Positions 1 through 36,802 of a stretch of 36,802 nt of DNA are shown here, one piece after another; positions within the stretch are counted from its first letter, which is position 1, and every line of letters starts with the position of its first letter. The notes beneath the pieces are model-generated. The model had not been told where the DNA came from and searched no databases. It worked only from the letters and a program-made list of their open reading frames with translations. Position numbers and translations under genes: made by a program. The stretch covers positions 1 to 36,802 of the IMG/VR virus record IMGVR_UViG_3300043399_000977. The stretch is one strand, 5' to 3'. The stretch comes from a virus.

Positions 1-12
1 GGTCGGGAAACT
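1..12. repeat. terminal direct repeat, left copy; probable cos overhang
   Basis: The 12 bases GGTCGGGAAACT are identical to the last 12 bases of the window. When the two ends are joined, the 12-mer is flanked by CGCG on both sides, giving local two-fold symmetry of the kind expected at a terminase nicking site. Lambda has a 12-base overhang followed by CGCG. The site is about 80 bp from the small terminase start in the circular form, and the large terminase belongs to the cos-cutting GpA family. I infer a cohesive-end site. An assembly overlap cannot be excluded. Confidence 0.7.
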
Positions 13-395
13 CGCGTCGCATAAACCCCGCGCAAAAGATTCCTTTGCCCTTCGGGCCCCGACATGTCCCGACGACCCGCCCGACCGTCCTTCAGGAATC
101 CGACAAAATGCAGACCTGAAGAACGTCCTTTCGCGTTTTTCTCGGATTCAATGCTTTCTGGATTATCTCAAGAGTAGGTTCACAGGTCTGAAAGGACTGC
201 ATATGTATTCATTCTAAGGGGATTGCGGGCCAGGATCTTGCGAACCTCCATCGAACCTTTGCACACCTTGGCCCCCCCCATGCGCATCATGCGCCGACCG
301 CTCGGCGCGTCGATTTGCCGCTTCGATCCGCAAAACCGCACACCTGTCAGACGTCCGCGAACCTCTCACCACACCGAGGGAACGGGAGGTCTGCA
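13..395. other. non-coding region beside cos, upstream of the late operon in the circle
   Basis: No convincing gene is seen here. In the circular genome this segment separates the terminator of the early operon from cos and the small terminase, so it is a candidate site for cos-accessory elements and a late promoter. Bases 120-230 are AT-richer than the rest. CAGACCT (111-117) pairs with AGGTCTG (184-190), and GTCCTTTC (125-132) pairs with GAAAGGAC (190-197). The two pairs are interleaved, as in a pseudoknot. GGAATCCG at 95-102 recurs inverted at 36764-36771 on the other side of cos. I could not fix a promoter with confidence. Confidence 0.45.
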
Positions 396-433
396 GGCAA
401 AAGGAAAGGGCACCCAGATCGCCCTGAGTGCCC
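396..433 (-). terminator. rho-independent terminator after the early operon
   Basis: GGGCAC (408-413) pairs with GTGCCC (428-433), with a further CAG/CTG pairing inside. On the minus strand the stem is followed by TTTCCTTTT. It lies about 95 bases past the helicase stop codon and should end the leftward early transcript before cos. Confidence 0.6.
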
Positions 434-436
434 CTG

Positions 437-534
437 CTGCCCGCTACGCGGGAAGTAGCCGTCCCTACTGCCCGCTACGCGGGAAGTAGCCGTCCCTACT
501 GCCCGCTACGCGGGAAGTAGCCGTCCCTACTGCC
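437..534. repeat. three tandem 31-bp hairpin repeats
   Basis: Three exact copies of a 31-bp unit occupy 437-467, 468-498 and 499-529, and a partial fourth runs to 534. Each unit holds CCCGC-TAC-GCGGG, a 5-bp stem with a 3-base loop, and GTAG...CTAC. The array covers the stop codon of the helicase gene (527-529). There are no spacers, so it is not CRISPR. It may be a host-type intergenic repeat acquired by the phage, an RNA-stabilising 3' structure, or a protein-binding array. Its function is unknown. Confidence 0.85.
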
Positions 535-2269
535 GCACGCACGAGTAGGTCGCCTGCCGCGCCCCTTCCCGGCTCCCGAACTGGTAGTTCCGGCCCATGC
601 TGTCCACGAACATCAGCCCATTCACCAGCCGCTTCAGCACGCTGCCGAACCTCGTCGCCATCGGCCGGTCGAGGAAGGCCGCAGCCTGTTCCCTCTTGTC
701 TTCGGCCGTTGGATCCCGGCGCACCACATCACCGTCCTCGTCAGTGTGCTCCACCGGCTTCCATCGGCCCTTCCCGGCATCGAGGTCCCGGAAGACGTCA
801 TCCCATGTCCCGAGAGCCTCGACGAAGAGCCCGGTCTTCCGCGCAATCGGCACCAGATCCGCCAACTTGATGGCATGCACCTGCCGACCTTCGACCAGCT
901 GATCGAGCGCCCGCCTCGCCAGTTCCCGCGCATCGGCCAGCAGCGGGTTCCCTTGCACATCCGCAGGCTTCTCGGTCGGATCCCCCAGCACCGCATGGAT
1001 GACGACTTTCGGCACCACCCGGCACCATCCTTCGAAGCTCCCAATCTTCCGCGCCAGCTCCGCCGGACGCAGCTGCTCCATGATCTCCGCATTGCGCACC
1101 AGAGCCCACAGCGACGCCAGAATGCGCGCCCGGTTGGCATCATCGGCCAGCCACTCCTCAGTCATGTCGATCGCATCATCAGGCAGCGTCCGCTGATCGT
1201 ACTGGACTGGTTGGAACAGGTCACACACAAGCGACCTCCGGAAAAGGTCATCGGTGAAGGTCAGCTGGTTCCCCGTCACCAGTGTCACCCCACGCAACGG
1301 CACACTGAACCGATCCTTCCCCCCCATCACCCGGCCCGACCACCTCGAGCTGGTGATCCATCCATTCAGCAGGCCACTCTTCAGCAGGCCCGACTGATCA
1401 TCGAAAAACAGGTACGGCGCGAAGTCCTGCGCCGCTGAGTCCAGCTCCTTCTTGAAGTCCTCCACCCTCTCCCACCAGGCGCTCACGGCCGCCCCGCCGA
1501 AAACCGGGATCAGGCACATCTGCGCAAGTCGCGTCTTCCCCGATGCCACTTGGTTCGCGTTCCAGACGAACATCGGAGGCCGCGCCCCCGGCGGCATCAT
1601 CCCCATGCAGAAAACCGTCAGCATGCCCGAGATGTGGACTGCCCGGCTCCGCTCCGGATCGCCGAATGGGAAATACTTGAGCATCTCAAGGAGGAACGAC
1701 CGCGCTTCGTCCGCATCCATTTCCTCATCGTAGTCCAGCCCAGCCCGGAGCGTGAAGATGCCAGACTCCGCATCATACCCCGGCTGCAGCAGCACCACCG
1801 ACCCATCCCCTCGCCGCACCGGGAGCTTTACCGGATTGATCCCATTGATGATCGGAATCTTGCACCGGAACGCATCGCTGGCCAGTATCTCTTCCGCTTT
1901 CTGACGGTTCAAGGAGACGAACTTCTTCTCCCCGTGGGACGTCTTCCAGAAGCTCACCCAGTCATCCACCCACGAGACGAACCTCGCGGACTTCATCAGC
2001 TGAAACCTCCCCGTCCCCTCATCGACGGTCACCAGTTCCTCACCGGCCCGGTACAGGCCGGAATGCCTCAAATGCTGGGCCAGCGCATGCGCCAGCTCAC
2101 CGACCCGGTCGCCGAGGTATATCTGAGGGACAGCCTGCTCGATGTCCTTGGGCAGTTCGACCCCCGCGTCGGCCATGTAGCTGCTGAGGTGTTTGACGGC
2201 CTCAGCGACCTCCGGAGGGAGCTGTTTCTTGCGGGCATCATGCGGCGGTTGATCGGGACTCTGACTCAT
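527..2269 (-). CDS. AAA+/SF3-type replicative helicase
   Basis: The 580-residue protein carries a P-loop near residues 239-246 (NQVASGKT), a Walker B hydrophobic run ending in two aspartates at 290-291 (LFFDD), a sensor-like asparagine at 334 (VTGNQ) and an RR pair at 345-346 that could act as the arginine finger. This order fits phage and plasmid replicative helicases of the AAA+/SF3 type, which unwind DNA at the fork using ATP. The gene follows the primase gene and overlaps its end by 32 bp, so primase and helicase are split proteins made together. The N-terminal 200 residues are not recognised. The exact subfamily is uncertain. The stop codon lies inside the 31-bp repeat array. Confidence 0.75.
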   Translation of the reverse strand: MSQSPDQPPHDARKKQLPPEVAEAVKHLSSYMADAGVELPKDIEQAVPQIYLGDRVGELAHALAQHLRHSGLYRAGEELVTVDEGTGRFQLMKSARFVSWVDDWVSFWKTSHGEKKFVSLNRQKAEEILASDAFRCKIPIINGINPVKLPVRRGDGSVVLLQPGYDAESGIFTLRAGLDYDEEMDADEARSFLLEMLKYFPFGDPERSRAVHISGMLTVFCMGMMPPGARPPMFVWNANQVASGKTRLAQMCLIPVFGGAAVSAWWERVEDFKKELDSAAQDFAPYLFFDDQSGLLKSGLLNGWITSSRWSGRVMGGKDRFSVPLRGVTLVTGNQLTFTDDLFRRSLVCDLFQPVQYDQRTLPDDAIDMTEEWLADDANRARILASLWALVRNAEIMEQLRPAELARKIGSFEGWCRVVPKVVIHAVLGDPTEKPADVQGNPLLADARELARRALDQLVEGRQVHAIKLADLVPIARKTGLFVEALGTWDDVFRDLDAGKGRWKPVEHTDEDGDVVRRDPTAEDKREQAAAFLDRPMATRFGSVLKRLVNGLMFVDSMGRNYQFGSREGARQATYSCVRQ

Positions 2270-3419
2270 GGGGAACTTGGGAAACTCGCAGCACCGGCAG
2301 CGACTGGATCGGCGTCCAGTCGGCCAATGGATTCAGGTAAAGGAGCCGCTGCAGCCGCGGCTCCGGAAATGGTTGGTATCCTCCCTCTCGGCCATCCTTG
2401 CCGCGCCGGAGGCAGCCCGGCAGGCGCGTCAAACGCACCGCCGAGAATACCCCTTTGTCCGCGCCCATCCTTGTCAGGACAGGCTTGAGGTAGTCCCTCA
2501 GCAGATCCCAATTCGCTTTGCTCTGCGCATCGACCCTCACCAGGGCATGCACCGACCGACCGCCCGACGTGTACAGCGCCACGATCCGCAGCGGCATCTG
2601 CACCAGCAGATTCAGCCACGCGTCCTCGATGCCTTCCTCGTCGCTTTCGACGACCATGTGCCGCCACGAAGCCACCGAGGCCGCCGACCTCCTTGAAAAC
2701 TTCTCTCCCGACGGATGCCACTGCCCGTCCACCGGCTGCCCCAGCCACCAGACCCCGCATCGCGCGGAAACGATCGCCCGCGGCGTCTCATCCATGCCGC
2801 CGACCTTCCGCGCCGGCTGCCCCTTCCGGTCCCCCAGCTCATACCATCCGCGCCGCTCCACATCCTGCGCACGCCAGTAGATGTACTGCCCCTGCGATCG
2901 CTCCGAGGTAAAAACGAGAGCCTTGTCCCCAGTCAGCAGGACCTCATCGAGGAAGCGCCCGGGAGTCAGGCCCACCGGATCCACCAGCGACCGCTGCGCC
3001 AACCACCGCGGCCCGATCTTCACCGGCCTCTGCTCGCGCTGCAGCGCTTCCGGATCATACTCCCTCCAGTTCCGCGCATCCTCGATCGATGTGCCAGGGA
3101 CCGCCGCCACCGCCGCCACGGCCGCCTTCTCGCTCCGCCCCTTGCTGTCGACCCGATCGCCCAGCAGATGCCCGCGAGGATGCTTGTGGGCGCAACTCTG
3201 CGCCTGCTTGAGCTTGTGCTCGAGTTCCTTCGTCGACCACCGCGGCTGGCACCGTTCATTGTACTCGAGCAGGAGCGACCACGCAGCCGACCACTCGAGA
3301 GCGAAGCCGTGGATGAGCGCGCCGGCCACCTTGAAGGTCGCCGTATGGCCGCCGGAGCCGCTGATGGCAGCATCCATGCGGGCCACGTACTTCCGCGCTC
3401 TCTCCACGACGTCGGTCAT
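2238..3419 (-). CDS. AEP-type DNA primase
   Basis: The 393-residue protein has the hallmarks of archaeo-eukaryotic primases of mobile elements. These are VESDE (about 257-261), GGRSVHALV (286-294, the SxH-type nucleotide-binding motif) and RLTRLPGCLR (329-338). The N-terminal 75 residues (GGHTATFKVAG ... LLLEYNERCQP) resemble the helical primase-associated domain usually found after the catalytic part, so the domain order looks inverted. It would make primers for the helicase encoded next. The start ATG at 3419 overlaps the stop codon of the upstream nuclease gene (ATGA). I did not pin down the metal-binding acidic triad. Confidence 0.7.
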   Translation of the reverse strand: MTDVVERARKYVARMDAAISGSGGHTATFKVAGALIHGFALEWSAAWSLLLEYNERCQPRWSTKELEHKLKQAQSCAHKHPRGHLLGDRVDSKGRSEKAAVAAVAAVPGTSIEDARNWREYDPEALQREQRPVKIGPRWLAQRSLVDPVGLTPGRFLDEVLLTGDKALVFTSERSQGQYIYWRAQDVERRGWYELGDRKGQPARKVGGMDETPRAIVSARCGVWWLGQPVDGQWHPSGEKFSRRSAASVASWRHMVVESDEEGIEDAWLNLLVQMPLRIVALYTSGGRSVHALVRVDAQSKANWDLLRDYLKPVLTRMGADKGVFSAVRLTRLPGCLRRGKDGREGGYQPFPEPRLQRLLYLNPLADWTPIQSLPVLRVSQVPHESESRSTAA

Positions 3420-3826
3420 TTCGTCTTCCCTTTCTCGTCTGTTGCTTCGGCAAACCCATTTTGGATCATCCACCAGGCCACGGAATACCCGTCAGAAGTC
3501 CAGCAGTCAGCGAGGCTGCGCCCGAAGCTGTCCGCCTTCTGAGTTTTGATGATGAGGCGGTTTCCAAAGCTCGCCAAATGCAGCGCGAGGAAGCTGCGGG
3601 CCTGCTCTCCAGCCGCCTTGCTTGGACCTTTCATTTCAGGGGCGTCTATCCCGAGAATCCTGATGACTTTTTTGCTCCAGATGGAATCACCCCGGTCGAC
3701 CATGGCCTCAAAGGTGTCGCCGTCGATGACCCGCAGTACTTCAGCGCGGTAGTGGTGGAGTTTTCCAAGCAGGCTCATTGCCGTTTCTCCATCCGCCGCA
3801 GTGATGGAGTCTGATCCCTCGCTCAT
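3416..3826 (-). CDS. SNase-like thermonuclease-family protein
   Basis: The 136-residue protein matches the staphylococcal nuclease fold. RVIDGDTFEA (32-41) gives the first calcium-binding aspartate, and RILGIDAPE (56-64) holds the equivalents of Arg35, Asp40 and Glu43. GEQAR comes at 73-77, and FGRSLAD (101-107) holds the equivalent of Arg87. All key residues appear to be present, so an active Ca-dependent nuclease is likely. No signal peptide is seen, so it would act in the cytoplasm, perhaps on host DNA or in recombination. ATGA overlaps link it to both neighbours. Confidence 0.85.
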   Translation of the reverse strand: MSEGSDSITAADGETAMSLLGKLHHYRAEVLRVIDGDTFEAMVDRGDSIWSKKVIRILGIDAPEMKGPSKAAGEQARSFLALHLASFGNRLIIKTQKADSFGRSLADCWTSDGYSVAWWMIQNGFAEATDEKGKTK

Positions 3827-4242
3827 GGCTGCCCTCCCTTCTTCGCTTCCGACTCGATCCCGAGGGCCTCGTAGGCCACCAGATCGACCATGGAATCCCG
3901 ATGACCCGGAGACGTCTGCAGCCGCGCCCGCTTGACGCATGCCATGAATCGCCAGCCCTGCGTCTCTGTCAGCTCAATGCCAGTCGCCTCCTTGAAAAGC
4001 CGCACGATCTCCGGCATCGACCGCTCACGGCCACGCTCCGGATCATACTCCTTTCCTCGAGCCTCGAGCGCCGCCAGTGCATCGCGCAGCAGGCCCTCGG
4101 CTGTGACTTCAGATTGCAGCTCAATGAAATGCTTTGCGCACCGCACGGTCATCCCGTCCCCGTCACCGCAGCCGCACGGCTTACTTTCGCCACTATATGG
4201 CGGCCCCCAGCACCACTGGTCCGTCTCCTCGCCAGCACTCAT
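3823..4242 (-). CDS. DUF6378-like phage protein
   Basis: The 139-residue protein has a short N-terminal cysteine-rich stretch (WCWGPPYSGESKPCGC). It then has an alpha-helical domain ending in a pattern typical of DUF6378: VKRARLQTSPGHRDSMVDLVAYEALGIE, given here as its key elements (K-R-A-R, then H-R-D-S-M-V-D, then A-Y-E-A-L-G). Such proteins are common in phage early operons and their biochemical role is not established. The start at 4242 overlaps the preceding stop codon. The name rests on pattern recognition only. Confidence 0.55.
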   Translation of the reverse strand: MSAGEETDQWCWGPPYSGESKPCGCGDGDGMTVRCAKHFIELQSEVTAEGLLRDALAALEARGKEYDPERGRERSMPEIVRLFKEATGIELTETQGWRFMACVKRARLQTSPGHRDSMVDLVAYEALGIESEAKKGGQP

Positions 4243-4427
4243 TGCGCACCCCCTCTCTTCGCAGCCCGGATGCTCGCCCGGACAGCTTCCCATCGGGCAT
4301 CCGCGCCACACTTGGCACTGCAGTAGCTGCGCTTCTTCCAGTTGAGCATCGAGACGTCGCTCGTTCGCTCGAGGGTCGCACCGCATCTGGCGCAGACCTT
4401 CCATTGGGTTTTCCTCGACTCACTCAC
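4239..4427 (-). CDS. small zinc-finger protein
   Basis: The predicted product has 62 residues. CARCG (12-16) and CSAKC (36-40) form a CxxC...CxxxC metal site in a lysine- and arginine-rich protein. GTG at 4427 is chosen because AGGAGG stands six bases upstream and the codon overlaps the preceding stop (GTGA). A longer ATG-started frame exists but would ignore this signal. It probably binds DNA or RNA, and no specific function is recognised. Confidence 0.6.
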   Translation of the reverse strand: MSESRKTQWKVCARCGATLERTSDVSMLNWKKRSYCSAKCGADARWEAVRASIRAAKRGGAQ

Positions 4428-4696
4428 TCGGCACCTCCTGCTTCGAATTGCTTCAGACACGAATCACAGAGCATCACATGGTAAACCACACTTCCATTCG
4501 TGATGAGTTCTTCGATCTGCTCCTCGGTCAGACGGTTTTGACCATTCATCAGATCCTCCTTCAAAGCTGCGCGGCACTTCCCATCCTCATCCGCACAGCC
4601 ACAGCGCTCGATCTCAGCCGTAAGCTCAATGAAGCTGTGAGGAGCACCAACGAATTCCGACGCACACTCATCGCATGTGACCAGTTCACCACTCAC
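4424..4696 (-). CDS. small cysteine-pair (zinc-binding) protein
   Basis: The 90-residue product has TCDEC near its N-terminus and LCDSC near its C-terminus, with two further cysteines (CGCADEDGKC) between, and is acidic. A GTG start at 4696 is supported by AAGGAGG six bases upstream and by a GTGA overlap with the gene before it. It may be a metal-binding regulatory protein. It is not related in an obvious way to the next zinc-finger gene, although both sit in the same tightly coupled set. Confidence 0.55.
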   Translation of the reverse strand: MSGELVTCDECASEFVGAPHSFIELTAEIERCGCADEDGKCRAALKEDLMNGQNRLTEEQIEELITNGSVVYHVMLCDSCLKQFEAGGAE

Positions 4697-4971
4697 TCCA
4701 CACCTCCTTTCATGGCTTCTTCTAATTCCCCCAACTCAGACTCCTTGGCTTTCATGATCGCCCAGACCATTCCCCCAGTGAACCGCCACGCAATCACTGC
4801 AGGCCAAACGCACACCGTTGCTGCGCCTACGATGGCAACTGCAACCGCCCCGGCCACGATGCCGACGAGCGCGAAATATCCCGCGATCTCTCGACGGAAC
4901 ACGCCCATTCTCCATTGCCAGCGGATTGCGATCTTCATCCTCCGGACGAATCGTTTTTCAACCTCGCTCAT
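4693..4971 (-). CDS. small two-segment membrane protein
   Basis: The 92-residue product has a basic N-terminus (EKRFVRRMKIAIRWQWRM), then a long hydrophobic stretch (YFALVGIVAGAVAVAIVGAATVCVW, residues about 31-56) and a second weaker one, and an acidic C-terminal tail. This suggests one or two inner-membrane segments. It lies mid-operon with ATGA and GTGA overlaps on both sides. The function is unknown; superinfection exclusion is one possibility for early membrane proteins, but nothing here proves it. Confidence 0.55.
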   Translation of the reverse strand: MSEVEKRFVRRMKIAIRWQWRMGVFRREIAGYFALVGIVAGAVAVAIVGAATVCVWPAVIAWRFTGGMVWAIMKAKESELGELEEAMKGGVE

Positions 4972-5573
4972 GGCCGGCCCCCCTTCCCGGCCCGCTTCGC
5001 CCGTTGAGTCCGCACGGCTTTCCTCGAGCAGGATCTGCCGCAACAGCTGCGCCGATCCCAGTCGTACTTGGAGATTCCCTCAGGAGGGCCAAACTCAATG
5101 TCGCATCCGAGACACCGCTTCTTGTCCTCCTGCCGCCAGCGGGCCTTGGCGATCGCCCTGACTTCTCGCTCCTTCGCGATCTCCTGCCTCGTCATATCGC
5201 TGGCCCAATTCGCGCCACTTTCCTCGGCATCCTTCTTGGCCTTCGCAATCCAGACAGTGATCAGTTCAGCCTGCAGCTTGAGCGCCGCCACGGCCTCCAC
5301 GAATCGCTCAATCGGCCCAGTGAGCATCCACATACGGACCCCCAGCGCCTCCTTCAGTCGCTTGAGGGATTCCGGCCGAGGCTCCCGGATCCCCTCCTCG
5401 ATGTCTCTGAGCGTGCAGGATTGGATGTTGGCCAGTGCCGCCAATTCCTGCCGAGTCTGAGGCTGCTTGGTCCCGCATGGAGAGTAGCTCAGGCGGAAAA
5501 ACTGGATCCGGCTGCCCACGCTCAGCTGCTCATCTGGTAAGAGCATGACAGGCGGTTTCTTGGCCCGGCTCAT
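4968..5573 (-). CDS. HTH (Xre-like) regulator with C-terminal zinc finger
   Basis: The 201-residue protein has an Xre-like helix-turn-helix at about residues 42-76 (RQELAALANIQSCTLRDIEEG ... LKRLKEALGV is the core pattern). A helical middle part follows, then a C-terminal metal site (CLGCDIEF ... CCGRSC). The ATG at 5573 has GGAGG six bases upstream and overlaps the previous stop codon. A longer GTG-started frame reaching 5777 exists, but it would cover the whole small gene upstream. It probably regulates transcription of phage genes or acts in a DNA complex. Confidence 0.6.
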   Translation of the reverse strand: MSRAKKPPVMLLPDEQLSVGSRIQFFRLSYSPCGTKQPQTRQELAALANIQSCTLRDIEEGIREPRPESLKRLKEALGVRMWMLTGPIERFVEAVAALKLQAELITVWIAKAKKDAEESGANWASDMTRQEIAKEREVRAIAKARWRQEDKKRCLGCDIEFGPPEGISKYDWDRRSCCGRSCSRKAVRTQRAKRAGKGGRP

Positions 5574-5770
5574 TTCGCACCTCCATTCCATCCGTGTGGG
5601 CGGGTCCGGCGTTGCTGTTTCCGACGCTCCCGCTGAGTTTGATGGCGATGCCACGGGATCCCGTGAGCCCTGGGCCGGAAGTCTCCAGGGAAGCATGGTC
5701 CCCAGGCTCCCATATCGCTCCCCATCATACTCGTCACTACCAGGAGCATGAGTGATTGTTGCCGCCTCAT
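5570..5770 (-). CDS. small basic hypothetical protein
   Basis: A 66-codon frame starts at ATG 5770 with AAGGAGG at ideal spacing. It overlaps the clamp stop codon (ATGA) and ends by an ATGA overlap with the HTH gene. The product is methionine-rich at its N-terminus and arginine-rich at its C-terminus, and no domain is recognised. The competing reading is that the HTH gene starts at GTG 5777 and this segment is its N-terminal extension, which reads as a plausible disordered peptide. Start signals favour the small gene. Confidence 0.4.
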   Translation of the reverse strand: MRRQQSLMLLVVTSMMGSDMGAWGPCFPGDFRPRAHGIPWHRHQTQRERRKQQRRTRPHGWNGGAK

Positions 5771-7212
5771 TCGGCACCTCCTTCCCCGCGCATTGGCATC
5801 AGCACGTATGTAAACTGCGCATCACAGCCGGCCGTCAGAGGGAGCCACGACCGCCAAACCAGAGGCCCCTTGGTTCTCGCATGCCCGATGTCCAGCGTAC
5901 CCGGTCCAGTCCCCGACAGGATCGGCACGTAATCCGGATTAAGCGCGACCCTACAGGGCTTTTCGACCTTAGTCTCCTCCGAGATCACCTGGACCACCTC
6001 AGTCCACCGTCCCCGATCCGCCTCAACCCCCTCAACGCGCACAATGCGGCCCGAAAGCTGCAGCTGCACAGAGTTGTTCTTCCCGCCAGCCAGCACCTCC
6101 GCGCGGCCGACGGCCTCCACGAGGGCCTCGATGTCCAGCACGACAAACTCGCCGCTCAACTCGGGAACCACGTTTTGCCATGCGGGATACTCCCCGTCGA
6201 CCACCTTGCCCCACACCTTGAATCCTTCCTCGCAGAACCACATCGCAACAACGCGAGGAGGTTTCCCACCGGGCTCCGGCACCGTCACAATGCCGAAGCC
6301 GGCTGCCGTCTTTTCGTTGCCGCTCAGCGTCGACAGGAGGAATGCTACCAGGGCATTCGGCGCGATGACCTTGGCACCTTGCTCTGACTTCCAGAAACCC
6401 AGCAGATCGCCGAACCCAACCCAGCTACCATCGAGAGCCTGCACAGTCGTGGCGATCGTTGCCAGCCGCTTCCCATCCGTCGCCACCATCCGCAGCTCCA
6501 TGACCTCATCGCGGCCCGGCCCACCAGCGCTTTTCATATCAAAGCAGACCCCATTGAGCACGTACCGCGTCGAGTCCGCCGACGTTGCCCCATAAATCGC
6601 CTTCAGCATTTTCTTCAGGGCCCGACTCGGGAAGTAGACCCCCTGCCCGTCCACCTTCGGCATGGGCGGCATGTCATCTACGCTAAGGACGCACAGCTCA
6701 GCGAACCAGGTCTCACTCCTGATCCCGAGCATCACCCCTCCGCCGATGGTGCCAATGCTGATGGTCTCACCCGCACGGTCCAGCAGCTTCCCGAAGGCGG
6801 CCGCCTCGACGGCCACGCCGCCACTCCCAGCCAACTGGACCCCGTCGTCCTCCGCCACCTTCTGCTCAGCATGCACATCCAGAGATGTCGCATGCAGGCG
6901 CAGGCCGAAGTCATCCCAGATCAGCCCCACGCACCGCAGGATCGGGAGCGCGTTGTTCCGGCCCGCCGCTTTGCCGACCCGCTGGAATGCCGCACGCAGC
7001 AGAGCCGTGGGCCCAGCCCAGCTCAGCACATCATCCGACTGCCCAGCGCCTTCTGCCGCCGCCTTCGGCGCCCGCTTCCGCTTCGGCTTTTCCGGCTCCG
7101 CAGCCGCCTCGGCAGGTTCCGCATCAGCCGCTTCGACGGGTCCCGCTTCAGCCACCTGGGCCGCTGCAGCGATTTCCGCCTTCCGTGCTTCGTCATCAGT
7201 GATCTCAGTCAT
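5767..7212 (-). CDS. dnaN-like: DnaN-like DNA polymerase sliding clamp
   Basis: The 481-residue protein has an alanine-, lysine- and proline-rich N-terminal extension of about 65 residues, then a beta-clamp. Typical clamp signatures follow in order: NALPIL near the first domain; RLHATSLDV; FPSRALKKML, with YVLNGVCF and MVATDGKRLA in the second domain; DGEYPAWQNVVP in the third; and the C-terminal end YVLMPMRG, matching the VMPMRL end of bacterial clamps. It would form a ring on DNA that holds polymerase. No polymerase is encoded in the window, so it probably serves the host polymerase. A phage-encoded clamp of this class is uncommon. The N-terminal extension is unlike host DnaN. Confidence 0.85.
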   Translation of the reverse strand: MTEITDDEARKAEIAAAAQVAEAGPVEAADAEPAEAAAEPEKPKRKRAPKAAAEGAGQSDDVLSWAGPTALLRAAFQRVGKAAGRNNALPILRCVGLIWDDFGLRLHATSLDVHAEQKVAEDDGVQLAGSGGVAVEAAAFGKLLDRAGETISIGTIGGGVMLGIRSETWFAELCVLSVDDMPPMPKVDGQGVYFPSRALKKMLKAIYGATSADSTRYVLNGVCFDMKSAGGPGRDEVMELRMVATDGKRLATIATTVQALDGSWVGFGDLLGFWKSEQGAKVIAPNALVAFLLSTLSGNEKTAAGFGIVTVPEPGGKPPRVVAMWFCEEGFKVWGKVVDGEYPAWQNVVPELSGEFVVLDIEALVEAVGRAEVLAGGKNNSVQLQLSGRIVRVEGVEADRGRWTEVVQVISEETKVEKPCRVALNPDYVPILSGTGPGTLDIGHARTKGPLVWRSWLPLTAGCDAQFTYVLMPMRGEGGAE

Positions 7213-7262
7213 ATCGTCGTTTGTTTTCGTTGGTTTGGTGGGCTCGGATTGAGCCCGTAAAA
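7213..7262 (-). promoter_or_regulatory. hairpin plus ACCAAACCAA leader before the clamp gene
   Basis: This 50-base gap is one of few in the early operon. On the minus strand it reads hairpin GGGCTC-5-GAGCCC (7240-7256), then ACCAAACCAA, then an A-rich stretch to the ATG. There is no Shine-Dalgarno sequence. The same hairpin-plus-CCAAACCAA arrangement precedes the gene at 10253, so it is probably a translation or processing signal rather than chance. Confidence 0.45.
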
Positions 7263-8105
7263 TCAAATCCCCTGCACACTCCGCAGGCCCTCCCCGGCCC
7301 GGGCTCCCGCCGCCCGCATCAGCCGCTTCCGCCTCATCTGGATCGCCTGCCTCGAGACCCCGAGCGCCCCGGCGAGTTCCGCATTGTTCCGCCATGGGCT
7401 GCCAGCGCTGCCCAGAAACGTGTGGATCAGCGCGGCCAGCCGGGCCGAAATCTCCCGCGGGTCCACCACCGCAGCATCCAGCTCCATCCGCTCGATCTGC
7501 AGATGCCTCCGCGGATCCCGGGAAAACGACCCCTTCGGCCGCTCGCCGGCCGGAATGATCCGCCGCACCCGCGCCTCGCCCCATGCGAGGACGGCCGCTC
7601 CGCCTGCATCCCTCACCACCACTCCCCGGGCCCTCCACTCCACATGCCGCCCATCCCTCAGCCACACTTCACCAGGGCCTCGCATGTCGACCCACTGCGC
7701 ATCGTCATCGATCGGCACTCGCGCCAGAAACTTCCACGCCCAGCGCTCCTGCAGCAGGCCAGTCCGCAGGTACTCGATCACCCGGAGGGCCTCGGCCCGC
7801 TCCGCCAGCGTCGGATCAGCCGTCGCACCGCTCGACACCGCCAGCTTCAGCGCCGCCTCATCGGCCGCCGCCCAATCAACCGTGATCGCCCCCACCGAAT
7901 TCCCCTGGCGAAGATCGCCCACCACAGCCTGCTGCGCCTCATACCGCCGAGCCCGCTGCCAGCGCCGATGCAGTTCCGGCAGCCGCTCCAGCGTCTCCTC
8001 CGGCACCCCGCCAGCCAGAGCCTCCTCGATGACATCCCATCGATCGCCCGCGGCCCGGCGGCCGTCGACGTACTCGCAGATCGCATCGAGTTGCTCCTTC
8101 GTCAT
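7263..8105 (-). CDS. hypothetical protein with C-terminal HTH
   Basis: The 280-residue protein starts MTKEQLDAICEYVDGRRAAG with an ATGA overlap to the HNH gene. The N-terminal two thirds are charged, helical and unrecognised. Near the C-terminus, NNAELAGALGVSRQAIQMRRKRLM looks like a helix-turn-helix (key pattern: A-E-L-A, G-V-S-R-Q-A-I). It precedes the clamp gene, so a replication initiator or an early regulator is possible. No catalytic motif is visible. Confidence 0.5.
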   Translation of the reverse strand: MTKEQLDAICEYVDGRRAAGDRWDVIEEALAGGVPEETLERLPELHRRWQRARRYEAQQAVVGDLRQGNSVGAITVDWAAADEAALKLAVSSGATADPTLAERAEALRVIEYLRTGLLQERWAWKFLARVPIDDDAQWVDMRGPGEVWLRDGRHVEWRARGVVVRDAGGAAVLAWGEARVRRIIPAGERPKGSFSRDPRRHLQIERMELDAAVVDPREISARLAALIHTFLGSAGSPWRNNAELAGALGVSRQAIQMRRKRLMRAAGARAGEGLRSVQGI

Positions 8106-8554
8106 GCCGCGCCCTCCTTTGAATTCAACGCCCGCTCCCGACGCCACGCTGCCGTCCGCTTCTTGTGGCACCCACGGCAGAGCGTCCGCATATTCTCGAG
8201 CACTGTCAGCCCTCCCTCCGAGAAAGGAACGATGTGGTCGTATTCCATCGCTGCAGGCGCTGCGTGCAGCTTCGGATCCTCATTCCAATTACGCCATGCC
8301 GTGAGCCGACAGTACCCGCAGACCGCACAGACCTCCTTGTCTCGCTCTTTTACCTTCTGCAGCACTGAAGCGGGCTCAAATCTCCCAAAGCAGGCATTAC
8401 AGCACCATGTCTTCCTCCGAGGCGGCACCGGGGCTCCGCAGCCGAGGCACTGCCTGCTCTTGCGGGGGCGGAATGGGTATCGACTCCGACCATATACGAT
8501 CGGCAGCGGATTCTCTCCGGCACACCCACAAGCGCTGGGCCAGCGCTCAGTCAT
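8102..8554 (-). CDS. HNH endonuclease
   Basis: The 150-residue protein has an N-terminal zinc site (CLGCG ... CCNAC, 36-55). A classic HNH domain follows: CAVCG (76-80), YDHIVPFSEGG with the catalytic His107, Asn121, and LCRGCHKKR (125-133). Zinc-finger cysteine pairs bracket the beta-beta-alpha metal fold. It lies in the early operon, not next to the terminase, so it is less likely to be the packaging-associated HNH. It may cut host DNA or act in recombination. Both ends overlap neighbours by ATGA. Confidence 0.85.
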   Translation of the reverse strand: MTERWPSACGCAGENPLPIVYGRSRYPFRPRKSRQCLGCGAPVPPRRKTWCCNACFGRFEPASVLQKVKERDKEVCAVCGYCRLTAWRNWNEDPKLHAAPAAMEYDHIVPFSEGGLTVLENMRTLCRGCHKKRTAAWRRERALNSKEGAA

Positions 8555-8940
8555 GCCGCGCCCTCCTTCGCCCGCCGCATCGGCGCAGTCGCCTCCGAGC
8601 GATCAATCCCCATGGCTGCCTGCTGCGCAGACCGCGCCGCCAGATACTCCGCCGCACGATCAAAAATGATCATCAGCTTCGCCCTTCCCGATGCCGCATC
8701 CCCGGTCGTGTAGACGCCGGCAAAGCCCTCCTTACGGAGCCCGAGCCATTCGTGGTAATGCAGCCCGAACCACGGATCTGTCTCGCCCTTCAGAGGATGC
8801 CGGAAACTCCATGGGCGCACGGCGACGGCCGCGCCGCCGTCGACCGCCGTCTGCGTCACCTTCTCGCGCAGGGCTTCCTGCAGCTGAGGCAGCATCGCCT
8901 TCATGGCCTCCACGGCCTTCATGGCTGTTTCGGTGTCCAT
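8551..8940 (-). CDS. hypothetical early protein
   Basis: The 129-residue product starts at ATG 8940, two bases after the preceding stop. It begins with a methionine- and alanine-rich helix (METAMKAVEAMKAMLPQ-type) and has a central WFGLHYHEWLGL stretch. No known domain is recognised. It is translationally coupled to the HNH gene through ATGA. Confidence 0.5.
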   Translation of the reverse strand: MDTETAMKAVEAMKAMLPQLQEALREKVTQTAVDGGAAVAVRPWSFRHPLKGETDPWFGLHYHEWLGLRKEGFAGVYTTGDAASGRAKLMIIFDRAAEYLAARSAQQAAMGIDRSEATAPMRRAKEGAA

Positions 8941-8942
8941 GG

Positions 8943-9245
8943 TCAGTCCTCCCAGTCTTGCGGACACCGCGGATCGACGGTCGGAGAAATACCCACCGCC
9001 CGGACGATCTGCCGCGCCGGATCATCCAGACGCACCACACCCACAAGCCCATCAGAGATGGCCTCGAGGAGGGCCGACACCGAAGCCGCACGCTTGCCAT
9101 CCGGCAGCAGCCGGACGACCCCGAGCCTCGTGGCGCAAAGCTCGAGATCTGCGCGCTGCTTTTGACTGATGCAGATCGAGTACAGCCCAGCCCGGACCGC
9201 GCGCGGCCTGACGATCGGCTCCAGCCGGTGCGACGGCCGTTTCAT
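8943..9245 (-). CDS. hypothetical early protein
   Basis: This is a 100-residue basic protein. Its start overlaps the stop of the membrane-protein gene (ATGA). No motif is recognised. The middle part (LELCATRLGVVRLLPDGKRA) could be a small alpha/beta domain. The operon position suggests an early function. Confidence 0.5.
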   Translation of the reverse strand: MKRPSHRLEPIVRPRAVRAGLYSICISQKQRADLELCATRLGVVRLLPDGKRAASVSALLEAISDGLVGVVRLDDPARQIVRAVGISPTVDPRCPQDWED

Positions 9246-9607
9246 CGCATCCCCTCCCCGTAGTGATAGGCACCCTCAGCGGCTAGGAAGATCCCGCCCA
9301 GCCACATCCCGCCCCACACGATTGCGGCGACCAGCAGCCACAGCAGCACGCAGACCCAGAACGGAATCCGGTCGCATCGCTCGGAAGTCACCGGCAGATC
9401 CAGCAGGCCAGACTCCGCGCAGCGCATCGCCTGGCCCACTGTCGCCGCGCCCGGGATCCGGGCCGTGACAGGCCCCTTGCCCAGGACGATCCCGCCATCG
9501 GGCTCCTGACTCAGCACGGTCACCCCGTGCTGCGCCATCCGATCCGCGAGGACCCACTTCTGCCAACGGTGCAGCTCCTGCAGCTGCGCATCATCGATGT
9601 TGGTCAT
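9242..9607 (-). CDS. single-pass membrane protein
   Basis: The 121-residue product has a soluble N-terminal part of about 85 residues and one strong hydrophobic segment near the C-terminus (FWVCVLLWLLVAAIVWGGMW, with more hydrophobic residues after). It looks like a tail-anchored inner-membrane protein. The ATG at 9607 overlaps the stop codon of the preceding 54-codon gene. The function is unknown. Confidence 0.55.
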   Translation of the reverse strand: MTNIDDAQLQELHRWQKWVLADRMAQHGVTVLSQEPDGGIVLGKGPVTARIPGAATVGQAMRCAESGLLDLPVTSERCDRIPFWVCVLLWLLVAAIVWGGMWLGGIFLAAEGAYHYGEGMR

Positions 9608-9768
9608 GATCCGCAGCAGATTGCGCCGACGATCTCGGCGATTTTCCAGAAGCCGCACAGAGCCGACCACAGGCCCCACAGCAGGAGCATCAGGCAGCCC
9701 ACCCGCTCCTTCCGCGAGCGAGGAGTCAGCCAGCCATCATCCACTTCAGGATCGTACTCGTCGTTCAT
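9604..9768 (-). CDS. 54-residue membrane peptide
   Basis: Reading the sequence directly gives a 54-codon gene. Its ATG overlaps the upstream stop at 9765-9767, and its TGA overlaps the next ATG at 9605-9607, both as ATGA. The peptide has an acidic, tryptophan-containing N-terminus, a basic RSRKER turn and a hydrophobic segment (CLMLLLWGLWSALCGFWKIA). It is probably an inner-membrane peptide. The double overlap is the main support. Confidence 0.6.
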   Translation of the reverse strand: MNDEYDPEVDDGWLTPRSRKERVGCLMLLLWGLWSALCGFWKIAEIVGAICCGS

Positions 9769-10253
9769 ACTTCAAAGCGGCTGGGGTTGGGGTCCTGCAG
9801 GCCGACCGGGTCGCCCAGCCAGTTCCGCCCATCGGGGCCGTAGATGTCATCTCCTCCCGCCAGAGCCATCCCCGGCAGCATCGGCCCGAGGTCGGCCGCC
9901 GCGAATGCCGGCAGCCTCTCATCGCGCTCCGAGTTGCGAACCGGGAGGAACTCCGTGTCCGCCTCGAGCAGCTGCTCGACGAGACGCTCCCGCTCGGCAT
10001 CATCGCAGCAGCAGATCAGCGCCGCCACTTCCACCCGGATCTCCACTGGCAGGGCCCCGATCCGGTCCCAGAGATTGACGGCCACCTTGTCGCTCTTCAG
10101 GCTCCACAGGATCAGCCGCACCGCATCCCGGTGCTCGATTGGGGCGGGCTCCCCACCCCAGCAAATGGCATGCATGATGGGCAGGAACTCTGCCGCCGAC
10201 TTTTCCGGCCGCCGCGACGCAGACGGCTTCGTGTTTCGATACGTATATGGCAT
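9765..10253 (-). CDS. hypothetical early protein
   Basis: The 162-residue product from ATG 10253 begins MPYTYRNTKPSASRRPEKSA and has a helical middle part containing ICCCDDAERERLVEQLLEADTE. No domain is recognised. I chose this start because an ACCAAACCAA leader behind a hairpin stands directly upstream, as for the clamp gene. The same frame stays open to ATG 10403, 12 bases after the antirepressor stop, which would add 50 residues. The start is therefore uncertain. Confidence 0.5.
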   Translation of the reverse strand: MPYTYRNTKPSASRRPEKSAAEFLPIMHAICWGGEPAPIEHRDAVRLILWSLKSDKVAVNLWDRIGALPVEIRVEVAALICCCDDAERERLVEQLLEADTEFLPVRNSERDERLPAFAAADLGPMLPGMALAGGDDIYGPDGRNWLGDPVGLQDPNPSRFEV

Positions 10254-10289
10254 TGGCTTGGCTTGGTTTGGTTGCGCCCCGCTCGGGGC
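10254..10289 (-). promoter_or_regulatory. hairpin plus CAACCAAACCAA leader
   Basis: On the minus strand a GCCCCG-2-CGGGGC hairpin (10276-10289) is followed by CAACCAAACCAA (10274-10263), then by AGCCAAGCCA directly before the ATG. There is no Shine-Dalgarno sequence. It shares its design with the leader at 7213-7262. A third hairpin with the same flank, in opposite orientation to the genes, is the terminator near 28.9 kb. Confidence 0.45.
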
Positions 10290-10414
10290 TAGTTGGGAAA
10301 AGTTTGCGACCTGTGCCGACGGACCCTTCCAGTCCGCCCATGAAACTGGCTTCGACGGCCGCAGCGTATCGGCTCGCCCCGCCGCGGTCGCCCCGGCGGC
10401 CATGTCCCGAATCG

Positions 10415-11302
10415 TTATCCGTCCGCTCCCTCCTCCTGCAGAATCCACTCCCACTGGCTCTCCCGCGCGGCGTTGCGCTTCCGGCACAGCCACACGTGCC
10501 CGCACAGCGTCATCTCATGCCCCTCCCAATGCCTCCGGCACAGCGCCCCCAGCCGGGTCTCAGCTGCCCGGCCAGTCAGATCCCCAAGGCAGCGCCCCTC
10601 CCACCCCGCCGACCGCGCCGCCTTCACCATCTCCCGCAGGGTAATATGGTATCCAAACCCACCAAGAGGCTTGCCATTCAGCCGCCCCTCCAAAGGCCTC
10701 ACTCCATTCCGCCGCAGCTTCTCGGCGATCCCATGCTCCGCCAGCTGCTGCATCTCTTCCGCCTCCTCATCGGCCACGGCCGCCCGGCTTTCCTGCACCA
10801 ACCCACGGACCGCAGCCCCAGCCGCATCCACCACCCGCCGCCCACCCAGCTGCGCCCACCCAGACGCCAATGCCGCCAGCACACGCGCCCGGTCGATCTC
10901 CACCGTGCCAGCCATCACTCCCCGGGCCGCTTCCAGCATCAAGCCGCGCCATTCCTCCGCGGATCCCGTCCGGGCAGCGCCGGTCGAATACCGACCCGTC
11001 TTCCGGATCGCCGGAAGGACTTCCCGGACAACCCATGACTTGAAGCGCTCAGCCGATGGCTTCCGGGATTGGAAGATCATCCGGTACAGCCCAGGCTCAC
11101 TGATGATCGTGAGCCGCTGCGGGCCGCCAAGGGTGTAACCAGTAGTTACACCCTTTTCTTCGGCTGGTAATCCCTCGAGCGTCCGGCGCACATTCAGAAG
11201 CCCCAGAGCTTGCCCAACGTCGGATGCCACAAACCATGACTCTCCAGCCTGTGGGAGCACACGCACCGCGACACCTTCGAACTGGTAGCTCGACAACTCC
11301 AT
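10415..11302 (-). CDS. Bro-N family antirepressor-like protein
   Basis: The 295-residue protein has a Bro-N domain in its first 105 residues. It begins with a strand region (YQFEGVAVRVL), then WFVASDVGQALGL, then SEPGLYRMIFQSRKPSAERF and WVVREVLPAIRKTGRY. These are the standard motifs of phage antirepressors and BRO proteins, which bind DNA. The C-terminal 190 residues are helical with a cysteine- and tryptophan-rich end (LCRRHWEGHEMTLCGHVWLC). It follows the RHH gene by one base, so both are expressed together from the immunity region. I infer a role in switching from lysogeny to lysis. Confidence 0.8.
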   Translation of the reverse strand: MELSSYQFEGVAVRVLPQAGESWFVASDVGQALGLLNVRRTLEGLPAEEKGVTTGYTLGGPQRLTIISEPGLYRMIFQSRKPSAERFKSWVVREVLPAIRKTGRYSTGAARTGSAEEWRGLMLEAARGVMAGTVEIDRARVLAALASGWAQLGGRRVVDAAGAAVRGLVQESRAAVADEEAEEMQQLAEHGIAEKLRRNGVRPLEGRLNGKPLGGFGYHITLREMVKAARSAGWEGRCLGDLTGRAAETRLGALCRRHWEGHEMTLCGHVWLCRKRNAARESQWEWILQEEGADG

Positions 11303-11303
11303 C

Positions 11304-11498
11304 TCAGGCGGCCGGAAGAATTGAGCGGATGGCAGACAGAATGAGCGACTCAGGCTGCACCCCCTGCTCACGCGCCAGCAGCTGGAGTTGCGACAGTTCT
11401 TCGACCGTCAGCGACGGACGAAGAGCGATCTCGAGCTTGACCGTGGTCGGCAGCTCAAGCGGGGCTGGCTGGATGATTTGATCGGCTGGTGTTGTCAT
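11304..11498 (-). CDS. ribbon-helix-helix (Arc/CopG-like) regulator
   Basis: The 64-residue protein has a beta-strand (VKLEIALR, 20-27) followed by two helices (LTVEELSQLQLLAREQG and PESLILSAIRSIL), the layout of RHH repressors that bind DNA as dimers through the strand. It is the first gene of the leftward early operon. Its start codon lies inside one of three 15-bp operator-like sites, so it is probably repressed by the divergent HTH protein and may bind the same sites. Its C-terminal part resembles that of the HTH protein. By position it is Cro-like. Confidence 0.65.
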   Translation of the reverse strand: MTTPADQIIQPAPLELPTTVKLEIALRPSLTVEELSQLQLLAREQGVQPESLILSAIRSILPAA

Positions 11499-11564
11499 TT
11501 GGAATTTCCCCCACTCAATCATTCCAAATCGCAATGCGCAAGAATAAAAATTGCAATTTGGAAT
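11491..11564. promoter_or_regulatory. three-operator immunity control region
   Basis: Three near-identical 15-bp sites lie between divergent regulators. ATTGCAATTTGGAAT is at 11550-11564, the same with one change is inverted at 11521-11535, and GTTGTCATTTGGAAT is at 11491-11505. Start-to-start spacing is 30 and 29 bp, about three helical turns, so bound dimers would lie on one face of the DNA. The leftmost site covers the RHH start codon. The layout recalls the lambda OR region with its three operators. Exact promoters were not assigned. Confidence 0.7.
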
Positions 11565-11584
11565 TTTCCCGTCAGCCTGCACGC

Positions 11585-11992
11585 ATGACCAATGACACAT
11601 TCCGCCGGATCCAGACCGCCCTCGGGCTGTCTGGCCGCGAGCTGGCCGAAAAGCTTGGAGTCAAACCCCCATCAGTTTCACGATGGCGCGAAGACACCGA
11701 GATCCCGGATTACATCGCCAACCTCATGCAGTTCCTTGAAGCCGAGGCGACTGGCAAGATGCAGATCCCCCTCTCTCTATCGGAGATGATTGGCCTTTCC
11801 CGCGCCGCCGAGCACCGAGGATTGACCGTCGAGGCCTTGCTGCTCCAAATCATTCGCGGAGTGATACGCCAGCCTACATCCTACACCGCAGCCGCCGCCG
11901 AGGCCGCCGAGCAGCCCACCCCGAAAGCCGCCGAACCGATCATCTACAAGGGCCCCCAGAGCCTCGCGAAACCACGGACGGACCCCCACTGA
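11585..11992 (+). CDS. HTH repressor with RHH-like C-terminal segment (CI-like by position)
   Basis: The 135-residue protein has an N-terminal Xre-type HTH (LGLSGRELAEKLGVKPPSVS, residues 13-32). A second segment at 58-95 (KMQIPLSLSEMIGL ... EALLLQIIRGVI) looks like a strand and two helices and aligns with the RHH protein encoded divergently. An alanine-, glutamate- and proline-rich tail follows. It is the only regulator on the plus strand, faces the early operon and ends at a bidirectional terminator, so it is the best repressor candidate. No self-cleaving peptidase domain is present, so induction would not follow the LexA/CI route. Confidence 0.65.
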   Translation: MTNDTFRRIQTALGLSGRELAEKLGVKPPSVSRWREDTEIPDYIANLMQFLEAEATGKMQIPLSLSEMIGLSRAAEHRGLTVEALLLQIIRGVIRQPTSYTAAAAEAAEQPTPKAAEPIIYKGPQSLAKPRTDPH

Positions 11993-12010
11993 TCTCCTCC
12001 ATCAGGACGC

Positions 12011-12048
12011 AAAAAACCCCGCAGAGCCACCAGCCCTGCGGGGTTTTT
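12011..12048. terminator. bidirectional terminator between convergent genes
   Basis: CCCCGCAG (12017-12024) pairs with CTGCGGGG (12036-12043). A run of six A precedes the stem and five T follow it, so it can stop transcription from both sides. It separates the repressor gene from the convergent secreted-protein gene. Confidence 0.85.
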
Positions 12049-12070
12049 CGTTCCGTGGCATCATCTTCGA

Positions 12071-12643
12071 TCACTTTTGCACATGCACCACTTTGGTGAT
12101 CGCGATGATCACCTGCACCCCGTGCGCCACCTTGGTATTCCCCGGCTCAAGGAAAAAGTCCTGCATCTGATTGATGTGGGACTTCCCGGTCGGGATGGCT
12201 TCAGCCAGACTCTCCGCAGCGTAAAAGCACTGTTCGCGGCCACTTACCACCTCCCCCTCGGCATTGAACCACGCCAGCTTCCCCCAGATCTCCGCCACGG
12301 GATACTTCCCAGTCACCTCGAAGCCGAAGACGTAAGCCGGCACATCCTTTCCCTGCGCAGTCCGGCCCGGCTTTACGCCCGAGTGCGTGACCCGAATCCC
12401 CCAGGGCAGCTGCACCCGCTTGTAGTGCTCTTCCCGCGCCGACTCCAGCACCGTCCGCAGCAGCTTCACATTGGGATCCCCACTGATGCCCAGCGCACCG
12501 TCATCGAACGCACCCTCCACTCCCAGCTCAGTGTTTGCGGCTTCCATTTCCTGCAATGCTTTCTTGAGGGCCAGATCGCCCTTCTGCGCATGCACCGGAG
12601 CCAGCCACAAGATCGACGCCATCAGGATCAACAGAGTTCTCAT
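12071..12643 (-). CDS. secreted protein, probable lysogenic-conversion (moron) gene
   Basis: The 190-residue product starts with a clear Sec signal peptide (MRTLLILMASILWLAPVHAQ, cut probably after AHA or HAQ). The mature part has a helical start and a beta-rich domain (VQLPWGIRVTHSG ... VPAYVFGFEVTGKYP ... EIWGKLAWFNAEGEV). It is a single-gene unit with its own upstream gap and terminator, next to the repressor and outside the early operon. That is the usual place for genes expressed from the prophage. The export signal suggests it changes the lysogen's envelope or periplasm. No family is recognised. Confidence 0.6.
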   Translation of the reverse strand: MRTLLILMASILWLAPVHAQKGDLALKKALQEMEAANTELGVEGAFDDGALGISGDPNVKLLRTVLESAREEHYKRVQLPWGIRVTHSGVKPGRTAQGKDVPAYVFGFEVTGKYPVAEIWGKLAWFNAEGEVVSGREQCFYAAESLAEAIPTGKSHINQMQDFFLEPGNTKVAHGVQVIIAITKVVHVQK

Positions 12644-12728
12644 CCCACCATCATGCAGTTTTCCCCGCGCCTGTCCAGCACGCAGCCCCGCCCGTTTTTC
12701 TGCCCCTTAAAAAACTGCAAAAAACACG

Positions 12729-12756
12729 TTGACGAATGCGGAGCATGATGTATTCT
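12729..12756 (+). promoter_or_regulatory. sigma70-like promoter for the rightward mini-operon
   Basis: TTGACG (12729-12734) and TATTCT (12751-12756) are 16 bp apart, close to the consensus. They stand 13 bp before the ATG of the first rightward small gene. The 5' untranslated region would be very short, under ten bases, which leaves little space for a ribosome-binding site. Confidence 0.5.
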
Positions 12757-12769
12757 CCCCTCGTTGCCA

Positions 12770-13003
12770 ATGACGGCAGCGAAAACCAAAACCATCCAGG
12801 AAATGAAAATACTGCACACCATCACCTGCACCAAGTTCAGCGCCCACCACAACGCCGCCCAAGAATTTACCCGCCACTTGACGCGGCCGAGGAGGCTGAC
12901 CCACAAGGGGATTCAGCGCATGTTTACCCATGGCTGCGAAGAATACGATGCCGATTCTGGCATCTGCGTCACGAGGGTGGAAACCGCAGTGTATGCCCGC
13001 TAA
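12770..13003 (+). CDS. small basic hypothetical protein
   Basis: A frame of 77 residues follows the promoter at 12729-12756. The product is basic and rich in threonine and histidine, and includes TCTKFSAHHNAAQEFTRHL and a cysteine pair late in the chain. No domain is recognised. The start is uncertain: ATG 12770 is chosen, but an in-frame TTG at 12764 and an internal ATG near 12803 are alternatives. It heads a three-gene rightward unit beside the integrase. Confidence 0.4.
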   Translation: MTAAKTKTIQEMKILHTITCTKFSAHHNAAQEFTRHLTRPRRLTHKGIQRMFTHGCEEYDADSGICVTRVETAVYAR

Positions 13004-13027
13004 GCTCTGCATAAACCACCCCATCCC

Positions 13028-13228
13028 ATGATTTACACCATCAAGAATCTTCGGAGCGGACCGTACAGCGAGACGATCTGCAACAATCTCCGCGACGTCC
13101 GCAGAACCATACGCGGCGAAAGCGCCCGAAATCTGCGCATCAAGGTCCAAAAATCCATCGACCACTCCCCAGAGCAAGTCGTCATCCTCGAAGGTCCCCG
13201 CGGCGGACTGGAAATCCATCTGCCCTGA
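13028..13228 (+). CDS. small hypothetical protein
   Basis: The 66-residue product (MIYTIKNLRSGPYSETICNN...) appears to be a small alpha/beta protein with a central basic helix. Its stop codon shares one base with the next ATG (TGATG), which supports co-translation. The function is unknown. Small rightward genes between the integrase and the repressor often modulate excision or host functions, but no excisionase motif is seen. Confidence 0.45.
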   Translation: MIYTIKNLRSGPYSETICNNLRDVRRTIRGESARNLRIKVQKSIDHSPEQVVILEGPRGGLEIHLP

Positions 13229-13446
13229 TGGAGACCAGATCCCGCCAAGCCCGCTGGGCGGCCGCCCAGCGGGCCGCCCGCGGGCCGCTCCCCAAAGGCC
13301 GCCCACCATGGACCTGCCCCGCCTGCGGAGGAACCGACCGGTCCGTCCGGGCCGACAACTCCCGGCAGTGCAACAACTGTTTCCCCCCAGCCCAACGCGG
13401 GCGACCCAAAAAGCCGTTGCCACCACGCCCAAAACCTCCAGAATGA
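13228..13446 (+). CDS. small zinc-ribbon protein
   Basis: The 72-residue product has an arginine-rich N-terminus, then WTCPACGG and QCNNC (a CxxC ... CxxC zinc ribbon about 19 residues apart) and a proline- and lysine-rich tail (RGRPKKPLPPRPKPPE). RGRPKK resembles an AT-hook core. It could bind DNA and would be a candidate recombination-directionality or regulatory factor, but this is only inference. Translation is coupled to the gene before it. Confidence 0.5.
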   Translation: METRSRQARWAAAQRAARGPLPKGRPPWTCPACGGTDRSVRADNSRQCNNCFPPAQRGRPKKPLPPRPKPPE

Positions 13447-13518
13447 CCTCCGGATAGTACGGCCTACGCTGTACCCCGCACGATGGCGAAAGCCGAACGC
13501 GAGCCCACCGGCTCGGAA

Positions 13519-13544
13519 CCCCCAGCCTCAACGCTGGGGGTTTT
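13519..13544 (+). terminator. terminator of the rightward mini-operon, on the integrase stop codon
   Basis: CCCCCAGC (13519-13526) and GCTGGGGG (13533-13540) form an 8-bp stem followed by TTTT on the plus strand. The hairpin overlaps the last codons of the convergent integrase gene. On the minus strand no U-run follows, so it mainly serves the rightward transcript. Confidence 0.75.
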
Positions 13545-14721
13545 GCGTTTCCGGGGCCGGAGTTGGCGCAATGACCACCGCTTGCAACACGGCCGCCGCG
13601 GCGCGCAGCGCCTCCATCCCGACTGTCGTATACTGCCGCCCCATGTCCCCCGAGTGGCCCACATATGCATCGATGACCGCCTTCGGCTGCCCAGCCTCCT
13701 CGAGCCAGCTGCGGGACGTGTGCCGGAGCGAGTGGAAGCTCAGTTCCTGCTGCTCCCGCCGATCATCCGATCCCACCCGCTTCCGGTCGTCGCCATACGG
13801 CGAATGCGTGCGCAGACCAGCCAGATGGAGCAGGTGGGCAAAGCGTTTGGAAAGGCCTCCAACGTACCCGCGCGATCGCTCTACCTCCGCCACCAGCTGC
13901 GGGAAGACATCCCCCAGCGGCCGAGGCCCCCGGGCCTGCAGCTCCGCCAGCACCCCCTCCCCCAGCGGCACTAGGACCCGCCGATCCGTTTTCCCCGCCG
14001 TCAGCGTCCAGATGCCTTTGCCCAGATCCAGATCCCGCCAATCCATCCGCACCAGGTCGCCGAGCCGTTGCCCAGTCTGCAGGCCCAACTGGATCATCAA
14101 TCGCCAGTCCCCATCCGCCAACTCCAGCACCCGCTCAATTTCCTCCCGGGTAAAAGGCCTGCGCACTTTCCGCTCCCGGGCCGGTGCTTTTGGCGCGCGT
14201 ACACCATCCGTCGGATCCGCAGCGATCATCCCATCCCGCAGCGCAGCCCGCATGACCGCCCGGAGAGCCTTGATCCGTTGCGTCACCGTCTTTGCCCGTA
14301 CGCGAGCCATTTCCGTCGCCCTCCAGGCCGCCACATCCTCCCGGCCGATCAGATCGATCCCCTGTTCCGCCCGAGGCCCCAGCCACTGCAGCCACCCGTT
14401 CAGAGCCCCCCGGTAAAACGCCAGCGTCGACTCCGCCACAGCCCCAGCCTGATCCCGCAGCCAGCCACCCACATACTCCCGGACCGGCACAGACATCCGC
14501 ACATCCGATCCATGCACCCTCCGGAGCAAATCCTCCAGCACCCTTCGAGCCTGCCCCACTCCCTCGATCTTCGGCCCCTTTGCCGCAGCCTCCCATGCCA
14601 TTGCGACCGCCAGCGCCCGCGACTTGTCCGTTTCCCCAGTCGACCGGAAAACCTGCCTGCCATCAATCCATACGGACCCATGCCAGAAGCGAGATTTCTG
14701 CGATTTGTGGACCGACGCCAT
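13528..14721 (-). CDS. int: tyrosine recombinase integrase
   Basis: The 397-residue protein has an N-terminal arm-binding part (MASVHKSQKSRFWHGSVWIDG, GRQVFRSTGETDK), a SAM-like core-binding domain (about 75-165) and a catalytic domain with the full set of residues: Arg219 (GQRLGD), Lys near 244, His330 and Arg333 (FHSLRHT), His356 (GHS) and Tyr364 (RQYTT). It should integrate and excise the phage at the attP immediately upstream. The arm-binding N-terminus agrees with the direct repeats flanking the attP core. It reads away from attP and ends on a terminator hairpin. Confidence 0.95.
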   Translation of the reverse strand: MASVHKSQKSRFWHGSVWIDGRQVFRSTGETDKSRALAVAMAWEAAAKGPKIEGVGQARRVLEDLLRRVHGSDVRMSVPVREYVGGWLRDQAGAVAESTLAFYRGALNGWLQWLGPRAEQGIDLIGREDVAAWRATEMARVRAKTVTQRIKALRAVMRAALRDGMIAADPTDGVRAPKAPARERKVRRPFTREEIERVLELADGDWRLMIQLGLQTGQRLGDLVRMDWRDLDLGKGIWTLTAGKTDRRVLVPLGEGVLAELQARGPRPLGDVFPQLVAEVERSRGYVGGLSKRFAHLLHLAGLRTHSPYGDDRKRVGSDDRREQQELSFHSLRHTSRSWLEEAGQPKAVIDAYVGHSGDMGRQYTTVGMEALRAAAAVLQAVVIAPTPAPETQNPQR

Positions 14722-14733
14722 CGGCCCATCCTG

Positions 14734-14946
14734 CTCCTAATGCCTCCTAATTCCAAGCAGGAAAACACAGGGAAAACACATCCCCGCGCCGCTTTCTTAA
14801 ACCGCATTCAGTCCCAGCAAAACCCCCGTTTTGTCTCGTGGGTTCGAATCCCGCCAGCCCGACCATCACCGCCCCACTCCGGGAAATTCTCCCGGAGTGG
14901 GGCTTTTTTTCGACCTGACTCCTAATGCCACTCCTAATTTCCTAAT
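14734..14946. other. attP: attP: tRNA-derived core with flanking arm-type repeats
   Basis: The core includes 14838-14865, which reads as a T-arm (GTGGG-TTCGAAT-CCCGC), a 7-base acceptor strand (CAGCCCG), discriminator A and CCA. That is the 3' end of a tRNA, best matching tRNA-Pro because position 72 is G and position 73 is A. Five copies of a CTCCTAAT-like octamer flank it in the same direction: 14734-14741 and 14744-14751 on one side, and 14919-14926, 14931-14938 and 14939-14946 (first base changed) on the other. Such repeats are expected integrase arm sites. No full tRNA is present. Confidence 0.85.
14872..14910 (+). terminator. tRNA terminator carried in attP
   Basis: A perfect 12-bp stem, CCCCACTCCGGG (14872-14883) with CCCGGAGTGGGG (14891-14902), encloses a 7-base loop and is followed by CTTTTTTT. 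It stands six bases after the CCA of the tRNA fragment. After integration it would restore the 3' end and the terminator of the host tRNA gene. Confidence 0.9.
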
Positions 14947-14964
14947 CAGGAAAGGCGTGGAAAC

Positions 14965-15495
14965 TTAGCGGACGAGGCGGATGAAGGCGCGGGCCATGCT
15001 GCGCTGGCGGATCTTGCGGAAGCATCCATCCCCTTCTCGGCTGCCTGCCGCATTCGTGTTTGCCTCGATGGTGTAAATCGTGTTTCCGCTTTGAGACTCG
15101 ACCATGCCGATGTGGCTGAAATCGAAGACGATGAGATCCCCGGCCTGCAGCTTGATCCCGGGCGCATCGCTGAGGATCTGCACTCCTTTTGCGCGGGCCC
15201 AATCCAAATGAGCCCAGGCGCGCGGGCTCTTGCAGCGCCAGCGCTCAGCCTGAGCGGCTGTCATGCCGAGATTTGCCAGCACCTCTGGCGACTTGAGCCA
15301 CTCGGAGATCCAGTACGCGACAGCCGCTGCGCAGTACGGCTCGCGATTCGTGTGGCCCTCCGGATAGTCCGTGGCCGGCCAGTACTTCTGGATCCACGGG
15401 GCGCGATTCCGGCTCGCCTCGAGCTTGTTGACGTCTTTGGCAGCGATGGCGGCGAGCGCCGCTCCGAGAGATGGTTTTGCAATGACGGAGGGCAT
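14965..15495 (-). CDS. CHAP-domain endolysin
   Basis: The 176-residue protein has the CHAP/NlpC-like cysteine-histidine amidase pattern. Cys55 lies in REPYCAAAVAYWISEW, LQAGDLIVFDFSHIGMVES holds His128, and YTIEANTN (141-148) holds the third polar residue. Such enzymes cut peptide bonds in peptidoglycan at lysis. No clear signal peptide or membrane segment is seen, so it needs a holin. The alanine-rich start (SLGAALAAIAA) is only weakly hydrophobic. It is the last gene of the late operon, four bases after the lipoprotein gene and next to attP. Confidence 0.8.
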   Translation of the reverse strand: MPSVIAKPSLGAALAAIAAKDVNKLEASRNRAPWIQKYWPATDYPEGHTNREPYCAAAVAYWISEWLKSPEVLANLGMTAAQAERWRCKSPRAWAHLDWARAKGVQILSDAPGIKLQAGDLIVFDFSHIGMVESQSGNTIYTIEANTNAAGSREGDGCFRKIRQRSMARAFIRLVR

Positions 15496-15498
15496 GAA

Positions 15499-15681
15499 TT
15501 ACTTCTGGTCGATTGGTTGATGACGGCCGTGGCTGTCCACGAGAATGGAGGTTTTCCCTCCGGCGTACCGGACGGAGACGGGCACACCGCCGACGTCGCC
15601 CCAGTATTCGATGTTGAGCCCGGCGGTGGTGGCGCAGCTGGTCAGCGCGGCGCAGGATGCGAGGATGAGGATGCGGATCAT
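15499..15681 (-). CDS. small lipoprotein, possible outer-membrane spanin
   Basis: The 60-residue product starts with a lipoprotein signal ([16 protein letters not shown], lipobox LTSC with Cys16). It leaves a mature peptide of about 45 residues with short beta-like strands. It lies between the fibre chaperone and the endolysin, with an ATGA overlap upstream. Position and lipobox suggest an Rz1-like outer-membrane spanin. The mature part is not proline-rich as in lambda Rz1, and no inner-membrane spanin partner is obvious. Confidence 0.55.
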   Translation of the reverse strand: MIRILILASCAALTSCATTAGLNIEYWGDVGGVPVSVRYAGGKTSILVDSHGRHQPIDQK

Positions 15682-16082
15682 GGTTGCAGGCCGGGTGGGT
15701 TCAGCAGCTCATTTGCCCGCGCTCGCGTAATCAGCCCGGTGGCGACGAGCGCCTCCATCCCTGCCTGCAGTGTTGGGTTGTCGGAATGCAGCTCCGAATC
15801 CCAGTAGCCCAGGGTGAGGGCCAGCATTTTGATTTGAGGATCGCTGCAGCCGGCGACAGCGAGCCGTTCGGCGTCGGTGAACGCTGCCCAGAAGTCAGCC
15901 GCGCTGCGCCACACCCTGCGCACGGGCGGAGGAGTCGGAGCGTACTGGATGCCCGCAGCGAGGGCATCAGACAGCAGCATTACAGTGGACCCATCCGGTT
16001 GGCTCCAAGGCGTAACTCCATCCCATAAAACTGTGTTTACAATAAGATTTTCTTCTATTACCGCGTAATCGTCCTTATTCAT
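15678..16082 (-). CDS. tail fibre assembly/accessory protein
   Basis: The 134-residue protein begins [17 protein letters not shown], then [11 protein letters not shown], the typical opening of small accessory proteins encoded behind tail fibres. The C-terminal part ([20 protein letters not shown]) is helical. It probably helps to fold or trimerise the fibre encoded just upstream, with which it overlaps by ATGA. The first 25 or so codons are AT-rich (ATA, AAT, CTT, ATT, TTA) and the rest are GC-rich, so a recombination joint seems to lie within the gene. Confidence 0.7.
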
Positions 16083-18094
16083 AGATACGTAATGACCTGC
16101 ACCAGCCCGGCCCCACCGTTCCCGCCACTTCCGCTGAGAGTCGTTCCAGCTCCGCCCCCGCCGCCACCGCCACCAGGGAATCCTCCGGCTCCTCCGGCTC
16201 CGCCCGTCGTTGTCGTTCCTGCTCCGCCTCCGGCTCCCCCTAGTCCGACCGGGAAATTATTGACTCCGACCCCCGGCGAGCCCCCGCTTTGGCCAGCCGA
16301 CCCAGCCGCTCCCGCGTTGCCGCCAATAGTCTGAGTTTGGGGCATGCAAGACTCCAATCCTATGCGCATGGATGCCCCGCGGCCCCCATTGTATCCGGTA
16401 TTTGAGGAGTTGATTCCGCCACCCGCGCCACCGCTGCCGGGAATTGGGGCGGAAATAGCAGTCGGAGCCGCAGGCGCTCCGGAAACGCTACTACTACCCC
16501 CAGATACACTAGCAAACAGCTGGAATAAAATGACATTTACGGACGCCGCCCCGGCACCTCCAGCGCCGCCTGTTGCGGTACCGCCAGTGCCCCCGGCTCC
16601 GCCTAGCGCAGTTAGCCCGGCAAAACTTGAGTTCCCACCAGGGCCGCCGTTGTTGCCTAATGATCCCGCGCTTACGCCTCCAGCCCCGGTTCCGCCAGCG
16701 CCAACAGTCACGGGCTCTGTCGCACCTAATCTGTTAGACATCAAATTGTACTCTAGTATCCCGCCACCCGCCCCGCCTCCTCCACCAAAACGGTCTCCAG
16801 TCGCATCACAGCGCCCGGAGGCCCCGCCCCCTCCTCCAGCAACGATCCGGACAAAAACTGGTCTAGGCGAGGCTGGCGACGGGTTGTTCCAGGTTCCGTT
16901 TGCTTCAAAAGTTTGGACGTTGATGGTTGACCCACCTCCAGATCCCGCAGCCCCCTGCGGGATGCCGAAATCAAAGACGGCTGCCGCGGCCGTGCCGGAA
17001 TTGGTTACGGTCGCTTGCGATCCAGGAGCCAATGTTGTGACCGTTCCGATGGCAATGGTGGCAGCCGCCCCGGCCGGTCCCGCCGGGCCGGCGGCTCCGG
17101 TCACCCCCTGCGGGCCTGCCGGACCTTGTGGGCCGGTCGCTCCTGTTGCGCCTGTCAGTCCTTGCGGGCCTTGAGGGCCTTGCGGGCCAGTTGCCCCAGT
17201 TGGCCCGGTCGCGCCAGTCAACCCCTGAGGGCCTTGTGGGCCGGTCAACCCGGTCGCGCCAGTCAACCCCTGAGGGCCCTGAGGCCCGGCCGGGCCCTGC
17301 GCGCCTGCGGTTCCTGCCGGGCCCTGCGGACCGGCGGGCCCGACGGGTCCGACGGGTCCGATCATCGAAACCCCTGCCGGCCATGCGCCTGCGGCCTTTG
17401 GGCCGTAGATGAGCCAGCTGGTCGTGTTGACCCAGAAATCGCCCATAGCTCCAACGGCATTGGATGGAGCACCTGCGCCGCTGAGGATGGTGTTGCCACC
17501 GCCCGGGCCGGTGCCTCCTTGGAAGAGGGCCCAGACCGTCTGCCAGTCAGTTCCGGTGCCCGGCTGCGTAGCGGCCGATGACGTGTGGTCGGAGACGGCC
17601 AGATAGATTGCGCCGCCAGCCCCGACGAGGTGGTTGGTCTTGTACGCGACGGCCGTCGCCCATGGGGAGCCGCCGACATCAGCCAGGAGCGGGACCGATG
17701 GAGGAGGCGCGGTGGCCTGACTGATGGCATGCCATCCGAGGTCGACGTCGTACCCACCGAAGGTGTAGAGGACTGTCGATCCCTCCGCCGCATAGACGAC
17801 AAGCCAAAGCTTGCGGACGCCCTCGGGAGGCGTCGGTTGATTCATCTGCGCGGAGGAGAACTCGAGGACCCATTCCGTCTGGATCGGCGCGGCGGCGGCC
17901 GATACGACCGCGAGCGGGGTCGTGTTGGCACCGACAAATCGCGACGTGTGCAGCTCCGCCTTGAGGACGCAGGGGGCTGCGAGTGTTTCGCCGGCCGCCA
18001 TCGACAGCGTGATCCGCAGCGGATTCGCTGCCGGATGGGCGATCTTCCCGGAGTCGGTGCGGGCGTAGCTGATGGCGATCGGAAAGTTCCTCAT
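16079..18094 (-). CDS. tail fibre with collagen-like stalk and glycine-rich tip
   Basis: The 671-residue protein is modular. Residues 1-135 form a beta-rich attachment part. Residues 140-190 ([25 protein letters not shown]) resemble a CBM5/12-like sugar-binding module. Residues 245-343 are Gly-X-Y collagen repeats ([13 protein letters not shown]), which would form a trimeric stalk. A short beta part follows, and residues from about 415 to the end are extremely glycine-rich (GAGGTGGTATGGAGGAG), like glycine-rich receptor-binding tips of other tail fibres. From about codon 390 the codons turn AT-richer, suggesting a swapped tip. It should bind the host surface. Confidence 0.85.
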
Positions 18095-18098
18095 GATG

Positions 18099-18605
18099 TC
18101 AGCGGCGGCGGGTTGAGCGTTTGTGTGGCAGCCAGTCTTTGATGACGGCGGTGGCGTGGTGGATCAGCCACCATCCATTCATTCCGCATACGAATCCGGC
18201 AGCGGACCATGCCTGCCATGTGTGGACCCAGCGGGTCTCCGGTCCGATGGTCCCCCACTGCAGGCCAATATGGTAAGCGATGGTTGGAGCAAAGCTCCCG
18301 ATCGATGCGCAGGCCAGAAAGTTTGACACTGCCGGCGCGAAGTCGCGGCCTTTGTAGCGGGCTTCTATGAGGGCAATGGTCGAGGCGAGGATGGCGCCGA
18401 GGACAGCGTAGGCGTCCTGGACTGACGGGGCCTCGATGTCGAGAGCTGCAACGGATACCGCAGCGTCCTGCGCCATGATGACGATATACGCAGCCACGTC
18501 GGCGAGGACAGCGGCGAGGACAGGCAGGGAGGCGGCAGCGGATGTCAAAGGCATCGGATTCGAGGCGGCGGGGAGCCGGTGAAATGGGATGGCCGGGTAG
18601 TTCAC
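18099..18605 (-). CDS. multi-pass membrane protein, holin candidate
   Basis: From GTG 18605, which overlaps the upstream stop (GTGA), the product has 168 residues; an ATG at 18554 would give 151. Four hydrophobic stretches are seen: [54 protein letters not shown] and [17 protein letters not shown]. The C-terminus is basic ([10 protein letters not shown]), as is usual in holins. It lies a few genes before the endolysin. No family is recognised by sequence, so the holin call rests on topology and context. Confidence 0.55.
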
Positions 18606-18862
18606 GGGATCGGTTCCTCGGCGAGCTGGGCTTTCGAGGCGCGCTGGACGATCGGCGGGATCGGAGGAAGGATCGGCGGGCTGTTCCGCATGAGCCACCA
18701 GATGCCGTTGAGGATCCAGTCGACGTGCTGCCGGAGCGACGCTTTTGCCAGGACCTTCCATGCCTCGCGGGCCGCCAGGTCTTCGGCCGTAGCCGGAGCC
18801 GGAATGGGGAGGGGCGAAGATTGAGTCGGCGTGGTCGGCGTCGTGCTGGTGGATTCTGTCAT
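18602..18862 (-). CDS. small protein with amphipathic membrane-like segment, start of lysis/fibre module
   Basis: The 86-residue product has a disordered threonine- and proline-rich N-terminus, a helical segment (HVDWILNGIWWLMR, about 46-59) and a proline-rich stretch (PPILPPIPPI). It is preceded by a copy of the 21-bp start-associated motif and is coupled by GTGA to the holin candidate. It could be a holin partner. Alternatively it is an unrelated late protein. No family is recognised. Confidence 0.45.
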   Translation of the reverse strand: MTESTSTTPTTPTQSSPLPIPAPATAEDLAAREAWKVLAKASLRQHVDWILNGIWWLMRNSPPILPPIPPIVQRASKAQLAEEPIP

Positions 18863-18883
18863 GACCTATGCGGGGCGCGTCAA
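18860..18883 (-). promoter_or_regulatory. start-associated motif, copy 5
   Basis: The minus strand reads TTGACGCGCCCC, then GCATAGGTC, ending directly at the ATG of the 86-residue gene. The TTGAC-to-ATG distance is 21 bases, the same as in the other copies. Confidence 0.65.
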
Positions 18884-18894
18884 CTCTCAGAGGA

Positions 18895-19809
18895 TCATCC
18901 GTCTTCGCGTCGGGCGGCGAAGTAGTCGGCGATGGCAGCCACCTGCTCCGGCTTGTCGGCGAGGGCCTGCTGAGACCAGATGGGGAGGCCGGTGTGGCGA
19001 TCCGCGGCGAGGTCGTTTCTCGGATCATATTGCTGGATCAAGGATGGGAGGTCGGGGTAGCGGCGGTTCTCGAGGGAGCCATGCCAGAAGTGACGGATCT
19101 CTCCGCGGATGTGGCCGATGGTGCCGCCGGCGGCCGCCGGGATGCCATCGGCCCAGCGGAGGATGTCGTCGATGTGCGCGCGGCCGAGGCGATTGACTCG
19201 CGGATGCTCGGCATGGAGGCGGCCCGTGCAGGCCAGCGCCAGCAGCGTGTCGCCATGGCTAATCGGCGAGACATACCATCCGCCGATCTGCTCGAAGAAT
19301 GAGCGACGGAACGCCCATGCGCAGCCCGGATGATACTGGATCCATTCGTCGAGAGAGTTGTGGTGGGCACCGTATCCGGTCGATGGGCGACACTCGTCAT
19401 CGGCTCCCTCTGGGGTGGTGTACCTGACCCGATGCCATGGCTGGATGACCGGGAATTCGTCGAGTGCGGCCGAGGCTTTGGCGGCCCAGTCGTCATCGAG
19501 GAACTCGATGTCCGCATCGAGGACCGCCACCTTGTCGACTTCCGGCGGGAGCGAGGCCGTGCCGAGGTTGAGCATGGCTTCCTTCCACCAAAATGCGGGA
19601 GTGTCCCATGGCAGACTCAGCTCGATCTCGGTGACCAGCGGAGAATCGAATCGACTGCCGGCAGGCAGCAGGCCCGGCGTGTCCAGAGTCAGAGAGACCA
19701 GAGTCCCCGGCACATTCTGGCGGATCATGCCCGCCACGAAGCGCTCGAGGTTCCGCTGCGGGCGCTCGTACTCGCAGGGGTTGTAATGGCAGGCGACCCA
19801 GTGGAGCAT
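18895..19809 (-). CDS. GT-A type glycosyltransferase
   Basis: The 304-residue protein begins with HWVACHYNPCEYERPQRN, a conserved opening of a group of phage and viral glycosyltransferases. AVLDADIEF (95-103) supplies the DxD motif (Asp98, Asp100) that holds the metal and nucleotide sugar. GGWYVSPISHGDTLLA (176-191) contains the acidic acceptor-site region, and HFWHGSLENRRY (240-251) is the late histidine motif. It would transfer a sugar to a protein or glycan. Its place between tail and lysis genes suggests it acts on virion proteins or on the host surface late in infection. Confidence 0.75.
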   Translation of the reverse strand: MLHWVACHYNPCEYERPQRNLERFVAGMIRQNVPGTLVSLTLDTPGLLPAGSRFDSPLVTEIELSLPWDTPAFWWKEAMLNLGTASLPPEVDKVAVLDADIEFLDDDWAAKASAALDEFPVIQPWHRVRYTTPEGADDECRPSTGYGAHHNSLDEWIQYHPGCAWAFRRSFFEQIGGWYVSPISHGDTLLALACTGRLHAEHPRVNRLGRAHIDDILRWADGIPAAAGGTIGHIRGEIRHFWHGSLENRRYPDLPSLIQQYDPRNDLAADRHTGLPIWSQQALADKPEQVAAIADYFAARREDG

Positions 19810-19815
19810 GGGAGA

Positions 19816-20322
19816 TCAGGTTCCGTATCCGCTGACGACGTCGCCGAAGAGCATCAGCTCGATCCGGAGATTCACCGGGCTGCTGACCGCCAGAGAGATG
19901 GCAGACGTGGCGACCGTCGAGACCCCGGCCTTCCGGGTCATGGCGATGCTGTCGCCTATGCCGAGGATGTGGGCAGCATCCTGCGGATTGAAGATGTCGG
20001 TCATCGTGACCGTGACCGTTCCGCTCGATGCCGAATCCGGATCGTAGGCCGAGACCCGGACGTGGATGCCCTTGATCTTGGCGAAGCTGGCAGCGAATCC
20101 GCTGAGCGTCTGGATGGGGACATCGGCCAGTTCCACGGCCGGAAAGTTGTCGATAAGGTAGGTGCCTGCGGCGGTCGGCAGGAGATTGAGCTTGATGGCC
20201 GAATCGACAGCCAGCTCCACGCGGTCGCTGGCGACCCCGCGGAATGCTCCGGTGGCCCCGGCAGTGGGCGGCTGCCAAAGGAAGCCGGACTCGAAAAGGA
20301 TGGAAGCGGATGGAACGATCAT
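19816..20322 (-). CDS. small beta-rich tail protein
   Basis: The 168-residue product alternates short strands (VRVSAYDPDSASSGTVTVTM, VNLRIELMLFG) and has no cysteine-based or catalytic motif. It lies 12 bases after the phosphoesterase-like tail gene and six before the glycosyltransferase gene. The fold looks like a beta-sandwich, as in many tail-tip and decoration proteins. No specific function is recognised. Confidence 0.5.
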   Translation of the reverse strand: MIVPSASILFESGFLWQPPTAGATGAFRGVASDRVELAVDSAIKLNLLPTAAGTYLIDNFPAVELADVPIQTLSGFAASFAKIKGIHVRVSAYDPDSASSGTVTVTMTDIFNPQDAAHILGIGDSIAMTRKAGVSTVATSAISLAVSSPVNLRIELMLFGDVVSGYGT

Positions 20323-20334
20323 GATGCGGATGGG

Positions 20335-21738
20335 TCAGAAACCAGAGACGAGAGCCCGCAGCTGGCAGCCGCGAGGGGCCGGGCGGCCCGCGATGGGGTC
20401 GAATAGGAGAGCGGCATTGTCCCCCTCCAGAGACAGCCCATCCGGCACCACCAGAGAGACAGCAGCCCCGGGGATGAGCGGCATGCGGGCCAGATACCAT
20501 GGCTCGTCGCCGTCATCGAAGTCAGCGACGGAGACCATGACAGCGCCCAGCGGTGCCGGTGGCTGGGGAGGCATCCATTCGCCCATGACGGCCGACCCGC
20601 TGACCCGCTCGCGGAATTCCCAGCGGAGGGCATCCTTGGTGACATCGATGGCGACAAAGCACTGCGCCGACGGGTAGCGCTCGCTTTGCTCAAGGAGGGC
20701 AGTTGTGCCGGAGACATCAGGCGTCGACGTCGACCCGCCGACGCAGCCGGAGACATTGATGATGCGGGTGCCAGCGACCACGAAGGTCTCGGTCGTCTTA
20801 CTGTTCCCGCAGAGGATGAGATCGAAGTGGCCAGACCGGGCCAACTCGACGGCCTCCGGAAGCAGCTGGACATTGTCCTGATCCGACGGATCCGCGTAGG
20901 ACACTGGCGGGTTGTGGATGACCGCGATGCGGAAGCGGCTGGCCACTGCCGCGAGCCGCGTCTCCATCCAGTTCCACTGGGCGAGGTTCCGGCGGAGGAC
21001 GGCGGCGGAGATCGATGGCTCGACGTTGAAGCCTTCGATTCCGGCCGACAGCATGAAGACATGCGCGAGGGCCACGCCGTTTGTGTCGACCCCGAACGTG
21101 CGGTCGTAGTAGTGGCGCGGGGAGCCCCCGCCGAATTCCGTCACGTATGGGAACTTCGTGGCGCAGAGGCTAAGGATATTGTTGGCCACCAGTTCCTGCG
21201 TGCCGAGAGCCGGAAGGAAGCGCTGGGCAGTGATTTCCGCGGCCCATGCGGCCGTGGCCGTATTGAGGGCGGTAGCGCCTCCCTCCCCTACCCCAGCAGC
21301 GAAGTTTCCGGCCACCAGCACGGTGGGCGTTCCGAGCGCGCGGACCGATGCGATGAGTTGGTTTTGCAGCGCGCCCGGCGCATCGATGCTTCCAAAGGCC
21401 GCAAAGGACAGGCGGGTCGTGGCTCCCGGGATCCAGTTGGGAATGGGCTGCGGGACTGGCTCGAGCGAGACCGTCAGCTGCCGGACGGTCTGCAGATCGG
21501 GATTCTGGATGATCCCATTCCGGAGACCGGATGTCAGTGAGGACGGCCCAAGAACGATGGAGCGGGAAGCGCCCGGCGTGGACTGGTCGGCCACCGTTGC
21601 AAAGTTGGGTCCCTCGCAGGAAATCGGCGTGCCGAATTCAACGGAGAACCGCATGGACTGCGTGAGGTCTGCCTCGTCCGGAATGATTTCCGCGACCATG
21701 GCGGCCCCGGCGGCGACTTTGTATCGAAACGGCTGCAT
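20335..21738 (-). CDS. tail protein with a degenerate metallophosphoesterase domain
   Basis: The 467-residue protein has a beta-rich first part (1-108), then a domain laid out like purple acid phosphatases: LSFAAFGSIDAPG (110-122), VLVAGNFAAG (140-149), FLPALGTQE (174-182), HYYDRTFGV (209-217), RIAVIHNPP (270-278) and FDLILCGNSKTTE (305-317). In active enzymes these positions read GD, GD, GNHE, H and GHxH. Here they read GS117, GN145, GTQE, His275 and GNSK, so most metal ligands are missing and the domain should be inactive. A beta-rich C-terminal part follows. A start-associated motif precedes ATG 21738. Probably a structural or binding role in the tail tip. Confidence 0.65.
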   Translation of the reverse strand: MQPFRYKVAAGAAMVAEIIPDEADLTQSMRFSVEFGTPISCEGPNFATVADQSTPGASRSIVLGPSSLTSGLRNGIIQNPDLQTVRQLTVSLEPVPQPIPNWIPGATTRLSFAAFGSIDAPGALQNQLIASVRALGTPTVLVAGNFAAGVGEGGATALNTATAAWAAEITAQRFLPALGTQELVANNILSLCATKFPYVTEFGGGSPRHYYDRTFGVDTNGVALAHVFMLSAGIEGFNVEPSISAAVLRRNLAQWNWMETRLAAVASRFRIAVIHNPPVSYADPSDQDNVQLLPEAVELARSGHFDLILCGNSKTTETFVVAGTRIINVSGCVGGSTSTPDVSGTTALLEQSERYPSAQCFVAIDVTKDALRWEFRERVSGSAVMGEWMPPQPPAPLGAVMVSVADFDDGDEPWYLARMPLIPGAAVSLVVPDGLSLEGDNAALLFDPIAGRPAPRGCQLRALVSGF

Positions 21739-21759
21739 GCCCATTGCTGGGCGCGTCAA
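21736..21759 (-). promoter_or_regulatory. start-associated motif, copy 4
   Basis: The minus strand reads TTGACGCGCCCA, then GCAATGGGC, ending at the ATG of the phosphoesterase-like gene. An extra ATG lies inside the motif two codons upstream, so the true start could be six bases earlier. Confidence 0.7.
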
Positions 21760-21762
21760 TCA

Positions 21763-22566
21763 TCAGGGGCCGTATCGGCGGACCCATTCGTAGTCCGCTT
21801 CCCACATCTGGAGCTTCCGGTCGCCAAGGATGTACTCGGCCATGACCCGGTGCGAGCCAGTCCACCATCCATCCCCGCCAGACGGCAGGCCCTCGGCATA
21901 GGTGACGAGTGGGTCCGGCATGGCCTGCCAGTTGATGGCCGTGGGGTCGGCCGTGTACGGGTTGGGCAGGTTGAGAGTCGGCGGTTTGAAGGTCTGGTTG
22001 CGGGTCGCGAGGAACGATCCACGGATGCTGTACGTGTAGCGCCGGCCGAGGAGGCGGACCCGCCATGGCTGGGCAGTCAGGGCGACTGTGGTGCCGCCCG
22101 TCTGAAAGACCCCGACCTGACGGATCCCGTTGCCCGGCGGCGCGTAGGGAGCCGGAAGGATGACCGTGACCCCGTCGCGTTCCTGTGGCCAGAGGGATTC
22201 CTCCGGAGAGACGCCGAGGTCGATGCTGTTGACCCGGACCCCGCTGCCCAGCAGCCCGATCCCGTTGAAGGCGAGCGGCGGCGACGAGTAGCCAGCCCAC
22301 TGGAGGTCGGCGATGAGGTAGCCGAAGCGGGACTCGCGGACGGTAGGGCCTGCGTAGAAGAGTTCCCGGGACGACCCGAACCCCGGAGCGTTTTGGGCCC
22401 CGAGATCGTAGAGGTTGTTGAGCTGGCTGATCGATCCACGGAAGCAGATGGTCGCGGCGAGGGTGTCGAATCCGCGGGGATTCGGTTGCAGGACGGGATC
22501 GGTTTCCCAGTCCCATCGGCCGCCGCCGCTGGCGACGTTGGCGAGATCGTAGTCTTCGAGAATCAT
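21763..22566 (-). CDS. distal tail-like structural protein
   Basis: The 267-residue product follows the tape measure with an ATGA overlap, the usual place for the distal tail or first minor tail protein. It is beta-rich, with many aromatic residues (GYLIADLQWAGYSS, RRYTYSIRGSF, WWTGSHRVMAEYILGD), and has no catalytic motif. Position is the main argument; the sequence does not match a family I can name. Confidence 0.55.
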   Translation of the reverse strand: MILEDYDLANVASGGGRWDWETDPVLQPNPRGFDTLAATICFRGSISQLNNLYDLGAQNAPGFGSSRELFYAGPTVRESRFGYLIADLQWAGYSSPPLAFNGIGLLGSGVRVNSIDLGVSPEESLWPQERDGVTVILPAPYAPPGNGIRQVGVFQTGGTTVALTAQPWRVRLLGRRYTYSIRGSFLATRNQTFKPPTLNLPNPYTADPTAINWQAMPDPLVTYAEGLPSGGDGWWTGSHRVMAEYILGDRKLQMWEADYEWVRRYGP

Positions 22567-24104
22567 TTTGGCAGGTCGAAGAATTTGGGTTTCTGGCCTT
22601 CAATTTTGGACGCCACGTTGTCGAGGCCCTGAACCATTTTCTGGCTCATGTCGCCAAGCGCTTTTGTGACAGGGTCTCCTGCCGTGGCATTGGCTCTGGA
22701 TCCAGCAGCTGCTGCGGCTTCCTTTTTAGCACCTTTCCTTTCTGGAGGGCTCCGGTAAACAAGGCCAGTGTAGACCTGCTCTTCGCTGAGGGAGCGGCGA
22801 TCCATGCGCTCCTGCATGTCATCGAAGGCAGCAAGACCACGAAGGCCAGTGTCGGCTTCCCCCTTGTACGTTTTGCGTCGACCGGAAGCGATCGCTTTGT
22901 TCAGCTCCATCTCCTCAGATGCCATGACTGCTGCTTCACCTGGTGACATTCCAGCTGCTTCCAGTTGCGCCCTCCGCGCCGTCTTCGCCTGCTGCTGCTG
23001 CAGCTCATCAGCCTTCTTGTTCCTGCCGGCTGCGCGGAGCCGCAGGACCTCGAGCGATGCTTGCGCCTCATCCCTCTGCGGCTTTGTGGCGGCCAGTTGC
23101 GCCTTCTTGGCTGCCTCGGCGTCGTCCTTCACCTTCTGCTCCGCGAGCCGCTTCTGCTCGGCCTCGGCCGCGGCCAGTTCTTCGCGGAGCCTCTTTCGGC
23201 GCGCCAGTTCTTCTTCGCTGGGCTGGTACTTGGCGATCATGTCTTCGCCCGTGGCAGCCTCGGTCAGTGACTCGAGGGAGAGGCCCTCGCCCTGCAGCAG
23301 CTTCATGGCTTCGCCCGTGAGGGCCCCGATGATGCCGGCGGTTTTCCCACCGGTCATGCCGATCCGCTTTTGGTCGAGCGCGTCCTTGAAGTTGTCGACC
23401 TTGTCCTGCGCAGACTCTGCAGCCTGAGGAAGCTGCTTGAGTTCCTTGATGATTCCGCGGACCCATTCGAGGGCATTCCCCTTGGGGACGCGGGCCGCAA
23501 GTTCGAGGAAGCCCGGGATGCGGGTGGCGATCTCCTTGAGGTTTTCCATGTCCACCTGCCCCGTCGAGATCATCGACTGAATGGACATGAGGACATCGTT
23601 CAGCTCAGCCTTTCCCTTCCCCGCATTGGTCAGTGCATTCCCGAACGCCACCAATGCCTCGCGGGCCTCGGCAGCGGAGAGCTTGGCCCCTTTTAGGGCC
23701 GTGGCACCTTGGATGGCTTCGCGGAATCCGAGGCCTGGCATCTTGGCTACCTCGCGGAGGGCCTCGAGTTCCTCCCGCAGGGTCTCGGATCCGTCACTCG
23801 TCGAGGACAGACCGCGCACCAGATTCTCGAATGATGCCTCGGCAGAAAACATCGATTTGCCCATGGCGAGCGCGCTGCCGCCAACCATCTTGAGCCCGCC
23901 TCCGATGACATTGATCTTGCTGCTCAGCTCCGTCCATCGGCCCACCGCGAACCCCTCCCCGGCAAGGGCCCCCTTGCTGATTTTCATCTGCTCGAGCCCA
24001 GCCTTGAATGCGCCCGCGTCCTGCTTGGCACCGTCGAGCGCAGCCTTGAATCCCCGCTTATCGAGAGTGAGCTGGGCACCGATGGATGATTTGCGGCCGG
24101 CCAT
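22563..24104 (-). CDS. tail tape measure protein
   Basis: The 513-residue protein begins IGAQLTLDKRGFKAALDGAK, the normal start of tape measure proteins, and continues mostly helical. It has a hydrophobic alanine- and glycine-rich part (about 60-90), a region on membership and grouping typical of this family (LVRGLSSTSDGSETL), and a long charged coiled coil (ARRKRLREELAAAEAEQKRLAE, about 300-330). It fixes tail length and is probably passed into the cell at injection. At 513 residues it is short and predicts a tail clearly shorter than that of lambda, whose tape measure has 853 residues. It follows the frameshifted chaperone gene by three bases. Confidence 0.8.
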   Translation of the reverse strand: MAGRKSSIGAQLTLDKRGFKAALDGAKQDAGAFKAGLEQMKISKGALAGEGFAVGRWTELSSKINVIGGGLKMVGGSALAMGKSMFSAEASFENLVRGLSSTSDGSETLREELEALREVAKMPGLGFREAIQGATALKGAKLSAAEAREALVAFGNALTNAGKGKAELNDVLMSIQSMISTGQVDMENLKEIATRIPGFLELAARVPKGNALEWVRGIIKELKQLPQAAESAQDKVDNFKDALDQKRIGMTGGKTAGIIGALTGEAMKLLQGEGLSLESLTEAATGEDMIAKYQPSEEELARRKRLREELAAAEAEQKRLAEQKVKDDAEAAKKAQLAATKPQRDEAQASLEVLRLRAAGRNKKADELQQQQAKTARRAQLEAAGMSPGEAAVMASEEMELNKAIASGRRKTYKGEADTGLRGLAAFDDMQERMDRRSLSEEQVYTGLVYRSPPERKGAKKEAAAAAGSRANATAGDPVTKALGDMSQKMVQGLDNVASKIEGQKPKFFDLPK

Positions 24105-24107
24105 GGA

Positions 24108-24763
24108 TCAGAGGTTGAGGGCTTCGAGCTGAGAGCGGACAGCCGCCTCGCGGGCGGCCCTTTCGGAGTTGGTCAGACAGTCGACTCCGGCAGCGTGGAG
24201 TCGGGCATGCATGCTGGCGTGCACTTCCCGCAGAGACATTCTGTGGAGCACGTAGTCTCGGCGGGCGGGGTCTCCATTGGTGAGGATGTTGACATAACAC
24301 TCAGTCCAGTGCGGAGCGGTTCCGTTTTTTTTTGTGGAGCGTCCCCGATTGGAGTTGCCATGGTCGCGTGGCCGTCGACCCAGAGCTGCAGGGCGAGAGC
24401 GAAGGCTTCCCCTTCCTCATTGTGCCGGATCGCGGAGGCGGCCCACGCAGCGATGGCGCGCCGGAGGCTGACGGGATCCATGCCGAGCGGGAGGGCGGAG
24501 TCGCTGCCGTCCTCATGCTCCGGAGTGCGTGGGGACCAGAAGTGCTCCGTGGGATGGGCGCAAACGTACAGGAAGACGAGCGCTTCCGAGAGAGTCTGCG
24601 GGATCGAGGTGGTGGCTGCGGCGTCGTAGTACTCCGCCTTGCCCGCGATGGTGAGGCGCCAGGGGAATCGGGAGATCAGCGGCTTGTCGAGATTGACCGC
24701 GGGGGCCGGGGCGGCCGTCGGCGCGGCCATAGCCGGATGCTGGGGGAACGAGTGGAATGTCAT
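24108..24763 (-). CDS. tail assembly chaperone, -1 frameshift (GT-like) product
   Basis: This frame joins 24763-24326 to 24326-24108 by a -1 shift on the A9 run. The first 146 residues are shared with the short form. Seventy-two residues follow in the -1 frame, starting NGTAPHWTECYVNIL and rich in arginine and alanine helices (REVHASMHARLHAAG, SERAAREAAVRSQLEALNL). The -1 frame stays open to a TGA only three bases before the tape measure ATG, which is the classic arrangement of lambda G and GT. The extension should bind the tape measure while the shared part binds tail tube protein. Confidence 0.75.
24173..24763 (-). CDS. tail assembly chaperone, short (G-like) product
   Basis: The zero-frame product has 196 residues. 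Its start overlaps the previous stop (ATGA). The N-terminal 140 residues (PLISRFPWRLTIAGKAEYYD ... LSEALVFLYVCAHP ... RRAIAAWAASAIRH) look folded. The tail after the slippery site (TEPLRTGLSVMSTSSPMETP) is low-complexity and cysteine-rich. Residue function is inferred from position directly before the tape measure gene. Most ribosomes are expected to make this form, with a minority shifting. Confidence 0.65.
   Translation of the reverse strand: MTFHSFPQHPAMAAPTAAPAPAVNLDKPLISRFPWRLTIAGKAEYYDAAATTSIPQTLSEALVFLYVCAHPTEHFWSPRTPEHEDGSDSALPLGMDPVSLRRAIAAWAASAIRHNEEGEAFALALQLWVDGHATMATPIGDAPQKKTEPLRTGLSVMSTSSPMETPPAETTCSTECLCGKCTPACMPDSTLPESTV
24323..24334 (-). other. slippery site for -1 ribosomal frameshift
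   Basis: On the minus strand nine A form C-AAA-AAA-AAA-CG, read in zero frame as CAA AAA AAA ACG. A tandem slip of AAA AAA by one base keeps perfect pairing. A short CGGA...TCCG stem follows directly, which may pause the ribosome. The next stops define the 196- and 218-residue products. Confidence 0.75.
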
Positions 24764-25602
24764 GAAGAGAGATGGCGAAGGAGTCGATCGCGGAAGCGGG
24801 CCGTGTCTTTGCGGCCGTCGCGGAGGGTGTCGGCAGAGACGATGGCGGAGCGCGCCGAGAACTTCGAACGGAAGGCGAGGCGGGGCGCGGCCTCCGCCGC
24901 CCTGCGGGCCTCGAGGAAGCCCGGCATGTTCAGGCAGGCTTGCAAGGCGTACAGGATCGGGTGTTCCTCGGGAGGGTATCCCGGGAGCCGGATGGGCTCG
25001 ACGATGCCCTCCGCGGGCCGCCGGATGGCCGCCATGAGCGGCGTGAGTTGGAGGGCCGGGAAAGTGATCGAATTTTCCGGGAATCCCCATGCAGGGAACC
25101 CAGACGGGCCGGAGAAGAGCTGCGGGGCCGGAATGAATCCGCAGGCAGCGAGAGCCGCGGCCACCGGCAGGGAGTCGATCCCGGAGGTGGGTTTCTCCGC
25201 TCGGATGGTCGGCGCACCGGTGGTGGGCCAGAGGAACGACATCCGCTTTTCCCAGCTGGGAGGATCAGCCTGCAGGACCGCCCATGAGGCGAGGGCAGCG
25301 TAGGCAGACAGTCCCGCCATGCAGGCGCAGAAGAATTCCCAGCCCGCCGGAGGATCCGCGAGGAGCGGGACCGCGCCGCTGGCATCGTACCGGACGCAGA
25401 GAGCCTGCGCATCGCTCTGCCGGTCTTCCACCCACCATGTGACCTCTGAGCCGAAGTCTCCAGCAAGCGCGTCTGTGGTGATGCGATAGCCCATGGTGGC
25501 GAGGGCCACAGCATACGGATGGGCCTGCAGATTGCGGGCGAGGTCGACCACCGGGGAGGATGGAGCGACCTTCGAAGGGAACGAGATGGGGAGCCGATGC
25601 AT
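24760..25602 (-). CDS. hypothetical tail-region protein
   Basis: The 280-residue product lies between the probable tail tube gene and the chaperone gene. It has a tryptophan-rich early part (GSEVTWWVEDRQSD, WEFFCACMAGLSAYAALASW) and a basic C-terminus (RDGRKDTARFRDRLLRHLSS). No family is recognised. A terminator-like hairpin separates it from the gene upstream, yet its leader has no Shine-Dalgarno sequence, so its expression may depend on read-through. Confidence 0.5.
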   Translation of the reverse strand: MHRLPISFPSKVAPSSPVVDLARNLQAHPYAVALATMGYRITTDALAGDFGSEVTWWVEDRQSDAQALCVRYDASGAVPLLADPPAGWEFFCACMAGLSAYAALASWAVLQADPPSWEKRMSFLWPTTGAPTIRAEKPTSGIDSLPVAAALAACGFIPAPQLFSGPSGFPAWGFPENSITFPALQLTPLMAAIRRPAEGIVEPIRLPGYPPEEHPILYALQACLNMPGFLEARRAAEAAPRLAFRSKFSARSAIVSADTLRDGRKDTARFRDRLLRHLSS

Positions 25603-25611
25603 GATGCGAAA

Positions 25612-25648
25612 TAGGGACCGCCCCCAGAAGATCCGGAAGCGGTCCCCT
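25612..25648 (-). terminator. terminator-like hairpin after the tail tube gene
   Basis: GGGACCGC (25614-25621) pairs with GCGGTCCC (25639-25646). The minus strand continues TATTTCGC. The U-run is short, so termination is probably partial. That would give more tail tube mRNA than mRNA for the genes downstream. Confidence 0.5.
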
Positions 25649-25664
25649 TGCTTGTCAGCGAGTG

Positions 25665-26132
25665 TTAGACCGCATCCGTATCCTGGATGATCTGGACATC
25701 CGTGGTCGGGCTCCAGCGGAGCGTGAGTTCGAAGGTCACCTTCTGGAGTTCAGCAGGCGTGGCCGTGCGGCTTGGGTTTCCCATGACCCAGATGCCAGAG
25801 GTGGGGAATCCGTGCGAGAGATTCGCCGTGTACGGAGCCACCGTCGCTGGCGAGAGCGCCGCGCCCGGGTGGGCATTGGACATGGCGTCAGATACCGTCA
25901 GATTCTCGGCGTCGACGTTGGCCTTGATCTGCGGATTGGACATGATGTCCACGATGCCCTCGTGCCCGCGGTGGTCCTTTTTCCGGACCACGTCGCGCGT
26001 GGGACTGACCGCAAACGAGTTGAGCAGCAGGCCCGCAATCGGGGCGGCGACCCCGAAGGCGAACTGAGAGAATGAGGCCGCGGATGTGCGGACCACAGCG
26101 GCCGCGAGCGGGTTGATGGGAGTGGCTGGCAT
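25665..26132 (-). CDS. probable major tail tube protein
   Basis: The 155-residue protein is beta-rich (VAPYTANLSHGFPTSGIWVMG, VTFELTLRWSPTTDVQI), without catalytic motifs, and sits before the chaperone and tape measure genes, the usual place of the major tail protein. It has its own copy of the start-associated motif and is followed by a partial terminator, as expected for a highly made structural protein. A TTG start at 26153 inside the motif would add seven residues; ATG 26132 is preferred by analogy with the other copies. Confidence 0.55.
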   Translation of the reverse strand: MPATPINPLAAAVVRTSAASFSQFAFGVAAPIAGLLLNSFAVSPTRDVVRKKDHRGHEGIVDIMSNPQIKANVDAENLTVSDAMSNAHPGAALSPATVAPYTANLSHGFPTSGIWVMGNPSRTATPAELQKVTFELTLRWSPTTDVQIIQDTDAV

Positions 26133-26153
26133 GCCCTTTGCGGGCGTCGTCAA
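26130..26153 (-). promoter_or_regulatory. start-associated motif, copy 3
   Basis: The minus strand reads TTGACGACGCCC, then GCAAAGGGC, ending at the ATG of the probable tail tube gene. GCCC-GCAAA-GGGC could fold as a 4-bp hairpin in this copy. Confidence 0.7.
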
Positions 26154-27179
26154 TCAGGCCCAGAAAAGGCCCGGGACCGAGGCGAGCGGATTGGCTGGCC
26201 GGGTCCATGCCGGAGTGGATCCGGGAGCCGGTTCCGAGATCCATCCGGCCGCCGTCGACCAGAGAGCCGCTCGCGCGTGGCTGGTGCCGGGGCGCGTGGT
26301 CGGCGGCGTCGTCCCGCACCAGTACCCCCCCGCAACGATGGCGGTGGCGGAGGCCGCCGAGACTGCATTGTACCAGTAGGGAATGAGGATCTCCGGGGAG
26401 TGGTTGGCGGACGGCACCAGTCCATCGGCCTCGTAGAGCCACTGGGCCGAAGTGTGGGCGTAGACCCCGAGGATGGTGATGGAATCGGTGATCGCGCCTG
26501 CGGGCGTTTCGCCACCAGGGGGATCGATGGGAGAGGACCCGGCATTTTCCGAGATGAGGTATGCGAGGGCCGGAGGCAGACCGCTGGCCAGCAGACTCTC
26601 GAGCCCCGGCTCGGCTCCTGGCTTGACCCGGAGGAAGCGGTTCTTGGTTCCGTTGTAGTCCTCCCAGTAGACCGAGAACGCATGGTATGGGCCCGATTCC
26701 CCGCCGCCCGAGATGGCTGGGTACGTGGCCGTGTCGAGGTCGACGAAGATGTGCTCGATGGAAAAGCTGCACCGCATGGCATCGCCGGGGACCGGGTCCT
26801 GCTGCGGGTCGCCGTAGATGAGCCGGCCGACGCGCGCGCCGCTGGCTTCGGTGAGAAACTGGAACGGGGCGCGCCCATTGAGAAACGCGAGCGCACGGTC
26901 GCTGAGGTTCCGGCCCGGATGGTAGTTGCTAAGGTTTTCCCCGGTCGGGTCGAGGGCCGTGGCTGTCACTGAGTAAATGAGCTGGGGCGAATGCCGGACA
27001 AAGGCGATGAGGTCGCCGTTCCGATTGTAGCGCCGCCATTCCTGCCGGGATGCACGGGCCGAGCAAGAGTCGACGATGAGGGCATCCTCCGCGCGGAGGG
27101 TGGTGATGGACAGCGGATTGATGGGGACGCGGGAGCGGACGACCACGGCCGCGCCGGGAGCGATGGGAATGGGAGGCAT
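26154..27179 (-). CDS. hypothetical tail-region structural protein
   Basis: The 341-residue product starts MPPIPIAPGAAVVVRSRVPI seven bases after the previous stop. It contains strands and aromatic residues (YWEDYNGTKNRFLRV, AQWLYEADGLVP, LIPYWYNAVSAAS) but no recognised domain. It lies between the probable tail terminator and tube genes. It could be a second tail tube or decoration protein, or a head-tail adaptor. Confidence 0.45.
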   Translation of the reverse strand: MPPIPIAPGAAVVVRSRVPINPLSITTLRAEDALIVDSCSARASRQEWRRYNRNGDLIAFVRHSPQLIYSVTATALDPTGENLSNYHPGRNLSDRALAFLNGRAPFQFLTEASGARVGRLIYGDPQQDPVPGDAMRCSFSIEHIFVDLDTATYPAISGGGESGPYHAFSVYWEDYNGTKNRFLRVKPGAEPGLESLLASGLPPALAYLISENAGSSPIDPPGGETPAGAITDSITILGVYAHTSAQWLYEADGLVPSANHSPEILIPYWYNAVSAASATAIVAGGYWCGTTPPTTRPGTSHARAALWSTAAGWISEPAPGSTPAWTRPANPLASVPGLFWA

Positions 27180-27186
27180 GATGGAA

Positions 27187-27741
27187 TCAGGGGATGAGGC
27201 CCGCGCAGATGATGCGGAAACGGATGGAGAGCAGCGGGTGCGATGCGTTGTCCTGCAGCCGCTCGACGGAGGACTCGGTGAAGTTGTTTTCCTCGATGCC
27301 GCCGATGACCAGCAGGCCCGCATCCGAGAGACGATCCGAGGCCCGCGACACCCCGCCGGACGGCAGGGCGATGTCGTTGGTGAGCAGGTTTTTCAGGAAC
27401 CCGGCAATCGTGTGGCACTGCTCGGTCTCCCAAGCGTCGAGAGGCATGAGCAGGTCGACGGCGCACTCGACAGACCAGAGGCCCTCCCATCGCTGGATGG
27501 CCCGCTGCGGGTCCGACTCAAGGAAGACGTTGATGGCAGGCGTGGCCATGTCCTCATCGGAATCGGCAAGGTAGATGCGGATGCCGGCCGGGAGGACGGA
27601 GTGCCCGGACGGGCACGGCGCACCAGCTGCCCACGCTGTCGGCGGCTGACTGGCAGCGATGCCAGGGACCCCCGTGCGGATGACTCGGTCGATGGCGGCG
27701 AGGATGCGGTCCTCGGGAGGAAATGCGGTATAGGCTGGCAT
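27187..27741 (-). CDS. probable tail terminator/completion protein
   Basis: The 184-residue product starts two bases after the preceding stop. It has the alpha/beta layout common to tail terminators: an N-terminal helix (PEDRILAAIDRVI), then a strand series (GIRIYLADSDEDMATPAINVFLES, WSVECAVDLLMPLD) and a late strand (HPLLSIRFRIICAGL). Genes of this class lie before the tail tube gene, as here. The call rests on layout and place, not on a clear motif. Confidence 0.45.
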   Translation of the reverse strand: MPAYTAFPPEDRILAAIDRVIRTGVPGIAASQPPTAWAAGAPCPSGHSVLPAGIRIYLADSDEDMATPAINVFLESDPQRAIQRWEGLWSVECAVDLLMPLDAWETEQCHTIAGFLKNLLTNDIALPSGGVSRASDRLSDAGLLVIGGIEENNFTESSVERLQDNASHPLLSIRFRIICAGLIP

Positions 27742-27743
27742 GA

Positions 27744-28472
27744 TCAGGCGGCGGTGCGGACCTCGAAGCCATTGCGCTTCGCTGCCTCGCGGATGTTGCG
27801 ATCGGCATAGATGCCGAGGAGATGGTCGACCTCCTTGGCCGAGGAAGAGAAGGCATCCGGCGCGATGCCAGCGATGCCCTTGGCCTGCGAACCGAAGGCC
27901 GAGGCGAAGTTTTCGACGAGGATGTCCGCGGTCTCTGCGGTGAGCTTTTGCTCGTAGCTGCCGGGCGGCCTGCGGTACTTCGGCAGCCGGCCGAATTCCT
28001 TCCGATACCGCTTCACGCGGCCCACATCTTCCGTGGCACTCAGAGCCGGTCCGAGGCCCGCGCGGTGGATGCGCGCACCGTAGACCCGGCCCCGCACGAA
28101 TTTTCCGACGACCCGGTAGAATTGATCGCGAGGCAGCAGATCGGAGTCGCGATACTTGAGCACGCCGACGATTCTGGCGGCCAGCGTGCCACGGTATTGA
28201 TCGGCAGCGCGGACCCTCTGGGTCTTCCGGGTCTTGAGGTTGGTCTTGCTCCCGATCGATGCGGCCCGGACGTTCGAGTAGGCGGTCACGATCGTCATGA
28301 GCGACGCCCTGATCTTCCGGGGATCGGCCGCGCGGATTTTGTTGAGGGCAAAGGATACCCAGAGCCGCATGGCGTAGCGGGCTGTCTTGTGGAATTCCCG
28401 CCCGGTGAGTTCCCGCGACGCTCCGAAGCGCACAAGGTTTTCCATGGCAGAGAGATCGATGACCTTGAACAT
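27744..28472 (-). CDS. probable head-tail/tail completion protein
   Basis: The 242-residue product is basic and mostly helical in its first half (RYAMRLWVSFALNKIRAADPRKIRASL), with lysine- and arginine-rich loops (RKTQRVRAADQYRG, KRYRKEFGRLPKYRRPPGSY). It lies between a connector candidate and the tail terminator candidate. Its 51-base leader carries an exact copy of a 29-bp repeat also present before the protease gene. It has no Shine-Dalgarno sequence. The family is not recognised. Confidence 0.45.
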   Translation of the reverse strand: MFKVIDLSAMENLVRFGASRELTGREFHKTARYAMRLWVSFALNKIRAADPRKIRASLMTIVTAYSNVRAASIGSKTNLKTRKTQRVRAADQYRGTLAARIVGVLKYRDSDLLPRDQFYRVVGKFVRGRVYGARIHRAGLGPALSATEDVGRVKRYRKEFGRLPKYRRPPGSYEQKLTAETADILVENFASAFGSQAKGIAGIAPDAFSSSAKEVDHLLGIYADRNIREAAKRNGFEVRTAA

Positions 28473-28486
28473 TTTTTCCGGGAGCG

Positions 28487-28515
28487 GGAAAAAGTTGGTA
28501 CAGATGTGTGACAGT
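28487..28515 (-). repeat. 29-bp leader repeat, copy A
   Basis: On the minus strand the repeat starts ACTGTCACACATC and ends CAACTTTTTCC. It is identical over 29 bases to 32029-32057. It lies in the gap before the gene at 28472, 14 bases upstream of its ATG. Confidence 0.9.
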
Positions 28516-28523
28516 GGATTTCC

Positions 28524-28913
28524 TCAGACGTGGCGCTCCACTTCGATGCGCCAGTGGCTGTGGAATGTTGACTTGTCTGCGGAGACGATCCGGAACTTCG
28601 CGGGCGGCTTGGCCGGATCCGCTGCCCACTGGTACAAGGCATTCCGGACCGCAGAGCCGAAGAGGATGATGTCGTCGGGCCGTGGATCGTATGGGAGCGA
28701 GGCAGCATCGACCTCGATGGTGCGGGAATCGGTTGCCATCTTGAGGAGACCAGCGGCATCGCCATTGCGACCACGGACGGCCGACGAGGTGCAGGGCAAG
28801 ACGAGCGCGTAGTCCGTGCCGCCGCGGGTGGCCGGGAAGAACGCGAAGGTCCCCTGGCCGAAGACACGCTGGGTCTCTTGCCGGAGGAAGCGAAATGTTG
28901 AGAGCGGATTCAT
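28524..28913 (-). CDS. small head-tail connector candidate
   Basis: The 129-residue product (MNPLSTFRFLRQETQRVFGQG...) is a small alpha/beta protein with strands (DYALVLPCTSSAV, FRIVSADKSTFHSHWRIEVE). It lies after the capsid genes, behind a terminator hairpin, and before the tail genes, where head-closure or stopper proteins are encoded. No family motif is recognised. Its leader (TTTTCATTTCCTCTC) has no purine-rich ribosome site. Confidence 0.45.
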   Translation of the reverse strand: MNPLSTFRFLRQETQRVFGQGTFAFFPATRGGTDYALVLPCTSSAVRGRNGDAAGLLKMATDSRTIEVDAASLPYDPRPDDIILFGSAVRNALYQWAADPAKPPAKFRIVSADKSTFHSHWRIEVERHV

Positions 28914-28920
28914 GAGAGGA

Positions 28921-28959
28921 AATGAAAAGCCCCCGACCCGGACGAACCGGACCGGGGGC
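28921..28959 (-). terminator. terminator between capsid and connector genes
   Basis: GCCCCCG (28929-28935) pairs with CGGGGGC (28953-28959), and CCGG (28938-28941) with CCGG (28947-28950) inside. The minus strand then reads TTTTCATTTCC. It probably caps the abundant capsid transcript. The sequence entering the hairpin on this strand is TTTGGTTTGGTTG, the complement of the leader motif before two early genes. Confidence 0.65.
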
Positions 28960-28987
28960 CAACCAAACCAAAGGTTGGGTGAGTGTC

Positions 28988-29527
28988 TCAGCGCTTCTTT
29001 TTCCCGCTGACGGATGGGGCGGCGGTGTCCTCGGCGGCCGGAATCCCTTCCGTGCCGACCGGGCCTTTCTCGCCAATTGGGCCATCGGCTCCAGCAGGAA
29101 CCTCCACCGAGACCGGCTGGTCGTCCGGCTCGGCGGGGTCCTTGTCTGCGTCGAGGCAATCCGATTCCGAAGAGGGAGCCGGGAGCTGTTCCCCAACTGC
29201 TCCCGGCTCGAGCGCTGCCAATTCGGCCTTCAGCTCGGCGATGCGGTCGGCCTTGGCTTTCGCCTCGGCCTCTGCTTTCGCGGTCGCTGCGGCCTCGGCC
29301 TTGGACTGCTGCGCTGCCTTCTCTTCCGGAGTGGTGAAGTTGACCCGGCGGGTTGGCCGGCCATTGGAGAAAACGATCTCGATGACTGCGAACCCGTCGC
29401 CATCGTCGACGCGGGCCTTGGCATCGAGAGCGTCTTCCTGATCCGGTACGGAGACATCCGGACCGGCGATGAGGACCGGAGGAGACTCCGAGTCCTTGAA
29501 TCCAACCGTGAGAGCGTAGAACTGCAT
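28988..29527 (-). CDS. hypothetical head-module protein with coiled coil
   Basis: The 179-residue product follows the major capsid gene. The first 70 residues are beta-like (MQFYALTVGFKD, FAVIEIVFSNGRPTRRVNFT). An alanine-, glutamate- and lysine-rich helix follows (EKAAQQSKAEAAATAKAEAE, about 75-110), then a disordered acidic, proline-rich tail ending in KKKR. It could be a capsid decoration or head-completion protein. Its AC-rich leader lacks a Shine-Dalgarno sequence. Confidence 0.45.
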   Translation of the reverse strand: MQFYALTVGFKDSESPPVLIAGPDVSVPDQEDALDAKARVDDGDGFAVIEIVFSNGRPTRRVNFTTPEEKAAQQSKAEAAATAKAEAEAKAKADRIAELKAELAALEPGAVGEQLPAPSSESDCLDADKDPAEPDDQPVSVEVPAGADGPIGEKGPVGTEGIPAAEDTAAPSVSGKKKR

Positions 29528-29556
29528 GATGGTGGTGGTTCAGCCGATCCGATGGA

Positions 29557-30471
29557 TCAAGCGGAGACGATGCGCTTGAGGCCGTTAGACTCGATGACAC
29601 CGAAGCCGTAGGCGCACTCGATGATGCTCTGGACGGTATCGAGAGCCGGGTTGCCCCACTCGCGGTACGTGAGGATGAAGCTCTGGTCCTCGTCCATGTA
29701 CTGCTCGTATGCGGTGAGTTGATCGCGGACGCCAGCGGCCGGAGCCACTGGAGCCATGGCGATGCCGATGGCGGAGGGCACAGCGATGAAGCCCACGAGG
29801 TTCTGCGCATTGGCCGGAACCTTCGCACCGCCGTAGTAGCGGAACCCGAGCAGGTCGGGGACCGTGCCGGTTCGGACGGCATCCGGGCTGCCGTAGTTCA
29901 TACTACCGATGACGCCGGAATCGGTAATTAGCTTGGCGTGGTAGGCCGGATTGAGCACGAGGGAGCGGGATCCTTCGGGGAATTCTGCCTCAATGGCAGC
30001 CTGCTGGAGGGTGGCCACTACGCTCAGCGCCATGGAAGCAGCCGCACCGGTGTAGGCAGCCGCGCCGAAGTTGGCCAGCGTGATGCTGCTGGCGACGTCA
30101 TCGCTGACGTCGGCCACCAGCTTGAAGACTTTCTGGGCCATGATTTCATCGGTCAGGAGACCGGGCTGATCGCGGACGTCCTGCGAGCTGTATCCGAGGG
30201 ACTGATACTTCCGCTTGTTGACGGTGATCGGCTTGGCGGAGACGGTGCCATCTCCCGCCACGTACCCATTTGCGGCGTTCCAGTCCGTGGAGGCGGCGGA
30301 TTCCAGAGGGACGTATGGGACGGCGACGACGTTGGTGCCTTGGAGGCTGACCGGGGTTTCGCTGACTTTGTAGGCGAAGGAACGGATGAGTGCGAGGCGA
30401 GGCTTGAGAGCGCGGACGATCTCAGAGAGAACCGCTTGGCGCTTGAGATTGGAGTCGATGATGGCGGCCAT
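29557..30471 (-). CDS. major capsid protein
   Basis: The 304-residue protein lies after the protease and a coiled-coil protein and before the connector genes, the standard place for the coat protein. The N-terminal helix (QAVLSEIVRALKPRLALIRSFAYK), the central strand-rich part with an extended loop (VNKRKYQSLGYSSQDV), and a late part with LVLNPAYHAKLI and TYREWGNPALDTVQSIIECAYGFGV fit an HK97-fold coat. Catalytic motifs are absent. The leader is AC-rich (CACCACCACGCCCAGCCC) and has no Shine-Dalgarno sequence although this should be the most abundant virion protein. Confidence 0.75.
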   Translation of the reverse strand: MAAIIDSNLKRQAVLSEIVRALKPRLALIRSFAYKVSETPVSLQGTNVVAVPYVPLESAASTDWNAANGYVAGDGTVSAKPITVNKRKYQSLGYSSQDVRDQPGLLTDEIMAQKVFKLVADVSDDVASSITLANFGAAAYTGAAASMALSVVATLQQAAIEAEFPEGSRSLVLNPAYHAKLITDSGVIGSMNYGSPDAVRTGTVPDLLGFRYYGGAKVPANAQNLVGFIAVPSAIGIAMAPVAPAAGVRDQLTAYEQYMDEDQSFILTYREWGNPALDTVQSIIECAYGFGVIESNGLKRIVSA

Positions 30472-30506
30472 GATGCTGGATGGTTATGGGCTGGGCGTGG
30501 TGGTGA

Positions 30507-31127
30507 TCAGTTTTTGCCGAAGATCCGGTCTTTGTGCTTGGCGAGGAAGTCCTGCCGTTCCCGGATGGATTTGCAGGCTGCGAGCTGCTCCTCGAGTTCC
30601 TTGAGGCTGGCAGCCTCGGAAGACGGGGCCGACGGGATGGTGGCCGCGGGGACGCCGAGGGAGCGGACAGCAGCGCCGACTCCTTCGGACACCGCGGCTT
30701 CGAAAGCGGCGGCGGGATTGGAAGCGGCATTGGCACCGTGTCCCTGACTTTGCAGCCACGCGCCGATCCTCTCGAGATCTGCGCGCTGGGCGGCCACTTC
30801 CTGCTGGAGGGCGGCGATGGTGGCATCGCGATCGGCAACAGCGGCGCGGAGGCTGTTCAGCTCGGCCTCGTGACCGGCGATGGTGGTGGCCAGCTGCTTC
30901 TTGCTGCTGGCGTAGGCGGCGATGCGGGCGAGGAACCCGGGTTCTCCTTCTTCCTCCTTCCGGGCCGCCGGCGCAGGGGTTGATTCAGGCCCCTGCGCCG
31001 GGGCTGGTGCTGGAGCGGCTGGCGTAGATGCCGCGGGTCCTGGTGGCGGAGCAGGAATGGGATCCTGCGCGGATGCAGAAAACGAGAGGGCGAAAATGGC
31101 GAGGAAAACGGCGAGGAAGTTTTTCAT
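30507..31127 (-). CDS. coiled-coil protein with signal peptide in the head module
   Basis: The 206-residue product starts with what looks like a Sec signal (MKNFLAVFLAIFALSFSASA). A proline- and alanine-rich linker (about 22-55) follows, then a coiled coil (KKQLATTIAGHEAELNSLRA ... AALQQEVAAQRADLERIGAW, about 75-125) and a helical C-terminus. Between protease and coat genes one expects a scaffold, and the coiled coil fits that, but scaffolds are cytoplasmic and have no signal. It may be a membrane-targeted scaffold, a virion protein with a hydrophobic end, or an envelope protein placed here by chance. Confidence 0.55.
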   Translation of the reverse strand: MKNFLAVFLAIFALSFSASAQDPIPAPPPGPAASTPAAPAPAPAQGPESTPAPAARKEEEGEPGFLARIAAYASSKKQLATTIAGHEAELNSLRAAVADRDATIAALQQEVAAQRADLERIGAWLQSQGHGANAASNPAAAFEAAVSEGVGAAVRSLGVPAATIPSAPSSEAASLKELEEQLAACKSIRERQDFLAKHKDRIFGKN

Positions 31128-31155
31128 GCGACGAGCGATGAGCGATTGCGTGTGT

Positions 31156-31176
31156 GCCCTTTGCGATGCGCGTCAA
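31156..31176 (-). promoter_or_regulatory. start-associated motif, copy 6 (displaced)
   Basis: The minus strand reads TTGACGCGCATC, then GCAAAGGGC, as in the other copies, but here no ATG follows; the next gene starts 28 bases downstream at 31127. This copy argues that the motif is not merely a shared N-terminal coding sequence. Confidence 0.6.
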
Positions 31177-32027
31177 AGCAGAGCCCCAAGGAATTCCTCG
31201 AAGGTCGGGATCGATGCAGAGTCGACGAGACCAGCCGGAGCCAGTCGGGCTTCCCATGCTTGCCCCTGCATGCTGGATGCGGTGAGGCCGCGGCGCTCAG
31301 CCATCCACGCCTTGAATTCGTCACTGTACGTCTGCACCATCTGACGCATGTGGGCATCGTGGGCATCCGTGATCGGCCCAGCGCCGATTCCCTTCAGCGC
31401 GGAGTCGGCAGTGTAGACCCGTTTTTCCACCCCGAGCTTTGCCCAGAATCCGGAAGCATCCGAGAGACTGGCGATGGTGCCGATGCTGCCGACGTATGCG
31501 CCGGGAGCGGCATGGATGGCATCGGCTGCGGCGGCGAGATACATGCCGGCAGAAGCGGCGAGCCGCTGCGAGTATGCGATGACATCGACCCCGGGCCGCA
31601 TGGCCGAGATGCTGCGGAGGGCATCGGCTGCGGCGCGGAGTCCGAGGACGGATCCGCCAGGTGTGTCGAGCTGGAGGATCAGCGCGGAGATCTGCGGATT
31701 GCTCGCCACCGTGCGGACTGCTTGATGGATGCGGTCGAGATTGAAGACGCCATACCAGTCCTCCATTTCAGGGGATGCACCAGAGACGATGACGCCATTG
31801 ATTGGCTGGATGGCGACGACCCGCACGCCAAGCTGCAGGAAGCGGAGGGCGTTGGTATCTGGTTGCCCCTTTTCCTTAGTTGCTGCCTTTGGGGATTCCG
31901 CTTGGATGCGGACACGGCCCGCGAGGTAGTCCTGCATGAGCATGGGGACGTCGACGGCGACCGGGTGGCTGGCCAGAGAGGCCAGGCCGAAAGCGGAGAG
32001 GAAATTTTCGATATTTTGCAGGGTCAT
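31173..32027 (-). CDS. S49 (SppA-like) prohead protease
   Basis: The 284-residue protein has the S49 peptidase layout: INGVIVSG (76-83), ALILQLDTPGGSV (115-127), AYSQRLAASAGMYLA with probable nucleophile Ser159, GAYVGSIGTI (177-185) and SALKGIGAG with probable general base Lys212. It lies between portal and capsid genes, as lambda gpC does, and should cut scaffold and head proteins during maturation. Unlike lambda C it is not long enough to include a scaffold part, which may be the next gene. Its 29-base leader is exactly the 29-bp repeat. Confidence 0.85.
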   Translation of the reverse strand: MTLQNIENFLSAFGLASLASHPVAVDVPMLMQDYLAGRVRIQAESPKAATKEKGQPDTNALRFLQLGVRVVAIQPINGVIVSGASPEMEDWYGVFNLDRIHQAVRTVASNPQISALILQLDTPGGSVLGLRAAADALRSISAMRPGVDVIAYSQRLAASAGMYLAAAADAIHAAPGAYVGSIGTIASLSDASGFWAKLGVEKRVYTADSALKGIGAGPITDAHDAHMRQMVQTYSDEFKAWMAERRGLTASSMQGQAWEARLAPAGLVDSASIPTFEEFLGALL

Positions 32028-32028
32028 C

Positions 32029-32057
32029 GGAAAAAGTTGGTACAGATGTGTGACAGT
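32029..32057 (-). repeat. 29-bp leader repeat, copy B
   Basis: This copy is identical to 28487-28515 on the same strand. It fills the gap between the portal stop codon, whose last base it includes, and the protease ATG, leaving one further base. No Shine-Dalgarno sequence is present, so translation of the protease must start on this leader. Confidence 0.9.
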
Positions 32058-33523
32058 CAGGATTGAGGCGGCGGAGACCCCGCCGATGGCATCAGGAGGG
32101 TGGGATCGATGCCGGCCGCGGCGCATTGCTCCTGGGCAAACTTGAGTTCCGCGACCCGCTGCTTGATCTGGTCCTGCCACGTCTCGCCCTGCTCGCCGTA
32201 TTCCATGGCCCATGTGGTCAGGCCGGTCTCGAGTCGGCTTCGCTGGGCGGCCGCGTCCCGGCCTTCGTCGATGGTCACCGACCGCGGGTAGTTGATGGCA
32301 TGCCGCCACCACCGCGGGTCCTTGGGCCGTGGGACCTGCCGGGTCCGGATGGCCCACTCGACGCGGCGGATGTAGTCGACGACGGCGAAGCCGACTTGCT
32401 TGTCGAGCCATGTGAGCCGCCACTCCTGCGCCTGACGGAGGACGAAGCGGACGCCTGGGCCGGTGAGCTTGTCGAGCATGAACAGCAGCTCGACAGGGAC
32501 GCCGAGTCCCATGGCGATCTGGGCGTAGATGTCGTTTTTCACCGCCGCCTGCGATGGGAAGTCGCGACCGTCGGTGAGCGGTTTGATCGAGACACCGGGA
32601 GGAAGATTGGCGATCTCGGCACTGTCGACCACCTCGTTGACCCTCCGGGGAATCTTGGCAGATGCCGGGACACCCGGCATGGGTTTGGTGCCGACATCGG
32701 CGAGATTGTCGACGCGGCTTTTTCCGGACAGCGGATTGATTTCCGAGGCTACGGTTCCGGGTGCCCGCTCAACCACGAGCCCGAAGAGGCTGTGGATCTT
32801 CAGGATTTTCAGCGAGGCATTGTCGACCTCCCGGTAACTGATGATTTGGGGGATCGCATGGATTAACGCAGGGGTGCCTCGGGTTGCGCTGTGGGTCTCG
32901 TAATTGGCGAAGAGGTGGGCGGATCCAGCAGGAATGATGACATCAGATCCGGACGTCGATTCCGCCCGAATGTTGTAGGCGAGGTGTCGGTAGTTGGGGC
33001 CGATGCGGACACCGTCGCTCCAGTCGTTGCCCGCGCTGCGTGTCGGATTGTCGACGAGAGCAGACTCGACAGCGACCACGATGGGCGCACCGGATTCATC
33101 GGTGGCATGGACTGCCAGCATGTCCCCGTCGCGGAATGTGCTGAAAAGGGCATTGGTCAGAAACTCGGAGGCCGTGAACTTCCCGGTCGCGTCGTAGGCC
33201 CCAGGCCTGCGCTCGTAGGTCTCGGTCCACCACTCCTGGAGGGCAGCATTGAAGATCGGATCGGTGGTGGCTGGGCGGATGCTGATGGATCCGACCCATC
33301 GGGCGAGGTCGCGGGTGGCCTTGCGCGCCGGTGGGATATTCCATGCGGCCCACTGGGATCGGCGGCGGGCCTCGCGCCGGGTGTATTCCGTAAACTGCTG
33401 CTTCCCGTTGAGATTCGGGAAAAAGATGTACCCATGATCCTGCGAGTCGTTGGCGGCAGCGATGCCGGACGTCCATGCGGCAGGGGCGATGGGCTCTTCT
33501 GCGATGTCTGTGGGCGAATTCAT
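32057..33523 (-). CDS. portal protein (lambda gpB-like)
   Basis: The 488-residue protein has the marks of lambda-type portals: TRREARRRSQWAAWNIPPARKATRDLARWVG in the N-terminal part (key: R-R-x-S-x-W and the W-x-x-P-A helix), FSTFRDGDMLAVHATD, SAHLFANYETHSATRGTPAL with the conserved R-G-x-P, and IISYREVDNASLKILKIHSL. Twelve copies would form the DNA gate at one capsid vertex. The start ATG overlaps the stop of the gpW-like gene. The C-terminus is proline- and serine-rich. Confidence 0.85.
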   Translation of the reverse strand: MNSPTDIAEEPIAPAAWTSGIAAANDSQDHGYIFFPNLNGKQQFTEYTRREARRRSQWAAWNIPPARKATRDLARWVGSISIRPATTDPIFNAALQEWWTETYERRPGAYDATGKFTASEFLTNALFSTFRDGDMLAVHATDESGAPIVVAVESALVDNPTRSAGNDWSDGVRIGPNYRHLAYNIRAESTSGSDVIIPAGSAHLFANYETHSATRGTPALIHAIPQIISYREVDNASLKILKIHSLFGLVVERAPGTVASEINPLSGKSRVDNLADVGTKPMPGVPASAKIPRRVNEVVDSAEIANLPPGVSIKPLTDGRDFPSQAAVKNDIYAQIAMGLGVPVELLFMLDKLTGPGVRFVLRQAQEWRLTWLDKQVGFAVVDYIRRVEWAIRTRQVPRPKDPRWWRHAINYPRSVTIDEGRDAAAQRSRLETGLTTWAMEYGEQGETWQDQIKQRVAELKFAQEQCAAAGIDPTLLMPSAGSPPPQS

Positions 33524-33807
33524 TGAACGCGGCGGGTGGAAAGGTCGATGCCGATATTGACCGGGCTGCGCACGAGATCGGGATCGGCCCCGGTGGACGA
33601 TGTCTTGAGGTAATCGAGGGCGGCATTGCAGTCCTCGATGATCTGGCCTGCGTTCTCGATGCTGATGGTCATCGAGGAGCCCTCGTAGTTCCGGGTGGTG
33701 GTGCCGCCTTCCATGCGGACATCGAGGGCGACCTTGCGGATGCCCGCAATGTCCTCGGCGGAGTAGGTTTCCGCGAGGGCGCGGACGGTGGAGGGATCGG
33801 CTGGCAT
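33520..33807 (-). CDS. gpW-like head-tail joining protein
   Basis: The 95-residue product (MPADPSTVRALAETYSAEDI ...) has helix, beta-hairpin (TTRNYEGSSMTIS) and helix (ENAGQIIEDCNAALDYL), as in lambda gpW, which binds below the portal. The gene lies between large terminase and portal, as in lambda. The C-terminus (SPVNIGIDLSTRRVQ) is extended. The ATG at 33807 is exactly at the end of a start-associated motif. A longer frame reaching into the terminase gene is not used. Confidence 0.7.
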   Translation of the reverse strand: MPADPSTVRALAETYSAEDIAGIRKVALDVRMEGGTTTRNYEGSSMTISIENAGQIIEDCNAALDYLKTSSTGADPDLVRSPVNIGIDLSTRRVQ

Positions 33808-33828
33808 GTCCTTTGCGGGCGGGGTCAA
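33805..33828 (-). promoter_or_regulatory. start-associated motif, copy 2
   Basis: The minus strand reads TTGACCCCGCCC, then GCAAAGGAC, ending at the ATG of the gpW-like gene. The TGA in TTGAC is also the stop codon of the large terminase gene. Confidence 0.7.
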
Positions 33829-35855
33829 ACTTGCGTCTGCTCGTCCTGCTCGACGGCATGGATGAGGACGAGGCCGTACTTGAGGAGGTCGGCCATGTCG
33901 TTGGGGCGCGCGGCGTTCCGCTTCCGCCACCGCAGTTCTCGGACGTTGCCCTTGTTGGGCTTGTCGTAGAAGTGTTCCATGTTGCCGATTTCCGCGAGGA
34001 TGTCGTCTGGCGTATCGATAGGCAGATGGATGGCGGGCCGGGTGCTTCGGCCGTCGGCCGCCTTGGCAATCCGCTCGATGTGCAGCTCATGCTCCCAGTG
34101 GTCGGCCTTGATGCCGATGAGGCGGACAAGGCATGCCTCGCCGAAGGCGGTGCGGCCTTGATATTCCTTGGTCCATCGGGGAGAGACCCGAGCCATGCGG
34201 TCGGTTGCGGCGGACCGCCCGCGGATGCCGACCCACCGGGTGGATCCGCCATGCGTCGACCCGCCCATGGCTGCGAGGAAGCCGGTCACGAGGTCCTCCC
34301 GATACCCGGTGTCGATGCAGGCGATGGCGACGGTCCATGGGTTGTCCGGGTCGTCCCTGTCCTTGAACGGCCGGGCCTCGATGACGGATGGGAGGTCCTC
34401 GAGTTCCGGGACCGTCCCCCAGTCGAGGACCCATTCGGATCCGTCCCACCCGGCGGCGAAGATGGCCCATTTGACCTCGCCGATCTGGCCGACGTCGTTG
34501 CCTTGGCCACGCTGCACGTCGGCGGCGAGGCCAAGGAAGCGGATCTCGGAAGAATTGAGCGGGATGGCGAGGGACGGCTGGCCATCCCATTTGAGTCGGC
34601 GGTACCCTCGGCGGAGTTTTGCGACGGCTTCGTCTGCGGGCCGCTTGGCCTGGTAACGGGCGAACGGGCGGCCGAGGAATTCGGTGTGGAATGCTTTGAT
34701 GCTGGCTTCCGATCCCGCTTCGGAGGCATCGATGAAGGCATTGGCAATGGCTCCCCATCGGCGGGACGCAAATGCTTGATTGAGCAGGGACGAAACCGCG
34801 AGGGAGCGATGCGCGACCGCGGGACTGAGGTTTTGAGCCACGAACCGGCGGCGGGCAATCATGTCGCCCTTCGCGGATTCGTCGATCCGTTCCTTGCAGC
34901 CGGTGCATTCGTAGTAGGTCTCGGTGAGGACGCGGTCGCGATTCCAGACAGGGCGACTGTCGGTCTCGGAGAACGGGAGGGATTCCTTGCAGTGCCCGAA
35001 GCGAAGATTTTCGAAGACCAGTTCTTGCCAGTGCCCGCAGTGGGGACAGGGAACCTCGCAGCGCTCCTGCGTCCCTCGGAGGTAGGAGGAATGGATGACG
35101 GTCTCGCGAGTCACCACAGGGACGCGGCGGCCGGTGATCGGGTCCTCCTCGTAATCGAGGGCGTCGTCGGGAGTGCTGAACGCGAGGAGGCGGGCGTCGT
35201 CGTCGCCGGTGATCCGGCCCTCAAGGAGGGTGAGGGACGGCATGCCATCGATGAGGTCGTGCTTGGCCACTTCATCGGCGATGCTGATGGAGGCTGGCTT
35301 GCTGATGAATTCGGAAGCGGACTGTCCACCACCGAGGTAAAGGGTCCCCCGGGAATACCGGAGGGCCATGGACGTGGAGGTCTTTTCATTCCGCTCGGCG
35401 CGCAGCTCCGGGTATGCGTCGAGGACTGGCGAGAGACGGTCGCGGGCGAAGTCTCGGGCCTGCTGCCGGCAGTCCGTCACGAAGATCATGTTGCCGCCAC
35501 GGTACCGCGCCCACCACGCCAGCCCATGCAGGGCGACGGTCGAAAGCCCGGACTGGGAGTCTTTGATGACGCAGGCCGTGCGGTTTCTGATCGGGCGCTT
35601 GGAGCCGTCGGCGAAGAGCACCTCGGTGGTCGGCTCGCGGAGGAATTCGAAGACCCAGTCGGCGAGGACGGAGAACCGGGAGAACTCCCACACCTTCCCG
35701 GCGGCGGCCGCCATGCGGTTGTGCTGCGCAGGAATCGGGAGCCGGTGACCTTCGACCCAGTCCCGGATGCGGGGCTCTGGCTCGAGGACAGGATGGGAGC
35801 GGATCAGTTCGATCCAGCTGCCCACGAGGCCGAGATGAATGCGACGGTCACTCAT
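33825..35855 (-). CDS. terL: terminase large subunit, GpA family
   Basis: The 676-residue protein is a lambda GpA-type packaging motor. KDSQSGLST (98-106) is the deviant Walker A of this family (compare lambda KSARVGYS). ISIADEVA (190-197) is Walker B with Asp194-Glu195. A zinc-binding block is seen as CEVPCPHCGHW and, later, YECTGCKERI. VACIDTGYRED near residue 470 begins the nuclease part. It cuts concatemers at cos and pumps DNA into the prohead with ATP. It overlaps the small subunit gene by ATGA. Family membership strongly suggests cos, not headful, packaging. Confidence 0.95.
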   Translation of the reverse strand: MSDRRIHLGLVGSWIELIRSHPVLEPEPRIRDWVEGHRLPIPAQHNRMAAAAGKVWEFSRFSVLADWVFEFLREPTTEVLFADGSKRPIRNRTACVIKDSQSGLSTVALHGLAWWARYRGGNMIFVTDCRQQARDFARDRLSPVLDAYPELRAERNEKTSTSMALRYSRGTLYLGGGQSASEFISKPASISIADEVAKHDLIDGMPSLTLLEGRITGDDDARLLAFSTPDDALDYEEDPITGRRVPVVTRETVIHSSYLRGTQERCEVPCPHCGHWQELVFENLRFGHCKESLPFSETDSRPVWNRDRVLTETYYECTGCKERIDESAKGDMIARRRFVAQNLSPAVAHRSLAVSSLLNQAFASRRWGAIANAFIDASEAGSEASIKAFHTEFLGRPFARYQAKRPADEAVAKLRRGYRRLKWDGQPSLAIPLNSSEIRFLGLAADVQRGQGNDVGQIGEVKWAIFAAGWDGSEWVLDWGTVPELEDLPSVIEARPFKDRDDPDNPWTVAIACIDTGYREDLVTGFLAAMGGSTHGGSTRWVGIRGRSAATDRMARVSPRWTKEYQGRTAFGEACLVRLIGIKADHWEHELHIERIAKAADGRSTRPAIHLPIDTPDDILAEIGNMEHFYDKPNKGNVRELRWRKRNAARPNDMADLLKYGLVLIHAVEQDEQTQV

Positions 35856-36709
35856 GCCACAAGCAGGTCCTCGATGGTATCAGGTGATGCCGCGAAGGCC
35901 GACCGGACGGCCTCGACGGCCACGTCTCGTGGGACGTGCGGAACCAGCCCAGCCACAATGGACTGGGCGAGCGCCGGAAGAAACCGGACGAGGGCGGAGT
36001 TGACCTCCGCAGGATCGAGCAGCTCCCGCATCTTTTCGGCCCGGGACCGCTGCATGATCAGCAGTTCCGATGCCTCAGACCACCGGCGGCGATGCACTTC
36101 CTGCGCAGCCTCGGATTCCCCGGTCGCGACCGCCTGCAGGTAGCGCTGATGGAGCCGGGCCTCGTCATCCTGCAGCCGCGCGATGACGGACCGGGTCGAG
36201 AGATCGACTTCCGGCGCATCGAGGACCGGAGGAGGCGGAGGAGGAACCGGATCGGCGACGGCCGCAGCGGGAGCCGGGGCCGATTGCGCCGGCGGAGCTG
36301 AGGCCCGCGCGGCAGCTTCGATGAGAATCTCAGGGACGGCATGCTTGAGATGCCCAGCCTCGCGCATCTGCTGATACCAGACGATCATTTGCTCCGGATT
36401 GCCCAGTGGGGCCGGGATACCTTGTTCCGCGCCCAGCTTACGCCAGCGCTGCAGCCGACGCTCGACAGCGAGCGATCGCTCCTCGCAATAGAGATGGAGA
36501 TAGGCCGCCGTACCGCGGACATGCGCCGCGCCCGGCTCGAGCCGAAACCCATCCGCCGGAGCCGGATCGGCCACAGGGCCAGATGACCGGTCGACGAGTT
36601 CGAGGTACCGGGCCCACTCGCGCGTTTCCGGAAGGATCCTCCCACGACTGACCAGAGCCTCGAGGGCCCGCAGCTCAGCAGCCTCCCTTGGAGACAGAGT
36701 TTGATCCAT
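35852..36709 (-). CDS. terS: probable terminase small subunit
   Basis: The 285-residue protein is the first late gene, directly before the large terminase and about 80 bp from cos. The N-terminal part is helical and basic (SPREAAELRALEALVSRGRI, ERSLAVERRLQRWRKLGAEQ). A proline- and alanine-rich linker lies at about 137-165, and the C-terminal half is helical (RSVIARLQDDEARLHQRYLQ, EVNSALVRFLPALAQSIVAG). It would bind DNA near cos and hold the large subunit by its C-terminus. It is longer than lambda Nu1 (181 residues). The call depends on position more than on motif. Confidence 0.65.
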   Translation of the reverse strand: MDQTLSPREAAELRALEALVSRGRILPETREWARYLELVDRSSGPVADPAPADGFRLEPGAAHVRGTAAYLHLYCEERSLAVERRLQRWRKLGAEQGIPAPLGNPEQMIVWYQQMREAGHLKHAVPEILIEAAARASAPPAQSAPAPAAAVADPVPPPPPPVLDAPEVDLSTRSVIARLQDDEARLHQRYLQAVATGESEAAQEVHRRRWSEASELLIMQRSRAEKMRELLDPAEVNSALVRFLPALAQSIVAGLVPHVPRDVAVEAVRSAFAASPDTIEDLLVA

Positions 36710-36730
36710 GCCCTATGCGCCCCCCGTCAA
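36707..36730 (-). promoter_or_regulatory. start-associated motif, copy 1
   Basis: The minus strand reads TTGACGGGGGGC, then GCATAGGGC, ending at the ATG of the small terminase gene. This is the only copy with no phage gene directly upstream, since cos lies behind it. Confidence 0.65.
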
Positions 36731-36790
36731 ACGCCCCGACGACAAAGCCGACACAAACTTTTCCGGATTCCGGCGCGCCGTTTGATCGCG

Positions 36791-36802
36791 GGTCGGGAAA
36801 CT
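36791..36802. repeat. terminal direct repeat, right copy; probable cos overhang
   Basis: The last 12 bases repeat the first 12. Preceding bases end in CGCG, matching the CGCG that follows the left copy. Bases 36731-36790, between here and the small terminase motif, include the palindrome GGCGCGCC and an inverted GGAATCCG, and may hold terminase-binding sites. Confidence 0.7.

Follow-up and report, generated by a model that had tools for sequence, protein, structure and literature searches.

A divergent helix-turn-helix repressor and a small protein resembling its C-terminal segment as a candidate lysis-lysogeny switch in a viral genome

The DNA analyzed here, hereafter the window, is a viral record of 36,802 bases from IMG/VR in which nearly all of the larger genes that could be recognised run leftward. 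The gene of the putative repressor runs rightward (11585-11992, + strand) and encodes 135 residues, in which a helix-turn-helix (HTH), assigned by a Pfam HTH_3 match and the predicted structure, is followed by a ribbon-helix-helix (RHH)-like segment. We placed its start at the ATG at 11585 and not at the GTG (11489) that opens the mechanical ORF; the relative P0004 begins at the same residue. On the other strand, the first gene of a leftward operon (11304-11498, - strand) encodes a free RHH-like protein of 64 residues. The gene of a Bro-N protein of 295 residues (10415-11302, - strand) starts one base past its stop codon, the junction reading TGAGATG. To the right of the repressor gene, positions 12005-12052 form a strong hairpin flanked on both sides by T/A runs (-26.6 kcal/mol, z -5.65, the + strand only having been folded), a candidate two-way terminator between the repressor gene and the leftward genes on its right. 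A promoter scan did not find any sigma-70-like site. Also to the right of the repressor, the 190-residue product of 12071-12643 (- strand) has a signal-like start and no Pfam match. It is 44% identical to a protein that adjoins the corresponding switch of two related records, G005 and G006, and when it was used as query in a viral scan, these known records were returned and nothing else.

The relatives of the window are 14 viral records, many of them fragments, that were gathered by their terminase (66-98% identity). With the repressor profile, the system was recovered in 4 of them (G001, G011, G005 and G006) and, the G005 and G006 repressors being identical, three distinct systems are available besides that of the window. 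Each of them has a small divergent ORF at the position expected for the free protein. The divergent arrangement given in the preliminary description is thus conserved wherever an immunity region was seen, in four distinct systems (window, G001, G011 and G005/G006). Nine of the other records, mostly short, gave no match to the repressor profile. The remaining one, G014, lacks an HTH_3 match and is not counted as a system, the 9 kb read having shown no recognisable divergent pair; it encodes an RHH-like protein of 73 residues (L049:1826-2047, - strand; RHH_1 E 0.096) away from any divergent repressor seen. The terminase of G001 (L003) is 98% identical to that of the window, against 69% for the repressor and 53% for the free protein; such a divergence of repressor, free protein and sites beside a nearly invariant terminase is what is expected of a diversifying immunity region. 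Wider searches were mostly empty: this was the case for the free protein alone (P0001) against viral contigs and for P0005 against phages, while the repressor profile gave a single, HTH-only match among 387 genomes from the phylum to which a Lentisphaerae MAG belongs, and scans of genome contigs returned one distant terminase and no relative of the repressor. A match in Nitratiruptor NrS-4 was rejected as a relative, its HTH occupying the C-terminus of a longer protein, which is a different architecture.

Between the two start codons, a 15-base quasi-palindrome is present in three copies. The first, GTTGTCATTTGGAAT (11491-11505, + strand), overlaps the start codon of the free gene; the second, the 15-mer ATTGCGATTTGGAAT, lies at 11521-11535 (- strand); the third, ATTGCAATTTGGAAT (11550-11564, + strand), ends 20 bases upstream of the repressor ATG. 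When ATTGCAATTTGGAAT was searched in the whole window with up to three mismatches, 5 matches were obtained, all within 11491-11564, for 0.42 expected (0/100 shuffles). A motif-free search for the best three similar 15-mers recovered the same sites (0/200 shuffles) and likewise picked out three sites in G011 (0/200). In G001 it returned similarly spaced sites that did not beat the shuffles (61/200), and in G005 sites of irregular spacing (5/200). The site centres are 30 and 29 bp apart in the window, 30 and 31 bp in G001, where the coordinates were moved by hand onto the palindrome, and 29 and 29 bp in G011, that is, about three helical turns. Three such operator-like sites, 29-31 bp apart, are present between the genes in three systems, two of which are supported by the statistics. 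The sequence of the sites varies between systems with diverged HTHs.

The HTH_3 domain of the repressor scores above the Pfam curated cut-off (26.5 bits versus 23). In the predicted structure, the HTH (residues 1-56) is followed by an extended stretch (about 57-64), two helices (65-78 and 82-90) and a tail of low confidence, the pLDDT of the block 57-90 being 65-77. The structure matches of the model are HTH proteins and cover residues 1-60; with Aca2 (7ezy), the HTH superimposes at Z 9.8 and 1.2 Å over 55 residues. No Peptidase_S24 domain, the CI/LexA-type autoproteolysis domain, was matched in the window repressor with Pfam, which agrees with the preliminary description of a repressor devoid of such a domain. 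The same description had proposed an RHH fold for the C-terminal part, to be sought by a profile search. Pattern and homology suggest a strand-helix-helix there; the search itself did not yield any significant match, no Pfam or NCBIfam profile calling an RHH in this region. By eye, an alternating hydrophobic strand precedes helix A in all four viral repressors and, together with the homology to the free protein described below, it leads us to consider the C-terminal part of the repressor as RHH-like.

The free protein is predicted to be extended over residues 19-31 and helical over 32-45 and 49-60 (model pLDDT 67). Foldseek matches to this model are weak (best E 0.99), and the top rows are CopG, ParG, PutA, Arc and antitoxins, which we take to be RHH chains. 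With a second aligner, it superimposes with the RHH of PutA at Z 4.9 and 2.7 Å over 43 residues, covering residues 22-64. The model thus weakly resembles RHH proteins. No RHH match was found for the window free protein in Pfam or NCBIfam, and those of G001 (RHH_5, E 0.019) and G005 (CopG_antitoxin, E 0.0015) remain under the cut-off. No HTH was matched by Pfam in the free proteins of the window and its relatives. The free proteins of the window, G001 and G011 are acidic, with pI values of 4.55, 4.57 and 4.41 and net charges of -3, -4 and -4, respectively; that of G005 has a pI of 6.23 and a net charge of 0. For comparison, the pI is 9.98 for P22 Arc and 8.01 for Mnt. This charge is not decisive as to DNA binding, since MetJ is an acidic RHH protein and yet binds DNA.

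The segment common to the two proteins corresponds to residues 56-97 of the repressor (11750-11875, + strand). In the window, the Smith-Waterman alignment of residues 14-61 of the free protein with residues 51-94 of the repressor scores 55. This score was reached by 2/2000 shuffles with the whole repressor as target, only the free protein being shuffled, and by 0/2000 against repressor residues 52-105. Plain BLASTP of this pair was non-significant (E 0.59), and the likeness inside the window alone can only be called modest. The relatives provide more. In G001, the repressor tail is identical to the free protein at 19 of 32 positions (E 1e-8), a value that may be compared with P22 Arc and Mnt (19/40 identical, E 2e-11). 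The repressor profile A1 matches the G001 free gene (E 1.4e-6) and the free-protein profile A2 the G001 repressor (E 4.8e-8). Alignment by hhalign of the three free proteins with the three repressors of the window, G001 and G011 gave E 6.2e-8 over 33 columns, and both G001 segments are matched by phrog_5333 (E 2.2e-4 and 0.005), a family of unknown function. Both profiles match designed helical repeats (dTor, PDB) better than any natural RHH, and an idealised helix-turn-helix composition could for this reason account for part of the likeness. Against P22 Arc, hhalign of the profiles was weak (E 0.09 and 0.04), though the helices are in register. Altogether, these comparisons show homology of the two segments in the window, G001 and G011, and bear out the earlier view of an Xre-type HTH joined to a segment like the divergent free protein. 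On the other hand, the free protein of G005 has no detectable similarity to its own repressor (1476/2000 shuffles reach the score). The window free protein scores 55 with its own repressor and 61 with that of G001; own-pair similarity not exceeding cross-pair similarity, there is no sign of pair-specific co-evolution.

On this basis, we tentatively favor, without going as far as to hold it for established, that the free protein is an antirepressor matched to a domain of the repressor, with which it would form mixed dimers in a lysis-lysogeny switch. The repressor would dimerise via its C-terminal RHH-like domain, and its N-terminal HTH would bind the three quasi-palindromic sites between the divergent promoters, whose positions are themselves presumed. 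Once bound, it would keep the leftward early operon silent, and that operon would begin with a gene for a free copy of the repressor's dimerisation domain, minus the HTH. Upon firing of the operon, the free protein would pair with repressor chains and give mixed dimers with a single HTH; these would lose the operators, and the lytic state would be locked. Mixed dimers are a sensible prediction, and a domain-matched antagonist is the most economical reading. The preliminary description had considered mixed dimers and competition for the same operators side by side; we regard the latter as less likely, given that the free proteins are acidic in the window, G001 and G011 and that the sites recovered are of one type. 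It has to be added that the small divergent proteins devoid of similarity to their repressor, that of G005 and those of three Akkermansia phages considered below, are neutral to basic, which counts against the antagonist reading. If mixed dimers do form, the antirepressor logic would be simple, the lytic switch protein being a copy of the dimerisation domain of the repressor, and it would suggest a release route for repressors without a cleavage domain.

A parallel can be drawn with antagonists that are already described. SinI resembles SinR minus its DNA-binding part and blocks it by heterodimerisation, and Mor of phage TP901-1 has a CI-like HTH and binds CI, with no demonstrated high-affinity binding of Mor alone to DNA (PMC5864091 and PMC11149083, respectively, in their available text). 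Such antagonists thus exist. SinR and SinI are alike to the present pair in that an HTH regulator with a C-terminal multimerisation domain is accompanied by a small free protein resembling this domain (PMC5864091, in its accessible part), and a small free protein homologous to the C-terminal domain of the regulator is indeed found in three of our systems and not in G005. They differ in that SinR is a chromosomal biofilm regulator, its domain being described as alpha-helical whereas a strand-helix-helix is predicted here, and in that sinI and sinR form one operon whereas the window pair is divergent; moreover, no SinI-type Pfam domain was matched in the scanned proteins of the window and its relatives. 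The CI/Mor pairs of TP901-1 and phi13 also comprise a small lytic-side protein that has the fold of a part of the repressor and binds it (available text of PMC11149083), but this part is the HTH domain whereas the C-terminal domain is copied here. Qtip, Coi and other small phage antirepressors inactivate CI-type repressors as well; the accessible part of PMC11323111 describes little to no homology among them, unlike the present protein, which would be a paralogue of a repressor domain. A literature search restricted to titles and the beginnings of abstracts, with most subscription papers outside its coverage, did not retrieve truncated or dominant-negative phage repressors, nor any phage in which an HTH-RHH repressor is described beside a free RHH protein encoded divergently.

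A parallel in gene order is found in immI of phage P22 (mnt / arc-ant), where two related small regulators are divergent and an antirepressor gene stands behind the lytic-side one, according to the record annotation and the available text of PMC2629481. This points to another, less probable reading, in which the free protein would be a Cro- or Arc-like homodimeric RHH repressor bound to the same region, where it would turn off its own operon as well as the promoter of the repressor gene, mixed dimers being absent. We consider it unlikely, if worth serious attention. The gene position is that of cro or arc, Arc and Mnt are themselves related RHH proteins encoded divergently (19/40 identical) with separate annotated operators, and the modelled free protein resembles RHH proteins that bind DNA, such as CopG, Arc and PutA. 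However, the acidity of the free proteins in the three homologous systems and the recovery of a single kind of site in the intergenic region led us to prefer an antagonist to a Cro-like role; in addition, Glu and Ala are among the outward residues of the strand, as judged by eye from the alternating pattern, in both the window and G001. The P22 region also differs in several respects: Mnt is devoid of HTH, Ant carries P22_AR_N/C and not Bro-N (BLASTP with the window protein, E 0.6), two operators and the sar RNA are annotated, and the Arc family PF03869 is unmatched by the window proteins and the relatives scanned whereas the Arc and Mnt controls match.

The free protein could also modulate repression or act as a co-repressor, in that mixed dimers or tetramers on a composite site would select the promoter to be repressed, as proposed for TP901-1 CI:Mor in the available text of PMC11149083. 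Besides this precedent, the spacing of the three sites by about three helical turns (29-31 bp) would suit such an assembly, but no composite or half-site was found between the genes, and we judge it improbable. Least probable of all is that the common segment would be a helical dimerisation hairpin instead of an RHH, or a chance likeness between proteins that do not interact: the missing Pfam and NCBIfam RHH matches of the window proteins, the dTor matches and the weak BLASTP of the window pair are in line with it, but it is opposed by the G001 pair (E 1e-8), the cross-profile matches and hhalign (E 6.2e-8), the alternating hydrophobic strand before helix A of the four viral repressors, the phrog_5333 matches to both G001 segments and the structure matches of the free protein, which include the strand (residues 22-64).

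Coming back to the domain-matched antirepressor, one would wonder how far it extends. The HTH of the G005 repressor resembles the one present in the repressors encoded by the Akkermansia phages Chambord, Chantilly and Moulinsart (L065, L066 and L067; Smith-Waterman scores of 89-108; tblastn E 2e-5, 2e-4 and 0.1). By eye, an RHH-like stretch follows the HTH in all three and a small ORF diverges from the repressor gene, the RHH-like parts being unconfirmed by Pfam and NCBIfam profiles. Their small divergent proteins carry net charges of +5, +4 and +1 and have no detectable similarity to their own repressors (1619, 408 and 1866 of 2000 shuffles). A Peptidase_S24 domain is found at the end of the Chambord and Chantilly repressors and is absent from that of Moulinsart. 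For A. muciniphila YL44, the available parts of PMC10197239 and PMC8008629 mark Chambord and Chantilly as belonging to the prophages that Zund et al. induced with mitomycin C; Moulinsart does not bear this mark, though it figures in the list of induced prophages. Presence or absence of S24 thus agrees with the published mitomycin C inducibility in these three prophages, and these three cases suggest that the switch is modular and can acquire SOS control.

A broader and more hesitant hypothesis would be the existence of a class of temperate phages with an HTH+RHH repressor, whose first lytic gene encodes an RHH paralogue dead for DNA binding, in other words the repressor's own dominant-negative subunit. 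It is possible, although we would rather doubt it at present. If it were true, the antagonist would stay functional through a divergence of HTH and operator specificity, and immunity types could change without the antirepressor being rebuilt; an added S24 domain would then give the switch SOS control. Akkermansia prophages would be a place for a testable prediction in a culturable gut bacterium.

The identity of the second leftward gene is less constant. Bro-N is clear in the product of 10415-11302 (64.4 bits for a cut-off of 25.6; phrog_130 Ant, E 1.1e-39), and the preliminary description had supposed that induction might go through this protein. Among the 14 related records, most of which are fragments, Bro-N was found in none (the controls were matched in 6 of 14); we thus consider it as accessory. 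The gene after the free gene encodes the Bro-N protein in the window, is missing in G001 and encodes a coiled-coil-like protein in G011 (L046 2779-3147, + strand) and G005 (L047 220-717, - strand), these two occupying the Bro-N slot and being related (20/37 identical). With 0/14 records and a different second gene or none at the three other distinct loci, Bro-N was rejected as a general inducer. Elsewhere in the window, 16079-18094 (- strand) encodes a protein of 671 residues with long collagen-like GPxGPxG repeats, seen by eye, that is probably a tail fibre, and the middle of the ORF at 5767-7665 (- strand) resembles, by eye, a DNA polymerase sliding clamp.

Follow-up and report, generated by a model that had tools for sequence, protein, structure and literature searches.

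Mycobacteriophages of cluster K carry start-associated sequences (GGGATAGGAGCCC) with the Shine-Dalgarno core AGGAG, present in 11–19 copies and located 3–7 bp from the starts of non-structural genes (PMC3203893). In the giant phage AR9, late promoters have the form AACA-N6-TA/G, require the phage non-virion RNA polymerase, and give transcripts with 5′ UTRs of 26–491 nt (PMC5312081); in Thermus phage P23-45, middle and late phage transcription runs from an extended -10 class and is spared when the -10/-35 promoters of the host are inhibited (PMC7403470). Intergenic repeats in Halovirus HF2 were later proved to be promoters by reporter assay and primer extension (PMC8707807).

Here we describe a short two-part element in an IMG/VR virus record of 36,802 bases, the whole of which we refer to as the window. 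Like the cluster K sequences, its copies are short, non-palindromic and all oriented the same way, immediately ahead of ATG starts, but there is no sequence likeness between the two. The element is not a GGGATAGGAGCCC-like 13-mer with a Shine-Dalgarno core 3–7 bp before a start, and the resemblance to cluster K suggested in an earlier, sequence-only reading of this DNA fails on the AGGAG core, on the 3–7 bp placement, and on the non-structural half in which those sequences lie (PMC3203893). As in AR9, a short two-part element stands at the front of many late units and ends at the (here predicted) start base, although it differs in sequence and length, we found no polymerase gene, and the majority of copies directly adjoin the ATG. 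The HF2 repeats also lie in intergenic gaps, and in that case sequence and position are conserved across the virus genus, but they are archaeal TATA/BRE promoters of 29–58 bp. The P23-45 middle/late promoters are likewise a phage-specific class, but differ in sequence and are recognised via host sigma A with phage gp39.

The motif TTGAC-N7-GCAWWGGNC occurs on the minus (coding) strand at exactly six places, one per late sub-module (Table 1). These are the six sites of the sequence-only reading, all of whose sequences we found on the minus strand, and its statement that five of them end exactly at an ATG is also correct, with the ATG forming bases 22–24 of the site in those five. A weight-matrix scan, the check suggested with that reading, places the six copies far above other genome sites rather than among equal numbers of chance matches: the six-copy matrix scores the copies at 25–29 bits and the next genome site at 9.1. 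In a jackknife, with the matrix built from five copies and run over both strands of the whole genome, the sixth copy is always the top site (17.9–24.7 bits) and the best other site scores 10.0–10.9; in 200 Markov shuffles the maximum score averages 12.6 and reaches 19.4 at the highest. A loose consensus with three mismatches gives nine matches against 5.4 expected, which is not above chance, so the signal is carried by the near-exact copies. Taken with the jackknife and the gap in six-copy matrix scores, this leads us to conclude that the six copies are real and constitute a discrete set.

Table 1. Late promoter copies (putative), hairpins and candidate regulators in the window.
Feature	Coordinates	Strand	Remarks
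Late promoter copy 1	36710..36730	-	TTGACGGGGGGCGCATAGGGC; putative small terminase gene; predicted +1 A36709 = A of ATG
Late promoter copy 2	33808..33828	-	Head-joining gene and portal; predicted +1 A33807 = A of ATG
Late promoter copy 3	31156..31176	-	Scaffold and major head protein; followed by ACACAC...; predicted +1 A31155, 28-nt leader to scaffold-gene ATG at 31127
Late promoter copy 4	26133..26153	-	Putative tail tube; predicted +1 A26132 = A of ATG
Late promoter copy 5	21739..21759	-	Putative tail tip; predicted +1 A21738 = A of ATG
Late promoter copy 6	18863..18883	-	Head of fibre/lysis block; predicted +1 A18862 = A of ATG
Terminator hairpin T1	28928..28960	-	Ends scaffold-capsid unit; -27 kcal/mol and T-tract
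Hairpin T2	25613..25647	-	Directly after putative tube gene; 62-nt gap folds at -33 kcal/mol
Helix-turn-helix protein, candidate late transcription factor	7263..8105	-	280 aa; conserved; weak C-terminal helix-turn-helix match
HTH_3 protein, second candidate regulator	4968..5573	-	Cys-rich stretches; conserved in window, G001, G004, G009, G011

Late genes are ordered, from position 36802 down, as putative small terminase, large terminase, small head-joining gene, portal, protease, scaffold, major head protein, tail genes, fibre and endolysin. Beyond the endolysin are the integrase, a BRO-type antirepressor, and an early block comprising a helix-turn-helix protein, a sliding-clamp homologue, an HTH_3 protein, a nuclease-like gene, a primase, and a primase/helicase-like gene. 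The block names given in the sequence-only reading stand where PHROGs supports them (portal, large terminase, major head protein, fibre and endolysin; the head protease is also supported), and those of tail tube, tail tip and head-tail joining, together with small terminase, are by position only. Coding-strand GC skew flips at the early/late border, from about -0.09 to +0.21 (527–36709), as it also does in four relatives. A 12-base direct repeat, AGTTTCCCGACC, is present at both contig ends (1–12 and 36791–36802), and the related contigs G002 and G004 start at the same base as the window, which is therefore very probably a complete genome with cohesive ends, i.e. probably a linear molecule with 12-nt cos ends. 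Copy 1 begins 72 bp inside the contig end.

Several further features accompany this layout. In phage and plasmid collections, the integrase (13528–14721) has its nearest matches in an Akkermansia phage and an Akkermansia plasmid, which makes a Verrucomicrobiota bacterium the probable host; a host search by two genome-contig scans (large terminase alignment and integrase) found no relative. On the plus strand at 14820–14910 a tRNA 3′ end (GTGGGTTCGAATCCCGCCAGCCCGACCA), likely attP, adjoins the integrase and is followed by a strong hairpin and T-tract on the same strand. A ~31-bp repeat (GTAGGGACGGCTACTTCCCGCGTAGCGGGCA) occurs in three to four tandem copies at 430–530, after the last early gene, and a DNA polymerase sliding-clamp homologue is present at 5767–7665 in this small temperate phage, adjoining the helix-turn-helix gene.

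Relatives were collected by a viral-contig search with the large terminase (66–98% identity to that of the window) and fall into clade I (77–98%; G001, G012, G004/G003 and G002), in all of which copy 1 is conserved, and clade II (66–68%; G009, G011, G006, G007 and G005). Far from being absent at the corresponding genes, the motif is kept there in about a dozen related phages, and near-complete relatives carry 4–6 copies each at matching module heads, all on the coding strand. Both boxes are kept at fixed spacing while the sequence of the 7-base spacer drifts. The clade I form is TTGAC-N7-GCAWAGG, with some drift, and that of clade II is TTTGAC-N5-CGGTRR; counterparts of copy 2 read TTGAC-N7-GCA or TTTGAC-N5-CGGT, and a degenerate form remains at the small terminase genes of G011 and G007 (TTTGCC / TTTGTC). 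In the outgroup an additional site stands ahead of another tail gene, from which we conclude that the element moves relative to genes. The major head protein (29557–30471) is 95% identical to that of L020 and the large terminases are 67% identical, indicating a recent exchange of the capsid block.

Among 46 viral stretches with motif matches, the motif was not found more than once in any viral contig outside the family, the one apparent exception being G013, an unrelated phage in which one of the two matches lies within the portal gene. The single matches, among them three copies of one site in G014–G016, were taken as chance, and a search of Akkermansia records with the loose pattern gave no late-promoter-like set. 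The proposal that a new late-gene control element heads the sub-modules is well supported.

The relatives also bear on the 21-base link from TTGAC to ATG: it holds for five copies in the window but is not the constant feature, since the base immediately following the element (position 22 of the site in clade I and 23 in clade II) lies 0, 1, 6 or 25–32 nt from the ATG, depending on the gene and the phage. At the tube gene this distance is 0 in the window, G001 and G012, 6 in G004, 26 in G002, and 25–28 in clade II. The scaffold gene has a leader of 28–30 nt in all relatives, and in G004 the counterpart of copy 5 is shifted to AATG and that of copy 6 has a 32-nt leader. That following base is A at 43 of the 44 sites aligned, the exception being a GTG start in G009; it is A at all 18 sites lacking an ATG there, which represent different genes and both clades, although the sites are related and this count overstates their independence. 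Judged from these alignments, a constant A at variable distance from the ATG fits a site of transcription initiation, not a signal to the ribosome.

Two of the units headed by the element end in hairpins. T1 is at the same place in seven of seven genomes, 2.2–2.4 kb after the scaffold copy; the T-tract of T2 is weak in the window (few T), and its counterpart in relatives is located ~0.5 kb after the tube copy. Both are strong hairpins, and both are present again in the late regions of all relatives that were checked. An arrangement in which the putative capsid and tube genes each sit between a promoter and a terminator meets the needs of a phage for its most abundant proteins. The choice between transcription and translation, which the sequence-only reading had left open, is tipped by the relatives towards transcription because the element is kept 25–32 nt from the ATG, because the A follows it where there is no ATG, and because two units end in conserved terminators.

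Shine-Dalgarno use also differs between the two halves of the genome. With an assumed 16S tail, 9 of 12 early starts pair at -8 kcal/mol or better, against 1 of 18 late starts, the latter being below local background (p 0.014). The AAAGGG part of the motif is, as had been pointed out, too near the ATG to be a normal Shine-Dalgarno sequence, and the weak pairing at late starts fits leaderless or SD-free late messages. SD-scarce translation has been reported for some Verrucomicrobia (PMC10783764).

The element does not match the promoter classes with which we compared it. The absence of a -10 box 17 bp from TTGAC, remarked on earlier, was borne out, there being no -10 hexamer 16–18 bp after TTGAC(A) at any copy; sigma70-like sites number one in the late region against 2.3 expected, this one not at any copy, and no other promoter-like signal was seen there. 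Promoters for sigma54 have the form TGGCAC-N5-TTGC with GG and GC 10 bp apart, and the aligned sites here read TTGAC-N7-GC/GT with no GG doublet at the first element. The TATAAATA of T4-type late promoters is absent at -10 from all aligned sites; as regards the clamp of that system, a homologue is present in the window and none was found in G011. What we do find, i.e. several near-identical copies on one strand that head late units and are conserved in relatives, is characteristic of a phage-specific late promoter family. As a class such promoters are known; the geometry, the sequence and the probable factor are new.

We therefore favor, with good though incomplete confidence, the interpretation that the copies are late promoters of one family, whose products are leaderless or have short leaders. 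RNA polymerase would be directed to a two-part element with TTGAC ~21 bp and GCAWAGG ~9 bp upstream of the start, and would initiate at the A that follows; against this stands that a 21-bp distance from TTGAC to +1 fits no characterised bacterial sigma factor known to us. Where this +1 is the A of the ATG, as predicted for five of the six copies, the mRNA would be leaderless, and the scaffold gene mRNA would have a 28-nt leader without a Shine-Dalgarno sequence; middle and late transcripts of Thermus phage P23-45 are reportedly leaderless. The nested late units may then set the amount of each virion block separately, above all scaffold-capsid and tube.

The element would be read by host RNA polymerase together with a phage-encoded factor, for which the helix-turn-helix protein (Table 1) is the best candidate. 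This protein occurs in all relatives whose contigs include the early region, and its profile gives five matches among 2.9 million viral contigs, all of them records of this phage family. It has no significant family match, but a weak match to AsnC-type / sigma region 4 helix-turn-helix domains is seen at its C terminus, and in G004, G009 and G011 this is the only sigma region 4-like match, below the curated cut-off. The motif change between the clades (GCA to GGT) coincides with a change in the recognition helix, but only one evolutionary split is involved. In G011 and G005 the gene is the last before cos and the small terminase. AlphaFold models were too poor to be informative (pLDDT 52, and 42 for the putative tube protein), and a PDB fold search gave nothing. 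The HTH_3 protein is conserved as well and stays as an alternative reader. It is a tentative and rather doubtful extension of these observations that the helix-turn-helix protein founds a new family of phage initiation factors, which would guide the RNA polymerase of the host towards a compact -21/-9 promoter, separating a leaderless, SD-free late programme from an SD-driven early one.

An alternative with the same promoters is that the reader is a host alternative sigma factor. In its favor, no sigma region 2 homologue was found in five genomes, a PF00940 search for a T7-type polymerase gave no match in the same number (with no positive control), no convincing DxDGD-type polymerase motif was seen, and none of the coding ORFs without an assignment is as large as an RNA polymerase. 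We nonetheless regard this as unlikely, since the motif was not found more than once in any viral contig outside the family and its clade-specific drift suits a phage-encoded reader. It is improbable that the element acts instead in the mRNA, recruiting ribosomes or a translational regulator near the start in the manner proposed for cluster K: the exact abutment of five window copies on the ATG and the lack of Shine-Dalgarno sequences at late genes would be accounted for, but many orthologues have the element 25–32 nt from the ATG with no compensating change, there is no RNA structure at the element (mean z +0.27 at 44 sites, so that an RNA hairpin at the motif is rejected) and no 16S pairing at usable spacing, and copies are paired with downstream terminators.

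Binding sites resembling operators or stoperators, at which a phage repressor or activator silences or boosts late transcription made elsewhere, could equally be asymmetric, in one orientation and in short intergenic gaps, and two helix-turn-helix proteins are conserved across the family. However, a fixed 21–22 bp to an A that is kept without an ATG is not expected of operators, nor is a promoter-to-terminator arrangement, and no other promoters are seen in the late region; we find this explanation quite implausible. The last possibility, that the copies are linkers promoting inter-phage recombination with no role in expression, agrees with their position at the borders of exchangeable blocks and with the relationship to L020 (95% for the major head proteins, 67% for the large terminases), but it is very remote, given that a 7-base spacer drifting between conserved ends is the wrong pattern for homologous crossover and that the relation to the +1 A is fixed.

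If the late-promoter interpretation is true, a compact promoter of odd geometry, apparently without a polymerase or sigma factor of its own, would point to a previously unknown way of steering bacterial RNA polymerase. A leaderless, SD-free late programme could be tested beside an SD-rich early one within a single genome. For phages of the Verrucomicrobiota, the probable hosts, almost no gene control is described in the literature searched.
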